A stretch of 64,000 nucleotides of DNA from Flavobacterium sp. 9R (lineage in GTDB: Bacteria; Bacteroidota; Bacteroidia; Flavobacteriales; Flavobacteriaceae). Where the stretch lies: NCBI RefSeq assembly GCF_902506345.1, contig NZ_LR733413.1:2133893-2197892 (forward strand). The letters are read 5' to 3'. This document shows positions 1-64,000 of the stretch, piece after piece; position 1 is the first letter of the stretch, and every line of letters starts with the position of its first letter. The position numbers were made by a program, and so were the translations under genes. Below the pieces are notes generated by a model, which was not told where the DNA came from, ran no database searches, and worked only from the letters and a program-made list of their open reading frames with translations.

Positions 1-41
1 AATATATAAACTATTACAATAACGACAGAACCAAGTCCAAT

Positions 42-77
42 TTAAACAAAATGAGCCCGACTAAATATCGAGCTCAT
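42..77 (-). terminator. Terminator of the aromatic amino-acid operon
   Basis: On the minus strand GAGCTCGA and TCGGGCTC form an 8-bp stem (one G-U pair) around a short AT loop, followed by a T-rich stretch. It lies about 95 bases past the stop of the last gene of the aro operon. The remaining bases of 1-169 hold nothing else I can recognise. Confidence 0.6.
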
Positions 78-169
78 CATTATCAAAATTAATTATAAAT
101 TTGTCCAAACTTTTGGGTTCAGTCTAAACAAAGGTCTTGGGATTTAATAAAATCTAAAGTCAGAAATTT

Positions 170-1252
170 TTATGAATTCAATACTTTATCTTGTTTGCTG
201 ATACTTTCTTGGTGAATCGCTTTGAACATTTTTAAAACAAACTCTTCCGAAAGTCCTTTCTTTTCTCCTTCCAAAATCATTTTTCCTAAAATTTCATTCC
301 AACGATTGTTTTGCAAAACCGCTACGTTCGCTTCTTTTTTCACCTGTCCAATTTCTACAGCCACTTTCATTCTTTTGCTCAAAAGCTCTAATAAATTAGC
401 ATCCAACACATCGATATTAGCTCTTAATTTACTCATTTTAGTCATAAACTCATCCGAAACATCGATTTGTTTTCTAACTCTCAAATCTTTGAAAATTTGT
501 TTCAAAGCATCTGGCGTAACTTGTTGTGCAGCATCACTCCAAGCGTTATCAGGGTCTGTGTGTGTCTCGATAATCATTCCGTCATAATTCAAATCCAAAG
601 CTTCTTGCGTCACTTCAAGAATCATATCACGATTTCCTGTAATGTGAGAAGGGTCAATAATCAAAGGCAAATCTGGGAATTTGTTTTGCAATTCAATCGC
701 AATTTGCCATTCTGGAATGTTTCTGTATTTTGTTTTTTCGTAAGTAGAAAAACCACGGTGAATCACCCCTAATTTTTCAATTCCAGCCATATGCAAACGC
801 TCTACACCACCTAACCACAAAGCTAAATCTGGGTTCACTGGATTTTTAATTAAAACGATTTTGTCTGTCCCTTTCAAGGTATCTGCAATTTCTTGAACCG
901 CAAACGGATTAGCCGTAGTACGTGCCCCAACCCATAATACATCAATATCATTTTCTAAAGCCAATTTACAGTGAGCAGCAGTAGCTACTTCAGTTCCCAT
1001 TAACAAACCTGTTTCTGCTTTGGCTTTTTTCAACCATTTCAATCCTATTTCTCCAACGCCTTCAAATCCACCTGGACGTGTTCTTGGTTTCCAAATTCCA
1101 GCTCTAAACACACTTACATCAGAATCTTTCAATTCGTGTGCAATTTTCAATACTTGCTCTTCTGTTTCGGCGCTACAAGGTCCTGCTATCACCAATGGAT
1201 GCGTCAAATTGAACGCTTCCAACCAATTTCTCATTTCTTTCTTGTTTTCCAT
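170..1252 (-). CDS. aroG: Bifunctional DAHP synthase / chorismate mutase (type II)
   Basis: This 360-residue protein should catalyse the first step of the shikimate pathway (PEP + erythrose-4-phosphate to DAHP) and also chorismate to prephenate. The N-terminal part is a type I-beta DAHP synthase barrel with GPCSAE (24-29), the RAGIWKPRTRPGGFEG segment (50-65), GARTTANPF, KNPVNPD, HRGF and DPSH. The last ~95 residues form an AroQ-type helical chorismate mutase (RxxIDxxDxxLLxLLxxRM pattern, around 273-293). It is the last gene of a minus-strand operon with pheA, an aminotransferase and tyrA, so both the entry step and the branch-point mutase sit under the Phe/Tyr leader upstream of pheA. The fusion is common in Bacteroidota. 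A Met at residue 7 is an alternative start. Confidence 0.93.
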   Translation of the reverse strand: MENKKEMRNWLEAFNLTHPLVIAGPCSAETEEQVLKIAHELKDSDVSVFRAGIWKPRTRPGGFEGVGEIGLKWLKKAKAETGLLMGTEVATAAHCKLALENDIDVLWVGARTTANPFAVQEIADTLKGTDKIVLIKNPVNPDLALWLGGVERLHMAGIEKLGVIHRGFSTYEKTKYRNIPEWQIAIELQNKFPDLPLIIDPSHITGNRDMILEVTQEALDLNYDGMIIETHTDPDNAWSDAAQQVTPDALKQIFKDLRVRKQIDVSDEFMTKMSKLRANIDVLDANLLELLSKRMKVAVEIGQVKKEANVAVLQNNRWNEILGKMILEGEKKGLSEEFVLKMFKAIHQESISKQDKVLNS

Positions 1253-1316
1253 TTTTTTAGTTTTTAATCTTTAAAATTATTCTATAGTTTCTTGTGTTAA
1301 TTCTTTTCTTTTTTAC

Positions 1317-2174
1317 CTACTTTTTGGTGTTCATCCCATTCAAAATGGCTTTAATTTTATTCACACTCTGCATTTCATCAAAAATAGCATCGTATTCTTC
1401 GCTTTTCAACAAGTCTTTGAACTGCGTCAAATTAGCAATATACTCCTCCAAACTTTTCACTACGTGCTTTTTGTTTTGTTTAAAAATAGGCGTCCACATC
1501 GCGGGCGAACTCTTGGCCAAACGCACGGTACTCTCAAAACCAGAACCCGCCATATCAAAAATATCTTGTTCGTCTTTCTCTTTATTAATGACCGTTTTTC
1601 CTAACATAAACGAACTAATGTGCGACAAATGCGATACGTAAGCAATGTGTTTATCGTGGGACTTCGGGTCCATATATCGAATGCGCATTCCTAACTCTTT
1701 GAACAATTCGATGGCTTTTTCTTGCAACTTAAAAGTCGTTTTCTCCACCTCACAAATAATATTCGTTTTTCCTTGAAACAATCCTTTTATAGCCGCTGAT
1801 GGTCCCGAGAATTCCGTTCCAGCAATAGGGTGCGTAGCAATATAATTTCTTCTTCTCGGATGATTCGCTACCGCCTCACAAATAGGCAATTTGGTAGAAC
1901 CCACTTCAAAAACAATGGTGTTTTCGCCAATATTGTCCAAAACCTCGGGCAACACTTGCAACGCCACGTCCACAGGAACCGAAACAATAACATAATCCGC
2001 ATCGGCCAAATCCTGCATCGTAGCGGCTTTCTCCACAACCCCAAGCGCCATCGCCTCTTGCAAATGGGCTTCATTTTTATCCATTCCGTAAATAGTCGCT
2101 TCTGGGTGTACCGCTTTTATATCCAACACCATCGAACCTCCAATCAAACCTATTCCTATTACGTGTATATTCAT
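1317..2174 (-). CDS. tyrA: Prephenate dehydrogenase
   Basis: This 285-residue cytosolic enzyme oxidatively decarboxylates prephenate to 4-hydroxyphenylpyruvate in tyrosine synthesis. The N-terminus has the Rossmann signature GIGLIGGS (7-14), followed by a dinucleotide-binding half and a helical C-terminal half (HPIAGTEFSG and SHLSHISSF are typical). There is no ACT domain, so feedback control would have to come from elsewhere. It lies between the aminotransferase and the DAHP synthase/mutase on the same strand. A structured repeat (2191-2264) fills the gap to the upstream gene. Confidence 0.9.
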   Translation of the reverse strand: MNIHVIGIGLIGGSMVLDIKAVHPEATIYGMDKNEAHLQEAMALGVVEKAATMQDLADADYVIVSVPVDVALQVLPEVLDNIGENTIVFEVGSTKLPICEAVANHPRRRNYIATHPIAGTEFSGPSAAIKGLFQGKTNIICEVEKTTFKLQEKAIELFKELGMRIRYMDPKSHDKHIAYVSHLSHISSFMLGKTVINKEKDEQDIFDMAGSGFESTVRLAKSSPAMWTPIFKQNKKHVVKSLEEYIANLTQFKDLLKSEEYDAIFDEMQSVNKIKAILNGMNTKK

Positions 2175-2190
2175 TATTATTTTTATTATT

Positions 2191-2264
2191 AGCTAATCCT
2201 GCTATCCGCTATATCTATTGTGGCGAACCCCGCCACAATAGGATGCCGCTACTATCAGGGCTAG
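2191..2264 (-). repeat. Structured intergenic element, family A copy 1
   Basis: Read on the minus strand it starts TAGCCCTGATAGTAGCGGCA, has a 10-bp hairpin (CTATTGTGGC / GCCACAATAG, loop GGGGTT) and ends AGATATAGCGGATAGCAGGA. The outer CCTG pairs with CAGG. It sits inside the aro operon between the aminotransferase and tyrA. Five further copies with different stems occur in the window. Confidence 0.85.
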
Positions 2265-2274
2265 GTATTATCTG

Positions 2275-3420
2275 CTAAAAACGACGAATCGCTTCTTCAA
2301 TTTTTTCTTCTTTTACACACAAAGCAAATCGGATGTAGCCTTCGCCATTCGAACCAAAAATAGTTCCTGGCGTAATAAAGATGTATTTCTCATACAGTAT
2401 CTTATCAATAAAATCCTCCGCCGATGTGATTCCTGCTGGGAGTTTAGCCCAAACAAACAATCCAACGCCTTCTTTGTACACCTCACAACCTAATTTCTCT
2501 GCCAATGTTTCGGTTAAAATTCTGCGTTTTGCGTAAATCGCATTCATTTCGTCGAACCAAGAAACATCACTCTGCAAAGCCGCAATAGCCCCTTTTTGAA
2601 TGCCGTAAAACATTCCGCTATCCATATTACTTTTTACTTTCAATACTGCATCAATACAAGCAGCATTTCCAGAAACCATTCCTACGCGCCATCCCGCCAT
2701 ATTAAAGGTTTTGGATAACGAATTCAACTCCAATGCAACTTCTTTCGCTCCTTCAACTTGCAACAAGCTCATAGGTTGGTCGTTCAAAACAAAACTATAT
2801 GGATTATCATTGACCAATAGAATGTTGTGTTTTTGAGCAAAAGCCACCAGTTTTTCAAACAAAGCCAAATTTCCTCTGGCTCCTGTAGGCATATGCGGAT
2901 ACCCAATCCACATCAATTTTACTTTAGACAAATCCATTTTTTCCAAAGCCTCAAAATCTGGTTCCCAATTGGTGCTTTCTTTCAAGTCATAATATAGTGG
3001 CACCGCACCTACTAAATTAGTCACAGAAGTATAGGTCGGATACCCAGGATTTGGAATCAAAACACCATCACCTTCATTCAAAAATGCTAACGAAATGTGC
3101 ATAATTCCTTCTTTGGAACCCATCAAAGGCAAAATTTCAGTGGTGGTATTTAGGGTCACTTGGTAATTACGCTCATAAAAATCAGCCATCGCTTGTCTTA
3201 ATTCTGGCAACCCTTGATAGCTTTGATACTGATGTGCATTTTCGTCTTGCATCGCAGCTGTCATTGCGGCAATAACAGCAGGAGCAGGTTTTAAATCAGG
3301 ACTACCTATTCCCATATTGATTACAGGTTTTCCTTCGGCGGCCAATTGGCGCACTTCTCTTAACTTTGAGGAGAAGTAATATTCTTCAACTATCGCTAAA
3401 CGTTGGGCAGTTGTTATCAT
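2275..3420 (-). CDS. PLP-dependent class I/II aminotransferase (probable aromatic aminotransferase)
   Basis: This 381-residue fold-type I PLP enzyme has the Schiff-base lysine in SLSKTFNMAGWR (Lys237), Asp205-x-x-Tyr208 for the cofactor pyridine ring, and YPHMPTGA where most members have YPNNPTGA. The overall pattern resembles LL-diaminopimelate/aspartate-type aminotransferases. Its place between pheA and tyrA implies transamination of phenylpyruvate and 4-hydroxyphenylpyruvate, the last step to Phe and Tyr. The exact amino donor and whether it also serves other pathways cannot be told from sequence. Confidence 0.88.
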   Translation of the reverse strand: MITTAQRLAIVEEYYFSSKLREVRQLAAEGKPVINMGIGSPDLKPAPAVIAAMTAAMQDENAHQYQSYQGLPELRQAMADFYERNYQVTLNTTTEILPLMGSKEGIMHISLAFLNEGDGVLIPNPGYPTYTSVTNLVGAVPLYYDLKESTNWEPDFEALEKMDLSKVKLMWIGYPHMPTGARGNLALFEKLVAFAQKHNILLVNDNPYSFVLNDQPMSLLQVEGAKEVALELNSLSKTFNMAGWRVGMVSGNAACIDAVLKVKSNMDSGMFYGIQKGAIAALQSDVSWFDEMNAIYAKRRILTETLAEKLGCEVYKEGVGLFVWAKLPAGITSAEDFIDKILYEKYIFITPGTIFGSNGEGYIRFALCVKEEKIEEAIRRF

Positions 3421-3458
3421 TTTTTATAGCTTTATTCTAAATTGGAATTTTTTATTTT

Positions 3459-4304
3459 CTAGTTTGGAGATTCAAGTAATGGCTTTGTATTTTTATATTC
3501 ACCCAAAACTTTAAAATAATGCGCCATAATCGAAACTAATGCTTTGGCCTTGGCGTAATCTTCATATTTTTCGAAAGTCACATCTACAAAAAAAGAATAT
3601 TTCCAAGGTGTTTCTATTTTTGGCAAGGATTGTATTTTGGTTAAATTGAGTTTACAATCACTCATCACATTCAAAACAGCGGCTAAACTTCCGCGTTTAT
3701 GGTCCAATTCAAACTTAATGGAGGCTCTATTGATTTCGTCTTCGGAAACAAAAGAATTCTCTTTTTTGAGTATCACAAATCGAGTCATATTGTTCTCGAT
3801 GGTTTGAATCGAAGGCGCGATAATCTCTAAATTATACATCTCAGCAGCGGTTTCACTAGCGATTGCTGCAATTCCTTTGATTTGATTTTCGTGGATTCTG
3901 CGAGCCGTTTCCGCCGTATCTTTATCCTCAACCAATTTGATATTTGGATATTTTTTTAAGAAATCCATACATTGTAATAATGCCATCGGATGCGAATGTA
4001 CTTCTTGTATATCCTCGATTTTTTGTCCAGGCAAAGCCATTAAATTTTGAATAATATCCAAATAATGTTCCCCTATAATGTGCAAATTATTCTTGTCGAT
4101 TAGTGCATAATTTGGAATAATCGGTCCCGCAATGGAGTTCTCGATAGCCATTACCGCTTGGTCACTATCTCCCTTCAACAAGCTATCTACTAATTCTTCA
4201 AAGGACAAGCATTCATCTACAGACACATTTTGGTAGAAATAATCTTTGGCTACCTGATGGTGAAACGACCCCTTTATCCCCTGAATTGCAATTTTTGTTC
4301 TCAT
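3459..4304 (-). CDS. pheA: Prephenate dehydratase with ACT domain
   Basis: This 281-residue enzyme converts prephenate to phenylpyruvate. The catalytic part has AIENSIAGPI (53-62), SHPMALLQC, and the catalytic TRF motif at 174-176. The C-terminal ACT domain (about 195-270) is recognisable, but its two Phe-binding signatures differ from the usual GAL and ESRP: here GSLA (205-208) and QSLP (225-228), so allosteric Phe sensing may be altered. It is the first gene of the aro operon. A terminator hairpin ends 6 bases before its ATG and a Phe/Tyr leader peptide lies further upstream, so expression is probably set by attenuation. Confidence 0.92.
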   Translation of the reverse strand: MRTKIAIQGIKGSFHHQVAKDYFYQNVSVDECLSFEELVDSLLKGDSDQAVMAIENSIAGPIIPNYALIDKNNLHIIGEHYLDIIQNLMALPGQKIEDIQEVHSHPMALLQCMDFLKKYPNIKLVEDKDTAETARRIHENQIKGIAAIASETAAEMYNLEIIAPSIQTIENNMTRFVILKKENSFVSEDEINRASIKFELDHKRGSLAAVLNVMSDCKLNLTKIQSLPKIETPWKYSFFVDVTFEKYEDYAKAKALVSIMAHYFKVLGEYKNTKPLLESPN

Positions 4305-4309
4305 ATATT

Positions 4310-4339
4310 CAAAAAAAAATCCTGATTTTCATCAGGATT
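4310..4339 (-). terminator. Attenuator terminator before pheA
   Basis: On the minus strand AATCCTGAT-GAAA-ATCAGGATT forms a 9-bp stem with a GAAA tetraloop followed by nine T. It ends six bases upstream of the pheA ATG and about 50 bases after the stop of a Phe/Tyr-rich leader peptide. A perfect intrinsic terminator directly in front of a start codon makes sense only as a regulated attenuator. Confidence 0.85.
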
Positions 4340-4391
4340 GTATTGTAGTTTTATTTGTTTTTTTGTCATTCAAATAACCATAGCACAATCC

Positions 4392-4448
4392 TTACTTCTC
4401 AAAGAAGAAATAAAAAGTATAGCTAAAGTAAAAACGGTTATTTGACAT
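4392..4448 (-). CDS. Phe/Tyr-rich leader peptide of the aro operon
   Basis: This 18-residue ORF reads MSNNRFYFSYTFYFFFEK: six Phe and three Tyr, nine of 18 residues, the end products of the operon behind it. It lies between a good Bacteroidota promoter (TATCTTTG at 4480-4487) and an intrinsic terminator in front of pheA. This is the classic arrangement of ribosome-mediated transcription attenuation (compare E. coli pheL): ribosome stalling on Phe/Tyr codons when charged tRNA is scarce should prevent the terminator from forming. The antiterminator pairing was not worked out. Confidence 0.88.
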   Translation of the reverse strand: MSNNRFYFSYTFYFFFEK

Positions 4449-4479
4449 TTTGTGTTCTGATTTTCAATAAATTCTTTGG

Positions 4480-4510
4480 CAAAGATAAAAACTTATTTTG
4501 ATGTCATCAA
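4480..4510 (-). promoter_or_regulatory. Promoter of the aro operon
   Basis: On the minus strand a TTG (4510-4508) is followed after 20 bases by TATCTTTG (4487-4480), matching the Bacteroidota -33/-7 consensus. Transcription would start shortly before the leader-peptide ATG at 4448. The rest of the gene-free stretch up to 4642 is AT-rich with no further feature seen. Confidence 0.7.
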
Positions 4511-4642
4511 AAAAAACAGCATTAATCCCTAACAAAAAAGGATTTCTTTGTGAAATTGATTTTCAATTAACAATCCAATAAAAAAGTTTATAGTAAAGTC
4601 TCTTTTTTTATTGATTATTCTTATTAGTTTGAAACAAAAAAA

Positions 4643-5569
4643 CTATTTTTTCATTTTTGGTACTCGTGAAGGCGTATCTTTTCCACTGATTATAGTTTGC
4701 GAACTGATGGCAATCGACTTAATAATCTCGGTCATATTATCCATATCCAAAGTACTAATTTCGTCACTTAATTTATGATAATTCGGCTCCACATCCATTT
4801 TAGAAGTAGAAATAGTATGCGCTGGAACTCCTAAAGCAGCCAATCTTGCATTATCAGAACGATAAAATAATTGTTGCTCAGGATAAGGGTCTTGATAAAA
4901 GTTAAATCCAGAACCCACTAAATTCTTTTGCAAAATAGTTCCAAAATCAGAGCGCTCGAATCCTGTAATATACGCTGAGTTTTTACCCCATTTACTATCG
5001 GTTCCAATCATTTCGAGATTGAACATCGCCACGACCTCATCAGCATTGATAGAATTTGAGAAAAAAGAAGCACCGTAACCTCCCGTTTCTTCGCCAGTAA
5101 ACGCTACAAAAATAAGTGTTCGTGCATTATCGTTTTTCTTTTTAAAATATTCTGCCAAAGTAATTACGGCTGTAATTCCAGAAGCGTCATCATTTGCACC
5201 ATTAAAAACTTTGTCATCGCCAGACTCTTTCATTCCTAAATGGTCGTAATGTCCTGAAAAAATCACATATTCGTTAGGCTTTGATTTCCCTGGAATAATT
5301 CCAATCACATTATTGGCCTTTTTATCTTTAATTAAGAAATCCTGACGATAGGATTGTAACTCTTTATAATAAGTCAATCCAATTCGTTTGAACTCTCCTT
5401 CGATAAAAACAGACGCTTTTTCGATACCTGGTGTAAACAAAGCACGCCCTTCCATTGCATCCGAAGACAATTCCGTTTCTATTCGAGTAACCTCGCCTTT
5501 TTGAATCCCACTCTGAGCTTGAGCCGTGAGTCCAAAAAGTACCATCAATCCTAAACTAATTTTTTTCAT
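4643..5569 (-). CDS. Secreted M28-family metallopeptidase
   Basis: This 308-residue protein begins with a signal peptide (about residues 1-18, cleavage after AQA). It has the two-zinc M28 ligands in order: His/Asp in SGHYDHLG, Asp in NGANDDASG, the Glu pair in FTGEETGG, Asp in MIGTD and a final His in PAHTIST. Such enzymes are exported aminopeptidases acting on peptides in the periplasm or outside. The substrate is unknown. It ends the transcript direction started by the symporter gene 11 bases upstream, so the two probably form an operon for peptide or amino-acid use. Confidence 0.88.
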   Translation of the reverse strand: MKKISLGLMVLFGLTAQAQSGIQKGEVTRIETELSSDAMEGRALFTPGIEKASVFIEGEFKRIGLTYYKELQSYRQDFLIKDKKANNVIGIIPGKSKPNEYVIFSGHYDHLGMKESGDDKVFNGANDDASGITAVITLAEYFKKKNDNARTLIFVAFTGEETGGYGASFFSNSINADEVVAMFNLEMIGTDSKWGKNSAYITGFERSDFGTILQKNLVGSGFNFYQDPYPEQQLFYRSDNARLAALGVPAHTISTSKMDVEPNYHKLSDEISTLDMDNMTEIIKSIAISSQTIISGKDTPSRVPKMKK

Positions 5570-5580
5570 ATGTATGTGAT

Positions 5581-6831
5581 TTAATTGATTTCATTTTCTC
5601 GTAAAAGCCATTTTTTTCCTTCAACGATTCGTGTGACCATCATTGCCGATATCAAATCGCCATTGGCATTGAGCAAAGTCGCAATAGGATCTACTAGTGT
5701 TCCAATAATCATAGCTGCGGGCAAGGCTTGTTCCATTGGAAAACCATAAATGGTGATGGCTAAAATTTCACCGATATAGCCTCCGTTTGGAATCCCTCCT
5801 TCCACTACCGATACAATAATTGTTATTCCAATAGCTGTTAGAATAGTGAATGGATCTGTGAAATCCTTACCAAAAATAGCAAAAATTACGGCTATTTTTA
5901 CAATAGACGACATACTAGAACCGTCTTTATGCAAAGGCGCTCCCAAAGGAATTACCAAATTTCGAATATAAGCAGGGATTTTCATTTGTTGAGCCCCTTC
6001 AAGATTGGCTGGAATTGTGGCAATACTACTGCAAGTTCCTATTGCAGTAAAGGAAGGCGTGATATTGTTTTTCCAAAACACTTTCACTCCTAATAAACCA
6101 CCCGAAAAAAATGCATAAATAGTAAAGAATACCACAAAATAAAAAGTACACATCCCATAATAAACAGCTAGTGGTTTGGCATAAGCTCCAAATAGCTGGG
6201 GACCAAAAATCCCAACCTGATAAGCAAAATAGGCCCCAAGCCCAACTGGAGCTCCTTTCATAATGATTACCAACAACTGCTTCATCACCTCATTGGCCGA
6301 ATGCAAAAATCGAGCAAAATCTTTACCCTTTTCGCCAGCATTCAAAGTGGCAAAACCTAATAAAAAAGAAAAAAGGATCAACGCCAGCATATTTTTACGA
6401 GACAAAATTTCATAAAAATCATTCACCGTTAACAACTGAGTAACGGGCGAATCTGTTGTGCTATTATGAGTAGTGACCAAAGAAGATTTTGCCAAAAAAA
6501 CAGCCTGATCAACAGGAAAAATAAAAATCCCAATAATCATTACTATGGCAGAAATTATTACAGTTACCAAAAACACCATCAAAACAACTCCGAAAAGTTT
6601 ACCAAGCTTGTCGCTTTTTTGCAAATTAGCAATCGAGGAAGCTATAGTAAAAATTACCAATGGAATTATAGCTGTAAAAAGCAAATTAAGAAAGATATCA
6701 CCCAACGGTTTTATTACCTCAACGTCTTTACCAAAAAGCAATCCAGCCAAACTACCAAGTACAATACCACCCAAAAGCAATAGGATACTGCTGTAATTTT
6801 CTAAAAAAGAATTTGTTTTGTCTTCGCTCAT
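5581..6831 (-). CDS. Dicarboxylate/amino acid:cation symporter
   Basis: This 416-residue polytopic inner-membrane protein belongs to the DAACS (GltP/DctA-like) family. Hydrophobic helices run through most of the sequence. The serine-rich re-entrant loop appears as TAIGTCSSIATIP, and the cation/substrate region is near NGGYIGEI and DPIATLLNANGD. It would import glutamate, aspartate or C4-dicarboxylates with Na+ or H+. It lies 11 bases upstream of the M28 peptidase gene, suggesting coupling of peptide hydrolysis and uptake. The substrate cannot be assigned. Confidence 0.87.
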   Translation of the reverse strand: MSEDKTNSFLENYSSILLLLGGIVLGSLAGLLFGKDVEVIKPLGDIFLNLLFTAIIPLVIFTIASSIANLQKSDKLGKLFGVVLMVFLVTVIISAIVMIIGIFIFPVDQAVFLAKSSLVTTHNSTTDSPVTQLLTVNDFYEILSRKNMLALILFSFLLGFATLNAGEKGKDFARFLHSANEVMKQLLVIIMKGAPVGLGAYFAYQVGIFGPQLFGAYAKPLAVYYGMCTFYFVVFFTIYAFFSGGLLGVKVFWKNNITPSFTAIGTCSSIATIPANLEGAQQMKIPAYIRNLVIPLGAPLHKDGSSMSSIVKIAVIFAIFGKDFTDPFTILTAIGITIIVSVVEGGIPNGGYIGEILAITIYGFPMEQALPAAMIIGTLVDPIATLLNANGDLISAMMVTRIVEGKKWLLRENEIN

Positions 6832-6973
6832 AACTACAAGTTTGTAGTAAATATAGAAATCTTAGCGCATTGGTAGGACAAAAACTGAGATAAATTGATA
6901 TTCAGCAAAAACAAAATCCCTCAATATTTTTTCATACTATTCAAAGAAACTTCCATAGCTTGGTTTTTCTGTT

Positions 6974-6981
6974 TACTTTTG
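6974..6981 (+). promoter_or_regulatory. Probable -7 element for gldA
   Basis: TACTTTTG matches TAnnTTTG 17 bases before the gldA ATG. No well-spaced TTG was found at -33, so support is moderate. Confidence 0.45.
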
Positions 6982-6997
6982 CAACAAAACCATTCTT

Positions 6998-7894
6998 ATG
7001 TCTATAGAAGTTACAAATTTATCAAAAAGCTATGGTGCTCAAAAAGCATTAGACTCGATTACTTTTTCTGTAAAAAAAGGAGAAATCGTTGGTTTTCTTG
7101 GTCCAAATGGTGCTGGAAAATCTACTTTGATGAAAATATTGACCACTTATCTAGCGGCAGATGAAGGCGTAGCGCTAGTAAATGATAAAAATGTTATTTC
7201 AGACACCAAAGAAGTACAAAAGATAATTGGCTATTTACCAGAGCACAATCCGTTGTATTTAGATTTGTATGTTAGAGAGTATCTGGCTTTCAACGCCGAT
7301 GTTTACAAAGTACCCTCCTCGCGTATTCAAGAAGTAATCGAATTGACTGGATTAACTCCCGAAAGTCATAAAAAAATAGGACAACTTTCCAAAGGATACC
7401 GTCAACGTGTGGGATTAGCCAATGCCTTATTGCACAATCCAGAAGTACTCATTCTTGACGAACCCACCACAGGTTTAGACCCTAATCAATTGGTTGAGAT
7501 TCGAAATGTGATTAAAAACGTTGGGAAAGACAAAACCGTTTTTCTGTCTACTCATATTATGCAAGAAGTAGAAGCGATTTGTGACCGTGTCATTATTATT
7601 GATAAAGGCAAAATTGTAGCTGACAAAAAATTAGAAGTTTTGATTGCAGCCGACAAAGAACAAGTCATCGAAGTAGAATTTGATTTAAAAGTAACTGAAG
7701 ACCAAATCAATACCATTCCACATTTAAAATCATTCATCAAAAACAGTGATTATCTATGGGAACTGACCTTTTTGTCGAGTCAAGATATGCGTCCAACCGT
7801 ATTCGATTTCGCTCACGACAATGGTTTAAAAACCTTGCAACTCAACCAGAAAAACAAAAACTTAGAAGCGGTATTTAGGGAGATTACGAAGTAG
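6998..7894 (+). CDS. gldA: Gliding-motility ABC transporter ATP-binding protein GldA
   Basis: This 298-residue ABC ATPase has Walker A GPNGAGKST (about 35-43), the signature region LSKGYRQRVGLANAL in which the usual LSGGQ is LSKGY, Walker B VLILDEPTTGLDP and the switch His in STHIMQEV. In Flavobacterium this protein family works with membrane partners GldF and GldG, which are not in the window, and is required for gliding in F. johnsoniae. It stands alone between divergent and convergent neighbours. The GldA assignment over a generic ABC-2 type ATPase rests on overall similarity and taxonomic context. Confidence 0.8.
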   Translation: MSIEVTNLSKSYGAQKALDSITFSVKKGEIVGFLGPNGAGKSTLMKILTTYLAADEGVALVNDKNVISDTKEVQKIIGYLPEHNPLYLDLYVREYLAFNADVYKVPSSRIQEVIELTGLTPESHKKIGQLSKGYRQRVGLANALLHNPEVLILDEPTTGLDPNQLVEIRNVIKNVGKDKTVFLSTHIMQEVEAICDRVIIIDKGKIVADKKLEVLIAADKEQVIEVEFDLKVTEDQINTIPHLKSFIKNSDYLWELTFLSSQDMRPTVFDFAHDNGLKTLQLNQKNKNLEAVFREITK

Positions 7895-7975
7895 TGGTTA
7901 GTGATTAGTGATTAGTAATCAAAACTAAGGACTAATCACTAATTACTATTCACTAGTTATACTATTCACTAATTA
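7890..7975. repeat. Low-complexity palindromic spacer between convergent genes
   Basis: Words built on TAGTGATTAGT occur first in one orientation and then reversed (ACTAATCACTAATTACT), giving an imperfect hairpin between the stops of gldA and the glycosyltransferase. It probably serves as a bidirectional terminator. Confidence 0.55.
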
Positions 7976-9016
7976 CTCCAAGCTATTTTTTATCGCTTGA
8001 ATCCAATCCTCAATAGTAGTTTCGTTGGTATTGATTGCGACACTTTTTGCTCCATAAGGCGCATATTTATCTGTTTTGGTAACCGAAAACAAACCAACTA
8101 CTGGTAATTGAGCGGCGCTAGCCAAGTGCATCATTCCGCTATCAGCACCCACAAAAACAGCTGTATTTTTAAAAAATGCTGTGATTTCTCTAATGTCTTT
8201 ACTGTAATAGGTTGGCGCAGCAAAATGTATTTGCGACACGTTTTCTACAGGCAACACTTCCAAAATATTGTAGTCTGGAAACTCTTTTAAAATTCTTTCA
8301 TAAAAAACGGCCCACCATTCCACCGAATAACATTTGGCTCCCGTGGCAAAAGTGAAAAGACATATCGTTTTTTTAGATGCTGGAACAATGGCGTCCAAAA
8401 GTGCTTTCCCTTTAGCTACTTCTTCAGGACTTAATTGCAAAAGCAAATTAGGAATTGGTGTATTCGATACGTTCATTCCTACCGAAGCTAGAAAATGACG
8501 TAAATCATACACAGGATACTTTGCAATATGAGCATAGTCAGAAAATTGACTAGACAAATCAGTTGCTTGTTCCCCAAAACATTTAAACTTTGCATTGACA
8601 AGCTGAATAGACAAACGTCCAGACGAAGAGTTTTTATCAGCATTGATAGCCAAATCGTACTTGTTTTTCTTCAGTTTCAACCAGCCCTTCATATAGTTTC
8701 CTAATTCGTCAAAATGCTTTTTAGGCAAACGAATAATCTGATTTACATTTGTGAAATTTTCAAAAACAATGGGACCAAGATTCCCTTTTATAAAAACATC
8801 AATAGTTGCATTTGGAAAAAGCGTTTGCACTTCTTGCACCAAAGGCGTAATCAACAACAAATTCCCTAAACGGTGGTTAGGTCTCGAAATCAAGACTCTT
8901 TTTACTTGTTGTGGATTAATTGTTCCCTTATTTACATTCGAAGAGTTCCCAAGACCACTTGTTAGGCTTTGCATAACACTTCTTCTTATTCTATTAATTT
9001 TTATTTTGAAACTCAT
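7973..9016 (-). CDS. Glycosyltransferase family 9 (heptosyltransferase-like)
   Basis: This protein of about 347 residues has the GT9 pattern: the N-terminal VLISRPNHRLGNLLLITPLV and a C-terminal VGADSGMMHLASAAQLPVVGLF nucleotide-sugar loop. GT9 enzymes add heptose or related sugars to lipopolysaccharide core on the cytosolic face of the inner membrane. The ORF is open back to a TTG at 9037, but I choose the ATG at 9016 because the seven residues before it look non-conserved. A possible -7 element (TACATTTG, 9064-9071) lies upstream. Acceptor and sugar are unknown. Confidence 0.82.
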   Translation of the reverse strand: MSFKIKINRIRRSVMQSLTSGLGNSSNVNKGTINPQQVKRVLISRPNHRLGNLLLITPLVQEVQTLFPNATIDVFIKGNLGPIVFENFTNVNQIIRLPKKHFDELGNYMKGWLKLKKNKYDLAINADKNSSSGRLSIQLVNAKFKCFGEQATDLSSQFSDYAHIAKYPVYDLRHFLASVGMNVSNTPIPNLLLQLSPEEVAKGKALLDAIVPASKKTICLFTFATGAKCYSVEWWAVFYERILKEFPDYNILEVLPVENVSQIHFAAPTYYSKDIREITAFFKNTAVFVGADSGMMHLASAAQLPVVGLFSVTKTDKYAPYGAKSVAINTNETTIEDWIQAIKNSLE

Positions 9017-9141
9017 CGTAAAGTATGTTTTAGCCAAAAAAAGAATACTCTTTTTTGGAACTGCAAATGTAGAACTCTTGGGTAATATTATCAGAAGAAA
9101 ATAAAAATTTAACCCTTAGATAATTACTTTCGCCAAAGCCA

Positions 9142-9180
9142 AAAAAAATACCCGACAAGCAAAAAGCTTATCGAGTACTT
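9142..9180 (-). terminator. Terminator downstream of metF
   Basis: On the minus strand an imperfect stem (ACTCGATAAGC with GCTTGTCGGGT, loop TTTTT) is followed by a run of T. It lies 26 bases past the metF stop and closes the metH/metF transcript. Confidence 0.7.
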
Positions 9181-9206
9181 TCAATTGAAATAATATAATC
9201 CTTTTA

Positions 9207-10163
9207 TTAAAAAATCTGACTAGCGATTTGTCTGATGTTCTCTGATTTCCCCATAGAATAATAATGTAAAACAGGAACTCCTGCGGCTTTTAATTCTATA
9301 GATTGTTGAATCGCCCATTCTATTCCAACTTGACGAATTTCGGCATTGTTTTTACATTTTTCTACCGCAGCAATTAAATCCTCTGGCAAATCGATACGGA
9401 AAATTTGTGGCAACACTTGCAAATGTCTTTCTACCGCAATAGGTTTTATCCCTGGAATAATCGGAACAGTAATACCCATTTCTCTGGCTTTGGCTACGAA
9501 TTCGAAATATTTAGCATTATCAAAAAACATTTGAGTAACGACATAATCCGCTCCTGCATCTACTTTTTCTTTAAGACGTTTCAAATCGGTTTGCAAAGAA
9601 GGGGATTCCAAATGCTTCTCAGGATAACCCGCCACACCAATACAAAAATCGGCTTTATTATCAATGTCCATTACCTCGTGCAAATACTTCCCTTGGTTCA
9701 ATTGATAAATTTGGCTTACTAAATCGGAAGCATATTTATTTCCTCCATTGGTAGGCACAAACGATTGCTCGTCTTTCATCGCATCACCACGCAAAGCCAT
9801 CACATTATCAATACCTAAGTAATGACAATCCACCAACAAATATTCTGTTTCTTCTTTCGTAAAACCTCCACAAAGTACGTGCGGCACCGTGTCAACATTG
9901 TATTTATGTTTGATTGAAGCACAAATACCCAAAGTCCCTGGTCGCATTCTTGTCAACTTCTTTTCTAATAATCCATTCCCTTTATTTACGTAGATAAACT
10001 CTTCACGAGAAGTGGTCACATCAATAAATGGGGGCTTGAACTCCATCAACGGGTCGATGTTATCGTATAATTCCTGAATGCTTTTGCCTTTTTGTGGCGG
10101 AATAATTTCAAAAGAAAACAAGGTTTCTCCTTTGGCGTTTTCTATATGTTGTGTTACTTTCAT
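9207..10163 (-). CDS. metF: Methylenetetrahydrofolate reductase
   Basis: This 318-residue FAD enzyme reduces 5,10-methylene-THF to 5-methyl-THF, the methyl donor for methionine synthase. Diagnostic segments are FSFEIIPPQKGKS with the catalytic Glu, DVTTS, the ALRGD loop (residue ~125) and YVVTQMFFDNAKYF. It follows metH-C in the same direction with a 95-base spacer containing a palindrome, so one transcript probably encodes both methyl supply and methyl transfer, under the S-box upstream of metH-N. Confidence 0.95.
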   Translation of the reverse strand: MKVTQHIENAKGETLFSFEIIPPQKGKSIQELYDNIDPLMEFKPPFIDVTTSREEFIYVNKGNGLLEKKLTRMRPGTLGICASIKHKYNVDTVPHVLCGGFTKEETEYLLVDCHYLGIDNVMALRGDAMKDEQSFVPTNGGNKYASDLVSQIYQLNQGKYLHEVMDIDNKADFCIGVAGYPEKHLESPSLQTDLKRLKEKVDAGADYVVTQMFFDNAKYFEFVAKAREMGITVPIIPGIKPIAVERHLQVLPQIFRIDLPEDLIAAVEKCKNNAEIRQVGIEWAIQQSIELKAAGVPVLHYYSMGKSENIRQIASQIF

Positions 10164-10178
10164 TTCCTTTAGTTTGAA

Positions 10179-10235
10179 GTTTAAGGTTTAAGGTTTAAGG
10201 TTCTTTCGAACAACTTTAAACTTTAAACTTTAAAC
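10179..10235. repeat. Inverted low-complexity repeat between metH-C and metF
   Basis: Three GTTTAAG/TTTAAGG words (10179-10200) are mirrored by ACTTTAAACTTTAAAC (10214-10235), able to form a long A/T hairpin. It is one of a series of spacer palindromes in this region. Confidence 0.6.
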
Positions 10236-10258
10236 AAATTTTCAACTTTAAACTATTA

Positions 10259-12934
10259 TTAATCAGCTATATTCGGATTCAACCATTTCATTGCTACATC
10301 GGTCGAAACATTTCTTCGTTTGGCATAATCAATTACTTGGTCTTCTTTGATTTTACCAAGTCCGAAATACTTGCTTTCTGGATTTCCAAAATAGTAACCA
10401 GAAACAGATGAAGCTGGCCACATCGCCATACTTTCCGTCAAAGTCACACCGATTTCTTCTTCAACATTTAATAATTTCCAAATAGTCGGTTTCTCTAAAT
10501 GGTCTGGACAAGCTGGATATCCTGGTGCTGGACGGATTCCTTTATACGATTCTTCAATCAAGTCCTCTTTACTTAACACTTCATCTGAAGCATAGCCCCA
10601 AATTTCTTTACGGACTTTTTCGTGTAAATATTCAGCAAAAGCTTCTGCAAAACGGTCGGCCAAAGCCTTCACCATAATCGAATTATAATCGTCTAATGCG
10701 GCTTCAAATTCGGCAGCCCATTCGTCAACTCCAAAACCAGTAGTCACACAAAAGGCTCCCATATAATCCACTTTTCCACTTTCTTTTGGTGTAATAAAAT
10801 CAGACAAAGCGATGTTTGGCGCTCCTTTGGTTTTCTGAGATTGTTGGCGTAAAGTCAAGAATGTTTGCAATGGATTTCCGTTTTCATCTTTCAATTCGAT
10901 ATCGTCGTCGTTGATTTGATTCGCAGGGAAAATTCCGTAAACGCCTTTTGCAGTTAACTTTTTCTCCTCCAAAATAACTTTCAGCATTGCTTGCGCATCC
11001 GCAAAAACCGAGGTGGCTTGTTCACCCACTACTTCATCGGTTAAAATTGCAGGATACTTCCCGAATAATTCCCAAGTTCTGAAAAATGGCGTCCAATCGA
11101 TATAAGGTACCAAAGTTTCTAAATCGACTTCTACAATTTGTTTGCCAATTACTTTGGGTTGTACTGGAGTAAAATTATCCCAATCCAATTGCAATTTATT
11201 TTTTCTGGCTTCCTCGATAGACAAGAAATTTTTATCTCGTGAACGATTCAAGAATGTTTCTCTAAACGCATCGTATTCTGCACGAATATCGCTCGCATAA
11301 ATTTTTCGGTTATGGTCCAATAAATTACCCGCTACGGTAACCGCTCTCGAAGCATCGTTTACGTGAATCACCGTTTCTCTGTATTGAGGTGCGATTTTCA
11401 CCGCGGTATGCGCGCGCGAAGTAGTGGCTCCACCAATCATTACAGGAATTTTCATATTGCGTTTGTCCAGCTCTTTGGCCAAATACACCATTTCGTCCAA
11501 AGACGGCGTAATCAATCCGCTCAAACCAATAATATCCACTTCGTGCTCAATAGCTGCTGCAATAATTTTTTCTGGAGGCACCATCACACCCAAATCAACT
11601 ATCTCATAATTATTACAAGCCAATACGACTGAAACAATATTTTTTCCAATATCGTGAACATCTCCTTTTACGGTAGCCATCAGGATTTTTCCGTTCCCAG
11701 ATTTATCTCCAACTTGCTTTGCCGCTTCAATAAAAGGTAAAAGATAAGCCACAGCTTTTTTCATCACACGTGCCGATTTTACCACTTGTGGCAAAAACAT
11801 TTTACCCGAACCAAACAAATCTCCCACGACATTCATCCCTGCCATCAAGTTGATTTCGATTACTTCGATTGGTTTTTCGGCAGCCAAGCGTGCTTCTTCT
11901 ACATCAATTTCTATAAAAGCATCAACTCCTTTTACCAAAGAGTGCGTGATTCTTTCCTGTACGGTTCCATTACGCCATTCTTGTATTACCGCTTCATTTG
12001 TTTTAGAACCGTCTCCTTTTACATTCTCAGCAAAATCCAACAAACGCTCTGTAGCATCATCACGTCGGTCCAGAATCACATCTTCAACGTATTCTAATAA
12101 ATCTTTTGGAATCTCATCGTAAATCGACAACATTTCTGGGTTTACAATTCCCATCGTCATTCCGTTTTGAATCGCGTGGTACAAGAAAACCGAGTGCATC
12201 GCCTCTCTCACCACATCATTTCCTCTAAACGAAAACGACACATTACTCACCCCGCCACTAATATGGGCGTGCGGTAAATTTTCGCGAACCCATTTGGTTC
12301 CTCTAAAGAAATCCAAGGCATTCAAGCGGTGTTCTTCCATTCCTGTAGCCACAGGAAAAATATTCAAATCGAAGATGATATCTTGTGGAGGAAATCCAAT
12401 TCCAAACAAAATATCATACGAACGTTGACAAATTTCGATACGTCTTTCGTAATTATCGGCCTGACCTACTTCGTCAAAAGCCATTACAATCACCGCCGCA
12501 CCATAACGTTTGATTAAGTTCGCGTGATGAATGAATCGCTCCTCGCCTTCTTTCAAAGAAATCGAATTCACGACACATTTCCCTTGCACCACTTTCAATC
12601 CCGCCTCAATGATTTCCCATTTCGAGCTGTCAATCATAATCGGCACACGCGAAATATCCGGTTCGGCCGCAATCAGATTCAGGAATTTGGTCATAGCATA
12701 TTCGCCATCCAACATTCCTTCGTCCATATTGATATCGATAATCTGTGCGCCACCTTCTACTTGTTGGCGCGCAATATCAAGCGCCTCATCGTATTTCTCT
12801 TCCTTTATCAATCGAAGAAATTTTCGCGAACCCGTCACATTGGTTCGTTCCCCCACATTCACAAATACGCTTTCCGGCGTGATGATTAAGGGTTCCAATC
12901 CTGATAATACTAGGTTTCTTCTTTTCTCTGCCAT
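10259..12934 (-). CDS. metH: Methionine synthase, folate/cobalamin/reactivation part (MetH C-terminal gene)
   Basis: This 891-residue protein corresponds to the second to fourth modules of MetH. The folate (pterin-binding) barrel starts at [15 protein letters not shown] (about 26-39), followed by the cap. The B12-binding domain has Asp425-Val-His427-Asp-Ile-Gly430, where His is the cobalt ligand. The AdoMet reactivation domain contains [12 protein letters not shown]. The homocysteine-binding module is a separate gene (15085-16086), an arrangement usual in Flavobacteria. Here about 2.1 kb of repeats and two unknown genes lie between the halves, which is not. Product is methionine from homocysteine and methyl-THF, cobalamin dependent. 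Confidence 0.95.
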
Positions 12935-12953
12935 TTTTTTATTTTGAGTTACT

Positions 12954-12984
12954 CAGTGGCTAAGTAGCTTAGAAGCTGAGTTTT
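12954..12984. repeat. Nested hairpin upstream of metH-C
   Basis: ACTCAG...CTGAGT encloses CTAAG...CTTAG, followed on the plus strand by TTTTTTATT. Role unclear; it lies 20 bases before the metH-C start codon on the opposite strand. Confidence 0.4.
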
Positions 12985-13046
12985 TTATTCTTATTTCTTT
13001 GCTGCAAAGTTTTTAAAACCTTACAATTATATTTCAATTCTATTTT

Positions 13047-13136
13047 GGGCGTGTCCCAAGGGCCGGGCTATCCGTTCCCGCTTTTTTTCTTGATAAAAAA
13101 ATCAAGAAAAAAGAGCTCCACTACTATCCCTCACGC
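13047..13136 (-). repeat. Structured intergenic element, family B copy 1
   Basis: Read on the minus strand: GCGTGAGGGATAGTAGTGGAG, a hairpin with a TTTTTTCTTGAT / ATCAAGAAAAAA stem, then GGAACGGATAGCCCGGCCC and a small CCC/GGG hairpin ending in CACGCCC. The outer GGG pairs with CCC. The same plan recurs at 30579-30693. Confidence 0.75.
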
Positions 13137-13159
13137 GGGCATTGTGCAATACAACACCA

Positions 13160-13282
13160 TTTTTGTTTCAATGAAACGGTTCCGTTTTTATAATTCACAA
13201 CGGAATGAATTTCGCTCTTACATCCCAACGGATTAAAATCCGTTACTACAAAATGAGTCGTTCCTACGGAACTTTTATGCTG
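13160..13282. repeat. Cluster of small REP-like palindromes
   Basis: Between the family B element and the 25-bp inverted repeat there are several short palindromes: AACGGATTAAAATCCGTT (13228-13245), GTTCC-TAC-GGAAC, and a diverged GGTTCCG. No gene is seen in 12935-13392; the stretch is entirely repeats. Confidence 0.55.
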
Positions 13283-13374
13283 CTAGCGCGAGCGTCCCGC
13301 TCGTGCTTATTCTTCTTTCTTAAAAATATTTTTCCTCCCTATATTATGTGCACGAGCGGGACGCTCGCGCTAGC
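13282..13374. repeat. Perfect 25-bp GC-rich inverted repeat
   Basis: The arm at 13282-13306 (starts GCTAGCGCGAGCGTCCCGCT) is the exact reverse complement of 13350-13374, with a 43-base AT-rich spacer. The arms are far richer in GC than the surroundings. It looks like a REP/MITE-type mobile palindrome; no transposase is in the window. Confidence 0.85.
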
Positions 13375-13392
13375 TGGGGAACTTTTATTTTG

Positions 13393-14394
13393 CTATGAAA
13401 AAATCAAAAACAAAACTATCACAATGAAAACAAAAAAATAAATACAACCATTTACATTCGCATCAATTTCTTTTTTTTCTGCTCGCGTTTTCTTTTTTTT
13501 ATAAAATTCTTTTTCTGGTCTAAAAATTTTATTTAATTCTAACCTTAAATCCCTTACATAACCATTTGGTTTCTCGTCAAAATCAAAATATTCATTTTTA
13601 AAATCGTAACAATACTTTTCATAGACATTATTCTTATACGGAAAATAAATATCACAATCTTGTCCATTTAAATCATAACTAAAATAAATTGGTTTTTCAA
13701 CTTTTGGTAAATCTATTCTTCTGAAATCCTTTTTTAAGGAATAACAGTTTTCAATAAGATACTCCTTAACACCAAAAAACTCTCTTGGCTTAAAAACATC
13801 TCTATAATACCAAATCATATGCTTACAATAGCGCCTTAAATCTCCTTGTTGGTAACCAAAACGTCTATTATTTGTATAATCCGAACAGTTACACGTTCCT
13901 TTATATAAATTAACATCGTATTCAAAATCACTAGTAAATGAAAAACTTTTTACTTTAGCTGTAAAATCAAAATTGCTTAAAGGTTTAATAATTCTAAATT
14001 CTTCTCTAATTGATTTTATATATACATTTTCATTCTTATTTACTAGATATTCTCCTTCTTTAAAAATTTCTAAAAATTCATTTTTATTAATAAAGAAAAC
14101 ATCGTATTCTTTTGCCTTATTAATCCTTTTGGAATCTTTAAAATTTTCATTAACACATACAAAAGTTAATTCTCCAATACGCTCTTTTACTTCTAACCCA
14201 TTCCCCTTTGCCTTGCTTTTCAATGAATTTAATTCTTCACCTTCAAAACCTAAAAATAATATTGTTGAAACATAATATGTTGTATTGTGATGATATTTCA
14301 AATATTGTAACAAAAAATCAGTTCCATATAAATTGATTTCATCATCAGATAATCCTAATTTTTTTATCAAATCAATTTTTATCATACAATTCAC
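13393..14394 (-). CDS. Unknown protein with BRCT-like region, SWIM zinc finger and C-terminal TM helix
   Basis: Function unknown, 333 residues. Residues ~45-115 resemble a BRCT fold (FLGFEGEELNSLKSKAKGNG then alternating strands, VFFINKNEFLEIF). Residues 168-192 are a clear SWIM zinc finger, Cys168-Asn-Cys170...Cys190-Lys-His192, a nucleic-acid or protein-binding module. The last 20 residues are a hydrophobic helix. Codon use is much more AT-rich and Lys/Phe/Tyr/Asn-rich than the met genes around it, suggesting transfer. It follows the 217-residue unknown gene after 20 bases, and both lie between the two halves of methionine synthase. Met at residue 4 is an alternative start. Confidence 0.7.
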   Translation of the reverse strand: MNCMIKIDLIKKLGLSDDEINLYGTDFLLQYLKYHHNTTYYVSTILFLGFEGEELNSLKSKAKGNGLEVKERIGELTFVCVNENFKDSKRINKAKEYDVFFINKNEFLEIFKEGEYLVNKNENVYIKSIREEFRIIKPLSNFDFTAKVKSFSFTSDFEYDVNLYKGTCNCSDYTNNRRFGYQQGDLRRYCKHMIWYYRDVFKPREFFGVKEYLIENCYSLKKDFRRIDLPKVEKPIYFSYDLNGQDCDIYFPYKNNVYEKYCYDFKNEYFDFDEKPNGYVRDLRLELNKIFRPEKEFYKKKKTRAEKKEIDANVNGCIYFFVFIVIVLFLIFS

Positions 14395-14414
14395 TTCTTG
14401 TTTAACATAAAAGA

Positions 14415-15068
14415 CTAAATAGAAATCAAACCTTGCAAATCAATTGGCCTTTCTACTTTTTCTATTTTCACAATATTTTCATTTGATAAATCAGTATAAT
14501 AACCCAAATAAACTGGAAAATAATAGTCCCTATAAAAAAAATCATATATACTATCAATCCATTCATCATCAGTTTTAACAACTGGTATTAATACTTCAAT
14601 AATATAATGCAATCCTGAATCAACCAAAATTTGCCTAAATGGTTTACGATGCTTTTTCTTTAAATAATCAGCTAATGGTAAAAGCGATTCCGCTCCAAAT
14701 AACAAATAATGATAATGTTCAAATAAATCATCTTTTGATAACCCAAAATTTATTTCCCCTTTTGTATAAAATTTATTCTCACATAAATCATCTGTTATAA
14801 ACCATTCTTTTATATCCTCTTCAATTTCTTTAGATTTATTTACTATAAATCTATGAATAGCTTTTTTTTCTAACAATTCTTTTGAAGCCACTTTAAGACC
14901 CTCTTTTTCAACACATTGCAACTCCTCATTACTCAAATTAGTCGCGTGAAAGGCAACTATATACTCAAAATTTTTCCTAAATGCTATTCGAAAATCTTCT
15001 ATATCTTGAAAACTAGATACAAATTTCTCACAATCTTGATTTTCAATTACAAATTTTCCTTCATTCAT
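14415..15068 (-). CDS. Unknown AT-rich accessory protein
   Basis: Function unknown, 217 residues. Visible features: FHATNLSNEE (40-49), then a charged helical region, HYHYLLFGAESLLPLADYL (118-136) and a strand-like IIEVLIPV (156-163). A His motif near the start, a central aromatic helix and a Glu in a late strand vaguely recall ADP-ribosyltransferase-like toxins, but this is only an impression. It starts 17 bases after the metH-N stop and is followed 20 bases later by the SWIM gene, so it is probably co-transcribed with the met operon under the S-box. The composition is AT-rich, unlike its met neighbours. Confidence 0.65.
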   Translation of the reverse strand: MNEGKFVIENQDCEKFVSSFQDIEDFRIAFRKNFEYIVAFHATNLSNEELQCVEKEGLKVASKELLEKKAIHRFIVNKSKEIEEDIKEWFITDDLCENKFYTKGEINFGLSKDDLFEHYHYLLFGAESLLPLADYLKKKHRKPFRQILVDSGLHYIIEVLIPVVKTDDEWIDSIYDFFYRDYYFPVYLGYYTDLSNENIVKIEKVERPIDLQGLISI

Positions 15069-15084
15069 TTGCTAGCGTAATTCT

Positions 15085-16086
15085 TTACATCACCGCAGTA
15101 GAAACCCTAGGCTTGTATTCCTTGGCGATATCGGCAATTAATTTGATGTGTTCTGGGGTGGTGCCGCAGCAGCCTCCTATGATGTTGATTAAATTATCTT
15201 CTAAATAAGAACGGATTTGCGCTTGCATTTCCTCAGGTGTTTCGTCGTATTCTCCAAAGGCATTCGGCAAACCTGCATTAGGATGCGCCGAAATATTGAA
15301 AGAAGTGTTATGCGACAAAGTTTGCAAATACGGCTTGAGTAAATCGGCTCCCAAAGCGCAATTGAACCCTACACTCAACAAAGGAATGTGCGAAACCGAA
15401 ATCAAGAAAGCCTCAACCGTTTGTCCAGAAAGGGTTCTTCCTGAAGCATCGGTGATAGTTCCTGAAACCATTATAGGCACATCGATGTTTCGTTCTTCTT
15501 TGACTTCTTCGATGGCAAAAAGTGCGGCTTTGGCATTCAGCGTATCGAAAATAGTTTCTACCAAAAGAATGTCAGAACCTCCATCCAACAAGGCTTCGAC
15601 TTGTTGTTTGTAAGCGATACGTAAATCATCAAAAGTTACGGCACGGTATCCTGGGTCATTCACATCGGGTGACATACTTGCGGTTCTGTTTGTGGGTCCA
15701 ATAGAACCCGCTACAAAACGCGGTTGGTCTGGATTTTTGGCGGTGAATTCATCGGCTACTTCTCGGGCTAGTTTAGCGGATTCGTAGTTGAGTTCGTATA
15801 CTAAATCCTCCAAATGATAATCGGCCATTCCGATGGTGGTTCCTGAGAAGGTGTTGGTTTCTACAATATCGGCTCCTGCCTCAAAATAGGCGGCGTGCAC
15901 GGCTTTGATGGCCTGTGGTTGCGTGAGGGACAATAAATCATTGTTCCCTTTTAACGGATGCGGAAAATCTTTGAATCGTTCGCCACGAAAATCTTCTTCG
16001 GAGAAATTGTAGCGTTGCAACATCGTTCCCATCGCTCCGTCGAGCACGAGAATTCTTTTTTTAATTTCTTCTTGTATTGTTGACAT
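15085..16086 (-). CDS. metH: Homocysteine S-methyltransferase module of methionine synthase (MetH N-terminal gene)
   Basis: This 333-residue barrel binds and activates homocysteine. Zinc ligands are Cys243 in GFNCALG and Cys306-Cys307 in GGCCGTTPE; the start [10 protein letters not shown] is typical. It supplies the first module missing from the 891-residue metH-C. It is the first gene behind an S-box aptamer (16329-16432), so SAM should switch off this gene and those behind it. The AT-rich unknown genes lie directly downstream, before metH-C and metF. Confidence 0.95.
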
Positions 16087-16163
16087 ACTTTATTTTAAAC
16101 CGCTTAGTCGCAAGGGCGCAAAGCTTTATTATTATTTCCAAATATTCACTATTTGAGGCTCTT

Positions 16164-16234
16164 TAGCCCCGATAGCAGTGTAAATCCTTGTGTGCCGGGG
16201 TTCGGCATACAAGATTGTAACGGATAGCGGGAAC
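16164..16234 (+). repeat. Structured intergenic element, family A copy 2
   Basis: TAGCCCCGATAGCAGTG..., hairpin CTTGTGTGCC / GGCATACAAG (one G-U), then AACGGATAGCGGGA. Outer CCCG pairs with CGGG. It lies in the metH leader, between the S-box and the start codon, on the strand opposite to the transcript. This copy is the most diverged of the six (AGTGTAAATCC for AGCGGCATCC). Confidence 0.8.
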
Positions 16235-16303
16235 GTTGATACCAAAAAAGCGGCAATGATGCGCTCATTCAATTATTTAAAAATGTATCGGGAAAGGGGT
16301 TTG

Positions 16304-16325
16304 AAAAAATACGAGACTGTATTTT
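16304..16325 (-). terminator. Possible expression-platform terminator of the metH S-box
   Basis: On the minus strand AAAATAC-AGTCTC-GTATTTTTT follows P1 of the aptamer directly. The stem is weak (A/T) but has a T tract. The word ACAAAATAC that opens it also follows the second S-box in the window, suggesting a shared platform. Confidence 0.45.
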
Positions 16326-16328
16326 GTT

Positions 16329-16432
16329 GTTATCTATCCGCGCTATGCTTGGTAGAATGTAGCACCTTCTTTAAAAAAGTAAAGGGTTGCTAAGGTTTCA
16401 TCGGGTCTTTTCCCTCCGCCTTTCGTGATAAC
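16329..16432 (-). ncRNA. SAM-I (S-box) riboswitch upstream of metH-N
   Basis: On the minus strand the S-box core is clear: AAAGGCGGAGGGA, GACCCGATGAAACC, TTAGCAACC and GGTGCTACATTC. Helix P1 closes it with GTTATC (16432-16427) and GATAAC (16334-16329). The aptamer binds S-adenosylmethionine and would turn off metH-N and the genes behind it when SAM is plentiful. About 240 bases separate it from the metH-N ATG. Confidence 0.93.
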
Positions 16433-16497
16433 TTTCAATAAAAATAGGAACGGTGCAAAGTAACGACATAAGGCTAACAATTGCAAGTGTTTTTTTA

Positions 16498-16612
16498 GAA
16501 GTTTAAAAGTTTAAAAAAAGGCTTAAATTGTTTAAAGTTGTTTAAGATTGTCGCCGAATCGACGCAACACTTAAACTTTTAAACAATTTAAACCTTTAAA
16601 CGGAAAAAACGA
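16498..16612. repeat. Low-complexity GTTTAAA palindromic spacer
   Basis: AGTTTAAAAGTTTAAA words on the left mirror CTTAAACTTTTAAACAATTTAAACC on the right around a GC-richer middle. It lies between the stop of the flavoprotein gene and the metH S-box and may act as terminator for the flavoprotein transcript. Confidence 0.5.
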
Positions 16613-16614
16613 AA

Positions 16615-17670
16615 CTATACAATAGCTTTCACTACTGCTTTTGGCGCTTCTTTACGAGTACCGTCGAATCCATCAACACCTGAAACGGTGGTGTATTTCA
16701 TCACATATTTTTTACCTGGATTGATAATTTGGTAAGCCGCTTGACACATTAACGTGGCTTCGTGGAATCCGCAAAGAATCAATTTTAATTTGCCTGGATA
16801 GGTGTTTACGTCACCAATGGCGAAAATCCCAGGAATGTTGGTTTGATAATCTAAAGCATTGTTTACTTTGATGGCGTTTTTTTCGATTTCTAATCCCCAA
16901 TCGCCTATAGGTCCTAATTTTGGAGTCAATCCGAAAAGTGGAATAAAATAATCGGTAGCAATGGTTTGCTTAGCGCCTTTATCGTCTTCTACCACTACAG
17001 ATTCGATATGCTCGGCACCATTTAAGCCCACTACTTCTCCTGGAGTTATCAATCTGATTTTTCCAGCAGATTTTAATTCTTGTACTTTCTCTACAGAATC
17101 TAATGCGCCACGGAATTCGTTACGACGGTGAATCAAAGTTACCTCTGATGCTACATTCGACAAGAAAATACTCCAGTCTAAAGCAGAATCTCCTCCTCCA
17201 GCAATCACCACTCTCTTGTCACGGAATTTTTCTGGATTCTTGATAAAGTACTTGATGCCTTTGTCTTCGTAAAACTCGATGTCTTCGATTAAAGGTTTTC
17301 TTGGTTCAAAACTTCCTAATCCTCCTGCAATAGCAATAACTGGAGCGTGGAATTTTTTTCCTTTGTTAGAGGTTACAATAAAGCTACCATCTTCTTGTTT
17401 TTCAATGGTTTCTGCACGTTCTCCAAGGGTGAATCCTGGCTCGAATTGCTTGATTTGTTCCATTAAATTATCCACCAAATCTCCAGCTAATACTTCTGGA
17501 AATCCTGGAATATCATAAATAGGTTTTTTAGGATACAATTCTGATAATTGTCCGCCTGGCTGTGGCAAGGCATCCAAAATATGACATTTTAATTTTAATA
17601 ATCCTGCTTCGAAAACGGCGAAAAGCCCTGTTGGTCCTGCTCCTATTATTAATATATCTGTTTTAACCAT
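16615..17670 (-). CDS. Ferredoxin/flavodoxin-NADP+ reductase-like flavoprotein (thioredoxin-reductase type)
   Basis: This 351-residue protein has the FAD motif GAGPTG (10-15), LPQPGGQLSELYPKK, a second NAD(P) Rossmann motif AGGGDSALDW and the C-terminal FAD motif IFAIGDVN. The redox CxxC of thioredoxin reductases is absent, which fits the YumC-type ferredoxin-NADP reductases. It is the last gene in the row siroheme reductase, cobA and siroheme dehydrogenase, so a likely job is to feed electrons from NADPH to ferredoxin for sulfite reduction; this is inference from position. Confidence 0.85.
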   Translation of the reverse strand: MVKTDILIIGAGPTGLFAVFEAGLLKLKCHILDALPQPGGQLSELYPKKPIYDIPGFPEVLAGDLVDNLMEQIKQFEPGFTLGERAETIEKQEDGSFIVTSNKGKKFHAPVIAIAGGLGSFEPRKPLIEDIEFYEDKGIKYFIKNPEKFRDKRVVIAGGGDSALDWSIFLSNVASEVTLIHRRNEFRGALDSVEKVQELKSAGKIRLITPGEVVGLNGAEHIESVVVEDDKGAKQTIATDYFIPLFGLTPKLGPIGDWGLEIEKNAIKVNNALDYQTNIPGIFAIGDVNTYPGKLKLILCGFHEATLMCQAAYQIINPGKKYVMKYTTVSGVDGFDGTRKEAPKAVVKAIV

Positions 17671-17812
17671 TTTTTTTTATTTATACTTATTACTTCTTTT
17701 TTTTCTAAAACTGCTCAAATAAACGATTAATTCGTTTGAGGATTTGTGATAATTATCACTTGGGTATTTTTTTATTGTGATGAAGTACAGGTCTCGACCT
17801 GTCCCTACAGTA

Positions 17813-18394
17813 TTATTTATTATTTTTTAACGCCTCGGTGATTTCGTTCATACGTTGTACTTTTTCTTCAAAATTTCCTTTCAACGTTTTGCGATATTCA
17901 TTCAAATTTTCGACCATTTTATTCACATCTTCTGGAATGACCTCTTCAAAAAATTCACGCAATCGCTTGGCGGTTGTCGGTGATTTTCCGTTCGTTGAAA
18001 TTGCGATTTTCACATTGCCTTTGGTCACAATTCCGCCTAAATAATAATCGCATAAATTGGGTGTATCGGCAATATTACAAAGCAAATAACGCTTTCTGGA
18101 CAAATCATACACGCGCTTGTTTACCTTCAAATCATCTGTACAAGCTATTACTAAATTACGCTTGCGAAGCATCCAACGATTGAATTTCTTTGGTGTCAAT
18201 TTTACTGAAGGATGTTTTTCGGCCAAAGCTTCCAACTCGGGAAGAAATCGCGGTGCGACCACTTCAACATTCGCATTTGGACTTGATTTCAACATAAAAG
18301 ATAACTTTTCTAAACCCACATTTCCGCCACCTACAATCAATACATTTAATTGATGTAGTTTTAAAAACACGGGATATAATTCGTTTCTTTCCAT
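17813..18394 (-). CDS. Precorrin-2 dehydrogenase / sirohydrochlorin ferrochelatase-type protein (CysG N-terminal type)
   Basis: This 193-residue protein has the NAD-binding motif IVGGGNVG (19-26) and the shape of Met8p/CysG-N: LVIACTDD, LCNIADTPNLCDYYLGG and STNGKSPTTAKRLREF. It oxidises precorrin-2 to sirohydrochlorin and may insert iron, giving siroheme for the reductase next door. It starts 12 bases after cobA, so they are co-transcribed. In enteric bacteria both activities are fused in CysG; here they are separate genes. Confidence 0.9.
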   Translation of the reverse strand: MERNELYPVFLKLHQLNVLIVGGGNVGLEKLSFMLKSSPNANVEVVAPRFLPELEALAEKHPSVKLTPKKFNRWMLRKRNLVIACTDDLKVNKRVYDLSRKRYLLCNIADTPNLCDYYLGGIVTKGNVKIAISTNGKSPTTAKRLREFFEEVIPEDVNKMVENLNEYRKTLKGNFEEKVQRMNEITEALKNNK

Positions 18395-18405
18395 TGTTTA
18401 TTTTT

Positions 18406-19233
18406 TTAAGTCAGGTCTCGACTTGACGCTACGATAAATTCTTCGTAAAACCCTTTTAATTTATTGCTTTCTTTTACCACTTCGCCAATTACAATGATGG
18501 CTGGATTGCTCAAATTATGCGCTGCTACAACAGCTTCTATCGTATCAATAGTTCCTACTCCAATTCTTTCTTCTGGAGTCGTTCCGTTTTGAATGATGGC
18601 AATCGGCGTTTCACCTTTGCTTTCCTCTTGAAATAGCGCCACGATTTGAGCCAATTTACTCATTCCCATTAAAATAACCACCGTTGCCGTTGATTTCGCT
18701 GCTAACTGAACATCATTTGATAATTTTCTTGCCGATGTTGTACCAGTAATTACCCAAAAACTTTCAGATACACCACGTTTTGTCAACGAAATCCCCTGAT
18801 AAGCAGGAACAGCAATTGATGATGAAATACCTGGAACGACAAAGGTAGGAATTCCAAAGCTTTCAGCGTGCTCAATTTCTTCACTTCCACGTCCAAAAAT
18901 AAAGGGGTCACCTCCTTTTAATCGAACAACGTGACCGTAAGTCAAGGCATTATCAACGATTAACTGATTGATTTGCTCTTGCGAATAGGCGTGACTTCCT
19001 TTGCGTTTGCCTACAAATATCTTGATTGAAGATTTTGGCGCAAACTCCATTAACTCTTCGTTAGCCAAAGCATCATACAAAACGACATCGGCTTCAGCCA
19101 AAGCTTTTACCCCTTTTATAGTCAAAAGGTCTGGGTCACCTGGGCCTGCACCTACTAAAGTAACTTTAGGACCACTCCTACTCAATCCAATAGAACGAGA
19201 GGAGGAACTATTTCCTGTTATTTTATAGCTCAT
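18406..19233 (-). CDS. cobA: Uroporphyrinogen-III C-methyltransferase
   Basis: This 275-residue SAM-dependent enzyme makes precorrin-2 from uroporphyrinogen III. Family signatures are VGAGPGDPDLLTIKG (28-42), VLYDALAN, RLKGGDPFIFGRG and VPGISSSIAVPAYQGISLTKRG. It directly follows the siroheme reductase gene (12-base gap) and precedes the dehydrogenase, so it serves siroheme assembly. It also consumes SAM, linking this operon to the met/SAM genes in the same cluster. Confidence 0.93.
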   Translation of the reverse strand: MSYKITGNSSSSRSIGLSRSGPKVTLVGAGPGDPDLLTIKGVKALAEADVVLYDALANEELMEFAPKSSIKIFVGKRKGSHAYSQEQINQLIVDNALTYGHVVRLKGGDPFIFGRGSEEIEHAESFGIPTFVVPGISSSIAVPAYQGISLTKRGVSESFWVITGTTSARKLSNDVQLAAKSTATVVILMGMSKLAQIVALFQEESKGETPIAIIQNGTTPEERIGVGTIDTIEAVVAAHNLSNPAIIVIGEVVKESNKLKGFYEEFIVASSRDLT

Positions 19234-19244
19234 CTGATTCTTCT

Positions 19245-21335
19245 TTAATTTTTAGACAAATCCTCTGCTCTGTATGTTTCAATCGTTTCAAAAAACGCAA
19301 TTGCTGTCGCAATGTATTCTTTGGCAAAAGTTTCAGATGGTTCGTTTTCTTTTATTTGATAGACCAATTCTTTAAAAGAAGTGGCTAATTGAATTTTATT
19401 CGTTTCCACAAAAACAGTATCAAACAAATCGATGATTCCTGCGTGATGATTTGTTTTTTGGTTTTCGGCCAATAACAAAGCTTTGGCTCCATTTACAAAT
19501 CCAGCATAAGCCAAGTAAATCGCATCCGACCATTTTTTATCCTCGAAAGCTTCTTGTGCAAACGTCAATTTATCTTTGGCTTCGTATAATAAAGTCGCTA
19601 CTAAATCAATCACAACACCAGCACATTCACCCACACCTACTGCTTTCACATAATTATCGGCGTTGCCCCAATCTACAAAATCAGCTTCGGTTAAATTGGT
19701 TACATCGGCCAAAGGTTTCAAAAATTCATAGAAATATTTCTCTCCTTTAGCATCATAATAATTCAAAAAGGACTGTCCGTTGGCATTGGCTTCAAAATCA
19801 TTCAAAATCAATCGCAAGGCTTCTGGACCACGACGACTCGGGATTTTGATTACTTTATCAGAAAAACGTCCTTCGCCATTTCCTAAATTCCCTCCACCTA
19901 ATAATACTTGTAAAGCTGGCGCTACTAATTTACCTGCATTGATAGACATTCCTTGAAAACCAATTTCAGCCATATTATGTTGGCCACAAGCGTTCATACA
20001 ACCACTAATCTTAATTGTGATTTCGTTTGAATTGGCATAGTGTGGATATTCTGTCGCTAAAACTCTTTCTAATTCTACTGCAATTCCAGTACTACTCGCA
20101 ATTCCTAAATTACAAGTATCTGTTCCAGGACAAGCGGTAATATCTGCAGTGCTATTATATCCTAAGGCAACAAAATCCAATTTGGCTAATTCTTGATAAA
20201 AGAAAGGCAGCGCTTCTTCTTTTATATGACGAATTAAAATATCTTGACGCAACGTAAAACGCAATTCGTTGGTTGCATAATTTTTGATTAAATCGGCCAA
20301 TTGTCGGGCTTTATCAATATAAAAATCGCCAAGAGCGACTTTGATTCCGATAGCTACATAACCCGCTTGTTTTTGTGGAATAACATTGGCTTTTTTCCAA
20401 GCTTCGAAGGCAGCGACATCATCAATCACAACTTGTGGAGCATCCAATATTGGCGTTGGAATGGCTTTTTCAAAAGGAGCTGTATCAATTTCAACTACTT
20501 GATGCGAAAGGGCTTTTTTCTCTTCATCGACCAAACGCAAAAATTCCTCTTTCCCAATTTCTTTAACCAAAAACTTCATTCGCGCTTTCAATCGTTTGGC
20601 TCTTTCGCCGTGACGGTCAAAAATTCTCAATATTCCTTCTGTAGTTGGAATGATTTGATTGGCTGGTATGAATTCAGACAATAATTCGGCGTGACTAGGT
20701 TGTGACCCTAAACCACCTCCAAACAACACTTTAAATCCTTTTTGACCATTAACAATCTTTGGAATAAATCCTAAATCGTGCAAATAGCTCAAAGCAGTAT
20801 CTTTATCAGAAGAAGAAAAAGACATTTTGAATTTACGTCCCATTTCTTGACACACTGGATTTCTCAAGAAAAATTCGAATAGTGCGTGTGCATATGGAGA
20901 CACATCGAAAGGTTCGTCTGGGTCGATACCCGCAGTTTCGCTAGCGGTAATATTTCTAACCGTATTCCCACAAGCTTCTCTTAAGGTAACATCATCTTTC
21001 TCTAGCTCGGCCCAAAGTTGTGGCGTTCTGTCTAAACTCACATAGTGAATTTGGATATCCTGACGTGTAGTAATGTGCAAACGTCCCGTAGAATATTCTT
21101 CAGAAACTTTACAGATACGGTGCAATTGCTCACTCGTGACTTTACCAAAAGGCAATTTGATACGAATCATTTGCACGCCTTCTTGACGCTGACCGTATAC
21201 CCCTCTTGCTAAACGAAGAGAACGAAAACGTTCGTCATCGATTTTTCCATCGCGGAATAAAGCAATTTTTCTTTCTAAATCGATAATATCCTTTTGGACA
21301 ATCGGATTCTCTATTTCGGTTCTAAAACTTTCCAT
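19245..21335 (-). CDS. Siroheme-dependent sulfite (nitrite) reductase with C-terminal HEPN-like domain
   Basis: This 696-residue protein has two ferredoxin-like/siroheme-reductase halves and the siroheme-[4Fe-4S] cysteines Cys402, Cys408 (ACPGTDTC) and Cys446, Cys450 (SGCMNAC). About 115 residues follow the usual end (from ~575): a helical segment with LLYEAKDKLTFAQEAFEDKKWSDAI character that looks like a HEPN domain. Context with cysN, cysD, cysH and siroheme genes makes six-electron reduction of sulfite to sulfide the likely role, with nitrite as the alternative. A flavoprotein subunit is absent, so the donor is probably ferredoxin. Confidence 0.9.
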   Translation of the reverse strand: MESFRTEIENPIVQKDIIDLERKIALFRDGKIDDERFRSLRLARGVYGQRQEGVQMIRIKLPFGKVTSEQLHRICKVSEEYSTGRLHITTRQDIQIHYVSLDRTPQLWAELEKDDVTLREACGNTVRNITASETAGIDPDEPFDVSPYAHALFEFFLRNPVCQEMGRKFKMSFSSSDKDTALSYLHDLGFIPKIVNGQKGFKVLFGGGLGSQPSHAELLSEFIPANQIIPTTEGILRIFDRHGERAKRLKARMKFLVKEIGKEEFLRLVDEEKKALSHQVVEIDTAPFEKAIPTPILDAPQVVIDDVAAFEAWKKANVIPQKQAGYVAIGIKVALGDFYIDKARQLADLIKNYATNELRFTLRQDILIRHIKEEALPFFYQELAKLDFVALGYNSTADITACPGTDTCNLGIASSTGIAVELERVLATEYPHYANSNEITIKISGCMNACGQHNMAEIGFQGMSINAGKLVAPALQVLLGGGNLGNGEGRFSDKVIKIPSRRGPEALRLILNDFEANANGQSFLNYYDAKGEKYFYEFLKPLADVTNLTEADFVDWGNADNYVKAVGVGECAGVVIDLVATLLYEAKDKLTFAQEAFEDKKWSDAIYLAYAGFVNGAKALLLAENQKTNHHAGIIDLFDTVFVETNKIQLATSFKELVYQIKENEPSETFAKEYIATAIAFFETIETYRAEDLSKN

Positions 21336-21348
21336 TTTTATTTTGGCT

Positions 21349-21429
21349 GTTAGCTATTGGCTTTTAGCTTTTAGCTGATTTGTATATCTGTTTCTATTGT
21401 TTGCCAAAGGCTATAAGCCAATAGCTAAC
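21349..21429. repeat. Perfect 14-bp inverted repeat between cysN and the sulfite reductase gene
   Basis: GTTAGCTATTGGCT (21349-21362) is mirrored exactly by AGCCAATAGCTAAC (21416-21429). The space between holds further TTAGCTTTTAGC words. It belongs to the series of spacer palindromes in this cluster. Confidence 0.65.
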
Positions 21430-21431
21430 AA

Positions 21432-22685
21432 CTATTTTATAAATCCAACGCCTGCAGTGGTGTTGGTTGCAGCATCTATTAAGATAAAAGCTCCATTTGA
21501 TTTGTTATCGTTGTAAGCATCAAAATAAATGGCTTTGCTCAATTTTATAGTTACTTCACCAATTTCGTTTATAGCTAATTGATTAGCTGGTGTCACTCCA
21601 GAATAATCGGTTGCGATTACGTTTTTCACACTGTCAATTTTGGCCAGGACTCTGTTCGTGTTGTGTTGTACAAAATACTTTGCTCCTGCCACTAATTTTT
21701 TACTATCCATCCAACAAACGGTTGTTGTGATGTCTTTTTCAATTCTAGGAAGCTCGCTTGATTTTACAATCATATCGCCTCTTGTTACGTTGATGTCATT
21801 TTCCAATTCGATTGTGATGGAAGAACCAACGCTCGCCTCATCAAATTGTTTGTCGAAAAAGTGAATATTCGTAATTGTAGATTCTGTCAAAGAAGGCAGT
21901 ACCGTTACCGCATCGCCAACCTTAATATTGTTTCCGTATAATTTTCCAGCGTATCCTCTAAAATCGTGGTACTCTTCCGTTTTTGGACGAATTACGGTTT
22001 GTACTGGGAAACGCGCTTGTCCATTATCGTAAATGTCTTTGGGCTCTAAATTTTCCAAATGTTGCAAAATAGTCTGTCCTGTATACCAAGGCATTTTTCC
22101 CAAAGTTTCTACTACATTATCTCCTGTCAAAGCACTCAATGGAATGTAACTTACGTTTTGTTCTTTATAGGCACTTTTTGCATTTAAGGCTTGGAAATCA
22201 GCTTTGATTTTATTGAAAACTTCTTCCGAATAATCCACCAAATCCATTTTGTTAATGGCTACAATCACGTCTTTTACTCTCAACAAATTATTGATAAAAA
22301 AGTGACGGTACGTTTGCTCAATTACTCCTTTTCGAGCATCAATCAAAATAATCGATACTTGCGAAGTCGAAGCACCAGTTACCATATTACGAGTATATTC
22401 TACGTGACCGGGTGTATCGGCAATGATGTAACTTTTTTTCGCAGTAGAAAAATAAATATGTGCTACATCTATTGTAATTCCTTGCTCTCTCTCGGCCACC
22501 AAACCATCTGTCGCTAAGGAAAAATCTAGGTAATCGTATCCTTTTTGCTTGCTGCTTTTTTCTATTGCTTCAATTTTATCGGTAGTCAAGGATTGCGTAT
22601 CGTATAATAATCTTCCGATTAACGTACTTTTTCCGTCGTCTACACTTCCTGCTGTTGCTATTTTTAAAACTTCCATAATCCCCAC
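21432..22685 (-). CDS. cysN: Sulfate adenylyltransferase subunit 1 (GTPase)
   Basis: This 417-residue translation-factor-like GTPase has the P-loop GSVDDGKSTL, the DTPGH switch and NKMD specificity motif, followed by two beta-barrel domains. With CysD it forms ATP sulfurylase, using GTP hydrolysis to drive APS formation from sulfate. There is no C-terminal APS kinase (CysC) extension, consistent with direct APS reduction by the adjacent CysH. It lies downstream of cysD in the same direction. Confidence 0.95.
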   Translation of the reverse strand: MGIMEVLKIATAGSVDDGKSTLIGRLLYDTQSLTTDKIEAIEKSSKQKGYDYLDFSLATDGLVAEREQGITIDVAHIYFSTAKKSYIIADTPGHVEYTRNMVTGASTSQVSIILIDARKGVIEQTYRHFFINNLLRVKDVIVAINKMDLVDYSEEVFNKIKADFQALNAKSAYKEQNVSYIPLSALTGDNVVETLGKMPWYTGQTILQHLENLEPKDIYDNGQARFPVQTVIRPKTEEYHDFRGYAGKLYGNNIKVGDAVTVLPSLTESTITNIHFFDKQFDEASVGSSITIELENDINVTRGDMIVKSSELPRIEKDITTTVCWMDSKKLVAGAKYFVQHNTNRVLAKIDSVKNVIATDYSGVTPANQLAINEIGEVTIKLSKAIYFDAYNDNKSNGAFILIDAATNTTAGVGFIK

Positions 22686-22687
22686 CC

Positions 22688-22790
22688 CAGCCCTCCCCGA
22701 AGGGGAGGGAGCCTGGTTTTGTTTTTAATTAATAATTTATTTTATATTTTATCCCCATTCATATTCCCCCTTCGGGGGTTAGGGGGATTA
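22688..22790. repeat. GC-rich hairpins in the cysD-cysN spacer
   Basis: CCCTCCCC-GAA-GGGGAGGG (22691-22709) is a perfect stem, and CCCCC-TTC-GGGGG (22766-22778) a second one. They stand out in AT-rich DNA and are typical of dispersed intergenic palindromes in Flavobacteria. They might lower downstream cysN expression. Confidence 0.65.
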
Positions 22791-23687
22791 AAAGTACCCT
22801 TGTTGTTTTCTTTTTTCCATTGCAGCTTCTGAACGTTTGTCATCGATTCTGGCACCTCTTTCAGAAATGGTGGAAGAACGAATTTCTCCAACTACTTCAG
22901 CAATAGTGGCGGCATACGACTCTACTGCAGCAGTACAACTCATATCACCAACGGTTCTGAAGCGAACAATTCGTTCTTCGATTTGTTCGTCTTCTTCTTG
23001 GTACACATAAGGAGAGTGTGACCAAATTAAACCGTCTCTCAAAAAAACTTTTCTTTTGTGTGAAAAATAAATCGACGGAATCTCGATTTGTTCTTGTTCG
23101 ATATAACTCCAAACATCCAATTCGGTCCAGTTTGAAATTGGAAAAACACGTACGTTTTGACCATTTTCAATTTTACCATTCAACAAATCAAACAATTCAG
23201 GACGTTGGTTTTTTTCATCCCATTGACCAAAATCATCACGAACCGAGAAAATACGCTCTTTGGCTCTGGCTTTTTCCTCGTCTCTACGAGCCCCACCGAT
23301 ACAAGCATCGAATTTAAATTCTTCGATTGCATCCAAAAGTGTGGTGGTTTGCAACGTATTTCTACTAGAATACTTTCCTGTTTCTTCCACTACTTTACCT
23401 TCATCAATAGCATCTTGTACATTGCGAACGATTAATTCTAATCCTAATTCTGCCACCAATTTATCTCTAAACTCGATAGTTTCTGGGAAATTATGTCCCG
23501 TATCTACGTGCAACAACGGAAAAGGAATTTTTGCTGGAAAAAAGGCTTTTTGTGCCAAACGCACTAGTGTAATCGAATCTTTTCCTCCTGAAAAAAGCAA
23601 AACAGGTCGGTCAAATTGAGCAATTACTTCTCTGAATATGTAAATAGCTTCGCTTTCTAAAGCATTTGTTTTTAATACTGAACTCAT
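22788..23687 (-). CDS. cysD: Sulfate adenylyltransferase subunit 2
   Basis: This 299-residue PP-loop ATP pyrophosphatase has FSGGKDSITLVRLAQKAF near residue 33, DTGHNFPETIEFRD, and the C-terminal GDMSCTAAVES and RISERGAR-like segments of CysD. It forms adenosine-5'-phosphosulfate from sulfate and ATP together with CysN. It sits between cysH and cysN in one minus-strand run whose promoter is upstream of cysH. Confidence 0.95.
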   Translation of the reverse strand: MSSVLKTNALESEAIYIFREVIAQFDRPVLLFSGGKDSITLVRLAQKAFFPAKIPFPLLHVDTGHNFPETIEFRDKLVAELGLELIVRNVQDAIDEGKVVEETGKYSSRNTLQTTTLLDAIEEFKFDACIGGARRDEEKARAKERIFSVRDDFGQWDEKNQRPELFDLLNGKIENGQNVRVFPISNWTELDVWSYIEQEQIEIPSIYFSHKRKVFLRDGLIWSHSPYVYQEEDEQIEERIVRFRTVGDMSCTAAVESYAATIAEVVGEIRSSTISERGARIDDKRSEAAMEKRKQQGYF

Positions 23688-23708
23688 TTTTTGTTTATTT
23701 GGTAATTT

Positions 23709-23740
23709 GTTTAACTGTTTAATCGATTAAACAGTTAAAC
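23709..23740. repeat. Perfect 32-bp palindrome between cysH and cysD
   Basis: GTTTAACTGTTTAATC is followed immediately by its exact reverse complement GATTAAACAGTTAAAC with no spacer. A perfect palindrome of this length cannot be chance; it could be a terminator/processing hairpin or a protein-binding site. Confidence 0.8.
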
Positions 23741-23751
23741 GATTAAACTTT

Positions 23752-24453
23752 TTATTTTTGGTGCAACCCACATTCTTTGTGACTAGATTCCCAAGACCAT
23801 CTTCCGGCTCTGATGTCTTCTCCTTCGACTATGGCTCGTGTACAAGGTGCACAACCGATGCTCACGAAGCCTTTTTTGTGCAATGCGTTTTGTGGCACAT
23901 TGTTGGTATCAATATATTCTTGAACTTCTTTTAGACTCCACTTCAACAAAGGATTGAATTTGATGATGTCAAAATGGGCATCGTATTCAAAAAAGGCTAA
24001 GTCACTTCTATTCTCTGACTGCTCTGCTCTCAAACCTGTAATCCAAATTTGATTCCCTGATAATGCCTTTTTCAACGGCACCACTTTTCGGATAAAACAG
24101 CATTCTTTTCTATTTTCTACCGATTCATAAAAACTGTTAGGTCCTTTGGTATTCAACAAGTTTTCTACTTGACTCGTTTCTGGATAGAAAGTCTGAATAG
24201 TCACTTTGTATTTCTTTAGGGTCTTATGAAAAACATCATAAGTTTCTTGAAACAATCTTCCAGTATCAAGGGTAAATATTTTTATCGGCAATTCATTGGT
24301 TGCGATTAAAGCTGTTATTACCTGGTCTTCTTGCCCAAAAGAAGTTGAGAAAACTACTTTTTCTGGAAATTCATTAGCCAAAAAAGCCAAAGTTTCCTCT
24401 ATGGAAAGCTTTTCGGTTTTTTGTATTAACTCTTCTACTAGTAAAGCACTCAT
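23752..24453 (-). CDS. cysH: Adenylyl-sulfate (APS) reductase, CysH family
   Basis: This 233-residue protein has FSTSFGQEDQV (35-45), the Cys118-Cys119 pair, Cys201-x-x-Cys204 and the catalytic Cys228 in ECGLH. The CC...CxxC set ligates a [4Fe-4S] cluster and marks the APS-reducing branch of the family rather than the PAPS-reducing E. coli type. That agrees with the absence of an APS kinase gene here. Product is sulfite for the siroheme reductase. It is first in the run cysH-cysD-cysN-sir-cobA, with a good promoter upstream. Confidence 0.93.
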   Translation of the reverse strand: MSALLVEELIQKTEKLSIEETLAFLANEFPEKVVFSTSFGQEDQVITALIATNELPIKIFTLDTGRLFQETYDVFHKTLKKYKVTIQTFYPETSQVENLLNTKGPNSFYESVENRKECCFIRKVVPLKKALSGNQIWITGLRAEQSENRSDLAFFEYDAHFDIIKFNPLLKWSLKEVQEYIDTNNVPQNALHKKGFVSIGCAPCTRAIVEGEDIRAGRWSWESSHKECGLHQK

Positions 24454-24503
24454 ATTTTTTAATTTAAAAATCTATTACCCTATCGGCTTTGTAGATTACT
24501 TTG

Positions 24504-24532
24504 CAAAAGTACTATTATTTTCTAAAACACAA
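24504..24532 (-). promoter_or_regulatory. Promoter of the cysH operon
   Basis: On the minus strand TTG (24532-24530) is followed after 18 bases by TACTTTTG (24511-24504), a good fit to the Bacteroidota consensus. The start codon is about 50 bases downstream. The gap 24454-24826 otherwise holds the family A element at 24655 and the tauE promoter. Confidence 0.7.
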
Positions 24533-24654
24533 AATTTATTTTAAAAAAAATAAGGCTGAGTTTTTTATCAAAAAACCCAGTCAATTAAGCAATTAAAAGA
24601 TTTAAGAGTAATAAAAAGAATAAAAAAGTGAATTGAAAAAATATACTTCTGTTA

Positions 24655-24725
24655 TAGCCCCGGGAGTAGCGGCATCCTTTGTTGCCGGGGTTCGGCAACA
24701 AAGATATAGCGAATCACGGGAGGAG
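24655..24725 (+). repeat. Structured intergenic element, family A copy 3
   Basis: TAGCCCCGGGAGTAGCGGCA..., perfect hairpin CTTTGTTGCC / GGCAACAAAG with GGGGTT in the loop, then AGATATAGCGAATCACGGGA. Outer CCCG pairs with CGGG. It lies between the divergent cysH and tauE genes. Confidence 0.83.
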
Positions 24726-24802
24726 ACGTGATGAAAAAGAACAATTCGTGCTCCTAAAAAATTTAATTCTACTTAATCCATAGGATTATTATAAAATTGT
24801 TT

Positions 24803-24810
24803 TACATTTG
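24803..24810 (+). promoter_or_regulatory. Probable -7 element of the TauE-type gene
   Basis: TACATTTG matches TAnnTTTG 16 bases before the chosen ATG at 24827. No convincing -33 TTG was found. Confidence 0.45.
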
Positions 24811-24826
24811 CAAAAAAAAAGTTTCA

Positions 24827-25609
24827 ATGGATTTTCATATAGGATTTGTAATTGCAGGTTTAGTCGTAGGTTTTGTGGTGGGAATGACCGGTGTTGGCGG
24901 TGGGTCATTGATGACTCCTATTTTGTTATGGTTTGGTATTCCTCCTACTACAGCGGTTGGTACCGATTTACTGTATGCTGCTTTTACCAAAATGGGCGGG
25001 ATTTTTGTCCATAACAAAAAGAAAAACATCAACTGGACCATTGTGGGTTGGCTTTCGCTAGGAAGTGTACCTGCCGCTGCTGTAACCTTGTGGATTTTGG
25101 AAAGCTTTAAGGCAGATATTACGGGATTGAATACTATAATTAAATACAGTTTAGGCTGGGCTTTATTGTTTACCTCAATTGCAATTGTTTTCAAACAAAA
25201 ATTATTAGTGTTTTCACAAAAGCACGCGGGAGATAAATTTCACAGTGAAAGCAAAACTCAAAATTTACTGACGGTTGCTATTGGAGTGATGCTAGGCGCA
25301 ACAGTAACATTGACTTCTATCGGAGCTGGAGCTTTAGGTACTGTTACTTTATTTTTCTTGTACCCTCTTTTACCTACACCCAAATTAGTTGGAACGGAAA
25401 TTGCGCACGCCGTGCCATTAACACTTGTGGCTGGCTTTGGGCACGCATCGATGGGTAATATGGATTGGCCATTACTAGGTCAATTACTTATGGGCTCACT
25501 TCCTGGTATCTACATCGGGAGTATGCTCAGTGGAAAAGTTCCTGACTTGTTACTTAGAAACTCCATTGCTGTAATGTTGTTTTTTGTGGGATATAAATTA
25601 ATTTTTTAA
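24827..25609 (+). CDS. TauE/SafE-family sulfite exporter-type permease
   Basis: This inner-membrane protein of about 260 residues has seven or eight hydrophobic helices. The two internal repeats of the family are visible as GFVVGMTGVGGGSLMTPIL and GVMLGATVTLTSIGAGALGTVTL. Members move sulfite, sulfonates or other organic anions. Its location next to cysH suggests export of excess sulfite or import of a sulfur source. The frame is open to a TTG at 24797, but that would overlap the promoter element, so the ATG at 24827 is preferred. Confidence 0.85.
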   Translation: MDFHIGFVIAGLVVGFVVGMTGVGGGSLMTPILLWFGIPPTTAVGTDLLYAAFTKMGGIFVHNKKKNINWTIVGWLSLGSVPAAAVTLWILESFKADITGLNTIIKYSLGWALLFTSIAIVFKQKLLVFSQKHAGDKFHSESKTQNLLTVAIGVMLGATVTLTSIGAGALGTVTLFFLYPLLPTPKLVGTEIAHAVPLTLVAGFGHASMGNMDWPLLGQLLMGSLPGIYIGSMLSGKVPDLLLRNSIAVMLFFVGYKLIF

Positions 25610-25674
25610 TTCTCTCATACCACTAAATAAATTTCTAGAACCGAAACGGTAACTGAAAGCATACGAAAGAACCG

Positions 25675-25725
25675 CAAATTCGCAAATTTTAAAACCTAGT
25701 TAAAATTTGTGAATTTGTGTTTAAT
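25675..25725. terminator. Bidirectional terminator between tauE-type gene and rrf2
   Basis: CAAATTCGCAAATTTTAA (25675-25692) pairs with TTAAAATTTGTGAATTTG (25700-25717), 18 bp with one mismatch, between two convergent genes. T-rich DNA follows on the plus strand. Confidence 0.65.
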
Positions 25726-25728
25726 TTT

Positions 25729-26139
25729 TTAAAAAGCAATGTCTGCCAAGGTATTGTTCTCCAGAATCATTAAGGTATTGTCACGCACTTCCATCATCAG
25801 TTTACGAACGGCGCAAGTGGCCTCGTCGTTGCAATCATCACAAGGTTCATAAAAATTATGACTAGCACAAGGCAATAAGGCAATTGGTCCTTCGAGTATG
25901 CGATAGACCTTGGCCATATTGATGTCTTTGGGTTCTTTGATTAAATAGTATCCGCCACCTTTTCCTTTTTTGGCACCCAGAAAACCAGAATGACGCAAAA
26001 GCAATAAAATGCTTTCCAAAAACTTTAAAGAAATATGTTCTGCTTTGGCAATTTCGGCAATTTGCACAGGTGTATTGTCCTTTTGACGTGCCAAAAAAGT
26101 AAGAGCTTTAATTCCGTATTTCGTTTTTTTTGAAAGCAT
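25729..26139 (-). CDS. Rrf2-family transcriptional regulator with Cys cluster
   Basis: This 136-residue regulator has an N-terminal winged helix (MLSKKTKYGIKALTFLA, IAEIAKAEHISLKFLESILLLLR) and the wing GKGGGYYL. Cysteines at 91, 100, 103 and 109 could bind an iron-sulfur cluster or a sensing ligand, as in IscR/NsrR. CymR, another Rrf2 member, controls cysteine metabolism in Firmicutes. Its place in the middle of the sulfate-assimilation and met genes makes it a candidate local regulator, but its operator was not identified. A weak -7 element (TATTTTTG, 26215-26208) precedes it. Confidence 0.85.
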   Translation of the reverse strand: MLSKKTKYGIKALTFLARQKDNTPVQIAEIAKAEHISLKFLESILLLLRHSGFLGAKKGKGGGYYLIKEPKDINMAKVYRILEGPIALLPCASHNFYEPCDDCNDEATCAVRKLMMEVRDNTLMILENNTLADIAF

Positions 26140-26232
26140 AATGATTTTGGGTTGACGTATAACGATTGTATCTTTTACCTACAACAATCTTTACCTTATT
26201 ATGGTAACAAAAATATACTTTTTAACAATATA

Positions 26233-26264
26233 AACACAAAACCCACGGCTGAAACCGTGGGTCA
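26233..26264 (-). terminator. Terminator of the metX-thrA-osmC-metZ run
   Basis: ACCCACGG-(6)-CCGTGGGT (26243-26264) is a perfect 8-bp GC-rich stem followed on the minus strand by TTTTGTGTTTA. It lies 29 bases after the metZ stop and before the rrf2 promoter. Confidence 0.8.
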
Positions 26265-26292
26265 TTGTATATGAATCAATAATTAAAACTTT

Positions 26293-27465
26293 TTATGACA
26301 ACGCCTGATTTAAATCGGCAATCACATCTTCTACGGTTTCTAATCCTACAGAAACACGTACCAAACCATCAGTGATGCTGACCGCCAAACGCTCTTCTAC
26401 TGATAATTTACTATGCGTGGTTGAGGCTGGATGGGTTACAATAGTTCTAGTATCTCCCAAATTAGGCGATAACGAACACAATTTTATTTTATCCAAAAAC
26501 GCTCTTCCTGCTTCTAGTCCGCCTTTGATTTCGAAGGCCACGATGTTTCCTCCTAATTTCATTTGCTTTTTGGCAATTTCGTATTGTGGATGCGATTTCA
26601 AGAAAGGATATTTCACTTTATTGACTTGCGGATGATTTTCTAAAAACTCGGCTACTTTCAATGCGTTTTCACAATGTCTGTCTACACGAACCGCCAAAGT
26701 TTCTAAACTTTTAGACAATACCCAAGCATTAAATGGCGACAAAGAAGGTCCCGTCAAACGAGAAAAAAGATAAATATCTTTAATCAAATCCGAACTTCCA
26801 ACGGTAATCCCTCCTAACACTCTTCCTTGTCCATCGATTAATTTGGTAGCCGAATGAATCACCAAATCCGCTCCCCATTTGATAGGTTGTTGGATATAAG
26901 GCGTAGCAAAACAGTTATCGATAATCAAAATCAAATTGTGTTTTTTGGCAATGGCACCCAATACTTCCAAATCAATGATATCAATGGCTGGATTCGTTGG
27001 AGATTCCGCATAAAGAATCTTAGTGTTGGGCTGAATAAAGCTTTCTATAGTTTCCGGTTGATTGATATCAAAATAGGTCGTTTGAATATTCCACTTTGGA
27101 AAATAATTCATAAACAAAGAATGCGAAGCACCAAAAACACTACTCGACGAAACAATATGGTCGCCCGACTTCAGTAAAGCTGCAAACGTAGAATAGATGG
27201 CAGCCATTCCTGATGCAAAAGCAAATCCAGCCTCAGCGCCTTCCATTTTGCAAATTTTATCAATAAACTCAATGGTGTTTGGGTTGCTGTAGCGACTGTA
27301 AACATTGCGTTCTTTTTCTTCTGCGAATGAAGCTCTCATATCTTCGGCATCCTCAAACACAAAACTTGACGTTAAGTATAAAGGCACCGAATGTTCTAAA
27401 TATTGTGTTCGTTCTATCTGACCGCGAATGGCTTGGGTTTCAAAACCAAAATCTTGTTCGTTCAT
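26293..27465 (-). CDS. metZ: O-succinyl/acetylhomoserine sulfhydrylase-type trans-sulfuration enzyme
   Basis: This 390-residue Cys/Met-metabolism PLP enzyme has the Schiff-base lysine Lys208 in HSATKLIDGQGRVLGG, YSRYSNPN and DNCFATPYIQQP. Related enzymes make homocysteine directly from an acylhomoserine and sulfide, or act as cystathionine synthases/lyases. It is last in the metX-thrA-osmC-metZ order behind the metX S-box. A second family member, metY, is encoded nearby, so the two must split roles that cannot be resolved from sequence. Confidence 0.88.
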   Translation of the reverse strand: MNEQDFGFETQAIRGQIERTQYLEHSVPLYLTSSFVFEDAEDMRASFAEEKERNVYSRYSNPNTIEFIDKICKMEGAEAGFAFASGMAAIYSTFAALLKSGDHIVSSSSVFGASHSLFMNYFPKWNIQTTYFDINQPETIESFIQPNTKILYAESPTNPAIDIIDLEVLGAIAKKHNLILIIDNCFATPYIQQPIKWGADLVIHSATKLIDGQGRVLGGITVGSSDLIKDIYLFSRLTGPSLSPFNAWVLSKSLETLAVRVDRHCENALKVAEFLENHPQVNKVKYPFLKSHPQYEIAKKQMKLGGNIVAFEIKGGLEAGRAFLDKIKLCSLSPNLGDTRTIVTHPASTTHSKLSVEERLAVSITDGLVRVSVGLETVEDVIADLNQALS

Positions 27466-27478
27466 TTATTTTTTTGTT

Positions 27479-27575
27479 TTTAACACGAATTGCACGAATT
27501 TGCACAAATTCTTATTGTTTTAAATTTTAAAAACAAACTGACAAATCTGTGTAAATCTGTGCAATCTGTGTTTTT
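27479..27575. repeat. Long imperfect palindrome between osmC and metZ
   Basis: AACACGAATTGCACGAATTT on the left mirrors AAATCTGTGCAATCTGTGTT on the right, with an AT-rich middle. The spacer can fold into a long interrupted hairpin. Confidence 0.6.
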
Positions 27576-27589
27576 TTTGCTTGAATAAT

Positions 27590-28015
27590 TTATAATTCCT
27601 CTCCATTCAATACCACTTTGTAGTGAATGGTTGCGGTTGGTTCTAAGGTTTTGGAAACAGAACAATATTTCTCAAAAGAAAGTTGTGCTGCACGAGCCGC
27701 TTTTTCGGGGATAATATCACCTTCCAAATAAAACACTACGTGAATGTCTTTGAAGGGTTTGGCTTCGCCCACTTGTACGCGTTCTCCTTCTACCTCAGCT
27801 TTGAAAGAGGTGATTTCTTGACGTTGTTTTTTCAAAATCGAAATCATATCAATGCCGCTACAACCTGCCACACCCATCAATACTAATTCCATTGGGCTTG
27901 GTCCCATATCGTTTCCACCAAATTCAGGACGCGCATCTACATTTACTAGATGACCTCTGTCATTTTTTAACTCGAAATGGAAATTTTCGTTTACTCTGTT
28001 TAATGTTACTTTCAT
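27590..28015 (-). CDS. OsmC/Ohr-family protein
   Basis: This 141-residue protein has the OsmC fold markers: GPSPMELVLMGVAGCSGID with the first Cys, and the second Cys in EKYCSVSKTL. Those two cysteines are the peroxidatic and resolving residues of organic-hydroperoxide peroxidases. It lies between thrA and metZ, so a role with reactive sulfur species or thiol stress is possible, but this is only context. Confidence 0.87.
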   Translation of the reverse strand: MKVTLNRVNENFHFELKNDRGHLVNVDARPEFGGNDMGPSPMELVLMGVAGCSGIDMISILKKQRQEITSFKAEVEGERVQVGEAKPFKDIHVVFYLEGDIIPEKAARAAQLSFEKYCSVSKTLEPTATIHYKVVLNGEEL

Positions 28016-28095
28016 TACTGCTTTTTTTTTAACGCTGATGACGCGGATTTATTTAAAAAAACTGATTACTAAAAACTGACTACTGATGACTGATT

Positions 28096-30507
28096 TTACC
28101 CTTTATCCGACAACCTCAAAACATCTCCAAAAACACCTCTCGCCGTTACTGCTGAACCTGCTCCTGCTCCTTGAATTACAATAGGTCTATCACCATACGA
28201 TTCGGTGTAAATTTCGAAGAAAGAATCCGAGCCTTTCAAACCTCCCAAAGCGGTATCCGAAGGTACGGAAACTAATTTTACTTCTAGATTACCTTTGTCG
28301 TTTTGCAAATCGCCAGACAATTCTCCAATATAGCGCAACACGTGGTTGGGTTGCTGTTCCACTTTTATTTTGGCATAAATAGGGTCGAACTCTTTTAGTT
28401 TATTCAAGAAGGTCGATACATCGCCTTCACGCAAATGCTCTGGAATTAAATTTTGAATGGCAATCTCATCAAATTCGTTTTGCAAATCCAATTCTCTCGC
28501 CAAAATCAACAATTTTCTACCTACGTCGTTACCACATAAATCTTCTCTTGGATCTGGTTCGGTGTAACCGTTATCGATGGCTTCTTTCAAAATTTCGCTA
28601 AACGGAACATCTTTGGCCGAGAAATTATTGAACAAATAACTTAATGTACCTGAAAATACTCCTTTGATTTTAGTGATGTTTTCGCCCGACAAATGCAATA
28701 ATTTGATGGTATCAATCAAAGGCAAACCTGCACCCACATTGGTTTCGTACAAATAACTTTTTTGATTCTCATCCAAAACCTTTCTCAATTTTTTATAAAA
28801 ACTATAGCTCAACGTATTGGCCACTTTATTAGAAGAAATCAAGTCGAAACTGCTTTCAATTAATGGAATATAATTTTCAACAAAAGTTGCACTAGCGGTA
28901 TTATCGATAGCAATTAAGTTTTCTAAATGATGCTCCTTCGCGTAGGCGATAATCTCATCTATAGAATAAGAATGCCCGTTAGTTTGAATTTCATTTCTCC
29001 AATTCGGCGATACTCCATTTTTGTTCAACAACACATTTTTAGAATTGGCAATCGCAAAAACATTCAATCGGATGTCCTTGCGTTTTTCAATGGCATCTGC
29101 AGATTCCAAAATTTGGTTAATCAAGGTTCCACCTACTAATCCGTGACCGAAAATCGCGATATTAATTTTCTTCGAAACGCCAAAAATTTCTCCGTGGATT
29201 ACGTTCAACGCACGGTTCAATTCAGATTTATGCACCACCAAACTCACGTTTTTCCCTGTCACGGTGTTGTTGAACAAAATCGGAACAATCTTGTTTTTGA
29301 TTAAAGCCGTGTAGGGTTTGTGAAACGTACTCAAATCCTGCCCGATAATTGAGATTACAGAAACTTCATCAGTAACCGAGATTTTATTTACGTCTTTGGA
29401 ATAAAAGTCATTTTCGAATTCTTTTTCCAATTCTATCATCGCTTTACTCGCTTTGTCTGCGGCAACTACCAAACCAATACCTCTTTCAGAAGACCCTTGC
29501 GAAATAATACTTACACTAATATCATTATCGCCCATCACTCTAAAAATACGCGCATCAACACCCGTTTTCCCAAGCAAACCACGGCCTTCTAAATTCACCA
29601 ATGCCACATTCTCCAATACCGAAAGGGTTTTAATACCTTCTTTACCAGCATTCGAAGTAATCAAAGTCCCTTTGTTTTCGTGATTGAACGTATTTAAAAT
29701 CCGTAGCGGAATATTTTTTTCCAAAAGTGGAATAATAGTTTTAGCGTGCAAAATAGTAGCGCCAAAATTGGCTAGCTCATTGGCTTCGTTAAACGATAAA
29801 AAGTCAATTTTTTTAGCATCTTCTACTAATTCTGGATTGGCGGTATAAATTCCATCCACGTGCGTAAAATTCTGCAATTCGGATGCGTTCAAATAATTAG
29901 CAAAAAGCGATGCCGTGTAGTTACTTCCGTTTCTACCCAAAGTCGTTGCCTCATTTTTGTTATTTGAACCAATAAAACCTGTGATTATATTGACTTTATC
30001 GCTGTGTTGTTTAAAAAACTGAACCACATTTTTCTTAGAAACTTGCTCAATAGGTTGGGCATCACCAAATTTTCCATCGGTTTTTATCAATTCTCTAGCG
30101 TCAGCAAAATTGGCATTGACTCCTTTTTGCTTCAAAATAGCCGTAATCAATTTAGCCGATAACAATTCGCCTTGCGACAAGACTTGGTCTTTTATTTTTT
30201 CGCTATAATCGCCAATCAAACTTACTCCTTCGAACAATTTTTCGAGGACAGTAAATTCCTCCGACAAATCTACCGTTTGGAAATCCGCTTGTTGGTAGGC
30301 TTTAAATTTCTCGAACAAAGGTTTGTAGTTTTCATTCTTAGACGCAATCGCTAACAAATCTTCCAACTCATCCGTTGCATTCCCTCTTGCCGAAACAACC
30401 ACAGCAAATTCTTCTCCCTTCAACACTTTGTCTGAAAGTATCGCCAAAACTTTATTCAATCCATCGCCATTCGCTAATGATTTTCCACCGAATTTTAATA
30501 TCTTCAT
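28096..30507 (-). CDS. thrA: Bifunctional aspartate kinase / homoserine dehydrogenase
   Basis: This 803-residue fusion catalyses the first and third steps from aspartate to homoserine. The kinase starts with KFGGKSLA (5-12; KFGGTS in most), has regulatory ACT-like repeats in the middle (LGKTGVDARIFRVMGDNDISV), and the homoserine dehydrogenase begins at NIAIFGHGLVGGTL with ETNVGAGLPLIDTIK further on. It supplies homoserine for MetX, whose gene is immediately upstream, with a structured element between. Such fusions are often inhibited by threonine; here the S-box upstream of metX could add SAM control. Confidence 0.95.
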   Translation of the reverse strand: MKILKFGGKSLANGDGLNKVLAILSDKVLKGEEFAVVVSARGNATDELEDLLAIASKNENYKPLFEKFKAYQQADFQTVDLSEEFTVLEKLFEGVSLIGDYSEKIKDQVLSQGELLSAKLITAILKQKGVNANFADARELIKTDGKFGDAQPIEQVSKKNVVQFFKQHSDKVNIITGFIGSNNKNEATTLGRNGSNYTASLFANYLNASELQNFTHVDGIYTANPELVEDAKKIDFLSFNEANELANFGATILHAKTIIPLLEKNIPLRILNTFNHENKGTLITSNAGKEGIKTLSVLENVALVNLEGRGLLGKTGVDARIFRVMGDNDISVSIISQGSSERGIGLVVAADKASKAMIELEKEFENDFYSKDVNKISVTDEVSVISIIGQDLSTFHKPYTALIKNKIVPILFNNTVTGKNVSLVVHKSELNRALNVIHGEIFGVSKKINIAIFGHGLVGGTLINQILESADAIEKRKDIRLNVFAIANSKNVLLNKNGVSPNWRNEIQTNGHSYSIDEIIAYAKEHHLENLIAIDNTASATFVENYIPLIESSFDLISSNKVANTLSYSFYKKLRKVLDENQKSYLYETNVGAGLPLIDTIKLLHLSGENITKIKGVFSGTLSYLFNNFSAKDVPFSEILKEAIDNGYTEPDPREDLCGNDVGRKLLILARELDLQNEFDEIAIQNLIPEHLREGDVSTFLNKLKEFDPIYAKIKVEQQPNHVLRYIGELSGDLQNDKGNLEVKLVSVPSDTALGGLKGSDSFFEIYTESYGDRPIVIQGAGAGSAVTARGVFGDVLRLSDKG

Positions 30508-30578
30508 TTTATTCTATTTTACGAGTCATTCAACTCCTTTTATTTACTTCATTTTTATATTTCCCCTCATTTTAATTT

Positions 30579-30693
30579 GGGCGTGACCCTGTTAAAAAAA
30601 GGGGCTTATTTATAGCACCGTTTACAAAGCCCCTTTCTTTAACAGGGTCGGGCTATACGCGCTACTTTGGTAGCCAGCTGCTATCCCTCACGC
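30579..30693 (-). repeat. Structured intergenic element, family B copy 2
   Basis: Read on the minus strand: GCGTGAGGGATAGCAGCTGG, a short hairpin CTACCAAAGTAG, CGCGTATAGCCCGACCC, then a long hairpin (about 20 bp, CCCTGTTAAAG...GGGGC with GCCCC...TTAACAGGG) ending in CACGCCC. The outer GGG pairs with CCC as in copy 1. It fills most of the metX-thrA spacer. Confidence 0.75.
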
Positions 30694-30734
30694 AAAATTC
30701 CACAAGAACTTTTAGTGGAATCTCATTTTTTCAA

Positions 30735-31706
30735 CTAATCAAAAACCGTTGCAAGCAAACGATTCAACTGTTGAAATTCTATTAAAAAAGCATCGTGTCC
30801 GTGAATCGATTCAATTTCTTGATACGATGTTTGAAGCTGTAATTGTTGTAATTCTAGATTTGTTTTTCGGTTTTCCGTTGGGGTAAAAAACAAATCGGTA
30901 TTGATTCCAATGATGTGAATGTTTGCCGTTATGGGCGCTACCACACTTTCAAAAGAACCTCTTCCACGAGTGACATCAATGGTTTTCAACAACTGATTCA
31001 TCAATTTATAAGAAGCCAATTGAAACCGTTGTTGCAATTTCTCTCCGTGATGCGCCAACCAACTTTCGATATTAAAAACACCCAATTCGCTATTAATCGT
31101 TCGGTTGAATTTAGCTTCAAACGATGCTGGAGTACGGTAACACAACATAGCGTGTATTCGGGCATCTTCAATCGGGCGAGAGGAATGATTCAGAATTTGC
31201 TCTTGCAAATAGCAATTGGCCATCAACCAATCGGTCGATTTCCAATCCGTCGCAATCGGAATTAAATGCTGAGCGAGTTGTGGCGACAAAGCGGCCATTT
31301 CCCAAGCAATTCCTCCACCAACAGAGCCTCCAATAATGGCATAAACACTATTAATCTCGAGTTGTTCCAAACCTAAATTAAAAAGCTGCGCCACATCACG
31401 AGCAGTAAAATCCAAATAGGATTCAATTACACTTCCATCAAAACCATTGCCTGGCACATTAAAGGCGAGAACGGTATATTTTTGAGTGTCGATAGTTTTT
31501 GCAGAACCAATTAAATCGTTCCACCAGCCTGTTGCGCCAATCACTTGTGAGTTTCCTGTCAAGGCGTGATTTACAACCACAATAGGAGCCGTGTGCAAAG
31601 CAGGTCCAAAAACTTGATAACTTAAGTTTAGCGTAGCATAAAAAGCACCACTTTCGGTGGCAAAATTAGTAAGGGTAAGTATGTTGGGTTTATTTTCCAA
31701 TCTCAA
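30735..31706 (-). CDS. metX: Homoserine O-acetyltransferase-type alpha/beta hydrolase
   Basis: This 323-residue enzyme acylates homoserine for homocysteine synthesis. The alpha/beta-hydrolase elements are VVVNHALTGNS (oxyanion region), the nucleophile Ser128 in GGSVGGG and the catalytic His304 in GHDAFLIE. It is shorter than typical MetX (about 350-380). It starts 73 bases after an S-box aptamer, so SAM should repress it and the thrA, osmC and metZ genes behind it. Confidence 0.9.
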   Translation of the reverse strand: MRLENKPNILTLTNFATESGAFYATLNLSYQVFGPALHTAPIVVVNHALTGNSQVIGATGWWNDLIGSAKTIDTQKYTVLAFNVPGNGFDGSVIESYLDFTARDVAQLFNLGLEQLEINSVYAIIGGSVGGGIAWEMAALSPQLAQHLIPIATDWKSTDWLMANCYLQEQILNHSSRPIEDARIHAMLCYRTPASFEAKFNRTINSELGVFNIESWLAHHGEKLQQRFQLASYKLMNQLLKTIDVTRGRGSFESVVAPITANIHIIGINTDLFFTPTENRKTNLELQQLQLQTSYQEIESIHGHDAFLIEFQQLNRLLATVFD

Positions 31707-31745
31707 ATCTTTGATGTTGTTGATTTGTATTTGGAATATTAGAAA

Positions 31746-31765
31746 GAAAAACTAGTGGAGACTAG
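31746..31765 (-). terminator. Possible expression-platform terminator of the metX S-box
   Basis: On the minus strand CTAGT-CTCC-ACTAG is followed by TTTTTC, between the aptamer and the metX start. The stem is only 5 bp. The preceding ACAAAATAC is shared with the metH S-box. Confidence 0.45.
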
Positions 31766-31779
31766 AGGTATTTTGTTGC

Positions 31780-31880
31780 GTTATCTTTTTCGCTAGGCGA
31801 ATAGAATGTAGCACCTTCTTCGATTTCCGAAGGGTTGCTAAGGCTTCATTGGGTCTAATCCCTCCGCCTTTCTTTATAAC
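31780..31880 (-). ncRNA. SAM-I (S-box) riboswitch upstream of metX
   Basis: On the minus strand: AAAGGCGGAGGGA, GACCCAATGAAGCC, TTAGCAACC and GGTGCTACATTC, with P1 formed by GTTAT (31880-31876) and ATAAC (31784-31780). The P3 loop differs from the metH copy while the core is nearly identical. It would control metX, thrA, osmC and metZ in response to SAM. Confidence 0.93.
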
Positions 31881-32016
31881 ATTTCAATACGTTTGTGAAC
31901 TTAAAGCTGCAAAGTAACTATTTATTTTTTTAACACGCAAATTTTTAAAACAACAACCAAGTTACAAATCAATTGTGAACTTGGTTATTGTTAGCTTATT
32001 GAATGGTATATTCTTT

Positions 32017-32192
32017 AACCCAGATTCCGCATTAGAAATCTACTACAACTAAATTCTCCTTCAAAACCAAGAACTTACTCCCATTTTTAAATTCAAAATA
32101 CAAAAGTATTCCTTCTTCAAAAATAGTCCGTGAGCTCTTGCTTTTATTGAATAATTCAGTTTCGCAACGAAGTCTAATGCGGATTCTGGGTT
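32017..32192. mobile_element. MITE-like element with 20-bp terminal inverted repeats
   Basis: AACCCAGATTCCGCATTAGA (32017-32036) is mirrored by 32173-32192 with a single mismatch, around ~136 bases that encode nothing recognisable. One end overlaps the stop codon of a small ORF. There is no transposase gene, so it would be a non-autonomous element. The rest of the gene-free stretch 31881-32016 shows nothing clear. Confidence 0.6.
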
Positions 32193-32401
32193 TAAATGAA
32201 AAGCGTATCGTTTTCGTTAGAATACATATGAAACAACATTGATTTTTTAGTAGTTTCATTCGTAGCTTCAGAAGATTTATCCATAATGAAACGTGGATGA
32301 ATCAACTCGTGTACGGTTTGGTCTACTTTTTCTATTTTGTTTTTGATGTTTTTTCTACTAAAGAAAGAAACTATTGTGCGGAAGGTTATATTTGTTATCA
32401 T
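32192..32401 (-). CDS. Small unknown protein downstream of metY
   Basis: A 69-residue ORF 30 bases after the metY stop, same strand. It begins MITNITFRTIVSFFSRKN and ends with SMLFHMYSNENDTLFI. No domain, signal peptide or membrane helix is evident. The stop codon abuts the terminal repeat of the MITE-like element, so the original C-terminus may have been altered. It could be a real conserved small protein or chance. Confidence 0.45.
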   Translation of the reverse strand: MITNITFRTIVSFFSRKNIKNKIEKVDQTVHELIHPRFIMDKSSEATNETTKKSMLFHMYSNENDTLFI

Positions 32402-32431
32402 GATGATTGTTTTTTATATGTTTATCTTATT

Positions 32432-33712
32432 TTAATCTGAAAAGCTATCAAATACAGCTTTTAAATCGGCTTTTAAATCTTCTATATCTTCTAATCCGAC
32501 CGAGAGTCGAATCAAATCTTTGGTAACTCCTGTTGTTACTTGGTCTTCATCGGACAATTGTTGATGTGTAGTACTCGCTGGATGAATGATTAACGACTTC
32601 GTATCTCCAATGTTGGCCAAGAGTGAAAAAAGCTTCGTTTCATCGGCTACTTTTTTCGCTGCTTCGAATCCTCCTTTGAGTCCGAAAGTTACGATACCGC
32701 TCTGACCCTTAGGTAAATAGCGCGTTACCAAATCGTAATATTTACTCGAGGATAGCCCAGGATAATTGACCCAAGCAACGGCATCTTGTTGCTCTAACCA
32801 TTGGGCCAAGGCCAAGGCATTTTCGCTGTGCTTCTGGACTCGGATTGGCAAGGTTTCTAAGCCTTGAATGATTTGAAAAGCATTGAACGGACTCAGTGCT
32901 GCTCCGTAATCTCGTAATCCTTCGATACGAACTTTGGCGATAAAAGCAGCATTCCCTAACGCTTCGTGATACACTAAACCGTGATACCCAGCAGAAGGTT
33001 CTGTAAACTCAGGAAATTTTCCGCTGCTCCAATCAAAAGTTCCTGCATCAATGATTACACCTCCCAACGAAGTTCCATTTCCAGAAATGTATTTCGTTAA
33101 AGAGTGAATTACAATATTCGCGCCAAATTCAATCGGATTGAGCAAATAGGGAGAAGGAACGGTGTTATCTACAATGAAAGGAATTTTAAGCGATTGAGCC
33201 TCAGCCGAAATAGCTTTTAGATCCAAAACATCTAATTTTGGATTCCCTAACGACTCGGCAAAAAAGACTTTCGTATTTTCTGTAGCGGCTTTAGTAAAAT
33301 TCACCGCTTCCGATGGGTCAACAAAAGTCGTAGTAATTCCAAGTCTTGGTAAAGTCACACTCAAAAGATTATACGTCCCTCCATACAAACTGTTGGAAGC
33401 TACGATATGATCACCCGATTTTAATAGCACCAATAAAGTAGTCGCAATAGCAGCAGTACCCGATGCGGTAACTACAGCTCCAATACCTCCTTCAAGCGCT
33501 GCTAAACGTTGCTCTAAAATATCATTTGTTGGGTTATTCAATCGAGTGTAAATAAACCCTGCTTCTGATAAACTGAATAAATTAGAAGCGTGTTCAGAAT
33601 TATTAAAAACATAAGAACTGGTTTGAAAAATAGGAACCGCACGTGTTCCAGCCGTCTTAGTAGTATCGTGTCCTGTATGTAGTGCCTTGGTGGCGAATTT
33701 AGTAGTACTCAT
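32432..33712 (-). CDS. metY: O-acetylhomoserine sulfhydrylase (aminocarboxypropyltransferase)
   Basis: This 426-residue PLP enzyme, longer than metZ as usual for MetY, condenses O-acetylhomoserine with sulfide to homocysteine. Signatures: YTRLNNPT, DNTVPSPYLLNP and the PLP lysine in HSLTKYISGNGTSLGG. It is the first gene behind two tandem leader-peptide/terminator units (33754-34088) rich in Met and Cys codons. It therefore seems to be induced when charged tRNA-Met or tRNA-Cys runs low, in contrast to the SAM riboswitches of its pathway neighbours. Confidence 0.93.
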   Translation of the reverse strand: MSTTKFATKALHTGHDTTKTAGTRAVPIFQTSSYVFNNSEHASNLFSLSEAGFIYTRLNNPTNDILEQRLAALEGGIGAVVTASGTAAIATTLLVLLKSGDHIVASNSLYGGTYNLLSVTLPRLGITTTFVDPSEAVNFTKAATENTKVFFAESLGNPKLDVLDLKAISAEAQSLKIPFIVDNTVPSPYLLNPIEFGANIVIHSLTKYISGNGTSLGGVIIDAGTFDWSSGKFPEFTEPSAGYHGLVYHEALGNAAFIAKVRIEGLRDYGAALSPFNAFQIIQGLETLPIRVQKHSENALALAQWLEQQDAVAWVNYPGLSSSKYYDLVTRYLPKGQSGIVTFGLKGGFEAAKKVADETKLFSLLANIGDTKSLIIHPASTTHQQLSDEDQVTTGVTKDLIRLSVGLEDIEDLKADLKAVFDSFSD

Positions 33713-33753
33713 TTTTTAATTTTTTTTAATTGTATTTTTAATCGTTTTGGTAA

Positions 33754-33789
33754 CAAAAAACCCTTTTAGAAATAGTTCCAAAAGGGTTT
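33754..33789 (-). terminator. Attenuator terminator T2 before metY
   Basis: On the minus strand AAACCCTTTTGGA...TTCTAAAAGGGTTTTTT forms a long stem with T tract, 31 bases after the stop of leader peptide 2 and about 40 bases before the metY ATG. Confidence 0.88.
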
Positions 33790-33820
33790 AAAAAAGTTAT
33801 TTATAAACTTACTTTCAGAA

Positions 33821-33922
33821 TCAGCACATCTCAATCATACACATACCCATAACCATTGCCTTGGCATTCTTAATAGACTTGACATTTAGAGATTTGGACT
33901 GATGTTGATTGATTTGCTTCAT
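33821..33922 (-). CDS. Met/Cys-rich leader peptide 2 of metY
   Basis: This 33-residue ORF starts MKQINQHQSKSL and ends AMVMGMCMIEMC just before its TGA: five Met and two Cys within the last 11 residues (23-33). It is followed by an intrinsic terminator and then by metY, which makes homocysteine, the precursor of methionine. Clustering of the product codons at the very end, next to a terminator, is the hallmark of ribosome-mediated attenuation. Confidence 0.88.
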   Translation of the reverse strand: MKQINQHQSKSLNVKSIKNAKAMVMGMCMIEMC

Positions 33923-33962
33923 AAGATTCAAATTTTAATTATTGTTTTCTTTTATTGTAAAT

Positions 33963-33995
33963 AAAAAAGCCTCTCGTTTTTGGCGGGAGGCTTTT
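33963..33995 (-). terminator. Attenuator terminator T1 between the two leader peptides
   Basis: On the minus strand AGCCTC...GAGGCT with an inner CCGCC loop side, followed by TTTTTTA. It comes 18 bases after the stop of leader 1. The CCCGC in its ascending arm is complementary to GCGGG inside leader 1, so an alternative (antiterminator) pairing exists. Confidence 0.85.
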
Positions 33996-34013
33996 GCTAT
34001 ATTTTGAATGAGT

Positions 34014-34088
34014 TTAAATACATGCAATAGGCAACCCGCAGGAATTATCCTGAATGGCTTTCATCATCTTACAAGAGACTAAATTCAT
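34014..34088 (-). CDS. Cys/Met-containing leader peptide 1 of metY
   Basis: This 24-residue ORF starts MNLVSCKMMK and ends NSCGLPIACI, with three Cys (6, 17, 23) and three Met (1, 8, 9). It is the first of two leader peptides in series, each followed by its own terminator, ahead of metY. The Cys content near the end suggests that it reads Cys-tRNA supply. A hairpin CAGGA-TAAT-TCCTG lies within the coding part. A function as a small peptide in its own right is a less likely alternative. Confidence 0.78.
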   Translation of the reverse strand: MNLVSCKMMKAIQDNSCGLPIACI

Positions 34089-34116
34089 TTTTTATTGTTT
34101 TGTTTTCACAAATGTG

Positions 34117-34143
34117 CAAACTTAAATTCTAAAAACCAAACAA
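34117..34143 (-). promoter_or_regulatory. Probable promoter of the metY leader
   Basis: On the minus strand TAAGTTTG (34124-34117) fits TAnnTTTG about 28 bases before leader 1; a TTG at 34143-34141 is 16 bases upstream, slightly short of the usual spacing. Confidence 0.5.
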
Positions 34144-34240
34144 TTAGTAAGGTTTTAAGAAATGTTTAGGCTGAAAATAACAAAATCGTGTAGATAAGAG
34201 GGTTAACCTAACATAAATCCAAAAAAAAGTTAAGATTAAT

Positions 34241-34269
34241 TTGAAATTAAAAATGGTTTCATACCTTTG
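34241..34269 (+). promoter_or_regulatory. Promoter of metK
   Basis: TTG (34241-34243), 18 bases, then TACCTTTG (34262-34269): a good Bacteroidota promoter. Transcription would start just before the SAM-II-like leader. Confidence 0.75.
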
Positions 34270-34280
34270 CGCCCGAATAC

Positions 34281-34378
34281 AGAGGAAAAATTTGAACTGA
34301 TTGCAACCTCTTCATAATGAAATATTTCATTGTGAATATCGAAAACAAACTTCGATATAAAAAATGCTAAAGCAGGAA
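34281..34378 (+). ncRNA. SAM-II-like (long-loop) riboswitch in the metK leader
   Basis: P1 is AGAGG (34281-34285) with CCTCT (34307-34311). The loop TTTGAACTGATTGCAA resembles the SAM-II L1 with its conserved UUGCAA. After two extra hairpins (AATGAAA/TTTCATT and ATCGAA/TTCGAT) comes ATAAAAAATGCTAAAGCAGG, matching the 3' SAM-II segment AUAAAugnaGCUAAAnnGG. CTG (34297-34299) can pair with CAG (34373-34375) to form the pseudoknot. The inserted hairpins make it a long-loop variant. It precedes metK, the SAM-producing enzyme, so feedback by SAM is logical. Confidence 0.75.
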
Positions 34379-34444
34379 CACTTCCCTTTAGTTTTTTACA
34401 GCAATTACAATTTCCTCGCTTAATTTTAAAATACATTTTTTATT

Positions 34445-35695
34445 ATGGCTTATTTATTTACGTCAGAGTCTGTAAGTGAAGGACATCCAGACAAAGTTGC
34501 TGATCAAATTTCAGACGCATTAATTGATAACTTTTTAGCTTTTGATGCAGACTCCAAAGTAGCATGTGAAACTTTAGTAACTACTGGCCAAGTAATTTTG
34601 GCTGGTGAAGTAAAATCAAATACGTACTTAGATGTACAACAAATTGCTCGTGATGTAATCAAAAAAATTGGGTACACCAAAAGCGAATACATGTTTGAAG
34701 CCAATTCTTGTGGTATCCTTTCTGCTATTCACGAACAATCAGCTGACATTAATCAAGGGGTTGACAGAGCGAGTAAAGAAGAGCAAGGAGCAGGTGACCA
34801 AGGAATGATGTTTGGTTACGCTACTAACGAAACCGAAAACTACATGCCATTGGCGCTTGATTTATCGCACAAATTGTTACAAGAATTAGCGATTTTGAGA
34901 CGTGAAAACAACGAAATCACGTATTTGCGTCCTGATGCTAAATCCCAAGTAACTTTAGAATACAGCGATGATAACAAACCAACTCGTATCGATGCGATTG
35001 TTATCTCTACACAACATGACGATTTTGATGAAGAAGCTGCTATGTTAGCTAAAATCAAAAAAGATATTGTTGACATTTTGATTCCTAGAATTATCGCTAA
35101 AAACCCAGAGCACGCTCATTTGTTCAATGATAAAATCCAATACCACATCAACCCAACAGGAAAATTCGTTATTGGAGGACCTCACGGAGACACTGGTTTA
35201 ACTGGAAGAAAAATCATTGTAGACACTTACGGTGGAAAAGGCGCTCACGGTGGTGGTGCATTCTCAGGAAAAGACCCAAGTAAAGTAGACCGTAGTGCAG
35301 CTTATGCTACTCGTCATATTGCTAAAAACTTAGTAGCTGCTGGTGTAGCTGACGAAATTTTAGTACAAGTTTCTTATGCAATTGGTGTAGCTAAACCAAT
35401 GGGTATTTTCATCGAAACTTACGGAACTTCAAAAGTGAATTTGACTAACGGTGAAATCGCTAAAAAAGTAGAAGAAATTTTCGATATGCGTCCTTACTTC
35501 ATCGAACAACGATTGAAATTAAGAAACCCTATTTATAGCGAAACAGCGGCTTACGGACACATGGGACGTACTCCTGAAACCGTAACCAAAACTTTTTCTG
35601 CTCCAGGTGGTTTAACTAAAACTGTGGAAGTGGAATTATTTACTTGGGAAAAATTAGATTTTGTAGACCAAGTAAAAACTGCTTTTGGATTATAA
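34445..35695 (+). CDS. metK: S-adenosylmethionine synthetase
   Basis: This 416-residue enzyme makes SAM from methionine and ATP. Family motifs: [20 protein letters not shown] (6-25), [33 protein letters not shown] and [19 protein letters not shown]. It has its own promoter and a SAM-II-like leader. Its 3' end (35662-35701) is repeated at 37530-37569 and, inverted, near 63749-63829. Confidence 0.97.
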
Positions 35696-35701
35696 GATCA
35701 A
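35662..35701 (+). repeat. metK 3' end, direct-repeat copy 1
   Basis: These 40 bases, covering the last codons and stop of metK, match 37530-37569 at 38 of 40 positions. They are the left member of a direct-repeat pair flanking a 1.8-kb accessory block. Confidence 0.9.
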
Positions 35702-35718
35702 AGCATTTACATAAATCA

Positions 35719-35755
35719 AAAGCCTTCTTGTTGTAGTAAACAAGAAGGCTTTTTA
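35719..35755 (+). terminator. metK terminator
   Basis: AGCCTTCTTG...CAAGAAGGCT with TTTTT, 25 bases past the stop. Similar flanking DNA accompanies the inverted relic near 63.75 kb. Confidence 0.9.
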
Positions 35756-35760
35756 GTTTG

Positions 35761-36162
35761 TCATTTTATGGTTCCTTTTAGCTCTAACTTTATTATTCCA
35801 GAGGTGGAATTACTAATTACTTCGATTACTCTCAGTACCCTTCCTTTAGTCTCAGGCACAAACTGTACAACAATTGATTTTGTTTCACCACCAAGTATGG
35901 GTTTGTTTAGAATGGTTCCTTCAAAAGAAACATCATCATTAGAATCCACCTCGGTAACCACAAACAAATTTTTTGAAACATTGTTAATATGATAAACCTG
36001 CATAATTGTATCACCTACCTTAGCGGTTCCAAAATCAATCATTTTCTTATCAATAGTTGTTTTTGCGTATTTATTGAATTTTGTTTCTATTTTTATGTTT
36101 AAAAGAATAAAAACAACAAATAAAGACAATCCTATTATTACATATAATTTCTTATTTTTCAT
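35761..36162 (-). CDS. DUF1573-like protein with N-terminal membrane anchor
   Basis: This 133-residue protein has one hydrophobic helix (about 6-24) and then an immunoglobulin-like DUF1573-type domain: IDFGTAKVGDTIMQVYHINNVSKN, GGETKSIVVQFVPETKGRVL and IKLELKGTI. It is probably exposed to the periplasm. The last gene of a two-gene unit; its start overlaps the upstream gene's end by 11 bases. DUF1573 proteins in Bacteroidota often accompany small secreted peptides, and one is encoded nearby. Function unknown. Confidence 0.78.
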   Translation of the reverse strand: MKNKKLYVIIGLSLFVVFILLNIKIETKFNKYAKTTIDKKMIDFGTAKVGDTIMQVYHINNVSKNLFVVTEVDSNDDVSFEGTILNKPILGGETKSIVVQFVPETKGRVLRVIEVISNSTSGIIKLELKGTIK

Positions 36163-37108
36163 TCATATCTAATTTTACCTCAACATTTACTTTTAAATTT
36201 AAATCTGAGTCTTTTGGACCATATTTGACCGGACAAATCATCCAATCTATTTGTTTACTAATACAACGTTCCCAAGTTTGAATAGCTGAATCATTTTTGG
36301 ATCTAGCCAATCCCAAATAAGGCGCTGGCATAGTTTTCTCATCATTGAAATTTTTTAATTTTAATTTTGAGCTAATATCTTTAGGACCTAAATCATAAGG
36401 AATGCCGTATGTATTTATTATTTCTACTCCAACACATAATCCTTCTTCAGGAAAAGATATGCCAATATGATTTACATCCACCTTGAGCTCATAATTCTTA
36501 TTTTCAGGAAAAACAATTATATCATCCGTATTAATTTTGGTTCCAGGCTTTTTAAGAACTGAATTATATTCATAAAAGTTAATTTTAAAATGATTCATAA
36601 AGACATTCTTTTTAGTTCTCTTTCCTATACTCAAGATTACGGCTTTAACATATTGTTCTTCGTGAAAAGGTGTTTTTACAAGTGTACAAACTTCATAACC
36701 TGAACGCACAAGATACAAAAGTGAAGTTCCCTTTTTTATTCCAACTTTTTTGACAGTATAATTTCCTTTGGAGTTAACATCAACAACAACTTCCTTTAAT
36801 TCTTCTACATGAGGAATTAGTCTTAAATTAATCTCATAGACTTTGTCCTCAATAAAATTATTCAAATCAACTAAAACACTTTGATAACCAACACAAGAGA
36901 CTAAAAGTTTATCATTCGTGTCTTTAATGCTTATTAAAAATCTACCTAAACTATCCGATGAAAAAGATTGTTTACCACTAAGCATCGTAAAGTTCACCTT
37001 CTCAATAGGTAGATTACTATTATTATCAAGTACAACTCCCGCTAAACTCTGTGCTAATAAACAATTACTAGATAAAAGAAAAATAATCATTATAAAAGTC
37101 AGTCTCAT
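36152..37108 (-). CDS. Secreted protein with carboxypeptidase-regulatory-like domain
   Basis: This 318-residue protein has a signal peptide (residues 1-19, ending LLAQ) and a CarboxypepD_reg-like beta sandwich (about 20-100: LAGVVLDNNSNLPIEKVNF, FSSDSLGRFLISI, VSCVGYQSVLVDL). The remaining 200 residues are not recognised. There is no outer-membrane barrel, unlike most proteins with this N-terminus. It overlaps the DUF1573-like gene. The block is AT-rich and lies between duplicated metK ends, which suggests acquisition. Confidence 0.7.
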   Translation of the reverse strand: MRLTFIMIIFLLSSNCLLAQSLAGVVLDNNSNLPIEKVNFTMLSGKQSFSSDSLGRFLISIKDTNDKLLVSCVGYQSVLVDLNNFIEDKVYEINLRLIPHVEELKEVVVDVNSKGNYTVKKVGIKKGTSLLYLVRSGYEVCTLVKTPFHEEQYVKAVILSIGKRTKKNVFMNHFKINFYEYNSVLKKPGTKINTDDIIVFPENKNYELKVDVNHIGISFPEEGLCVGVEIINTYGIPYDLGPKDISSKLKLKNFNDEKTMPAPYLGLARSKNDSAIQTWERCISKQIDWMICPVKYGPKDSDLNLKVNVEVKLDMNEK

Positions 37109-37176
37109 ATTTTATTATTAAAAGAGATAAGCCAAAAAGGCTTATCTCAAGGTTCCAGAATTTAAAACATTGTCAA

Positions 37177-37368
37177 TTAACAAGGCTCTCCAGTAAGATG
37201 GTTTATACTCTCATATAAAACAATACCAAAAATAGAGATAACTGTTTTTTTCATCCATTCTCCAGCATAACACTCTCTAATTTTTTCTGCTCTAGCAGGA
37301 GTTGAAAACAACATACTTAATCCTAAAACTGCTGTTACACCTAATAATTTAAATTTATTCATTTTCAA
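37177..37368 (-). CDS. Small secreted peptide with two cysteines
   Basis: This 63-residue peptide has a clear signal sequence (MKMNKFKLLGVTAVLGLSML...ARA, cleavage after about residue 27) and a short mature part with Cys33 and a C-terminal Cys63 in LTGEPC. No known family is evident. With the DUF1573-like and carboxypeptidase-regulatory neighbours it resembles small exported peptide loci of Bacteroidota such as NVEALA types, though it lacks that motif. Met at residue 3 is an alternative start. Confidence 0.6.
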   Translation of the reverse strand: MKMNKFKLLGVTAVLGLSMLFSTPARAEKIRECYAGEWMKKTVISIFGIVLYESINHLTGEPC

Positions 37369-37529
37369 AGTTTTAATATTAATACCTACTCTTTCGTTTT
37401 TCGGTTTACACGATAAAACTACAAACGGCCGTCAGATTAATTTTACAATGTAAAGCTAAAAAAAAATGAATCAAACTAATTTTCACTAAAATAAATCAGT
37501 TTTTATTTATTAATACTTTTGCTAATATC

Positions 37530-37569
37530 TGTAGACCAAGTAAAAAATGCTTTTGGATTGTAAGATCAA
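37530..37569 (+). pseudogene. metK 3'-end relic (direct-repeat copy 2)
   Basis: The sequence reads VDQVKNAFGL-stop, against [10 protein letters not shown] in metK, and continues with the same TAAGATCAA. There is no upstream metK coding region, so this is a detached 3' end. It is followed by its own terminator. The stretch 37369-37529 holds nothing else recognised. Confidence 0.88.
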
Positions 37570-37583
37570 TTTACTATAAAAAC

Positions 37584-37617
37584 AAAAAGCCGTTTCACCA
37601 AATGAAACGGCTTTTTG
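37584..37617. terminator. Bidirectional terminator between metK relic and accD
   Basis: AGCCGTTTCA...TGAAACGGCT is a 10-bp stem with AAAAA and TTTTT on the two sides. It ends 16 bases before the accD stop and can serve both strands. Confidence 0.88.
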
Positions 37618-37632
37618 TCTGTTTAAAAATTC

Positions 37633-38487
37633 CTAACGAATTTCGTTATTCTGAATTAAATCTATATACAAATTGATTTTGTCTTTTAATTCTTTTCTTG
37701 GTGTAATGAAATCTAAGAAACCATGTTCTAAAAGAAACTCAGCCGTTTGAAAACCTTCAGGCAAATCTTTCCCAGTAGTATCTCTAACCACACGCGGTCC
37801 AGCAAATCCAATTAGTGCTCCTGGCTCAGAGATATTAATATCTCCTAACATAGCATAAGAAGCAGTTGTTCCTCCAGTTGTTGGATCTGTACACAAAGAA
37901 ATATAAGGCAATCCAGCTTCTGCTAATTGCGCTAATTTTACGGATGTTTTAGCCAATTGCATCAATGAATATGCTGCTTCCATCATACGAGCTCCTCCTG
38001 ATTTCGAAATCATTACGAATGGCAATTTGTTTTTAATCGCATGATCAATTCCTCTAGCAATTTTTTCTCCTACAACAGCCCCCATAGATCCGCCAATAAA
38101 AGCAAAATCCATACAGCAAATTACTAATTCTTTGCCTTTAGATTTTCCTACTCCGGTTCTAACAGCGTCTTTGAGTTGTGTTTTATCCATCACATCTTTT
38201 AAACGATCTGAATATTTTTTGGAGTCAACAAAATGCAAAGTATCTTTTGAGGTCATGTTTTTATCTAACTCAACGAATTCGTTGTTGTCAAATAAAATTT
38301 CAAAATAGGTAGCACTACCAATTCGAACATGAAAATCATCTTCTGGGCTCACAAATAAGTTACGAGCTAATTCATCGGCATCAATAATTTTTCCTGTAGG
38401 TGATTTGTACCAAAGTCCTTTTGGAATATCCATTTTGTCTTCGGTAGCAGTAGTAATTCCTTTTTCTTTTCTTTTAAACCAAGCCAT
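37633..38487 (-). CDS. accD: Acetyl-CoA carboxylase carboxyltransferase subunit beta
   Basis: This 284-residue crotonase-fold subunit transfers CO2 from biotin to acetyl-CoA in fatty-acid synthesis. Signatures: [38 protein letters not shown] and GFAGPRVV. The N-terminal zinc ribbon that normally has four Cys is present in outline ([10 protein letters not shown]...[15 protein letters not shown]) but all four Cys are replaced, so it cannot bind zinc there. accA is not in the window. Confidence 0.95.
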
Positions 38488-38494
38488 TTATATA

Positions 38495-38600
38495 GTATTC
38501 AGTGTTCTGTAATCAAGTGTTCTGTTTAATAATCAATAAAGTGTTCAATTATCAGTTTTGATAACTGAACACTTACTATTGAAAGTGAATCACTTTTTAA
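38495..38600. repeat. AGTGTTC/GAACACT palindromic spacer
   Basis: Words CAGTGTTCTGTAATCA, AAGTGTTCAATTATCAG and the reverse TGATAACTGAACACTT alternate between fba and accD, giving an imperfect hairpin. Confidence 0.5.
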
Positions 38601-39664
38601 AGTGTATTAACATTGTTTAAGTCAGCAAATGCTTGTTCTAATCTAGCATTAAAAGTCACTTCGCTTTCTCTTAACCATTTTCTTGGGTCATAGTATTTTT
38701 TGTTTGGAGCATCAGCACCTTCTGGGTTACCAATTTGAGTTTTCAAATACTCTAAATTGTTAACCATATAGTCACGGATTCCTTCTGTGAAAGCAAATTG
38801 CAAATCAGTATCGATGTTCATTTTAATAACTCCGTATCCGATAGCTTCTCTAATTTCTTCTAAAGTAGACCCAGAACCTCCGTGGAATACAAAATCAACT
38901 GGATTATGTCCTGTGTTGAATTTTTCTTGAACATAATCTTGAGAGTTTTTCAAGATTTTTGGAGTTAATTTTACGTTTCCTGGTTTGTAAACACCGTGAA
39001 CGTTTCCAAAAGAAGCTGCAATTGTAAAACGAGGACTTACTTTTGATAATTCTTCGTATGCATAAGATACTTCAGAAGGTTGAGTGTATAATTTTGAGCT
39101 ATCAACATCAGAGTTATCCACACCATCTTCTTCTCCACCTGTAATACCCAACTCAATCTCTAAAGTCATTCCCATTTTGCTCATACGAGCTAAATAACCT
39201 TTACAGATTTCGATGTTTTCTTCAATTGGCTCTTCAGACAAGTCAATCATGTGTGAAGAAAACAATGGTTTTCCTGTAGCCGCGAAATGAGCTTCAGAAG
39301 CATCTAACAAACCATCAATCCAAGGCAACAATTTTTTTGCACAGTGGTCAGTATGTAAAATTACAGTTGCACCGTATGCTTCTGCTAAAGTGTGAATATG
39401 TTTTGCACCAGCGATTCCACCAGCGATTGCTGCTTTTTCACCTGCATTAGAAAGTCCTTTTCCTGCGTTGAATTGTGCTCCACCATTAGAGAATTGAATG
39501 ATAACAGGTGCGTTTAATTTTGCCGCTGTTTCTAAAACTCCATTGATGGTGTTTGATCCAGTTACGTTTACTGCTGGAAGCGCGAAGCCTTTCTCTTTTG
39601 CATATCTAAATATCTCTTGTACTTGGTCTCCAGTAGCAACTCCTGGTTTTATGTTGTGTGCCAT
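38597..39664 (-). CDS. fba: Class II fructose-bisphosphate aldolase
   Basis: This 355-residue zinc aldolase interconverts fructose-1,6-bisphosphate and the two triose phosphates. Metal and catalytic elements visible: LHTDHCAKK (zinc His), EIELGITGGEEDG, SFGNVHGVYKPGNVKL, FHGGSGS and MNIDTDLQFAF. Length and spacing fit the E. coli FbaA-type subgroup. It lies upstream of accD in the same direction with a 109-base palindromic spacer, so co-transcription is uncertain. Confidence 0.95.
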   Translation of the reverse strand: MAHNIKPGVATGDQVQEIFRYAKEKGFALPAVNVTGSNTINGVLETAAKLNAPVIIQFSNGGAQFNAGKGLSNAGEKAAIAGGIAGAKHIHTLAEAYGATVILHTDHCAKKLLPWIDGLLDASEAHFAATGKPLFSSHMIDLSEEPIEENIEICKGYLARMSKMGMTLEIELGITGGEEDGVDNSDVDSSKLYTQPSEVSYAYEELSKVSPRFTIAASFGNVHGVYKPGNVKLTPKILKNSQDYVQEKFNTGHNPVDFVFHGGSGSTLEEIREAIGYGVIKMNIDTDLQFAFTEGIRDYMVNNLEYLKTQIGNPEGADAPNKKYYDPRKWLRESEVTFNARLEQAFADLNNVNTL

Positions 39665-39728
39665 TTTACTTATTTTTTAAGTTATTTACTTTTTTATATG
39701 TTGAATGCAAAATTAATCATTTCTAACT

Positions 39729-42281
39729 TTAGAACGGGTAATTAATTCCAAAATTTAAGACCGATTTTGTGAAATTTAAATCTTTAAACCAACGACTTCC
39801 GATTTCGTAAGCAGGGTTATACGTCTTGAAACCTAAGTCAAAACGAACTACAAAGAAGTTAAGATCGTACCGCAATCCAAAGCCTGTACCAAGAGCCATT
39901 TCTTTTAAGTCATTCAAACTTGTAAAAGTAGCCGACTCTATTGTTACTGCATCTGATACATTCCAAATATTTCCTGCGTCTGCAAAAAAAGCACCTTTCA
40001 CACTTCCAGCAATTTTAAAACGGTACTCAGCACTTAATGCAATTTTCATATTTGCTTCATTGAAATCAAGAATCGAACCGGTGCTTCCTGGGCCTAAACT
40101 ATATGGTTGCCAAGCTCTATTATCATTGGTTCCACCAGAAAAGTAACTTCTAGAGAAAGGAACGTAGTCTGCATTGCCAAAAGGAAGAGCAATTCCGAAG
40201 AAACTTCTAAAAGCAATGATGTTTTCTTTTGAAAAATCCCAATGTTTTATGTAATCCAATTCTAGTTTTAAATATTCAGAATAGGGTAAATTGAAAATTT
40301 CGTATTGACCCGATGAATTTTTTTGCAAGTTACTGGCCTTGGCAATCAAACTCAATAAAGTTCCTGCCGATTCAATTTTTGTTTTAAATTGGTAAAAATC
40401 ATTGTCCTGAATGTCCTTTTTTGTAGATTGTGTAAACGTATAACTCGTGCCGAGAATAAAATCATTTTCGGTTAGTCTTAGTCTTCTTTCCTCAATGCTT
40501 AATACTTCTTTAAGTTTGTCTGTTGGTAAAATTAAAGTGTTGGTGTACAGAACATCATTAGTAAATCCTGTAGTACCTGAATTGATAATTAAGTTATTTT
40601 TATTGTCTACATAACTACTGTTGTTATTATAATCTTTTGCAATTTTATTTAAGGCATTGTATGATGACCCATAAACATTAAAGTAGTTGTCAGGATTCAG
40701 ATTTCGAACAAACTGCACGTTCAACAATTCTACTCGAGCAGTATTGTTGCGAATTGGATTCCAGTTGTACGTGTATAAAGCTGTAAAATTTTCTTTGTCT
40801 AGCCCAATATTTCTTTGTTTGTTAAATCCAGAGGAAATTTGTGTATAAGGAATCATTCGTTTCGGAATAATTTTATCGGTATTAAAAGGCGATAAAATTC
40901 TTGGAAAATTCAATTTTAAATTGATTCCGTATTCTGTTACATTGAAAAATGCATCATTGGGATTAGCAAAATCTTTAGATGATCCAATGTTGCCTCTAAA
41001 ACCAATTTCTAATGTTTCGGCTCTATTAAAAACATTTCGAATGGTTTCGGTGACACTAGCTCCAATACCAAAATCCTGAATGTTTGAGTGCGTTAAATCT
41101 AAGGTAGTGCTAAAGCTAAACTTTTTTCTTGGTGTTAAATAGATTTTCGCAATAAGTGATTGGGCAGTCGAGTCTTTTTTGTCTACTTCATATTGGATGC
41201 TTGGATAACCAAATATCTTTAAATTATTCAATGATCGATTAGATAAAACTGTTTTGTAATCACCAAATAGCGTTCCTTTTGTAATAAAAACAGCATCAGT
41301 GATCGCCGAAGGTTTATACTTTAGTTTGCCATGACTGAAGAGTTTAAAACCGTTGTATTCAACACTGTCGGTTACTGTTTCTGGCGGGTTTTTTTGTGAA
41401 TAATCGGTGTAGATTTTTATGTCACTTATTTTAAATAGTTTAAAAGGAATAGTATAGGTTGAGTCGTTTTTTTGATAAGAGTAATTTTTAATTATCAATT
41501 CAACATCAGCTTTGTTTTTTTTGCCGATAGTATCAATATCAAAAGTTACATTGTTGGGTTGAAAGTGATAGGCTCCGTTGTTTCTAAAATAAGTGGTGAT
41601 TCTGTTTTTTTCTTCTTCAAAATCATTGGTTTTATATTGTTTTCCTGAAAGAATAAAACTATCTTCTTTAGAAATGTTGTATAGTGAATCTAAAGCAGGT
41701 GAAGATATCGACTTAGAAATTGTGTCTAAAATAAAAGGATCTGATAAGGCAATTTTGTATTTTATTTTGGCTTTTTTAAAGCCAACTGTGTCGATACTGA
41801 AAGTAGTTTTTGCTCTAAAATAGCCGTTATTGAAATAATAGTTATTTAAACGGATAGTTGTTTTTTGAGTTTTAAGCGTGTCAATAATTACAGGCGGTTC
41901 TCCGACTTTTTTTAGAAATTGATGAATGCCTTTGTAGTAAAATGATTCTCCTAGGCGATCTACTTGTTTGGCAGATAACCACTTGGATTTTCTTTCGTAT
42001 TTGCCTGGATTGTTGGTGAATTTTGCTTGATAAGTGGAGTCAGGATTTAAATTAGCAGCATTGTATAATGCTAATCTTAATTTAAATCGACCAATAGTTC
42101 CGTTCGGATTTTGATACATCTGATCGAATGCCGTTTGATCCTTGATGGCTTTATCATTTACTAGTATTTGGTTTTTTGTTAGTAAAAATTTGCCTTCAGG
42201 AACTCGTTTTACAGCATTACATGCCGAAATAATTATTGCAATTAGAAGAAATGCAACTACTTTTGTGGAATTCTTTTTCAA
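39729..42281 (-). CDS. BamA/TamA-family outer-membrane lipoprotein (TamL-like)
   Basis: This 850-residue protein has a lipoprotein signal (IIISACNAVKRVPEG, lipid Cys at about residue 21), POTRA-like repeats in the first half (YYFNNGYFRAKTTFSIDTVG; TYFRNNGAYHFQPNNVTFDID) and a C-terminal 16-strand Omp85 barrel with RSYFSGGTNDNRAW and ending LNFGINYPF. In Bacteroidota, TamL is an outer-membrane lipoprotein partner of TamB in envelope biogenesis. It is divergent from the RNA methyltransferase gene. Confidence 0.88.
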   Translation of the reverse strand: MKKNSTKVVAFLLIAIIISACNAVKRVPEGKFLLTKNQILVNDKAIKDQTAFDQMYQNPNGTIGRFKLRLALYNAANLNPDSTYQAKFTNNPGKYERKSKWLSAKQVDRLGESFYYKGIHQFLKKVGEPPVIIDTLKTQKTTIRLNNYYFNNGYFRAKTTFSIDTVGFKKAKIKYKIALSDPFILDTISKSISSPALDSLYNISKEDSFILSGKQYKTNDFEEEKNRITTYFRNNGAYHFQPNNVTFDIDTIGKKNKADVELIIKNYSYQKNDSTYTIPFKLFKISDIKIYTDYSQKNPPETVTDSVEYNGFKLFSHGKLKYKPSAITDAVFITKGTLFGDYKTVLSNRSLNNLKIFGYPSIQYEVDKKDSTAQSLIAKIYLTPRKKFSFSTTLDLTHSNIQDFGIGASVTETIRNVFNRAETLEIGFRGNIGSSKDFANPNDAFFNVTEYGINLKLNFPRILSPFNTDKIIPKRMIPYTQISSGFNKQRNIGLDKENFTALYTYNWNPIRNNTARVELLNVQFVRNLNPDNYFNVYGSSYNALNKIAKDYNNNSSYVDNKNNLIINSGTTGFTNDVLYTNTLILPTDKLKEVLSIEERRLRLTENDFILGTSYTFTQSTKKDIQDNDFYQFKTKIESAGTLLSLIAKASNLQKNSSGQYEIFNLPYSEYLKLELDYIKHWDFSKENIIAFRSFFGIALPFGNADYVPFSRSYFSGGTNDNRAWQPYSLGPGSTGSILDFNEANMKIALSAEYRFKIAGSVKGAFFADAGNIWNVSDAVTIESATFTSLNDLKEMALGTGFGLRYDLNFFVVRFDLGFKTYNPAYEIGSRWFKDLNFTKSVLNFGINYPF

Positions 42282-42319
42282 GTGATCTTAATAAATTTAA
42301 TTCAAAAGTACATTTTTTT

Positions 42320-43051
42320 ATGGTTAGTAAAAACCAAATAAAACTTATATCGAGTTTGCATCAAAAAAAATATAGAATTGCTCATCAATTGTTTATTGCC
42401 GAAGGCGTAAAAGGTATTCATGAGTTATTGAGTTCTAATTTTGAATTGGAGCATTTATATGTAACCGTTGATGATTTTAGAACTGTAGCTTCAACGCAAA
42501 AAACGTTGATTTCTGATGCAGATTTAAAAAAAATAAGCGCATTAACTACTCCAAATACTTGTTTGGCAGTTTTTAAAATTCCTAAAGAAAAAACCATAAT
42601 TAACAATGGGCTGATTGTTGCTCTGGATACCATCAGAGATCCCGGTAATATGGGAACGATTTTAAGATTATGCGATTGGTTTGGGATCAATCAAGTAATT
42701 TGTTCAAAAGAAACTGTTGACTTATACAACCCAAAAGTAGTTCAGGCTACTATGGGCTCTATTGCAAGAGTAAATGTCAATTATTTAAACTTGAAGGATT
42801 TCTTAGAAACGACATCACTTCCCATTTATGGAACTTTTATGGATGGAGAAGATATATATAATTCTGAAATTACTAATGAGGGAATTATCATCCTAGGCAA
42901 CGAGGCTAACGGAATTTCAAAAGAAATCGAAGCATTGGTTACTAAGCGCATTACAATCCCTCGATTTGGAAATTTACAACAAACCGAAAGCTTAAATGTT
43001 GCAACTGCAACTGCAATAGTCTTGAGTGAATTTAAAAGAAGAGTGTATTAA
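42320..43051 (+). CDS. TrmH/SpoU-family RNA 2'-O-methyltransferase
   Basis: This protein of about 243 residues has the SpoU knot motifs: VALDTIRDPGNMGTILRLCDWFG, TMGSIARV, IILGNEANGIS and the C-terminal QTESLNVATATAIVLSEFKRR. It methylates ribose in rRNA or tRNA with SAM. The frame is open to 42236, but those residues have no family resemblance and overlap the divergent tamL start, so the ATG at 42320 is used. The last four bases overlap the convergent porT gene. Confidence 0.9.
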   Translation: MVSKNQIKLISSLHQKKYRIAHQLFIAEGVKGIHELLSSNFELEHLYVTVDDFRTVASTQKTLISDADLKKISALTTPNTCLAVFKIPKEKTIINNGLIVALDTIRDPGNMGTILRLCDWFGINQVICSKETVDLYNPKVVQATMGSIARVNVNYLNLKDFLETTSLPIYGTFMDGEDIYNSEITNEGIIILGNEANGISKEIEALVTKRITIPRFGNLQQTESLNVATATAIVLSEFKRRVY

Positions 43052-43767
43052 TGAAAAGTAAAATTGATAAAAATAGCTCTACTTTTTATTGACTCAATAT
43101 TACTTGTCCAAGGGCTATTAGGATCTTTATCTCTAATTAATTCATCATTTATGCCGAAAACCCCACGAATGGAAGGTGAAAAAATGAAGTACTCCGAGAA
43201 AATATCAATTCCAAATCCTAATTCATAATTTGGTGTCCAAGATTTCATTCTAAATCTTCCTTCTGCATTATCATCTAATGATTTAGAATTACTAGACAAA
43301 TTAAGTGTAAGCGAACCTCCTCCAAGCAAATAAGGTCGTACATTGCCTGTTCGCAATGACGAAAATTTGACCAATAACGGAAAATGAATATAAGTACTAT
43401 TCACTTCTCTTAATCGATCACTTGCTGTTGGAGTGGTAGGAAAATAAGAACTCGGATAATACATATCTCGCTTTGTATAATACAATCCTGGTTCAAACCT
43501 CAAGTTGATGTACTCTTGCAATCTTAAATCAGCGACCAATCCTACATTAAAACCTGTAGTTCTTTTTACCAATACATCAGGAATATCATTCTTATAATCG
43601 ATTTTAAAATCATATCCATTAAACCCCATATAGAATCCAAAGTACAATTTTTGCTTTTGAAAATTCTCTAGATTAATAATAGGGTCTTTGCTAAAAAGGC
43701 GCTTATTCCATTGCGCATTAGCAAAAGTTAGACAAAACAAAAAAAGGATTACAGTTATTTTTTTCAT
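43048..43767 (-). CDS. porT: PorT/SprT-family outer-membrane beta-barrel protein
   Basis: This 239-residue protein has a signal peptide (MKKITVILFLFCLTFANA) and an eight-stranded barrel pattern (YFGFYMGFNGYDFKI, NVGLVADLRLQEYINLRFEPGLYY, YELGFGIDIFSEYFIF). The family is needed for the type IX secretion system and gliding in Bacteroidota. It is preceded by ubiE/menG on the same strand 21 bases upstream, an order I recall from other Flavobacteria. Recognition is by pattern; other small barrels are possible. Confidence 0.82.
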   Translation of the reverse strand: MKKITVILFLFCLTFANAQWNKRLFSKDPIINLENFQKQKLYFGFYMGFNGYDFKIDYKNDIPDVLVKRTTGFNVGLVADLRLQEYINLRFEPGLYYTKRDMYYPSSYFPTTPTASDRLREVNSTYIHFPLLVKFSSLRTGNVRPYLLGGGSLTLNLSSNSKSLDDNAEGRFRMKSWTPNYELGFGIDIFSEYFIFSPSIRGVFGINDELIRDKDPNSPWTSNIESIKSRAIFINFTFH

Positions 43768-43788
43768 AGGTAAGAGGAAAGCTTCTAA

Positions 43789-44520
43789 TTATTTTTTGGA
43801 TGCATAATAAATTGTAGCCACACCAAAAGTTTGAGGCATATCTTTCACATCTATAAACCCTGTTTTTCGTAAAATATTGTTCAATCGTTCTCCGTATGGA
43901 AAAACTGCCGACGATTCAGACAAATAGCCATATGCAGTATTATCCTTTGAAAACAACTTACCTATAAGAGGCAAAATATTTCTACTGTAGAAATGATACC
44001 CTTGCTTGTAAGGTGTTTTTTCCGGCACAGAAGTTTCCAAAATAACAAAAGTCCCTCCTGGTTTTAAAACTCTCAAAATCTCTGAAAGTCCTTTTTCAAG
44101 ATTCTCAAAATTTCGAACACCAAAAGCCACAGTTATGGCATCAAAATAATCATCTTCAAATGGCATATTCTCTGAGTCACCCAAAATCATTTCGATACGA
44201 TCAGATAGCTTTTTTGATTCAATTTTCTGAACTCCGACCGCCAACATTCCAGAAGATATATCAAGTCCGATAATTTTTTTTGCGGGAGTTTGCGCCATCA
44301 AAATAGCCAAATCTCCTGTTCCTGTTGCAATGTCAAGAATCGTTTCTGGATTGGATTTTGTTACTAAAGCCAATACTTTTTTACGCCATTTGATATCAAT
44401 ACCAAAAGAGATAACTCGGTTTAAACTATCATAATTTCCTGAGATAGTATTGAACATAGTAGCAACCTGCTCTTTTTTGCTCAATTGTGAATTTTTATAA
44501 GGAGTAACTTTTTCTGACAT
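43789..44520 (-). CDS. ubiE: Demethylmenaquinone methyltransferase
   Basis: This 243-residue class I SAM methyltransferase completes menaquinone by C-methylation. Signatures: [17 protein letters not shown] (motif I), [27 protein letters not shown] and [11 protein letters not shown]. Bacteroidota use menaquinone, so MenG activity is expected; the gene is often labelled ubiE. It precedes porT by 21 bases. Confidence 0.93.
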
Positions 44521-44716
44521 GGTTTTTTAATTTCCACAAATATACTATAAACTCCATTAACACAGCACTTGATTTAATTTCAAAGGAACTTTTTTGCAAT
44601 TGGGATATTTATTAGAGTAACTTATTTATTTTAACAAAAAAAATAAAAATATCACTAAAAGTGGGTATTGTGCAATATCAAAATATTATCCAAATTTGCC
44701 TTGTAAAAGAAAATAA

Positions 44717-45034
44717 ATGGTTAGTATTAATTTAATGGCTCAAATCAAATGGTTTATTATTGCGCTGATAGTCGCGTTTGTTCTTGTTAGCAGTTTTGAA
44801 AATATCGCTTTCACTAGCGGTACTTTTTTTGAAGCGCAAAATACGTTCTTAGGATTAAATTTGTTTTTGGAAATTTTAATTTTTTTGGTCTTTAGTATCT
44901 TTGTGGTATTTGGTATTAAAGGCTACTTTGAGTTTTACTCAAAAAAAATATCAAACATTATTATTTCAGTCTCTGGATCAGTTTTGTTTCTTGGTATTTT
45001 AATATTGTTGTCTCAAATTCTCTTACAAGAGTGA
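44717..45034 (+). CDS. Small unknown membrane protein
   Basis: A 105-residue ORF with three hydrophobic helices (about 11-25, 47-65 and 80-102) and little soluble sequence. No family recognised. A Met at residue 7 is an alternative start. It stands alone between ubiE and folA, followed by a bidirectional terminator, which supports it being a real gene. Confidence 0.6.
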   Translation: MVSINLMAQIKWFIIALIVAFVLVSSFENIAFTSGTFFEAQNTFLGLNLFLEILIFLVFSIFVVFGIKGYFEFYSKKISNIIISVSGSVLFLGILILLSQILLQE

Positions 45035-45064
45035 GTCATTAACAAAATCATATCTTTTACAAAG

Positions 45065-45094
45065 AAAAAACATCCTTCACAGGATGTTTTTTTA
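45065..45094. terminator. Bidirectional terminator
   Basis: ACATCCT-TCAC-AGGATGT with A-rich and T-rich flanks, between the small membrane-protein gene and convergent folA. Confidence 0.85.
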
Positions 45095-45114
45095 TTTTTA
45101 TACGTTTAGATTCT

Positions 45115-45597
45115 CTAGATTTTTGAATAGGTTTCAAAACTATAATCATAAAGATGTCTTTCATCTTTAGAATGTTTTTCTGTATGAAGTAATTTCCATT
45201 TCTCAGGATCAATTTCAGGAAAAAAAGTATCTGCTTCAAAATTACCATGTACCCTAGTAATATCCAATTGATCTGCAAAAGGCATAGCCAAGTTGTATAT
45301 TTCCCCTCCTCCTATTACATAAACAGGAGCGTCTTTTGGACAGACCTCAATAGCTCTTTCAATCGAATCTAAAACTATGCAGCCTTCGGGCTTATAACTT
45401 TTTTGACGTGTTATTATGACATGTGTTCTATTAGGCAAAGGCTTAGGGAAACTTTCAAAAGTCTTGCGCCCCATAATAATATGATGGCCTGATGTTATTT
45501 CCTTGAATCGTTTAAAATCATTAGGGAGATGCCAAATTAAATCATTGTTTTTGCCCAAAGCAAGATTTTCTGCTACAGCGGCTATAAGTATTATCAT
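45115..45597 (-). CDS. folA: Dihydrofolate reductase
   Basis: This 160-residue enzyme reduces dihydrofolate with NADPH. Characteristic parts: IAAVAENLALGKNNDLIWHLPNDF (4-27), IIMGRKTFESFP, RTHVIITRQ and VYVIGGGEIYNLAM. It works with thymidylate synthase, encoded about 1 kb away on the same strand, with a 2TM protein and an isoamylase-like gene between. Confidence 0.95.
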   Translation of the reverse strand: MIILIAAVAENLALGKNNDLIWHLPNDFKRFKEITSGHHIIMGRKTFESFPKPLPNRTHVIITRQKSYKPEGCIVLDSIERAIEVCPKDAPVYVIGGGEIYNLAMPFADQLDITRVHGNFEADTFFPEIDPEKWKLLHTEKHSKDERHLYDYSFETYSKI

Positions 45598-45604
45598 GGA
45601 TAGG

Positions 45605-45934
45605 TTATTTGATTTCTTTTTCTATTTGACGCTCCAACTGGATTATTTTTTTTTGTTGTAAGGCAACTAATCGGTCAATTTGATCTCTTTCCCAATGTTT
45701 ATCCATAAAACGATCTGTTATAAAGACTTTAATAAAATGAAGTACAAACAAAAAGGCCCAAAAGGTAATTACCCAAATACACCAATTGCTTTCTATGCCA
45801 ACATCAAAAAAGCGGTGAGCTATGAATAAAAAAATGCTAGTTAAAGCAAAAAGAACAAAGTGAAAATACAATCTCTTTTTTTGTTTAATTCTTCTACGAG
45901 CATACTCATATTGCTCGTGCGTGGCCTGATCCAT
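45605..45934 (-). CDS. 2TM domain-containing membrane protein
   Basis: This 109-residue protein has a basic amphipathic N-terminus (HEQYEYARRRIKQKKRLYFHF), two hydrophobic helices (about 25-42 and 51-71), and a charged C-terminal coiled-coil-like helix. This is the '2TM' pattern common in Flavobacteria, sometimes fused to histidine kinases. It precedes folA by 7 bases. Function unknown. Confidence 0.78.
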   Translation of the reverse strand: MDQATHEQYEYARRRIKQKKRLYFHFVLFALTSIFLFIAHRFFDVGIESNWCIWVITFWAFLFVLHFIKVFITDRFMDKHWERDQIDRLVALQQKKIIQLERQIEKEIK

Positions 45935-46173
45935 AGTTTTTTATTTTGTAGATAAAGATAAAATTTATTTTGCAAAAACTATAACCTCAACAGTGTTTTG
46001 ATTAAGCATAAGAGATTTAATAATTTTGAATTTAAATTTTTAATCACCTTAAAATTATTGTTTTTTTTAAATTTTAACAATGATTTGACATTAGTCTTAA
46101 AAATGAGTAGACGCTATCCGTTGTTACATTAAAAATGTTTAACTTGTTTTAAAATTTTAAAAATCATTGTGTT

Positions 46174-46470
46174 ATGGCTATTAAAAAACAATTTGTGAAA
46201 ACAAAACCAGTATGTAAAGTAACCTTTTCAATCGAAGCAAAAGAAGCAAGCTCTGCTGCTGTAATTGGTGATTTTAACAATTGGAATATAGAAGAAGGTG
46301 CTTTATCTAAATTGAAAAATGGTACATTCAAAGGTGTTTTCGATTTACCTAAAGATTCTTCGTACGAATTTAAATACCTAATTGACGGAAACTATTTAAA
46401 TGACCCTGAAGCTGATGGTTTAAAATGGAATGACTACGCTGGAGCTGAAAATTCTGTTTTAGCATTATAG
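46174..46470 (+). CDS. Isoamylase early-set (CBM48-like) domain protein
   Basis: This 98-residue protein is a single E-set/glycogen-binding domain: CKVTFSIEAKEASSAAVIGDFNNWN, FKGVFDLPKDSSYEFKYLIDG and DPEADG. It resembles the AMPK-beta/branching-enzyme N-domain without a catalytic part. It may bind glycogen or a protein partner. It is monocistronic, followed by a strong terminator. Confidence 0.85.
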   Translation: MAIKKQFVKTKPVCKVTFSIEAKEASSAAVIGDFNNWNIEEGALSKLKNGTFKGVFDLPKDSSYEFKYLIDGNYLNDPEADGLKWNDYAGAENSVLAL

Positions 46471-46474
46471 ATAA

Positions 46475-46508
46475 TAAAAAAACCGCTTTTATAGCGGTTT
46501 TTTATTAT
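46475..46508. terminator. Bidirectional terminator overlapping thyA end
   Basis: AACCGCT-TTTAT-AGCGGTT with A and T runs on either side, between the convergent isoamylase-like gene and thyA; its right edge reaches the thyA stop. Confidence 0.85.
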
Positions 46509-47329
46509 ACAGCAACACTTCCTTTTATCGTAGGATGCGGGTCGTAATTCTCTAAAGTGAAATCTTCATAGGTAAAAGCAAAGATGTCTTTTACATTGGG
46601 GTTTAACGTCATTGTTGGTAATGGTCTTGGCTCTCTTGAGAGTTGCAGTTCTATTTGTTCAAAATGATTGTTATAAATGTGTGCATCACCAAATGTATGA
46701 ATGAATTCACCTGGAGCTAAGTCACAGACTTGCGCAATCATAAGTGTTAGTAATGCGTATGATGCAATATTGAAAGGTACTCCTAAGAAAATATCAGCAC
46801 TGCGTTGGTACAATTGACAGGATAGCTTTCCATCAGCTACATAAAATTGAAAAAAAGCATGACATGGAGGTAATGCAGCTTTGTTGTTGGCTACATTTTC
46901 TTCAAAGGATTTCTTAGTATCTGGTAATACCGATGGATTCCATGCCGAAACTAATAGTCTTCGGCTATTGGGATTGGTTTTCAGTTCCGTAATTAAATCG
47001 GAGATTTGATCAATTTCTTCACTGTTCCAATTACGCCATTGGTGGCCGTAAACTGGTCCTAAATCTCCATTGTTGTCTGCCCAAGCATCCCATATTTTTA
47101 CACCGTGCTCTTGTAGGTAAGCAATGTTAGTTTCCCCTTTTAAAAACCATAGTAACTCATGAATGATTGATTTCAAATGTAGCTTTTTGGTGGTTACCAT
47201 TGGGAATCCTTCGGCTAAATCAAAACGCATTTGATACCCAAAAACGCTTTTGGTACCCGTTCCTGTACGATCTCCTTTTTGTGTGCCGTTCTCCAAAACG
47301 TGCTTAACTAAGTCATGGTATTGTTTCAT
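46505..47329 (-). CDS. thyA: Thymidylate synthase
   Basis: This 274-residue enzyme makes dTMP from dUMP and methylene-THF. It has the catalytic Cys in [30 protein letters not shown], the dUMP-binding [10 protein letters not shown] and the C-terminal PTIKGSVAV. Length matches the E. coli type. It draws on the same folate pool as metF. Confidence 0.97.
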
Positions 47330-47346
47330 AGTATGGACCGCTTGTT

Positions 47347-47481
47347 TTATTGATTTTTATAAATTTTTCCGTCTTTCATTACAAAACAATCTTGTTCTAA
47401 TGTTTTGATGTTGTACAGAGAGTTTTCGTTTCTTGTATATGTATCAGATAAATTAGCTCCATCAAAGCGGCAAAACTTCTC
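47347..47481 (-). pseudogene. Amidohydrolase 3'-end relic
   Basis: The minus strand reads, without a start codon, GANLSDTYTRNENSLYNIKT then [21 protein letters not shown]. The VMKDGKIY ending is typical of amidohydrolase (imidazolonepropionase-like) C-termini. An in-frame stop sits directly upstream, so only about 44 codons survive. It lies between thyA and the bifunctional-nuclease gene. Confidence 0.6.
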
Positions 47482-47504
47482 TTATATTTATTTAGAACTT
47501 TTTC

Positions 47505-48128
47505 TTAACGTTTGGATATCTCGTCTCTTATTTTTGCAGCTTTTTCATAATCTTCATTGGCTACAGCTTGGTCTAAAAGCTCATTCAATTCTTGAAGGCT
47601 ATGATTAGCGTAGGTAGGACCTGATTGATTGGTTTCTTCACCGTGGCCAAAAGTTTGTGGATTAGACAAAATACTGTCTATTTCTTCTGCGCCTGGATCT
47701 GTAGGATTGGGGTTTGATTTCAAATAGATTCCTGCCTTGTCCAAAATATTTTTATAGGTAAAAATTGGTGCATGGAATCGAAGTGCCAAAGCTATAGCAT
47801 CCGAAGTTCTTGCGTCAATAATTTCTTCAATTTTATCGCGCTCACAGATGATGCTAGAATAAAACACACCGTCAACCAACTTGTGAATGATAACTTGCTT
47901 TACAACAATATCAAAGCGTTCTGCAAAGTTTTTAAATAAATCATGCGTTAACGGACGAGGTGGTTTGATTTCTTTTTCTAAAGCAATAGCAATAGATTGA
48001 GCTTCAAAAGCTCCAATGACAATTGGTAGTTTTCGCTCGCCATCCACTTCATTCAAAATTAAAGCATAAGCTCCGTTTTGTGTTTGACTGTAGGATATCC
48101 CTTTTATGGTTAATTTTACTAAGCTCAT
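47505..48128 (-). CDS. Bifunctional nuclease (BFN/DUF151) family protein
   Basis: This 207-residue protein has the DUF151 core (LPIVIGAFEAQSIAIALEK, RPLTHDLFKNFAERF, IDARTSDAIALALRFHAPIFT) and a C-terminal UVR-like helix pair (LQELNELLDQAVANEDYEKAAKIRDEI). Members have been reported to cleave RNA and DNA. Start: the frame is open to 48200 but the ATG at 48128 (MSLVKLTIKG) matches the family start. The UVR tail suggests interaction with a protein partner. Confidence 0.88.
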   Translation of the reverse strand: MSLVKLTIKGISYSQTQNGAYALILNEVDGERKLPIVIGAFEAQSIAIALEKEIKPPRPLTHDLFKNFAERFDIVVKQVIIHKLVDGVFYSSIICERDKIEEIIDARTSDAIALALRFHAPIFTYKNILDKAGIYLKSNPNPTDPGAEEIDSILSNPQTFGHGEETNQSGPTYANHSLQELNELLDQAVANEDYEKAAKIRDEISKR

Positions 48129-48210
48129 GGATTTTTTATAGAAAAAACAGCTATTGATTCTGCTAGTTATTCGGTTTTTTAAAGGTGCAATTTTAATCAA
48201 AAAAAGGCAT

Positions 48211-48264
48211 AAAAAAAAGAGCTACCTAAAGCAAAGATACAATTATCTTGTTTTTAGGTAGCTT
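48211..48264 (-). terminator. Terminator of etfBA
   Basis: AGCTACCTAAA pairs with TTTAGGTAGCT around a 21-base loop; a run of T follows on the minus strand, 22 bases past the etfA stop. Confidence 0.75.
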
Positions 48265-48285
48265 ATAATTTAAAAAGATTGTTTT

Positions 48286-49254
48286 TTATGAATGTTGTGC
48301 TTTGAAAGCTTTGAATTTTTCAATTAATTGAGGTACAATTTCGAAAGCATCTCCAACAATTCCATAATCAGCCACCTTAAAGAAAGGTGCTTCAGGATCG
48401 CTATTGATAACTACTTTTACTTTTGAAGAGTTAATACCCGCAATATGTTGAATCGCACCAGAAATACCTACGGCAATGTATAAATTAGTAGCAACTGGTT
48501 TTCCGGTTTGTCCTACGTGTTCTCCGTGAGGTCTCCATCCTAAATCGGATACTGGTTTAGAACAAGCTGTTGCAGCACCTAAAACACCAGCTAATTCTTC
48601 GATCATTCCCCAGTTTTCTGGACCTTTCATTCCGCGTCCTGCTGACACCACAATATCAGCATCGGCAATAGAAATTTTTCCTGAACTTTTTTCAACTGAA
48701 GTCACTTTTACACCAAAATCGTTAGCATCGATTGTTGGATTAAAATCTTCTTCTGTTAACGAACTTGCATTTTCAAAAATACCGTAAGAATTTTTAGCAA
48801 TTCCTAATACTTTAACTTCTGTGGTGATTTCAGTCGTGTTGAATGCTTTGTTTGAAAAAGCAGTTCTTTTTACTTGAAATGGCGCAGTACTTAATGGTAA
48901 ACCTACAACATTTGAGGCGAAACCTGCGTCTAAGCCAACTGCTACCAATGATGATAAATAGATACTATCTGTTGTAGATGAAAGAACAACAACTTTTGCA
49001 TTCTCTTTTTGAGCGGCTTGTTTGATTACATCAGCGTAAGCTTTTGCTGAAAAAGCGTCCAATTGACTATTGGTTACTTTTAAAACTTTGTTTACACCAT
49101 ATTTTGATAGTTCCGAAACGTCACCAGCATTTACAGTTACAGCTGTTACTGTAGTACTTAACGTTTCTGCTACTTTTTTAGCATAAGATGCAAGCTCGAA
49201 TGCTACTTTTTTGAATTTTCCTTCTGCAGATTCTGCGTATATTAATATTGACAT
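48286..49254 (-). CDS. etfA: Electron transfer flavoprotein subunit alpha
   Basis: This 322-residue subunit binds FAD via VSAGRGMKGPENW, the GEHVGQTGK loop, LYIAVGISGAIQHIAG and VVINSDPEAPFFKVADYGIVGD. With EtfB it carries electrons from acyl-CoA dehydrogenases to the quinone pool. It follows etfB on the same strand with a low-complexity palindromic spacer (49264-49373). Confidence 0.96.
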   Translation of the reverse strand: MSILIYAESAEGKFKKVAFELASYAKKVAETLSTTVTAVTVNAGDVSELSKYGVNKVLKVTNSQLDAFSAKAYADVIKQAAQKENAKVVVLSSTTDSIYLSSLVAVGLDAGFASNVVGLPLSTAPFQVKRTAFSNKAFNTTEITTEVKVLGIAKNSYGIFENASSLTEEDFNPTIDANDFGVKVTSVEKSSGKISIADADIVVSAGRGMKGPENWGMIEELAGVLGAATACSKPVSDLGWRPHGEHVGQTGKPVATNLYIAVGISGAIQHIAGINSSKVKVVINSDPEAPFFKVADYGIVGDAFEIVPQLIEKFKAFKAQHS

Positions 49255-49263
49255 GATTTTTTT

Positions 49264-49373
49264 GTTTAAGAGTTTAAAGTTTAAGATTTAAAGTTTTGCA
49301 ACTTAAAAACAGATACTAAAAACTGAATTATTTTAGATTTATAAACTGAATACTAAAAACTGATTACTGAATA
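49264..49373. repeat. Low-complexity spacer with AAAACTGA words
   Basis: GTTTAAAGTTTAAG and repeats of TACTAAAAACTGA/TTACTGAATACT fill the etfB-etfA spacer. Similar words occur in the spacer at 28056-28092. Confidence 0.5.
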
Positions 49374-50120
49374 CTAAATTACTTTAGCTTCGTTGTGTAA
49401 CAAACTGATTAGTTCATCCAAATTATCCGCTGCTACTAATTTAACGGCAGATTTTGGAGCAGGTTTGTCAAATTTTACTGCTTTAGTAGCTACATTAGCA
49501 TCTACAGGCTCTAAAATAGTTAAGGCTTTTGTTCTTGCAGTCATAATTCCTCTCATGTTTGGAATACGCAAATCTTTCTCCTCAACTAATCCTTTTTGAC
49601 CTCCAATGATTAATGGTAAAGTTGTAGCTACAGTTTCTTTACCTCCGTCGATTTCTCTTGAAGCAGTAACGGCATTTCCATCTACAGTTAAGCTCACGCA
49701 AGAGTTCAAAAAGTTGTACCCTAAGATTCCAGCAATCATTCCAGGAACCATTCCACCGTTGTAATCTAATGATTCTTTTCCAGCGATTACTAAATCGTAT
49801 CCGCCATTTTTAATTACTTCTGCCAATTGTTTGGCTACGAAGAAACCATCCGTTGGATTAGCATTTACACGAATTGCTTCGTTGGCTCCAATAGCTAATG
49901 CTTTTCTTAAAGTAGGTTCTGTGTCTGGTCCACCCACATTTACAACAGTTACCGTTGCGCCTTGTTGTTCTTGAAACCAGATTGCTCTAGTTAATCCAAA
50001 TTCGTCATTTGGATTGATAACGTACTGAACGCCATTGGTGTCGAATTCTGAATCACCGTTAACGAAATTGATTTTTGAAGTAGTATCAGGAACGTGACTG
50101 ATGCAAACTAATATTTTCAT
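49374..50120 (-). CDS. etfB: Electron transfer flavoprotein subunit beta
   Basis: This 248-residue AMP-binding subunit starts MKILVCISHVPDT, with VINPNDEFGLTRAIW, LVIAGKESLDYNGGMVPGM and the signature LREIDGGKE-like segment (SREIDGGKETV). It pairs with EtfA downstream. A -7 element TAAATTTG (50156-50149) lies about 30 bases upstream. Confidence 0.96.
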   Translation of the reverse strand: MKILVCISHVPDTTSKINFVNGDSEFDTNGVQYVINPNDEFGLTRAIWFQEQQGATVTVVNVGGPDTEPTLRKALAIGANEAIRVNANPTDGFFVAKQLAEVIKNGGYDLVIAGKESLDYNGGMVPGMIAGILGYNFLNSCVSLTVDGNAVTASREIDGGKETVATTLPLIIGGQKGLVEEKDLRIPNMRGIMTARTKALTILEPVDANVATKAVKFDKPAPKSAVKLVAADNLDELISLLHNEAKVI

Positions 50121-50373
50121 AAGACTTATTTTTTTTGATAAAGCTTGACAAATTTAAAATAATAATTGGAATATTTACTATGCATGCATAATATTTTTTC
50201 AAAACTATTACGATTTCGCTGAAGGGTCTATATTCCCTTGTTAAACTTACACAAAAACAATCCAGCGTGATTTATTATTGTTTGTATTTGTATTGTTTTT
50301 AACAATTTTATTTTTATTTGTTTTAATACTTGCGTGTTATATATACAAAAAGTGTCTTTTGAATAGCTTGTTC

Positions 50374-50463
50374 TAGCCCAGATAGGAGCGACATCCTCTA
50401 GTGGTCTCGTTTTTTTTAAACGAGACCACTAGAGATATAGCGCATAGCTGGAATTAGCTCCTA
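50374..50463 (+). repeat. Structured intergenic element, family A copy 4
   Basis: TAGCCCAGATAGGAGCGACA..., perfect 17-bp hairpin CTCTAGTGGTCTCGTTT / AAACGAGACCACTAGAG, then AGATATAGCGCATAGCTGGA and TTAGCTCC. Outer CCAG pairs with CTGG, and GGAGC in the left flank pairs with GCTCC at the right end. It has the longest hairpin of the family. It lies between divergent etfB and pdhB; the rest of 50121-50547 shows only promoter-like AT-rich DNA (TATTTTTG at 50508-50515). Confidence 0.85.
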
Positions 50464-50547
50464 ATAATTTTAAACCTATTTTATGCTTTAAAGTAGTTTA
50501 AAATATTTATTTTTGCTGTTCGAAAAAACACACATAGATATTATAAT

Positions 50548-51528
50548 ATGAGAACGATACAATTTAGAGAGGCGATTTGCGAAGCGATGAGTGAAGAAAT
50601 GCGTCGCGATGAGTCCATATACTTAATGGGTGAAGAAGTTGCTGAATACAATGGTGCCTACAAAGCATCGAAAGGGATGTTGGCCGAATTTGGTGAAAAA
50701 CGTGTAATTGATACTCCTATTGCGGAGCTTGGTTTTACTGGTATTGCAGTAGGTTCAGCCATGAATGGATGTCGTCCGATTGTAGAATACATGACCTTCA
50801 ACTTTTGTATGGTTGGTATTGATCAAATTATTAATAATGCTGCCAAGATGCGTCAAATGTCTGGTGGGCAATTCAATATTCCAATTGTTTTTAGAGGACC
50901 AACAGCTTCTGCCGGACAATTAGGAGCGACTCACTCTCAAGCTATCGAGAATTGGTTTGCGAATACTCCAGGTCTAAAAGTTGTAGTACCTTCGAATGTA
51001 TATGATGCCAAAGGATTGTTGAAATCAGCCATTCGTGATAACGACCCTGTTATCTTTATGGAATCAGAGCAAATGTATGGCGACAAAGGAGAAGTGCCAG
51101 ATGGAGAATACACTATTCCGTTGGGAGTAGCTGATGTGGTGAGAGAAGGAACTGATGTAACAATTGTTTCTTTTGGTAAAATTATCAAAGAAGCTTTTAA
51201 AGCTGCAGATGAATTGGCTAAAGAAGGAATTTCTTGTGAAGTAATTGATTTGAGAACGGTTCGTCCTATGGATACAGAAGCGATTTTGAAATCGGTTAAG
51301 AAAACGAATCGTTTGGTAATTTTAGAAGAAGCTTGGCCTTTTGCTAGTGTCTCTTCAGAGATTACGTATTTGGTTCAAGAGCAAGCTTTTGATTTCTTGG
51401 ATGCACCAATTCAAAGAATCACAACTGCAGATACACCAGCACCTTATTCTCCTGTTCTGTTGAAAGAATGGTTGCCTAATGCTGATGACGTTGTGAAAGC
51501 AGTTAAAAAAGTATTGTACAAAAAATAA
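50548..51528 (+). CDS. pdhB: Pyruvate dehydrogenase E1 component subunit beta
   Basis: This 326-residue transketolase-like subunit has IYLMGEEVAEYNGAYKASKG, VIDTPIAELGFTGIAVG, RGPTASAGQLGATHSQAIE and VILEEAWPFASVSSEI. With the alpha subunit (not in the window) it forms the ThDP-dependent E1 that decarboxylates pyruvate. Branched-chain E1 beta is the alternative; the E-E-V-A-E-Y-x-G-A-Y motif favours pyruvate. Confidence 0.93.
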   Translation: MRTIQFREAICEAMSEEMRRDESIYLMGEEVAEYNGAYKASKGMLAEFGEKRVIDTPIAELGFTGIAVGSAMNGCRPIVEYMTFNFCMVGIDQIINNAAKMRQMSGGQFNIPIVFRGPTASAGQLGATHSQAIENWFANTPGLKVVVPSNVYDAKGLLKSAIRDNDPVIFMESEQMYGDKGEVPDGEYTIPLGVADVVREGTDVTIVSFGKIIKEAFKAADELAKEGISCEVIDLRTVRPMDTEAILKSVKKTNRLVILEEAWPFASVSSEITYLVQEQAFDFLDAPIQRITTADTPAPYSPVLLKEWLPNADDVVKAVKKVLYKK

Positions 51529-51614
51529 GAGTTGTTAAAAAGCATAAAATAGGTTTTTTTTAACATTCGTAGTGGCGGTTTAAGACTACTACTTGTCATC
51601 TAATTATTATATTT

Positions 51615-51654
51615 GGGGCTTCATCGATACGCATTCGATGAAGCCCTTTTTTTA
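51615..51654 (+). terminator. Terminator of pdhB abutting the next start codon
   Basis: GGGCTTCATCGA...TCGATGAAGCCC followed by TTTTTTTAC, ending two bases before the ATG of the following gene. The stem would occlude that gene's start on read-through mRNA. Confidence 0.88.
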
Positions 51655-51656
51655 CT

Positions 51657-54158
51657 ATGAAAAAATCAATTTTATATTTCTTTATACTTGTATTTGCATT
51701 AGTTACTGTTGCAAAGGCGCAAACGAAGGTTAGTGGTATTGTGGTGGATAAAGCCAATCAACCTATTCCCTACGCTAATGTTGTTTTTAAAAACTCTAAT
51801 GTAGGCATTGTAACCAACGAAGATGGTCGTTTTTACATTGAGTCTCCACAGACTTATACTGTTTTGGTAATTACCTCAGCTGGCTTTTCTGACAAGGAAG
51901 TGACCTTAGAAAAAGCAGTGAATTACAATTTCAAAATTGTATTGAAAGAAATGCAAGAATTGAATGAAGTTGTTGTTTTTACTGGGAAAACGTCAAAGAA
52001 AAACAATCCTGCTCTAGATATTCTGCGTAAAATTTGGGAACGCAAACGCAAAAACGGTTTGTATCAATTCAATCAATACCAAATGGAGAAGTATGAGAAG
52101 ATTGAATTTGATATGAACACTATCGACAGTGCTTTTATGAAGAATAAAATTTTCAAAGGAATGGAATTTATCTTCAAGCAAGTGGATACTTCTAAAGTTA
52201 CTGGAAAAACGTATTTGCCCATTTTTATCAACGAAGCTTTGTACGATGTGTATGGAGACAATACCATCAAGAAAGTCAAAGAAATCAATAAAGCCAACAA
52301 AACGTCTGGATTTAATGGAAATCAACAAATCTTAGCTTTTGTCAAAGATTTGTATTCTGATTATAATATCTATGACAATCACTTGACTTTTTTCGACAAA
52401 AGTTTTACCAGTCCACTATCTAGAACAGGGATTGATGTCTATAATTATGTGCTTCGTGATAGCGCATTAATCGACAACAAATGGTGTTTTAATATTGTTT
52501 TTTATCCAAGACGTAAAAACGAATTGACTTTCAAAGGAGATTTTTGGGTAAACGATACCACTTTTGCCATTAAGAAAATTAATATGGCGGTAACCAAGAG
52601 CGCCAATATTAACTGGGTAAAAGACATTTACATCGAGCAAGAATTTGAGGTAATGAACGACTCTGTTTTTCTCTTGACTCGAGATTATTTAATGTCGGAT
52701 TTTGCTTTGAACAAAAAAGAAAAATCAAAAGGAGTTTATGGTAAAAGAACCTCTTTTTATCGCAATCACGAGTTCAACAAGCCCAAACCCACTTCTTTTT
52801 ACAAAGACGAAGTTAATTTTATAGACAACGAAGTCTACAATAAATCCGAAGAATATTGGGAAGAGAATCGTTTTGAGAAACTCTCCAAAGACGAAAAAGG
52901 CGTTTACAAAATGCTTGATACCTTGCAAACCGTCAAAAAATTCAAGCAGTTGTATAGCTTGGTTTCTATCTTAGGAAGTGGTTATGTAGAGTTCAACAAT
53001 TTTGATTTTGGTAATGTATTTTCAACTTTTGGTTATAACGAAGTAGAGGGTATTCGTCTGCGTCTGGGCGGAAGAACTTACTTTGGACCTAACGACCCTT
53101 GGCGCGTTCAGGCTTTTACGGCTTATGGTTTTGATGACCAAAAATTCAAATATGGCGTTTCAGGAAAATGGATGGTCGACAAGAAAAACCGAATCATCAT
53201 TTCTGGAGGAAATCGACGAGACATCGAGCAAATTGGCGCCAGTTTGACCACAACCAATGATGTCTTGGGAAGAAGTTTTGCGTCTTCTGCTTTGTTTACT
53301 ACGGGAAGTAATGGTAAATTAACCAACATCAATCTGACCAATGTTTCGTTTGAAATAGAGCCAGTTAAGAATTGGACCTTTCAAGCCGGAATTTCACATC
53401 GCACCTTAGTTTCGGCATCACCGACCTTTAGTTTAGACTACTATACCACGTTGCCGTCAGCAGCCAATCCAGCAGGAGTGATTAAAAGCGATGTAAGACA
53501 ATCGGAAGCTAATCTTCAAATAGAGTACACTCCCAACCGAAAAACGATTGGTTTTGGTGTAGAACGTGATATTGTCGACAGTCCGTACAGTCGTGTTTTT
53601 ATCAATTACAGTCACGGATTCGAGGGTGTTTTGAACAGCGATATTCGATATGATAAAATTCAGTTGTATTACAAACAGCCTTTCATTATTGGACCACTCG
53701 GAAGAACCAACTTAATTTTAGAAGCCGGAAAAACATTTGGCACCATTCCTTTAGGTTTGATGAGCGTTATTCCCGGAAATCAAACGTATTTCAGTATCGA
53801 GAACACCTTTAATAATCTCAATTTCTACGAATTTATAAGCGACCAATACGTAACCTTACAATGGAATCACAATTTCCAAGGGCGTTTGTTTGCTCGAATT
53901 CCATTTATGCGAAAACTCAATTGGCGAGAAGTAGTAGGTATAAAGAGCGTTTACGGAACAATCTCAGATGCTAACCGAGCCATTAATGCTTCGGGCCTCC
54001 CTTATCTTGCTCCTGAAAAAGTGTATTGGGAATACAGCGCCGGAATTGGGAATATTTTCAAAGTATTTAGAATAGATTTTGCGTGGCGTGGCAGTTATCT
54101 CAATGCACCCGATGCGCAAAATTTCACGGTCAAAGGAACCTTTGGGTTTAATTTTTAG
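51657..54158 (+). CDS. DUF5686 and carboxypeptidase-regulatory-like domain outer-membrane protein
   Basis: This 833-residue protein has a signal peptide (1-21), a CarboxypepD_reg-like domain (about 24-105: VSGIVVDKANQPIPYANVVF, TNEDGRFYI, ITSAGFSDKEV), a middle region of DUF5686 type (ALDILRKIWERKRKNGLYQFN; FYPRRKNELTFKGDFWVND) and a C-terminal beta barrel ending FTVKGTFGFNF. It is a common Bacteroidota surface protein of unknown function, without a TonB plug. Its stop codon overlaps the edge of the next structured element. Confidence 0.85.
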   Translation: MKKSILYFFILVFALVTVAKAQTKVSGIVVDKANQPIPYANVVFKNSNVGIVTNEDGRFYIESPQTYTVLVITSAGFSDKEVTLEKAVNYNFKIVLKEMQELNEVVVFTGKTSKKNNPALDILRKIWERKRKNGLYQFNQYQMEKYEKIEFDMNTIDSAFMKNKIFKGMEFIFKQVDTSKVTGKTYLPIFINEALYDVYGDNTIKKVKEINKANKTSGFNGNQQILAFVKDLYSDYNIYDNHLTFFDKSFTSPLSRTGIDVYNYVLRDSALIDNKWCFNIVFYPRRKNELTFKGDFWVNDTTFAIKKINMAVTKSANINWVKDIYIEQEFEVMNDSVFLLTRDYLMSDFALNKKEKSKGVYGKRTSFYRNHEFNKPKPTSFYKDEVNFIDNEVYNKSEEYWEENRFEKLSKDEKGVYKMLDTLQTVKKFKQLYSLVSILGSGYVEFNNFDFGNVFSTFGYNEVEGIRLRLGGRTYFGPNDPWRVQAFTAYGFDDQKFKYGVSGKWMVDKKNRIIISGGNRRDIEQIGASLTTTNDVLGRSFASSALFTTGSNGKLTNINLTNVSFEIEPVKNWTFQAGISHRTLVSASPTFSLDYYTTLPSAANPAGVIKSDVRQSEANLQIEYTPNRKTIGFGVERDIVDSPYSRVFINYSHGFEGVLNSDIRYDKIQLYYKQPFIIGPLGRTNLILEAGKTFGTIPLGLMSVIPGNQTYFSIENTFNNLNFYEFISDQYVTLQWNHNFQGRLFARIPFMRKLNWREVVGIKSVYGTISDANRAINASGLPYLAPEKVYWEYSAGIGNIFKVFRIDFAWRGSYLNAPDAQNFTVKGTFGFNF

Positions 54159-54233
54159 GAGCTCATCCAGCTGTACGCTATATCTCTAGTGGCGAACCCC
54201 GCCACTAGAGGATGCCGCTTCCATCTGGGCTAA
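54157..54233 (-). repeat. Structured intergenic element, family A copy 5
   Basis: On the minus strand TAGCCCAGATGGAAGCGGCA..., perfect hairpin CTCTAGTGGC / GCCACTAGAG with GGGGTT, then AGATATAGCGTACAGCTGGA and GAGCTCCTA. Outer CCAG pairs with CTGG. Its end overlaps the stop codon of the DUF5686 gene. Confidence 0.85.
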
Positions 54234-54243
54234 ACAATCGATT

Positions 54244-54852
54244 ATGCAAGAACCTTTTTCGTTATTAATTGCCAAAGAACCCGTTTTCAAAACTATAGTG
54301 GAAAAATACGGTTTGCCCACTATTCCACAACGCCCCGAAGGTTTCGAGACACTCGTACTATTGATTCTAGAACAACAAGTTTCTATAGATTCAGCTAAAG
54401 CGACTTTTTTACGTTTAAAAGAAGTGGCAAAACCCTTTTTTCCTGAAACAGTTGTGCAACTTAGTGATGAGCAATTGAAGGCAGTGGGCGTTAGTCGTCA
54501 AAAAATAACCTATATCAAAGCTTTGGCTGCTGCACTCCTTTCAAAAGAATTGGTTTTAGAGGAATTGTCCACGCTTTCTGCCGATGTGGTCCGCGAAAAA
54601 CTAATCAAAATAAAAGGCATCGGTCATTGGACTATCGATATTTATTTGATGTTTTCGCTACAAGCACCAGATTTGTTACCTCTAGGTGATATAGCCGTGG
54701 TAAATACCTTCAAAGAATTATTTGACATCCACGACAAAGAGATGATGGAGCAGCACTCCCAACAGTGGAAACCCTACCGTTCTTTTGCTACCTATTTATT
54801 ATGGCATCATTATTTGTGTAAACGCAACCGAAAAGTGGTTTACAATCCCTAA
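54244..54852 (+). CDS. HhH-GPD DNA glycosylase (3-methyladenine DNA glycosylase II type)
   Basis: This 202-residue base-excision enzyme has the helix-hairpin-helix LIKIKGIGHWTIDIYLMFSL and the catalytic Asp in LPLGDIAVVN. LVLLILEQQVSIDSAKATFLRL is the typical N-terminal helix bundle. No iron-sulfur loop is present, which fits the AlkA-like branch that removes alkylated bases. It starts 7 bases after the family A element at 54157-54233. Confidence 0.9.
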   Translation: MQEPFSLLIAKEPVFKTIVEKYGLPTIPQRPEGFETLVLLILEQQVSIDSAKATFLRLKEVAKPFFPETVVQLSDEQLKAVGVSRQKITYIKALAAALLSKELVLEELSTLSADVVREKLIKIKGIGHWTIDIYLMFSLQAPDLLPLGDIAVVNTFKELFDIHDKEMMEQHSQQWKPYRSFATYLLWHHYLCKRNRKVVYNP

Positions 54853-54891
54853 TTAACGAAAACGTTATAGTTATATATCCTTATTTTTTTC

Positions 54892-54921
54892 TTGTAAAAA
54901 CGTTCGGTTTGTATACTTTTG
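54892..54921 (+). promoter_or_regulatory. Promoter of ppa
   Basis: TTG (54892-54894), 19 bases, TACTTTTG (54914-54921), 34 bases before the ppa ATG: an almost ideal Bacteroidota promoter. Confidence 0.8.
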
Positions 54922-54955
54922 CAAAAAAATTATAAAAAGCTAAGACTTAATAAAA

Positions 54956-55486
54956 ATGACTGCAGACAAATTAAAAACTTTCGATGTATTAATCGAAATA
55001 CCAAGAGGAAGTAGAAATAAATACGAGTACGATTTTGCTATCAAAAGAATGCGTTTCGACAGAATGTTATTCTCTTCTATGATGTATCCAGCAGACTACG
55101 GATTTATTCCTGAAACATTAGCCTTAGATGGCGACCCATTGGATGTATTAGTATTGGTAAACGAGCCAACTTTTCCTGGATGTGTAATGGAAGTAAAACC
55201 AATTGGAGTTTTCCATATGGCAGACGATAAAGGACCAGACGAAAAAGTAATCTGTGTACCGGTTTCTGACCCAATTTGGAATTCATTAGAAAATCTTTCA
55301 GATGTAAATCCACACTTGTTAAAAGAGATTGAACATTTCTTTCAAGTTTACAAAGATTTAGAGCACAAGAAAGTAGATGTAGAAGGTTGGGGAGATGTGA
55401 ATGAAGCATACGCAATCATCAAAGAATGCACCAAGCGTTTTGATGATATCGAAAATAAACCAGAGGGATTATTTAGTATTAAATAA
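54956..55486 (+). CDS. ppa: Inorganic pyrophosphatase
   Basis: This 176-residue family I soluble pyrophosphatase has EIPRGSRNKYEYD (16-28), the signature DGDPLDVLVL and the Lys/Tyr residues KDLEHKKVDVEGW. It hydrolyses PPi from biosynthesis, including PPi made by ATP sulfurylase (cysDN) and by metK upstream. It is followed by hppA, a membrane pyrophosphatase using the same substrate. Confidence 0.96.
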   Translation: MTADKLKTFDVLIEIPRGSRNKYEYDFAIKRMRFDRMLFSSMMYPADYGFIPETLALDGDPLDVLVLVNEPTFPGCVMEVKPIGVFHMADDKGPDEKVICVPVSDPIWNSLENLSDVNPHLLKEIEHFFQVYKDLEHKKVDVEGWGDVNEAYAIIKECTKRFDDIENKPEGLFSIK

Positions 55487-55509
55487 ATTTACCCTTCATT
55501 TTTTACAAA

Positions 55510-55548
55510 AAAAGCAATACTCAGCAATGAGTGTTGCTTTTTTTTGCT
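55510..55548 (+). terminator. Terminator of ppa
   Basis: AGCAATACTC-AGCAAT-GAGTGTTGCT followed by eight T (one G-U pair). Confidence 0.85.
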
Positions 55549-55600
55549 TAAATTCGTTACCAACTAGATTTTATAATTAATCAAAAAATAACATTTTTTT

Positions 55601-58153
55601 ATGAATACATTTATGATTTATGTGCCAATTGTAATGGCATTTATTGGACTTCTGTTCATGGTAGCAAAACGAGCCTGGGTGCTCAAACAAGATGCTGGTG
55701 ACGGCAAAATGAAAGAAATATCAGATTACATTTATGAAGGGGCTTTGGCCTTCTTAAAAGCAGAATATAGATTACTAGCTGTATTTGTCCTTTTAGCAAG
55801 TGCAGTATTGGCAGGGATAACTTTCTTGCCTGGCGTAAAAACCCATTTGTTAATTGTAATTGCCTTTATTTTTGGGGCTTTTTTCTCAGCTTTGGCTGGA
55901 AATATGGGAATGAAAATCGCAACTAAAACCAACGTAAGAACTACTCAAGCCGCACGTACTAGTTTACCTCAAGCTTTAAAAGTGTCTTTTGGTGGAGGAA
56001 CCGTAATGGGATTAGGTGTAGCCGGTTTAGCTGTTTTAGGGTTGACCGGTTTTTTTATTGTCTTTTTCAGAATCTTTATGAACGGAGAATGGACTTCTAC
56101 TGAAGATATGACGATTGTTTTAGAAACCTTAGCTGGATTTTCTTTAGGAGCTGAATCTATCGCTTTGTTTGCTCGTGTTGGTGGTGGAATTTACACCAAA
56201 GCGGCCGACGTTGGTGCCGATTTAGTTGGTAAAGTAGAAGCAGGAATTCCAGAAGATGACCCAAGAAATCCTGCTACAATTGCAGATAACGTTGGGGATA
56301 ATGTTGGAGATGTTGCCGGTATGGGTGCCGATTTATTTGGGTCGTATGTAGCGACTGTATTGGCGGCAATGGTTCTTGGAAACTACGTGATTAAAGATAT
56401 GGGTGGTAAAATTGACGATGCCTTTGGCGGAATCGGTCCAATTTTATTGCCGATGGCGATTGCTGGTTTTGGAATTTTGTTTTCTATTATCGGAACGATG
56501 TTGGTGAAAATTAGTAGTGATGATGCCAAAGAAGCTCAAGTACAAAAAGCCTTAAACATCGGAAACTGGGTGTCTATTGTTTTAACCTTGGTGTCTTGCT
56601 ACTTCTTAGTACAATATATGTTGCCTACGACTATGAAAATGGAGTTTTACGGCGAAGGAGTTAAAGACATCGATTCTATACGTGTTTTTTATGCTACGAT
56701 TGTAGGTTTGTTTGTGGGTGGAGCTATTTCTTCAGTTACTGAATATTATACAGGATTAGGCACAAAGCCAGTTTTAGCAATCGTGCAAAAATCTTCTACT
56801 GGAGCTGGAACTAACGTAATCGCTGGTTTGGCAACGGGTATGATATCTACTTTTCCAACAGTTTTATTATTTGCTGGTGCCATTTGGGCTTCTTATGCTT
56901 TAGCTGGATTTTACGGTGTGGCTTTAGCCGCTTCAGCGATGATGGCGACTACTGCTATGCAATTAGCAATTGATGCATTTGGACCTATCTCAGACAACGC
57001 TGGTGGTATTGCTGAAATGAGCGAGTTGCCAAAAGAAGTTCGTACTAGAACCGACATTTTGGATTCTGTTGGAAATACAACCGCTGCTACAGGAAAAGGT
57101 TTTGCGATTGCTTCTGCGGCTTTAACTTCATTGGCTTTGTTTGCGGCTTATGTAACTTTTACAGGAATTGATGGAATCAATATTTTTAAAGCTCCTGTTT
57201 TAGCTATGTTATTTGTGGGTGGAATGATTCCAGTGGTTTTCTCTGCTTTAGCAATGAATTCTGTTGGAAAAGCTGCAATGGATATGGTGTACGAAGTACG
57301 TCGTCAGTTCAAAGAAATTCCTGGAATTATGGAAGGCACGGGAAAACCAGAATATGGTAAATGTGTGGAGATTTCAACTAAAGCGGCTTTACGCGAAATG
57401 ATGTTGCCTGGTATATTGACCATTGGTTTCCCAATTGCTATTGTGCTACTTGGAAAATTAGTTTACGGTGATAACAACCAATTGATTGCTGAAATGTTAG
57501 GAGGTTATATGGCTGGTGTAACAGTTTCTGGAGTACTTTGGGCAGTTTTCCAAAATAATGCTGGAGGTGCTTGGGACAATGCTAAGAAATCATTCGAAGC
57601 TGGGGTTATGATTAATGGAGAAATGACATATAAAGGTTCTGATGCACACAAAGCGGCGGTAACTGGAGATACAGTTGGAGACCCTTTCAAAGATACCTCT
57701 GGGCCATCTATGAATATTTTAATCAAATTGACTTGTTTGATTGGATTAGTGATTGCTCCTATTTTAGGAAGTGGCCATTCTGATACGGCTGCTACGGCGT
57801 CTTGTTGCGCAGGTGGAGCTACCACAGAAATGATGTGCGAAGCCAAAAAATGTGACCCTGCAAAAATGGCTACTATGACCAAAGACGAGTGCGCAGCGAT
57901 GTGCAAGGAAAATGGTTGTTCAGAAGAATGTACTGCTAAATGTTTGTCAATGTACGATGCCAATGGAAAATTTGTGGGTGAAAAAACACAAACCATCAAA
58001 TTGACTACGATGAAAGATGTTCGTGTGGAAATGACCAATGAAAACGGGAAAACCAAAGCTACAGTAACTACTACAGCCAACGGAACGACCACCACTCAAA
58101 CTTTCGAAGGAACTGAGGAAGAAGTGAAAGCGAAAATCAAAGCTTTGAAATAA
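55601..58153 (+). CDS. hppA: Membrane-bound proton/sodium-translocating pyrophosphatase with Cys-rich C-terminal tail
   Basis: This 850-residue protein has about 16 membrane helices and the pyrophosphate site DVGADLVGKVEAGIPEDDPR, NPATIADNVGDNVGDVAGMG. GNTTAATGKG, with Ala at the position that is Lys in K+-independent forms, indicates the K+-stimulated class. It pumps ions across the inner membrane using PPi. From about residue 727 a non-membrane tail of ~120 residues follows: a Cys-rich stretch (SCCAGGATTEMMCEAKKCDP, CAAMCKENGCSEECTAKC) and a Thr/Lys-rich end. This tail is unusual for the family. Confidence 0.95.
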   Translation: MNTFMIYVPIVMAFIGLLFMVAKRAWVLKQDAGDGKMKEISDYIYEGALAFLKAEYRLLAVFVLLASAVLAGITFLPGVKTHLLIVIAFIFGAFFSALAGNMGMKIATKTNVRTTQAARTSLPQALKVSFGGGTVMGLGVAGLAVLGLTGFFIVFFRIFMNGEWTSTEDMTIVLETLAGFSLGAESIALFARVGGGIYTKAADVGADLVGKVEAGIPEDDPRNPATIADNVGDNVGDVAGMGADLFGSYVATVLAAMVLGNYVIKDMGGKIDDAFGGIGPILLPMAIAGFGILFSIIGTMLVKISSDDAKEAQVQKALNIGNWVSIVLTLVSCYFLVQYMLPTTMKMEFYGEGVKDIDSIRVFYATIVGLFVGGAISSVTEYYTGLGTKPVLAIVQKSSTGAGTNVIAGLATGMISTFPTVLLFAGAIWASYALAGFYGVALAASAMMATTAMQLAIDAFGPISDNAGGIAEMSELPKEVRTRTDILDSVGNTTAATGKGFAIASAALTSLALFAAYVTFTGIDGINIFKAPVLAMLFVGGMIPVVFSALAMNSVGKAAMDMVYEVRRQFKEIPGIMEGTGKPEYGKCVEISTKAALREMMLPGILTIGFPIAIVLLGKLVYGDNNQLIAEMLGGYMAGVTVSGVLWAVFQNNAGGAWDNAKKSFEAGVMINGEMTYKGSDAHKAAVTGDTVGDPFKDTSGPSMNILIKLTCLIGLVIAPILGSGHSDTAATASCCAGGATTEMMCEAKKCDPAKMATMTKDECAAMCKENGCSEECTAKCLSMYDANGKFVGEKTQTIKLTTMKDVRVEMTNENGKTKATVTTTANGTTTTQTFEGTEEEVKAKIKALK

Positions 58154-58201
58154 TAGTATCGACTAACTCAAAGTAAATGCTTTGGCATAATCACAAACTA
58201 A

Positions 58202-58242
58202 AAACACCTCACAACATTATTTTGTTGTGAGGTGTTTTTTTT
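58202..58242. terminator. Bidirectional terminator between hppA and dNK
   Basis: ACACCTCACAAC-(8)-GTTGTGAGGTGT, a perfect 12-bp stem, with T run on the plus strand. Confidence 0.88.
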
Positions 58243-58266
58243 ATAAATCTGAGGTAATCTGTGTTT

Positions 58267-58881
58267 CTAAAACAATCCGTTCAATTCTGCGTCAATTCTG
58301 TTGATGATGTTTCCTAAGTCTTCTGGGTTATCCACAAAATTGATATTATCTACATCAATTACTAAAAGTTTTCCTTTCGTATAACTTTGAATCCACGCTT
58401 CGTAACGTTCGTTCAAACGGCTCAAATAGTCAATAGAAATAGAGTTTTCATACTCGCGACCGCGTTTGTGAATTTGTCCTACCAAATTAGGAATGGAGCT
58501 TCTTAAGTAAATCAACAAATCTGGTGGTTGCACCATCGTTTCCATCAATTCAAATAAGGAAGTATAATTCTGAAAATCTCGATTGGTCATCAATCCCATC
58601 GCATGCAAGTTGGGAGCGAAAATATGAGCGTCTTCGTAAATAGTACGGTCTTGAATGATTTTTTTACCACTTTGGCGAATTTGCATTACTTGACGAAAAC
58701 GGCTATTCAAAAAGTAAATCTGAAGATTAAAAGACCAGCGTTCCATTTGGTGGTAAAAATCATCCAAATAAGGGTTGTCAACTACGTCCTCGTAATGTGG
58801 TTCCCATTTAAAATGTTTCGACAATAATTGTGTTAAGGTAGTTTTTCCTGAACCTATGTTTCCTGCTACTGCTATGTGCAT
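58267..58881 (-). CDS. Deoxynucleoside kinase
   Basis: This 204-residue kinase has the P-loop GNIGSGKTTL (7-16), the DRTIYEDAHIFA lid/ERS-like region (QDRTIYEDA) and PDLLIYLR. It phosphorylates deoxynucleosides for salvage; deoxyadenosine/deoxyguanosine kinase is likely. It overlaps the upstream gene's stop by one base (TAATG), so the two are translationally coupled. Confidence 0.9.
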   Translation of the reverse strand: MHIAVAGNIGSGKTTLTQLLSKHFKWEPHYEDVVDNPYLDDFYHQMERWSFNLQIYFLNSRFRQVMQIRQSGKKIIQDRTIYEDAHIFAPNLHAMGLMTNRDFQNYTSLFELMETMVQPPDLLIYLRSSIPNLVGQIHKRGREYENSISIDYLSRLNERYEAWIQSYTKGKLLVIDVDNINFVDNPEDLGNIINRIDAELNGLF

Positions 58882-59681
58882 TACGGTAGTATGATTTTAA
58901 AATTATAAATTCCTTCGGTTGTAAAAATAGATAAAATTTGGGCTTGGTAATAGAATTTTTCAAACCTTTTTTCAGGAAGTTGAAGTAGCGTATTTGCCCA
59001 CGATTTATCTTTTTGTCGGCTCAATAGTGTTATTTTTTGGTCCAAACTGTAAAGTATTTGGTTGGAGCTGATGATTTGAAGTTGGTCAGCATTTGGCAAT
59101 TTTCCTAAGTTTTCGATGGCACCAAATAGCGAGCAAGCGTAGCCGTCTCCACTGTCATCCATCCATATAAAGGAATTAAAGGCGGTGGTGTACTGTTTGA
59201 TTTTTCCAGCAAGAGGAGTACTAATGGTTTTGTACTCGTTTTTGAGATAGTCATACAATCCAATTTGTTGATTGAGGTTGTTGTACACCCATAATTGGTT
59301 TTGACCCGCAATACCTACGGCAGTTGCATTGATTGGCGTAGGGTGCTCCGAAAAATTAATTTTTTGACTTTCGTTGAGTTGGTTGTCTAATAGGATTACG
59401 GTGTTGAAATCCTCATAAAACAACACTATTTTGAGTGGATTTTGAAGGTCAACTTTGGTGATTTTTCCTAAGGTCACGTTTTTGTATTCCCAGTTTTCGG
59501 AGCCTTTACTTTTCTTGAAAACGTTATTTTCTATTGTATAGGCATAATCAAAAGCGTCGTGAGCCAAAAACGTGACTGTTTTGGGAGCGTTAAGCATTTC
59601 TTGCGTTGGAATCCCCTTAATTTGAGAATAGCATTGGGCAAAAAACGAAAATGCTATTAAAAATAGTAAATACTTCTTCAT
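58881..59681 (-). CDS. Unknown exported protein, possible beta-propeller
   Basis: This 266-residue protein has a signal peptide (MKKYLLFLIAFSFFAQCYS). Repeating short strands with polar turns (KIVLFYEDFNTVILLDNQLN, NQLWVYNNLNQQIGLYDYLK, SNQILYSLDQKITLLSRQKD) look like blades of a propeller. No family name recognised. It is the first gene of a pair with the deoxynucleoside kinase (one-base overlap). Confidence 0.75.
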   Translation of the reverse strand: MKKYLLFLIAFSFFAQCYSQIKGIPTQEMLNAPKTVTFLAHDAFDYAYTIENNVFKKSKGSENWEYKNVTLGKITKVDLQNPLKIVLFYEDFNTVILLDNQLNESQKINFSEHPTPINATAVGIAGQNQLWVYNNLNQQIGLYDYLKNEYKTISTPLAGKIKQYTTAFNSFIWMDDSGDGYACSLFGAIENLGKLPNADQLQIISSNQILYSLDQKITLLSRQKDKSWANTLLQLPEKRFEKFYYQAQILSIFTTEGIYNFKIILP

Positions 59682-59792
59682 TTCGCTAATTTACAATTAA
59701 ACCTTTTCATTTTTCTTAAGTCTATAGTTATTTATAAACTAATGCTGTAACAAATGAATTTGAATCTCGTCTTATTGAAAAATTTGGAAACT

Positions 59793-60704
59793 ATGTATAA
59801 AATTATTTTGCTTTTGACCGCGCTTGTATTGAGCAGTATTGGGCTTAGAGCTCAGGAATTTCAGGGGATGGCAGTGTATGAGTCTAAAACGAGTACAGCT
59901 GATTTTAAGACCAGAATGGAAGGAAATAAGAATATTACTCCCGAAATGATGAAAAATATCGAGGACCGAATGAAAAAAATGTTTGAGAAAACATTCATTC
60001 TCAATTTTGACAAATCGGCATCTATTTATAAAGAAGAAGAAAAATTAGACGCTCCAGGACAAGATGGCGGCGGCGGAATGCGAATGATGGCTTCTATGAC
60101 TGGCGGCGGCGGAACGTATTACAAAAATGTAAAAGACAAAAGCTATACGGTTGACAAAGAATTTATGGGAAAAGAATTCTTGGTAAAAGACACGCTGACC
60201 AATCTAAAATGGAAAATGGAAGGCGAAACGAGAGTAATTGGCGGTTACAATTGCTATAAAGCGACTGCTGTTCGTCCGGTTAGTAAAACCGATTTTAGAA
60301 ATTTTAGACCAAGAGACGAGAAAAAAGACGAGACTAAAAAAGACGCCACTGAGAAAGCGGGCGAACCAAAGAAAACCAGCTTTATGGATGAGTTAGACAT
60401 CCCCAAAGAAGTTACGATTACAGCGTGGTATACCCCAGAAATCCCTGTAAACCAAGGTCCAGAAGGCTATTGGGGATTGCCTGGTTTGATTCTGGAAGTT
60501 AATGATGGTAAAACCGTGATTTTATGTTCTAAAGTTGTTTTGAACCCAAAAGAGAAAGCAGCTATAAAACCCGCCACGAATGGTAAAGTAATCAACCAGA
60601 AAGATTTTGACGAAACGGTGATTAAAAAAATGGAGGAATTCCGTGAGATGAACCGTGGAAGAGGTGGAAATAATGGCGGATTTAGAATGAGAATAGGAGG
60701 TTAA
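59793..60704 (+). CDS. GLPGLI-family secreted protein
   Basis: This protein of about 303 residues has a signal peptide (MYKIILLLTALVLSSIGLRA) and the family signature YWGLPGLILEV near residue 225, with GGYNCYKATA and AWYTPEIPVNQGPE. The central part is rich in Gly and Met (GGGGMRMMASMTGGGG). An upstream Met at 59754 would place 13 residues before the signal peptide, so 59793 is preferred. GLPGLI genes usually sit next to a large outer-membrane barrel gene, as here. Function unknown. Confidence 0.85.
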   Translation: MYKIILLLTALVLSSIGLRAQEFQGMAVYESKTSTADFKTRMEGNKNITPEMMKNIEDRMKKMFEKTFILNFDKSASIYKEEEKLDAPGQDGGGGMRMMASMTGGGGTYYKNVKDKSYTVDKEFMGKEFLVKDTLTNLKWKMEGETRVIGGYNCYKATAVRPVSKTDFRNFRPRDEKKDETKKDATEKAGEPKKTSFMDELDIPKEVTITAWYTPEIPVNQGPEGYWGLPGLILEVNDGKTVILCSKVVLNPKEKAAIKPATNGKVINQKDFDETVIKKMEEFREMNRGRGGNNGGFRMRIGG

Positions 60705-60757
60705 TACTTCCTTTTTTAATTTAAAAACAAAAACAAAAACAAAATAATGCCGCCTTC

Positions 60758-60829
60758 TAGCCCCGGTGGGAGCGGCATCCTTTGCCTTTTTTCTTTACAA
60801 AAGGCAAAGATATAGCTGACGACGGGACT
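60758..60829 (+). repeat. Structured intergenic element, family A copy 6
   Basis: TAGCCCCGGTGGGAGCGGCA..., perfect hairpin CTTTGCCTTTT / AAAAGGCAAAG without the GGGGTT loop, then AGATATAGCTGACGACGGGA. Outer CCCG pairs with CGGG. It lies between the GLPGLI gene and the outer-membrane barrel gene. Confidence 0.85.
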
Positions 60830-60902
60830 TTGTTGGCTCAAAATACCCATTGTTGCCGCTCCAAAATAAAGCATTACAACTAACACATTCAATAACCACT
60901 CT

Positions 60903-63605
60903 ATGAAAGCATTGCTTCGAATTGCCTTTTTTCTTTTTACTACTTTATCTTTTGCACAAACCATTAAACTTGATGGTTTGATTACCGACTCTAAAAACGC
61001 AGGACTTGAAATGGCGAACGTAATGGCGGTGAATAAAACCACCAAAGCGATGGATGCCTATGCCATAACGAATGACAAAGGGAAGTTCACACTGAATTTG
61101 AAACCGAATACGACTTACCTAATTAAAGTGAGTTTTTTGGGGATGCAAAATAAAGAGGTAGAAGTGACTACAGCTACTACTAATTTGGTCAAAAACATTG
61201 CTTTGGACGCGGGTGGTATTGAATTGGATGGAGTTGAAATTGTTCGCGAAATGCCAGTTTCTATTAAAGGCGACACGATTGTGTACAATGCCGATTCTTT
61301 TAAATCGGGTACCGAAAGAAAACTGGAAGATGTATTGAAAAAATTGCCCGGAGTGGAGGTAAATGCCGACGGAGAGATTGAAGTAGAAGGCAAAAAAGTA
61401 ACCAAACTGATGGTGGAAGGGAAAGACTTTTTTGATGGGGATACCAAATTAGGAGTGAAAAATATCCCAGCTGATGCGATTGATAAGATTCAAGTATTGC
61501 GTAATTACAACGAAAATTCGATTCTAAAAGGAGTGGAAAACAATCAAGATAATATTGGAATGAATATTAAATTGAAATCTGGGAAGAAGAACTTTTGGTT
61601 TGGAGATATTAATGCTGGTGTTGGAGTAGCTCATAAAGAAAGCAGGTATGTGATTAATCCGAAATTGTTTTATTACAGTCCAAAGTACAGCATAAACTTG
61701 ATTTCGAACTTCAACAACATAGGCGAATTGCCTTTGACCATTCAGGATTATTTTAAGTTTACGGGAGGATTCCGTGGATTGTCTGCCAAAGGTGGCTCTA
61801 GTTTTAACGTATCTTCTAATGATTTGGGGATTGCTTTGGCAAGAAACAATAGAGCCAAAGAAATTGACACCAAGTTTGGCGCAACCAATTTCTCGTACAA
61901 TGTAAATAAAGCTTGGAGTTTTAGTGGTTTTGGAATTGTTTCTTCTTCGATTACCGACTTAGAAACCATTTCTCAAAATAATATCCTGAAACCGAATTCC
62001 TCAGAAGTAGCTTCTACCGAAAATCGAAAAGAAGCAGCACACCAAACCAGTAATTTGGGTTTATTCAAGTTGAGCACAACCTACAAGCCGTCGACCAATT
62101 TTCAGTTGGATTATGATGTGTTGACCAAGTTGTCCAAACAAGATGAAAACACTTCGTTGCTTCGGGAATCGATAGTACAGAACGTTTCGGCTACGGAATC
62201 TATAGCTACGCTAAAAGAGCAAGACCCAATATCAGTAAATCAGAATTTGAGTGCGTATTTTACCTTAAATGAAAAAAATGTCTTTGCGGTAGAAATGCAA
62301 AGTTTATATCAAGAAGAAGACCCTTTTTACAATGCTAATTTGCAATCTCAGCCCTTTTTTTTAAGCGGTTATCAGCCAGGGCAAAATAGAAACGACATCA
62401 ACCAAACCCGATTTGTAAAAACAAACAAAATAGATGCTAAGTTGGATTATTACTATATGTTGACCCCAAAAAGCAATATTAATTTGACTTTAGGTAATAC
62501 GTATTCGTATCAAAATTTTAATTCTTCTATTTTTCAGGTTTTGGATAATGGCACAGTAAACGATTTGAATGCTTCGGAGAATACCAACGATGTAGACTAT
62601 CGTTTTAATGATGTGTTTTTGGGATTGCATTATAAAATACTTACGGGGAAATTTACGTTTACGCCAGGCGTAAGTTTGCACAGTTACAATATGACCAATG
62701 CGCAATTAGCAACCGAATTCAGTCAGAAATTCTTCAGAGCCTTACCTGATTTTGTAGCGATTTACCAAATCAAAAAAGCCGAGACTTTGACTTATAATTT
62801 CTCGTATACCAACAATTTTACCGATATCAACAGATTGGTTGAAGGCTATGTTTTCTCAAACTACAACAGTTTAACACGCGGTTTTAGAGCACTAGAAAAT
62901 GCTACGGCACAACAACATTCGTTGCGATACTTTAAGTACAATATGTTCAATATGGAAAACATTACTGCTTTTGTAAATTACACCAAAACGGTAGATGCCA
63001 TTAAAACAGATGCTACTTTTGACGGGGTAAACCAAACGTCGGTGCCTTTTAACTCTCCTTTTGCCGATGAAACCATTTCGGGACGTGCCTCTTATGGACG
63101 TTCGTTTTTGAAAAATTACAAAGCCTCATTTGACACTAATTTGAACTGGTCGAAATTCAATAACAAGCAGAACAATGTAACTATCGCTAATGAGAGTTTT
63201 ACTCAAAGTTATACCTTAAGAGCGTCTACAAATTATAAAAGCTTGCCTAATCTAGAAGTAGGCTACAATATGGTAATCAACGACTATAATAATAATACTT
63301 TTTATACCGACCGCCCTTTTGCGAAGTTAGATTACTATTTCTTAGACAGTTTTTCTTTTGTGGCCGAGTATGAGTTTTATCATTATTACAACAACGACAA
63401 AACGGTAAATAATGAATACGATTTCTTGAACGCCAGTTTGATTTACCAAAAAAAGAACAGCAAATTAGAGTATAAAATAAGCGGTACGAATTTATTGAAT
63501 ACTACCTCACTCAACGACGATAGTTTTTCGCAGTTCGCTACAAGAACTTCTCAGTACACAGTTCAGCCACGTTACTTAATTTTCTCTGTGAAGTATAATT
63601 TGTAG
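60903..63605 (+). CDS. Outer-membrane beta-barrel protein with carboxypeptidase-regulatory domain
   Basis: This 900-residue TonB-receptor-like protein has a signal peptide (1-18), a CarboxypepD_reg-like domain (about 20-105: IKLDGLITDSKNAGLEMANV, KGKFTLNL, VSFLGMQNKEVEV), a plug-like region (SFKSGTERKLEDVLKKLPGV, VEGKDFFDGDTKL) and a long C-terminal barrel ending PRYLIFSVKYNL. It probably works with the GLPGLI protein upstream. The ligand is unknown. Confidence 0.87.
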   Translation: MKALLRIAFFLFTTLSFAQTIKLDGLITDSKNAGLEMANVMAVNKTTKAMDAYAITNDKGKFTLNLKPNTTYLIKVSFLGMQNKEVEVTTATTNLVKNIALDAGGIELDGVEIVREMPVSIKGDTIVYNADSFKSGTERKLEDVLKKLPGVEVNADGEIEVEGKKVTKLMVEGKDFFDGDTKLGVKNIPADAIDKIQVLRNYNENSILKGVENNQDNIGMNIKLKSGKKNFWFGDINAGVGVAHKESRYVINPKLFYYSPKYSINLISNFNNIGELPLTIQDYFKFTGGFRGLSAKGGSSFNVSSNDLGIALARNNRAKEIDTKFGATNFSYNVNKAWSFSGFGIVSSSITDLETISQNNILKPNSSEVASTENRKEAAHQTSNLGLFKLSTTYKPSTNFQLDYDVLTKLSKQDENTSLLRESIVQNVSATESIATLKEQDPISVNQNLSAYFTLNEKNVFAVEMQSLYQEEDPFYNANLQSQPFFLSGYQPGQNRNDINQTRFVKTNKIDAKLDYYYMLTPKSNINLTLGNTYSYQNFNSSIFQVLDNGTVNDLNASENTNDVDYRFNDVFLGLHYKILTGKFTFTPGVSLHSYNMTNAQLATEFSQKFFRALPDFVAIYQIKKAETLTYNFSYTNNFTDINRLVEGYVFSNYNSLTRGFRALENATAQQHSLRYFKYNMFNMENITAFVNYTKTVDAIKTDATFDGVNQTSVPFNSPFADETISGRASYGRSFLKNYKASFDTNLNWSKFNNKQNNVTIANESFTQSYTLRASTNYKSLPNLEVGYNMVINDYNNNTFYTDRPFAKLDYYFLDSFSFVAEYEFYHYYNNDKTVNNEYDFLNASLIYQKKNSKLEYKISGTNLLNTTSLNDDSFSQFATRTSQYTVQPRYLIFSVKYNL

Positions 63606-63631
63606 GGGATAGATTTTATCTCAAATCATAA

Positions 63632-63672
63632 ACAATCCTACACCGAAATAACTTTTTGGTGTAGGATTTTGA
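63632..63672 (+). terminator. Terminator of the outer-membrane barrel gene
   Basis: AATCCTACACC pairs perfectly with GGTGTAGGATT, followed by TTTTGATTTT. Confidence 0.88.
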
Positions 63673-63744
63673 TTTTAATCAAGTTTCAAGAACAGAAACA
63701 GAGTGTAGAGGTTGAGTTTTTAAGCTAAAAAAAGCATTCTCGTT

Positions 63745-63831
63745 AATTCCAACAAGAAGGCTTTTGATTTATTATAATGCTTTCATCTTACAATCTAAAT
63801 GCAGCTTTTACTTGGTCTACAAAATCAAGAC
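63745..63831 (-). pseudogene. metK 3'-end relic with terminator remnant (inverted copy)
   Basis: On the minus strand the sequence reads DFVDQVKAAFRL-stop, against [12 protein letters not shown] in metK, and continues with AAGCATT...AATCAAAAGCCTTCTTGTTG, matching the DNA and half of the terminator behind metK. Identity is about 80-85% over ~85 bases. There is no upstream metK coding sequence. It is orientated opposite to metK and about 28 kb from it. Confidence 0.85.
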
Positions 63832-63863
63832 TATTCAATCATCAAAAAACTATTAAATTCCAT

Positions 63864-64000
63864 TTACATCCCTGTTCGAATCGCCTCAACAGGGTCTAAA
63901 TTAGCAGCTGATATTGCAGGCAAAATTCCAGATAGCAACCCAATAAAAGCTGCAAGACTTGTTCCCAACAGAATATTTCCAAATCCTAGGACAAATTCAA
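63864..64000 (-). CDS. FtsX/MacB-like ABC transporter permease, C-terminal end (partial)
   Basis: The last 44 codons of a gene that continues beyond the window. The reading ends AAFIGLLSGILPAISAANLD then PVEAIRTGM-stop, the typical last helix and PAxxAAxxxPVEALR ending of FtsX-type permeases. Partner ATPase and full length are outside the window. Confidence 0.85.
   Translation of the reverse strand, partial: EFVLGFGNILLGTSLAAFIGLLSGILPAISAANLDPVEAIRTGM

Follow-up and report, generated by a model that had tools for sequence, protein, structure and literature searches.

Six short elements dispersed through a 64,000-nucleotide stretch of the Flavobacterium sp. 9R genome (the window) were predicted, from the DNA letters, to share a constant frame around hairpins that differ in sequence yet remain paired. 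What these elements are, in which strand and which nucleic acid their fold is selected, and how long stems change without losing complementarity are the questions that this locus raises.

Identity and distribution of the elements

All six elements are present where the original prediction placed them (2191, 16164, 24655, 50374, 54157 and 60758), with the strand corrected for the copies at 2191 and 54157, which lie on the minus strand. The family had been taken as new; however, the window elements are Flavo-1 (Rfam RF01705), named in 2010 (PMC2864571) and ever since counted as an abundant RNA family with no assigned function (PMC2864571 and PMC9029176). The gathering score of 42 bits is exceeded by all seven window copies, at 52.0-72.6 bits and over the full model length (1-76). 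The six predicted copies account for 59.2-72.6 bits; the prediction had missed one more copy, a divergent one on the minus strand at 13057-13145 (52.0 bits). The window copies have the consensus structure of RF01705, whose hallmark internal loops and variable terminal stem are found in this genome's copies. The two motifs said to be shared by the six copies hold only approximately, with exact TAGCCCnGATnGnAGCGGCATC in two of the six and exact AGATATAGCGGATAGCnGGA in one. The features, with Pfam-based names for neighbouring genes where so marked, are:

2191..2266, minus strand: Flavo-1, between aminotransferase and prephenate dehydrogenase genes (Pfam), 67.8 bits
13057..13145, minus strand: Flavo-1, divergent, upstream of a B12-dependent methionine synthase gene (Pfam), 52.0 bits
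16161..16238, plus strand: Flavo-1, antisense in the leader between the SAM riboswitch and the homocysteine S-methyltransferase gene (Pfam), 72.6 bits
16327-16434, minus strand: SAM riboswitch in the leader of the homocysteine S-methyltransferase gene
24652..24727, plus strand: Flavo-1, between divergent open reading frames, of which 23752-24453 encodes a PAPS reductase domain protein, 60.5 bits
50371..50458, plus strand: Flavo-1 (site A), between an ETF-domain gene and a transketolase-like gene that diverge (Pfam), 65.5 bits
54160..54235, minus strand: Flavo-1 (site B), filling the spacer between DUF5686 and HhH-GPD genes (Pfam), antisense to both, 64.3 bits
60755..60833, plus strand: Flavo-1, between Porph_ging and CarboxypepD_reg genes (Pfam), 59.2 bits

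The element is about 70-80 nucleotides long; many copies are lengthened by conserved flank types, which lie outside the 76-position RF01705 model. These flank types apart, nothing was found to support the idea, named beforehand as a refuting outcome, that the copies derive from a known and larger insertion element. A peptide encoded by the flank repeats is rejected because the reading frame, as judged by eye, is not kept between copies.

A model search of the whole genome, in which 150 candidates out of 1120 from a first look were scored, yields at least 146 Flavo-1 matches, 143 of them above the cut-off. With regard to a restriction of the family to Bacteroidetes, Flavo-1 exceeds the cut-off in 38 of the 60 genomes searched from the order (this one included) and has no match in any of 14 control genomes; the matches in this genome are not due to chance. 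Under stricter filters, two genomes of the same genus (G018 and G020) carry no copy and two others (G024 and G033) carry one each; consequently, Flavo-1 is dispensable. A blastn search for carriage by phages or plasmids, with one copy as query (E 1e-5), gave no match.

Fold, strand and energetics

Covariation was assessed in 67 copies from this genome, the seven window copies plus 60 from the top of the 146-copy score list, a sample that favours intact folds. The covariation score is 0.566, against 0.190 for shuffled and at most 0.120 for slid alignments; none of 500 shuffles reaches the observed score, and changes at both positions are seen in 15 of the 17 pairs. The absence of significant covariation in a larger alignment, named beforehand as a refuting outcome, is thus not what these copies show. 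In the cross-species alignment of 58 distinct rows, every shuffle is exceeded for four out of five covariation measures; the fifth, further pair types, does not stand out in this way (218/500 shuffles). The outer stem (P1) covaries as predicted, its second pair being C-G in 42 copies, U-A in 18, A-U in four, G-C in two and other in one. Variation of the central hairpin is likewise borne out, with 59 distinct terminal hairpins among 66 parsed copies (the 13057 copy left out); its stems span 12-17 bp in the six copies by script count (the innermost G.T of the GGGTT loop included).

Mispairs indicate which strand folds. Proximal terminal stems contain 15 G.T mispairs for one A.C, and core pairs seven for one (the ill-defined pair 26/98 dropped), giving 22 vs 2 when pooled (binomial p 4e-5). 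Together with covariation beyond both controls, this asymmetry upholds the proposed selection on a folded single strand. Covariation of the terminal hairpin, however, should not be credited to selection alone, since template switching is able to generate hairpins, preserve them and on its own keep their arms complementary (PMC8794818). Variation in the suggested AGC/GCT pseudoknot pairing was looked for and none was found; in the fold of one copy, 54160, the two ends form a nested outer helix.

Folding energies distinguish DNA from RNA in the core. With DNA parameters, the annotated strand of the core is more stable in 61 of 66 copies, whereas RNA parameters favour the opposite strand in 48 of 66 (Turner) or 51 of 66 (Andronescu); this contrast comes from modelling of a capped construct. 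The core appears to suit DNA folding better than RNA folding. The terminal hairpin favours the annotated strand under both DNA and RNA parameters, and the whole element shows no strand preference with RNA energies (39/67).

Flavo-1 orientation is random relative to genes, with 54 neighbouring genes on the same strand and 63 on the opposite one. Where both neighbours are assigned, 32 of 50 contexts are co-directional, and convergent contexts number 12 vs 6 divergent ones. Contig C1 holds 63 plus-strand and 76 minus-strand copies (139 in all), and no trend suggesting replication-strand bias is visible along it by eye, read without an origin position. In each of its 21 occupied loci, site B lies on the minus strand relative to the DUF5686 gene, and a pattern search finds a plus-strand open reading frame downstream in 16 of them. 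The Bacteroidetes -7 box, TAnnTTTG, occurs upstream in the forward direction in 10 of 67 copies vs 6-8 of 67 in three other flank readings, which is no clear excess. In F. psychrophilum, the published account describes Flavo-1 hits as sense or antisense, many of them untranscribed and several coinciding with 5' transcribed regions (PMC9723704).

Flavo-1 hairpins are replaced in place at fixed sites

The copies compared keep their orthologous intergenic positions, with the core and the pairing of one strand conserved and the terminal hairpin exchanged on site. For 16 of 18 joined-flank probes, at least one of two relatives has the two flanks correctly ordered, and the flanks were contiguous in none of these 16 (rows read by eye); no empty site was therefore seen in this comparison of orthologous spacers. 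Copy 2191 has the same core and hairpin in relatives G069 and G128, and copy 13057 has an orthologue in G128. In G128, no element aligns at site 24652, so loss or late gain does occur.

Cores are conserved beyond their surroundings. Over 28 sound orthologous pairs, core identity is 555/561 vs 2671/2783 in flanks for G069 (Fisher p 1e-4), and 541/562 vs 2599/2787 for G128 (p 0.006); the contrast with G128 is modest. Across species, core identity is 0.928 at site A (17 loci) and 0.930 at site B (11 loci), vs 0.543 and 0.550 at third codon positions of the DUF5686 gene, figures inflated for the cores because only loci with a model-detected element entered (21 of 80 for each site; for site B, these are its orthologues). 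Conversion between copies could imitate purifying selection at the cores, although at site A a single stem type persists in 17 of the 21 loci with the core intact.

The original prediction had proposed that stems are exchanged or repaired within a fixed frame, and orthologous sites display such exchanges. Relative to the two relatives, the tip differs while the core, proximal stem and flanks are unchanged at four of 19 sites: 24652 (swapped vs G069), site A (vs G069, G128 and F. succinicans), L178 and L187. At two further sites of the 19, the difference extends to the stem (L163) or to the whole element (16161, which is the same in G069 and has another core type and another hairpin in G128). 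L176 shows one compensated pair between orthologues, and copy L160 carries the hairpin of 24652 in a different core type. Two loci hold apparent traces of template switching: at L134 (site A), the arms are complementary through the core, and L136 has a partial scar. Internal loops are plainly closed only in L134 among 42 orthologous rows. Stem and core similarity are uncorrelated among 66 copies (Mantel r 0.043, p 0.15), a null result that could also stem from saturation of the stems.

These orthologous tip swaps are direct evidence of the way in which a long stem can take on a new sequence without losing its pairing, and they are relevant to the extent to which covariation on its own can be taken as proof of an RNA.

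Competing explanations and known systems

The observation behind the original prediction is confirmed and its interpretation partly supported. We give about even chances to an old, dispersed foldback element, selected for the hairpin that the annotated strand forms as single-stranded DNA, in which template switching and conversion renew the stems. Dispersal would have taken place long ago. Terminal hairpins would be replaced both by template switching within the hairpin and by conversion of short tracts, where two copies have core or stem letters in common. The stem would need only to pair and the tip would be interchangeable, leaving the conserved internal loops as the putative recognised part. 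At its weakest step, this reading supposes that a structure-specific protein reads the single-stranded hairpin; the selected role would then be neither that of an RNA gene nor that of a cis-regulator of the neighbouring gene. Copy-number comparison of the candidate genes (Y1/RAYT, reverse transcriptase and DUF559) found no protein partner.

A structured RNA, transcribed from the copies or acting inside transcripts with its fold selected as RNA, is possible if doubtful. Rfam types the family as Gene; sRNA, the 2010 discovery table rates it 'probably' an RNA and not cis-regulatory (PMC2864571), and several F. psychrophilum hits fall at 5' transcribed regions (PMC9723704). Strand-specific covariation that tolerates G.T also speaks for RNA, as does the stability of the terminal hairpin, which under RNA energies as well is higher for the annotated strand. 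However, unbiased orientation to genes, the antisense placement of site B relative to the DUF5686 gene, the lack of a clear -7 box excess, core RNA energies that favour the opposite strand and the many hits that PMC9723704 describes as untranscribed argue against it. We consider it unlikely that Flavo-1 is a selfish repeat that serves no function in the host and owes its pairing and consensus to conversion and template switching alone. The in-place exchanges, the scar in L134 and the partial one in L136 are in keeping with such a process, as is the capacity of template switching to generate and preserve hairpins (PMC8794818), but strand-symmetric correction would not be expected to leave so strong a G.T excess and would close internal loops that, L134 aside, stay open; nor does it agree with the single stem type at most site A loci. 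A bidirectional terminator or gene-end insulator, to which intergenic position, long stems and the surplus of convergent over divergent contexts might point, is very improbable: most contexts are co-directional, the stem is followed by GATATAGCGG, GAT(A/T)- or GATTG-type core letters (by eye) and no U-tract, and a strong terminator at copy 16161, between the SAM riboswitch and its gene, would block that gene.

Spread by a Y1 HUH transposase that recognises the single-stranded hairpin, as in REP/RAYT systems, appears quite improbable. Flavo-1 resembles REPs as short, strand-specific hairpins dispersed in both orientations, the Bacteroidetes RAYT subclass 2.6 has atypical cognate hairpins (PMC6006769), and this genome has two Y1 matches. 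Against this, Y1_Tnp is absent from four of 14 same-genus genomes that are at least 99% complete and carry at least 40 copies, and Y1 and Flavo-1 counts are unrelated over 37 genomes (Spearman 0.01), with per-genome Flavo-1 counts in these mobiliser comparisons topping out at 'at least 65'. Of 31 Y1 loci fetched, only L009 has a model match; the Rfam match at L001 (37.1 bits) is below the cut-off, other hairpins lie beside RAYT-like genes in L028 and L029, and eight loci with weak, mostly RAYT-like Y1 matches lack Flavo-1. A mobiliser may since have been lost.

Other candidate mobilisers were rejected. Reverse transcriptase (PF00078) is weakly excluded, with a Spearman coefficient of 0.21 (p 0.21) against copy number; it is absent from only one (G013) of the 14 near-complete genomes with at least 40 copies. 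The DUF559 nuclease, whose gene lies within an inverted Flavo-1 pair at L222, is absent from seven of these 14. The two closest inverted pairs enclose no common autonomous element, since L221 surrounds a gene that we take to be truA-like and L222 the DUF559 gene.

A bolder version of the single-stranded DNA reading is rather doubtful: Flavo-1 would be no RNA family at all and would instead be a chromosomal hairpin site with loops tuned to DNA and read by a dedicated protein, its tip a cassette passed by template switching among about 150 immobile copies. The results reduce Flavo-1 to two questions, whether the strand is transcribed and whether a protein binds it as DNA or RNA.

Among known systems, the closest comparison is with the Rfam entry itself, whose classing as an sRNA gene the orientation and energy data do not favour. 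The likeness to REPs with their RAYT (TnpA-REP) ends at the hairpin, as Flavo-1 has no conserved GT[AG]G foot (67 copies, by eye), a larger multi-loop core and no co-occurrence with Y1. CGTC-type REPs, orphan palindromic repeats, are, in the account of PMC3733652, similarly numerous, uneven between species and without a linked transposase, but they consist of 8-9 bp stems with a CGTC tag, whereas Flavo-1 has a conserved multi-loop core and longer, variable stems. Quasipalindrome correction by template switching makes arms complementary in one step (PMC8794818), as at L134; the tip swaps between Flavo-1 copies additionally require exchange with another copy.

Identity and copy number of Flavo-1

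The six structured elements of the original prediction lie where it had placed them (16164, 24655, 50374 and 60758; 2191 and 54157, both minus-strand). All are copies of Flavo-1 (RF01705), scoring 59.2-72.6 bits in Rfam, where the cut-off is 42. Flavo-1 is an already known family with real structure. The window holds a further copy:

13057-13145, minus strand: seventh, divergent Flavo-1 copy, Rfam score 52.0 bits

At least 146 matches were scored in the whole genome (3.58 Mb, 16 contigs), 143 of them above the cut-off, a count that may be an underestimate because scoring covered 150 of the 1120 first-look candidates. Under stricter filters, 38 of 60 genomes of the order, this one included, exceeded the cut-off, and counts within the genus ranged from 0 (G018 and G020) to at least 65. 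At the DUF5686 locus, F. succinicans is the closest species with a name (its DUF5686 protein shares 95% amino-acid identity); two drafts, G069 (95% DNA identity) and G128 (91%), are nearer.

Fold, folding strand and orientation

The fold is a single long hairpin, in which helices of 2-4 pairs alternate with conserved purine-rich internal loops (together the core) and lead to a terminal stem, mostly of 12 bp. In an alignment of 67 own copies (the seven from the window and 60 from the top of the score list of 146), 88.3% of cells at the 17 model pairs were paired versus 67.5% after shuffling, both partners had changed in 15 of the 17 pairs, and covariation scored 0.566, against 0.190 for shuffles and 0.075 to 0.120 for slid partners. 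Across loci (70 matches, 58 distinct), the score was 0.463 versus 0.165 shuffled, with one of five measures no higher than shuffles; both alignments were fitted to the structure and are thus biased in its favour.

Mispairs are one-sided. Proximal terminal stems contain 15 G.T, one A.C and six others, and core pairs seven G.T and one A.C, excluding pair 26/98 (50 C-A cells and one C-T), poorly defined in one core type. The pooled excess of G.T over A.C (22 vs 2, p 4e-5) therefore identifies the annotated strand as the folding strand. Every DNA and RNA parameter set favours this strand for the terminal hairpin. With DNA energies, its core is more stable than the complement in 61 of 66 copies, whereas two RNA parameter sets make it less stable in 48 and 51; for whole elements, it is favoured in 62 of 67 copies (DNA) and 39 of 67 (RNA). 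This is a contrast between models, short of proof, although the modelled preference agrees with the absence of orientation bias.

All seven copies in the window fall in the gaps that separate larger ORFs. Two of them touch short ORFs from a mechanical list, which were taken for spurious. Among the 67 copies, 54 neighbour genes ran the same way and 63 the opposite way (p 0.46), and contexts with both neighbours assigned were co-directional in 32 cases, convergent in 12 and divergent in six; direction was judged from open-frame length, leaving 17 flanks unassigned. Strands on contig C1 numbered 63 and 76 with no trend along it, and no clear excess of a promoter box was found upstream of the copies. 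A published transcriptome of F. psychrophilum agrees with this orientation result: Flavo-1 matches are sense or antisense and many are untranscribed, although several overlap 5' transcribed regions (PMC9723704).

Constrained cores and exchanged hairpins

Orthologues were compared in 28 sound pairs at 19 own sites, with one flank at least 90% and both at least 70% identical over at least 60 letters; 15 of 43 rows, mostly paralogues, failed this rule and were left out. Cores differed less than flanks in G128 (21/562 vs 188/2787, Fisher p 0.006) and in G069 (6/561 vs 112/2783, p 1e-4). Among 80 Flavobacterium loci around one gene, 21 carry an element at site A (window copy 50371, plus strand) and 21 at site B (54160, minus strand, beside the DUF5686 gene), with constant orientation at each site. 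Core identity was 0.928 (17 site A loci) and 0.930 (11 site B loci), compared with 0.54-0.55 for the third positions of codons in the neighbouring gene and 0.715 and 0.720 in the 50 nt upstream; the stretch 51-150 nt downstream of site A, at 0.926, matches the core. These identities are upper bounds, since loci were picked by model match and converted or odd ones excluded (L063, L064, L127 and L134 at site A; ten of 21 at site B). The L127 record, entitled a Bifidobacterium breve MAG, has a Flavobacterium-like locus with Flavo-1 copies and is probably mislabelled or contaminated.

The proposal that stems are exchanged within a fixed frame holds: tips, a stem or the whole element have been replaced at orthologous sites. 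The hairpin was the same in 14 of the 28 pairs and different in 14. Tips were replaced at four sites: 24652 (own CCGGGGTTCGG, G069 TCTCGTTTTTTTAAACGAGA), 50371 (own TCTCG type, GGGGTTC type in relatives), L178 (TCTCG type in G128) and L187 (own CTCG type, GGGGTTC type in relatives). At L163, almost the entire stem changed with both arms still matching; at 16161, core type and hairpin are both other in G128; L176 shows a single compensated pair, and the remaining differences are of one or two letters. Within the genome, L219 is a sister of 24652 bearing the other tip, and L160 has the hairpin of 24652 within a different core type. The pattern TCTCGTTTN{1,8}AACGAGA, which misses some tips of the same type, occurs at three own places, all within Flavo-1, and at three in G069, one (L217) outside it. 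In the F. succinicans group, the outer helix (P1) and hairpin of site A match those of the group's site B, 3.8 kb off, to one letter, and 17 of 21 site A loci retain a stem type unlike that of this group.

Replacement would proceed by ectopic short-tract exchange and intra-hairpin correction. Exchange would explain why stem and core similarity are uncorrelated (r 0.043, p 0.15, 66 own copies), but stem saturation could account for it too. In the site A copy of L134 (8783-8870), the 5' arm has become complementary to the 3' arm across the core, and the internal loops are lost; this is the scar expected of template switching, a mechanism described in PMC8794818.

Age, mobility and neighbouring elements

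Among 18 joined-flank probes compared with G069 and G128 (rows read by hand), none revealed a contiguous empty site, the smallest gap being 71 nt. Both flanks were ordered in at least one relative for 16; L157 was ambiguous and L188 had one flank only. Among the window sites compared, an aligned element was not found in G128 at 24652. Across 37 same-genus genomes (top copy counts at least 65), counts of the candidate mobiliser genes Y1_Tnp, RVT_1 and DUF559 did not follow copy number (Spearman 0.01, 0.21 and 0.08), and blastn returned no phage or plasmid match. On the favoured reading, about as likely true as not, Flavo-1 is an old foldback element retained for its single-strand hairpin, as DNA or RNA. 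By eye, three flank types lie outside the Rfam model, mostly terminating in GCTCC or a variant:

Type 1: short, ends AGCTCC
Type 2: GACGACTCGTG-type extension
Type 3: similar stretches of ~30 nt at both sides

Other elements share the window. G069 and G128 lack the ~180 bp of 32014-32196 at the orthologous site, where flanking matches overlap by ~5 bp, and carry 96-99% copies elsewhere; this has the look of a MITE-like element that moved recently. The ~1.8 kb at 35761-37530, absent from G069, have direct repeats of ~100 bp at their ends and contain a DUF805b RNA match (37383-37414, Rfam). The ~125-bp repeat at 30573-30697 is a dispersed family distinct from the others; its copies in G069 and G128 are numerous, most of them 73-84% alike. 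Two SAM riboswitches (minus strand) and a SAM-II match (plus strand, barely above cut-off), at 16327-16434, 31778-31882 and 34276-34380, sit among methionine and sulphur genes.

In L028 and L029, RAYT-like genes (motifs YIHNNP / YVHNNP) adjoin hairpins other than Flavo-1, such as GATAGCGCGGATTTGCAATCCGTGC in L029, which are perhaps the atypical subclass 2.6 REPs described in PMC6006769.
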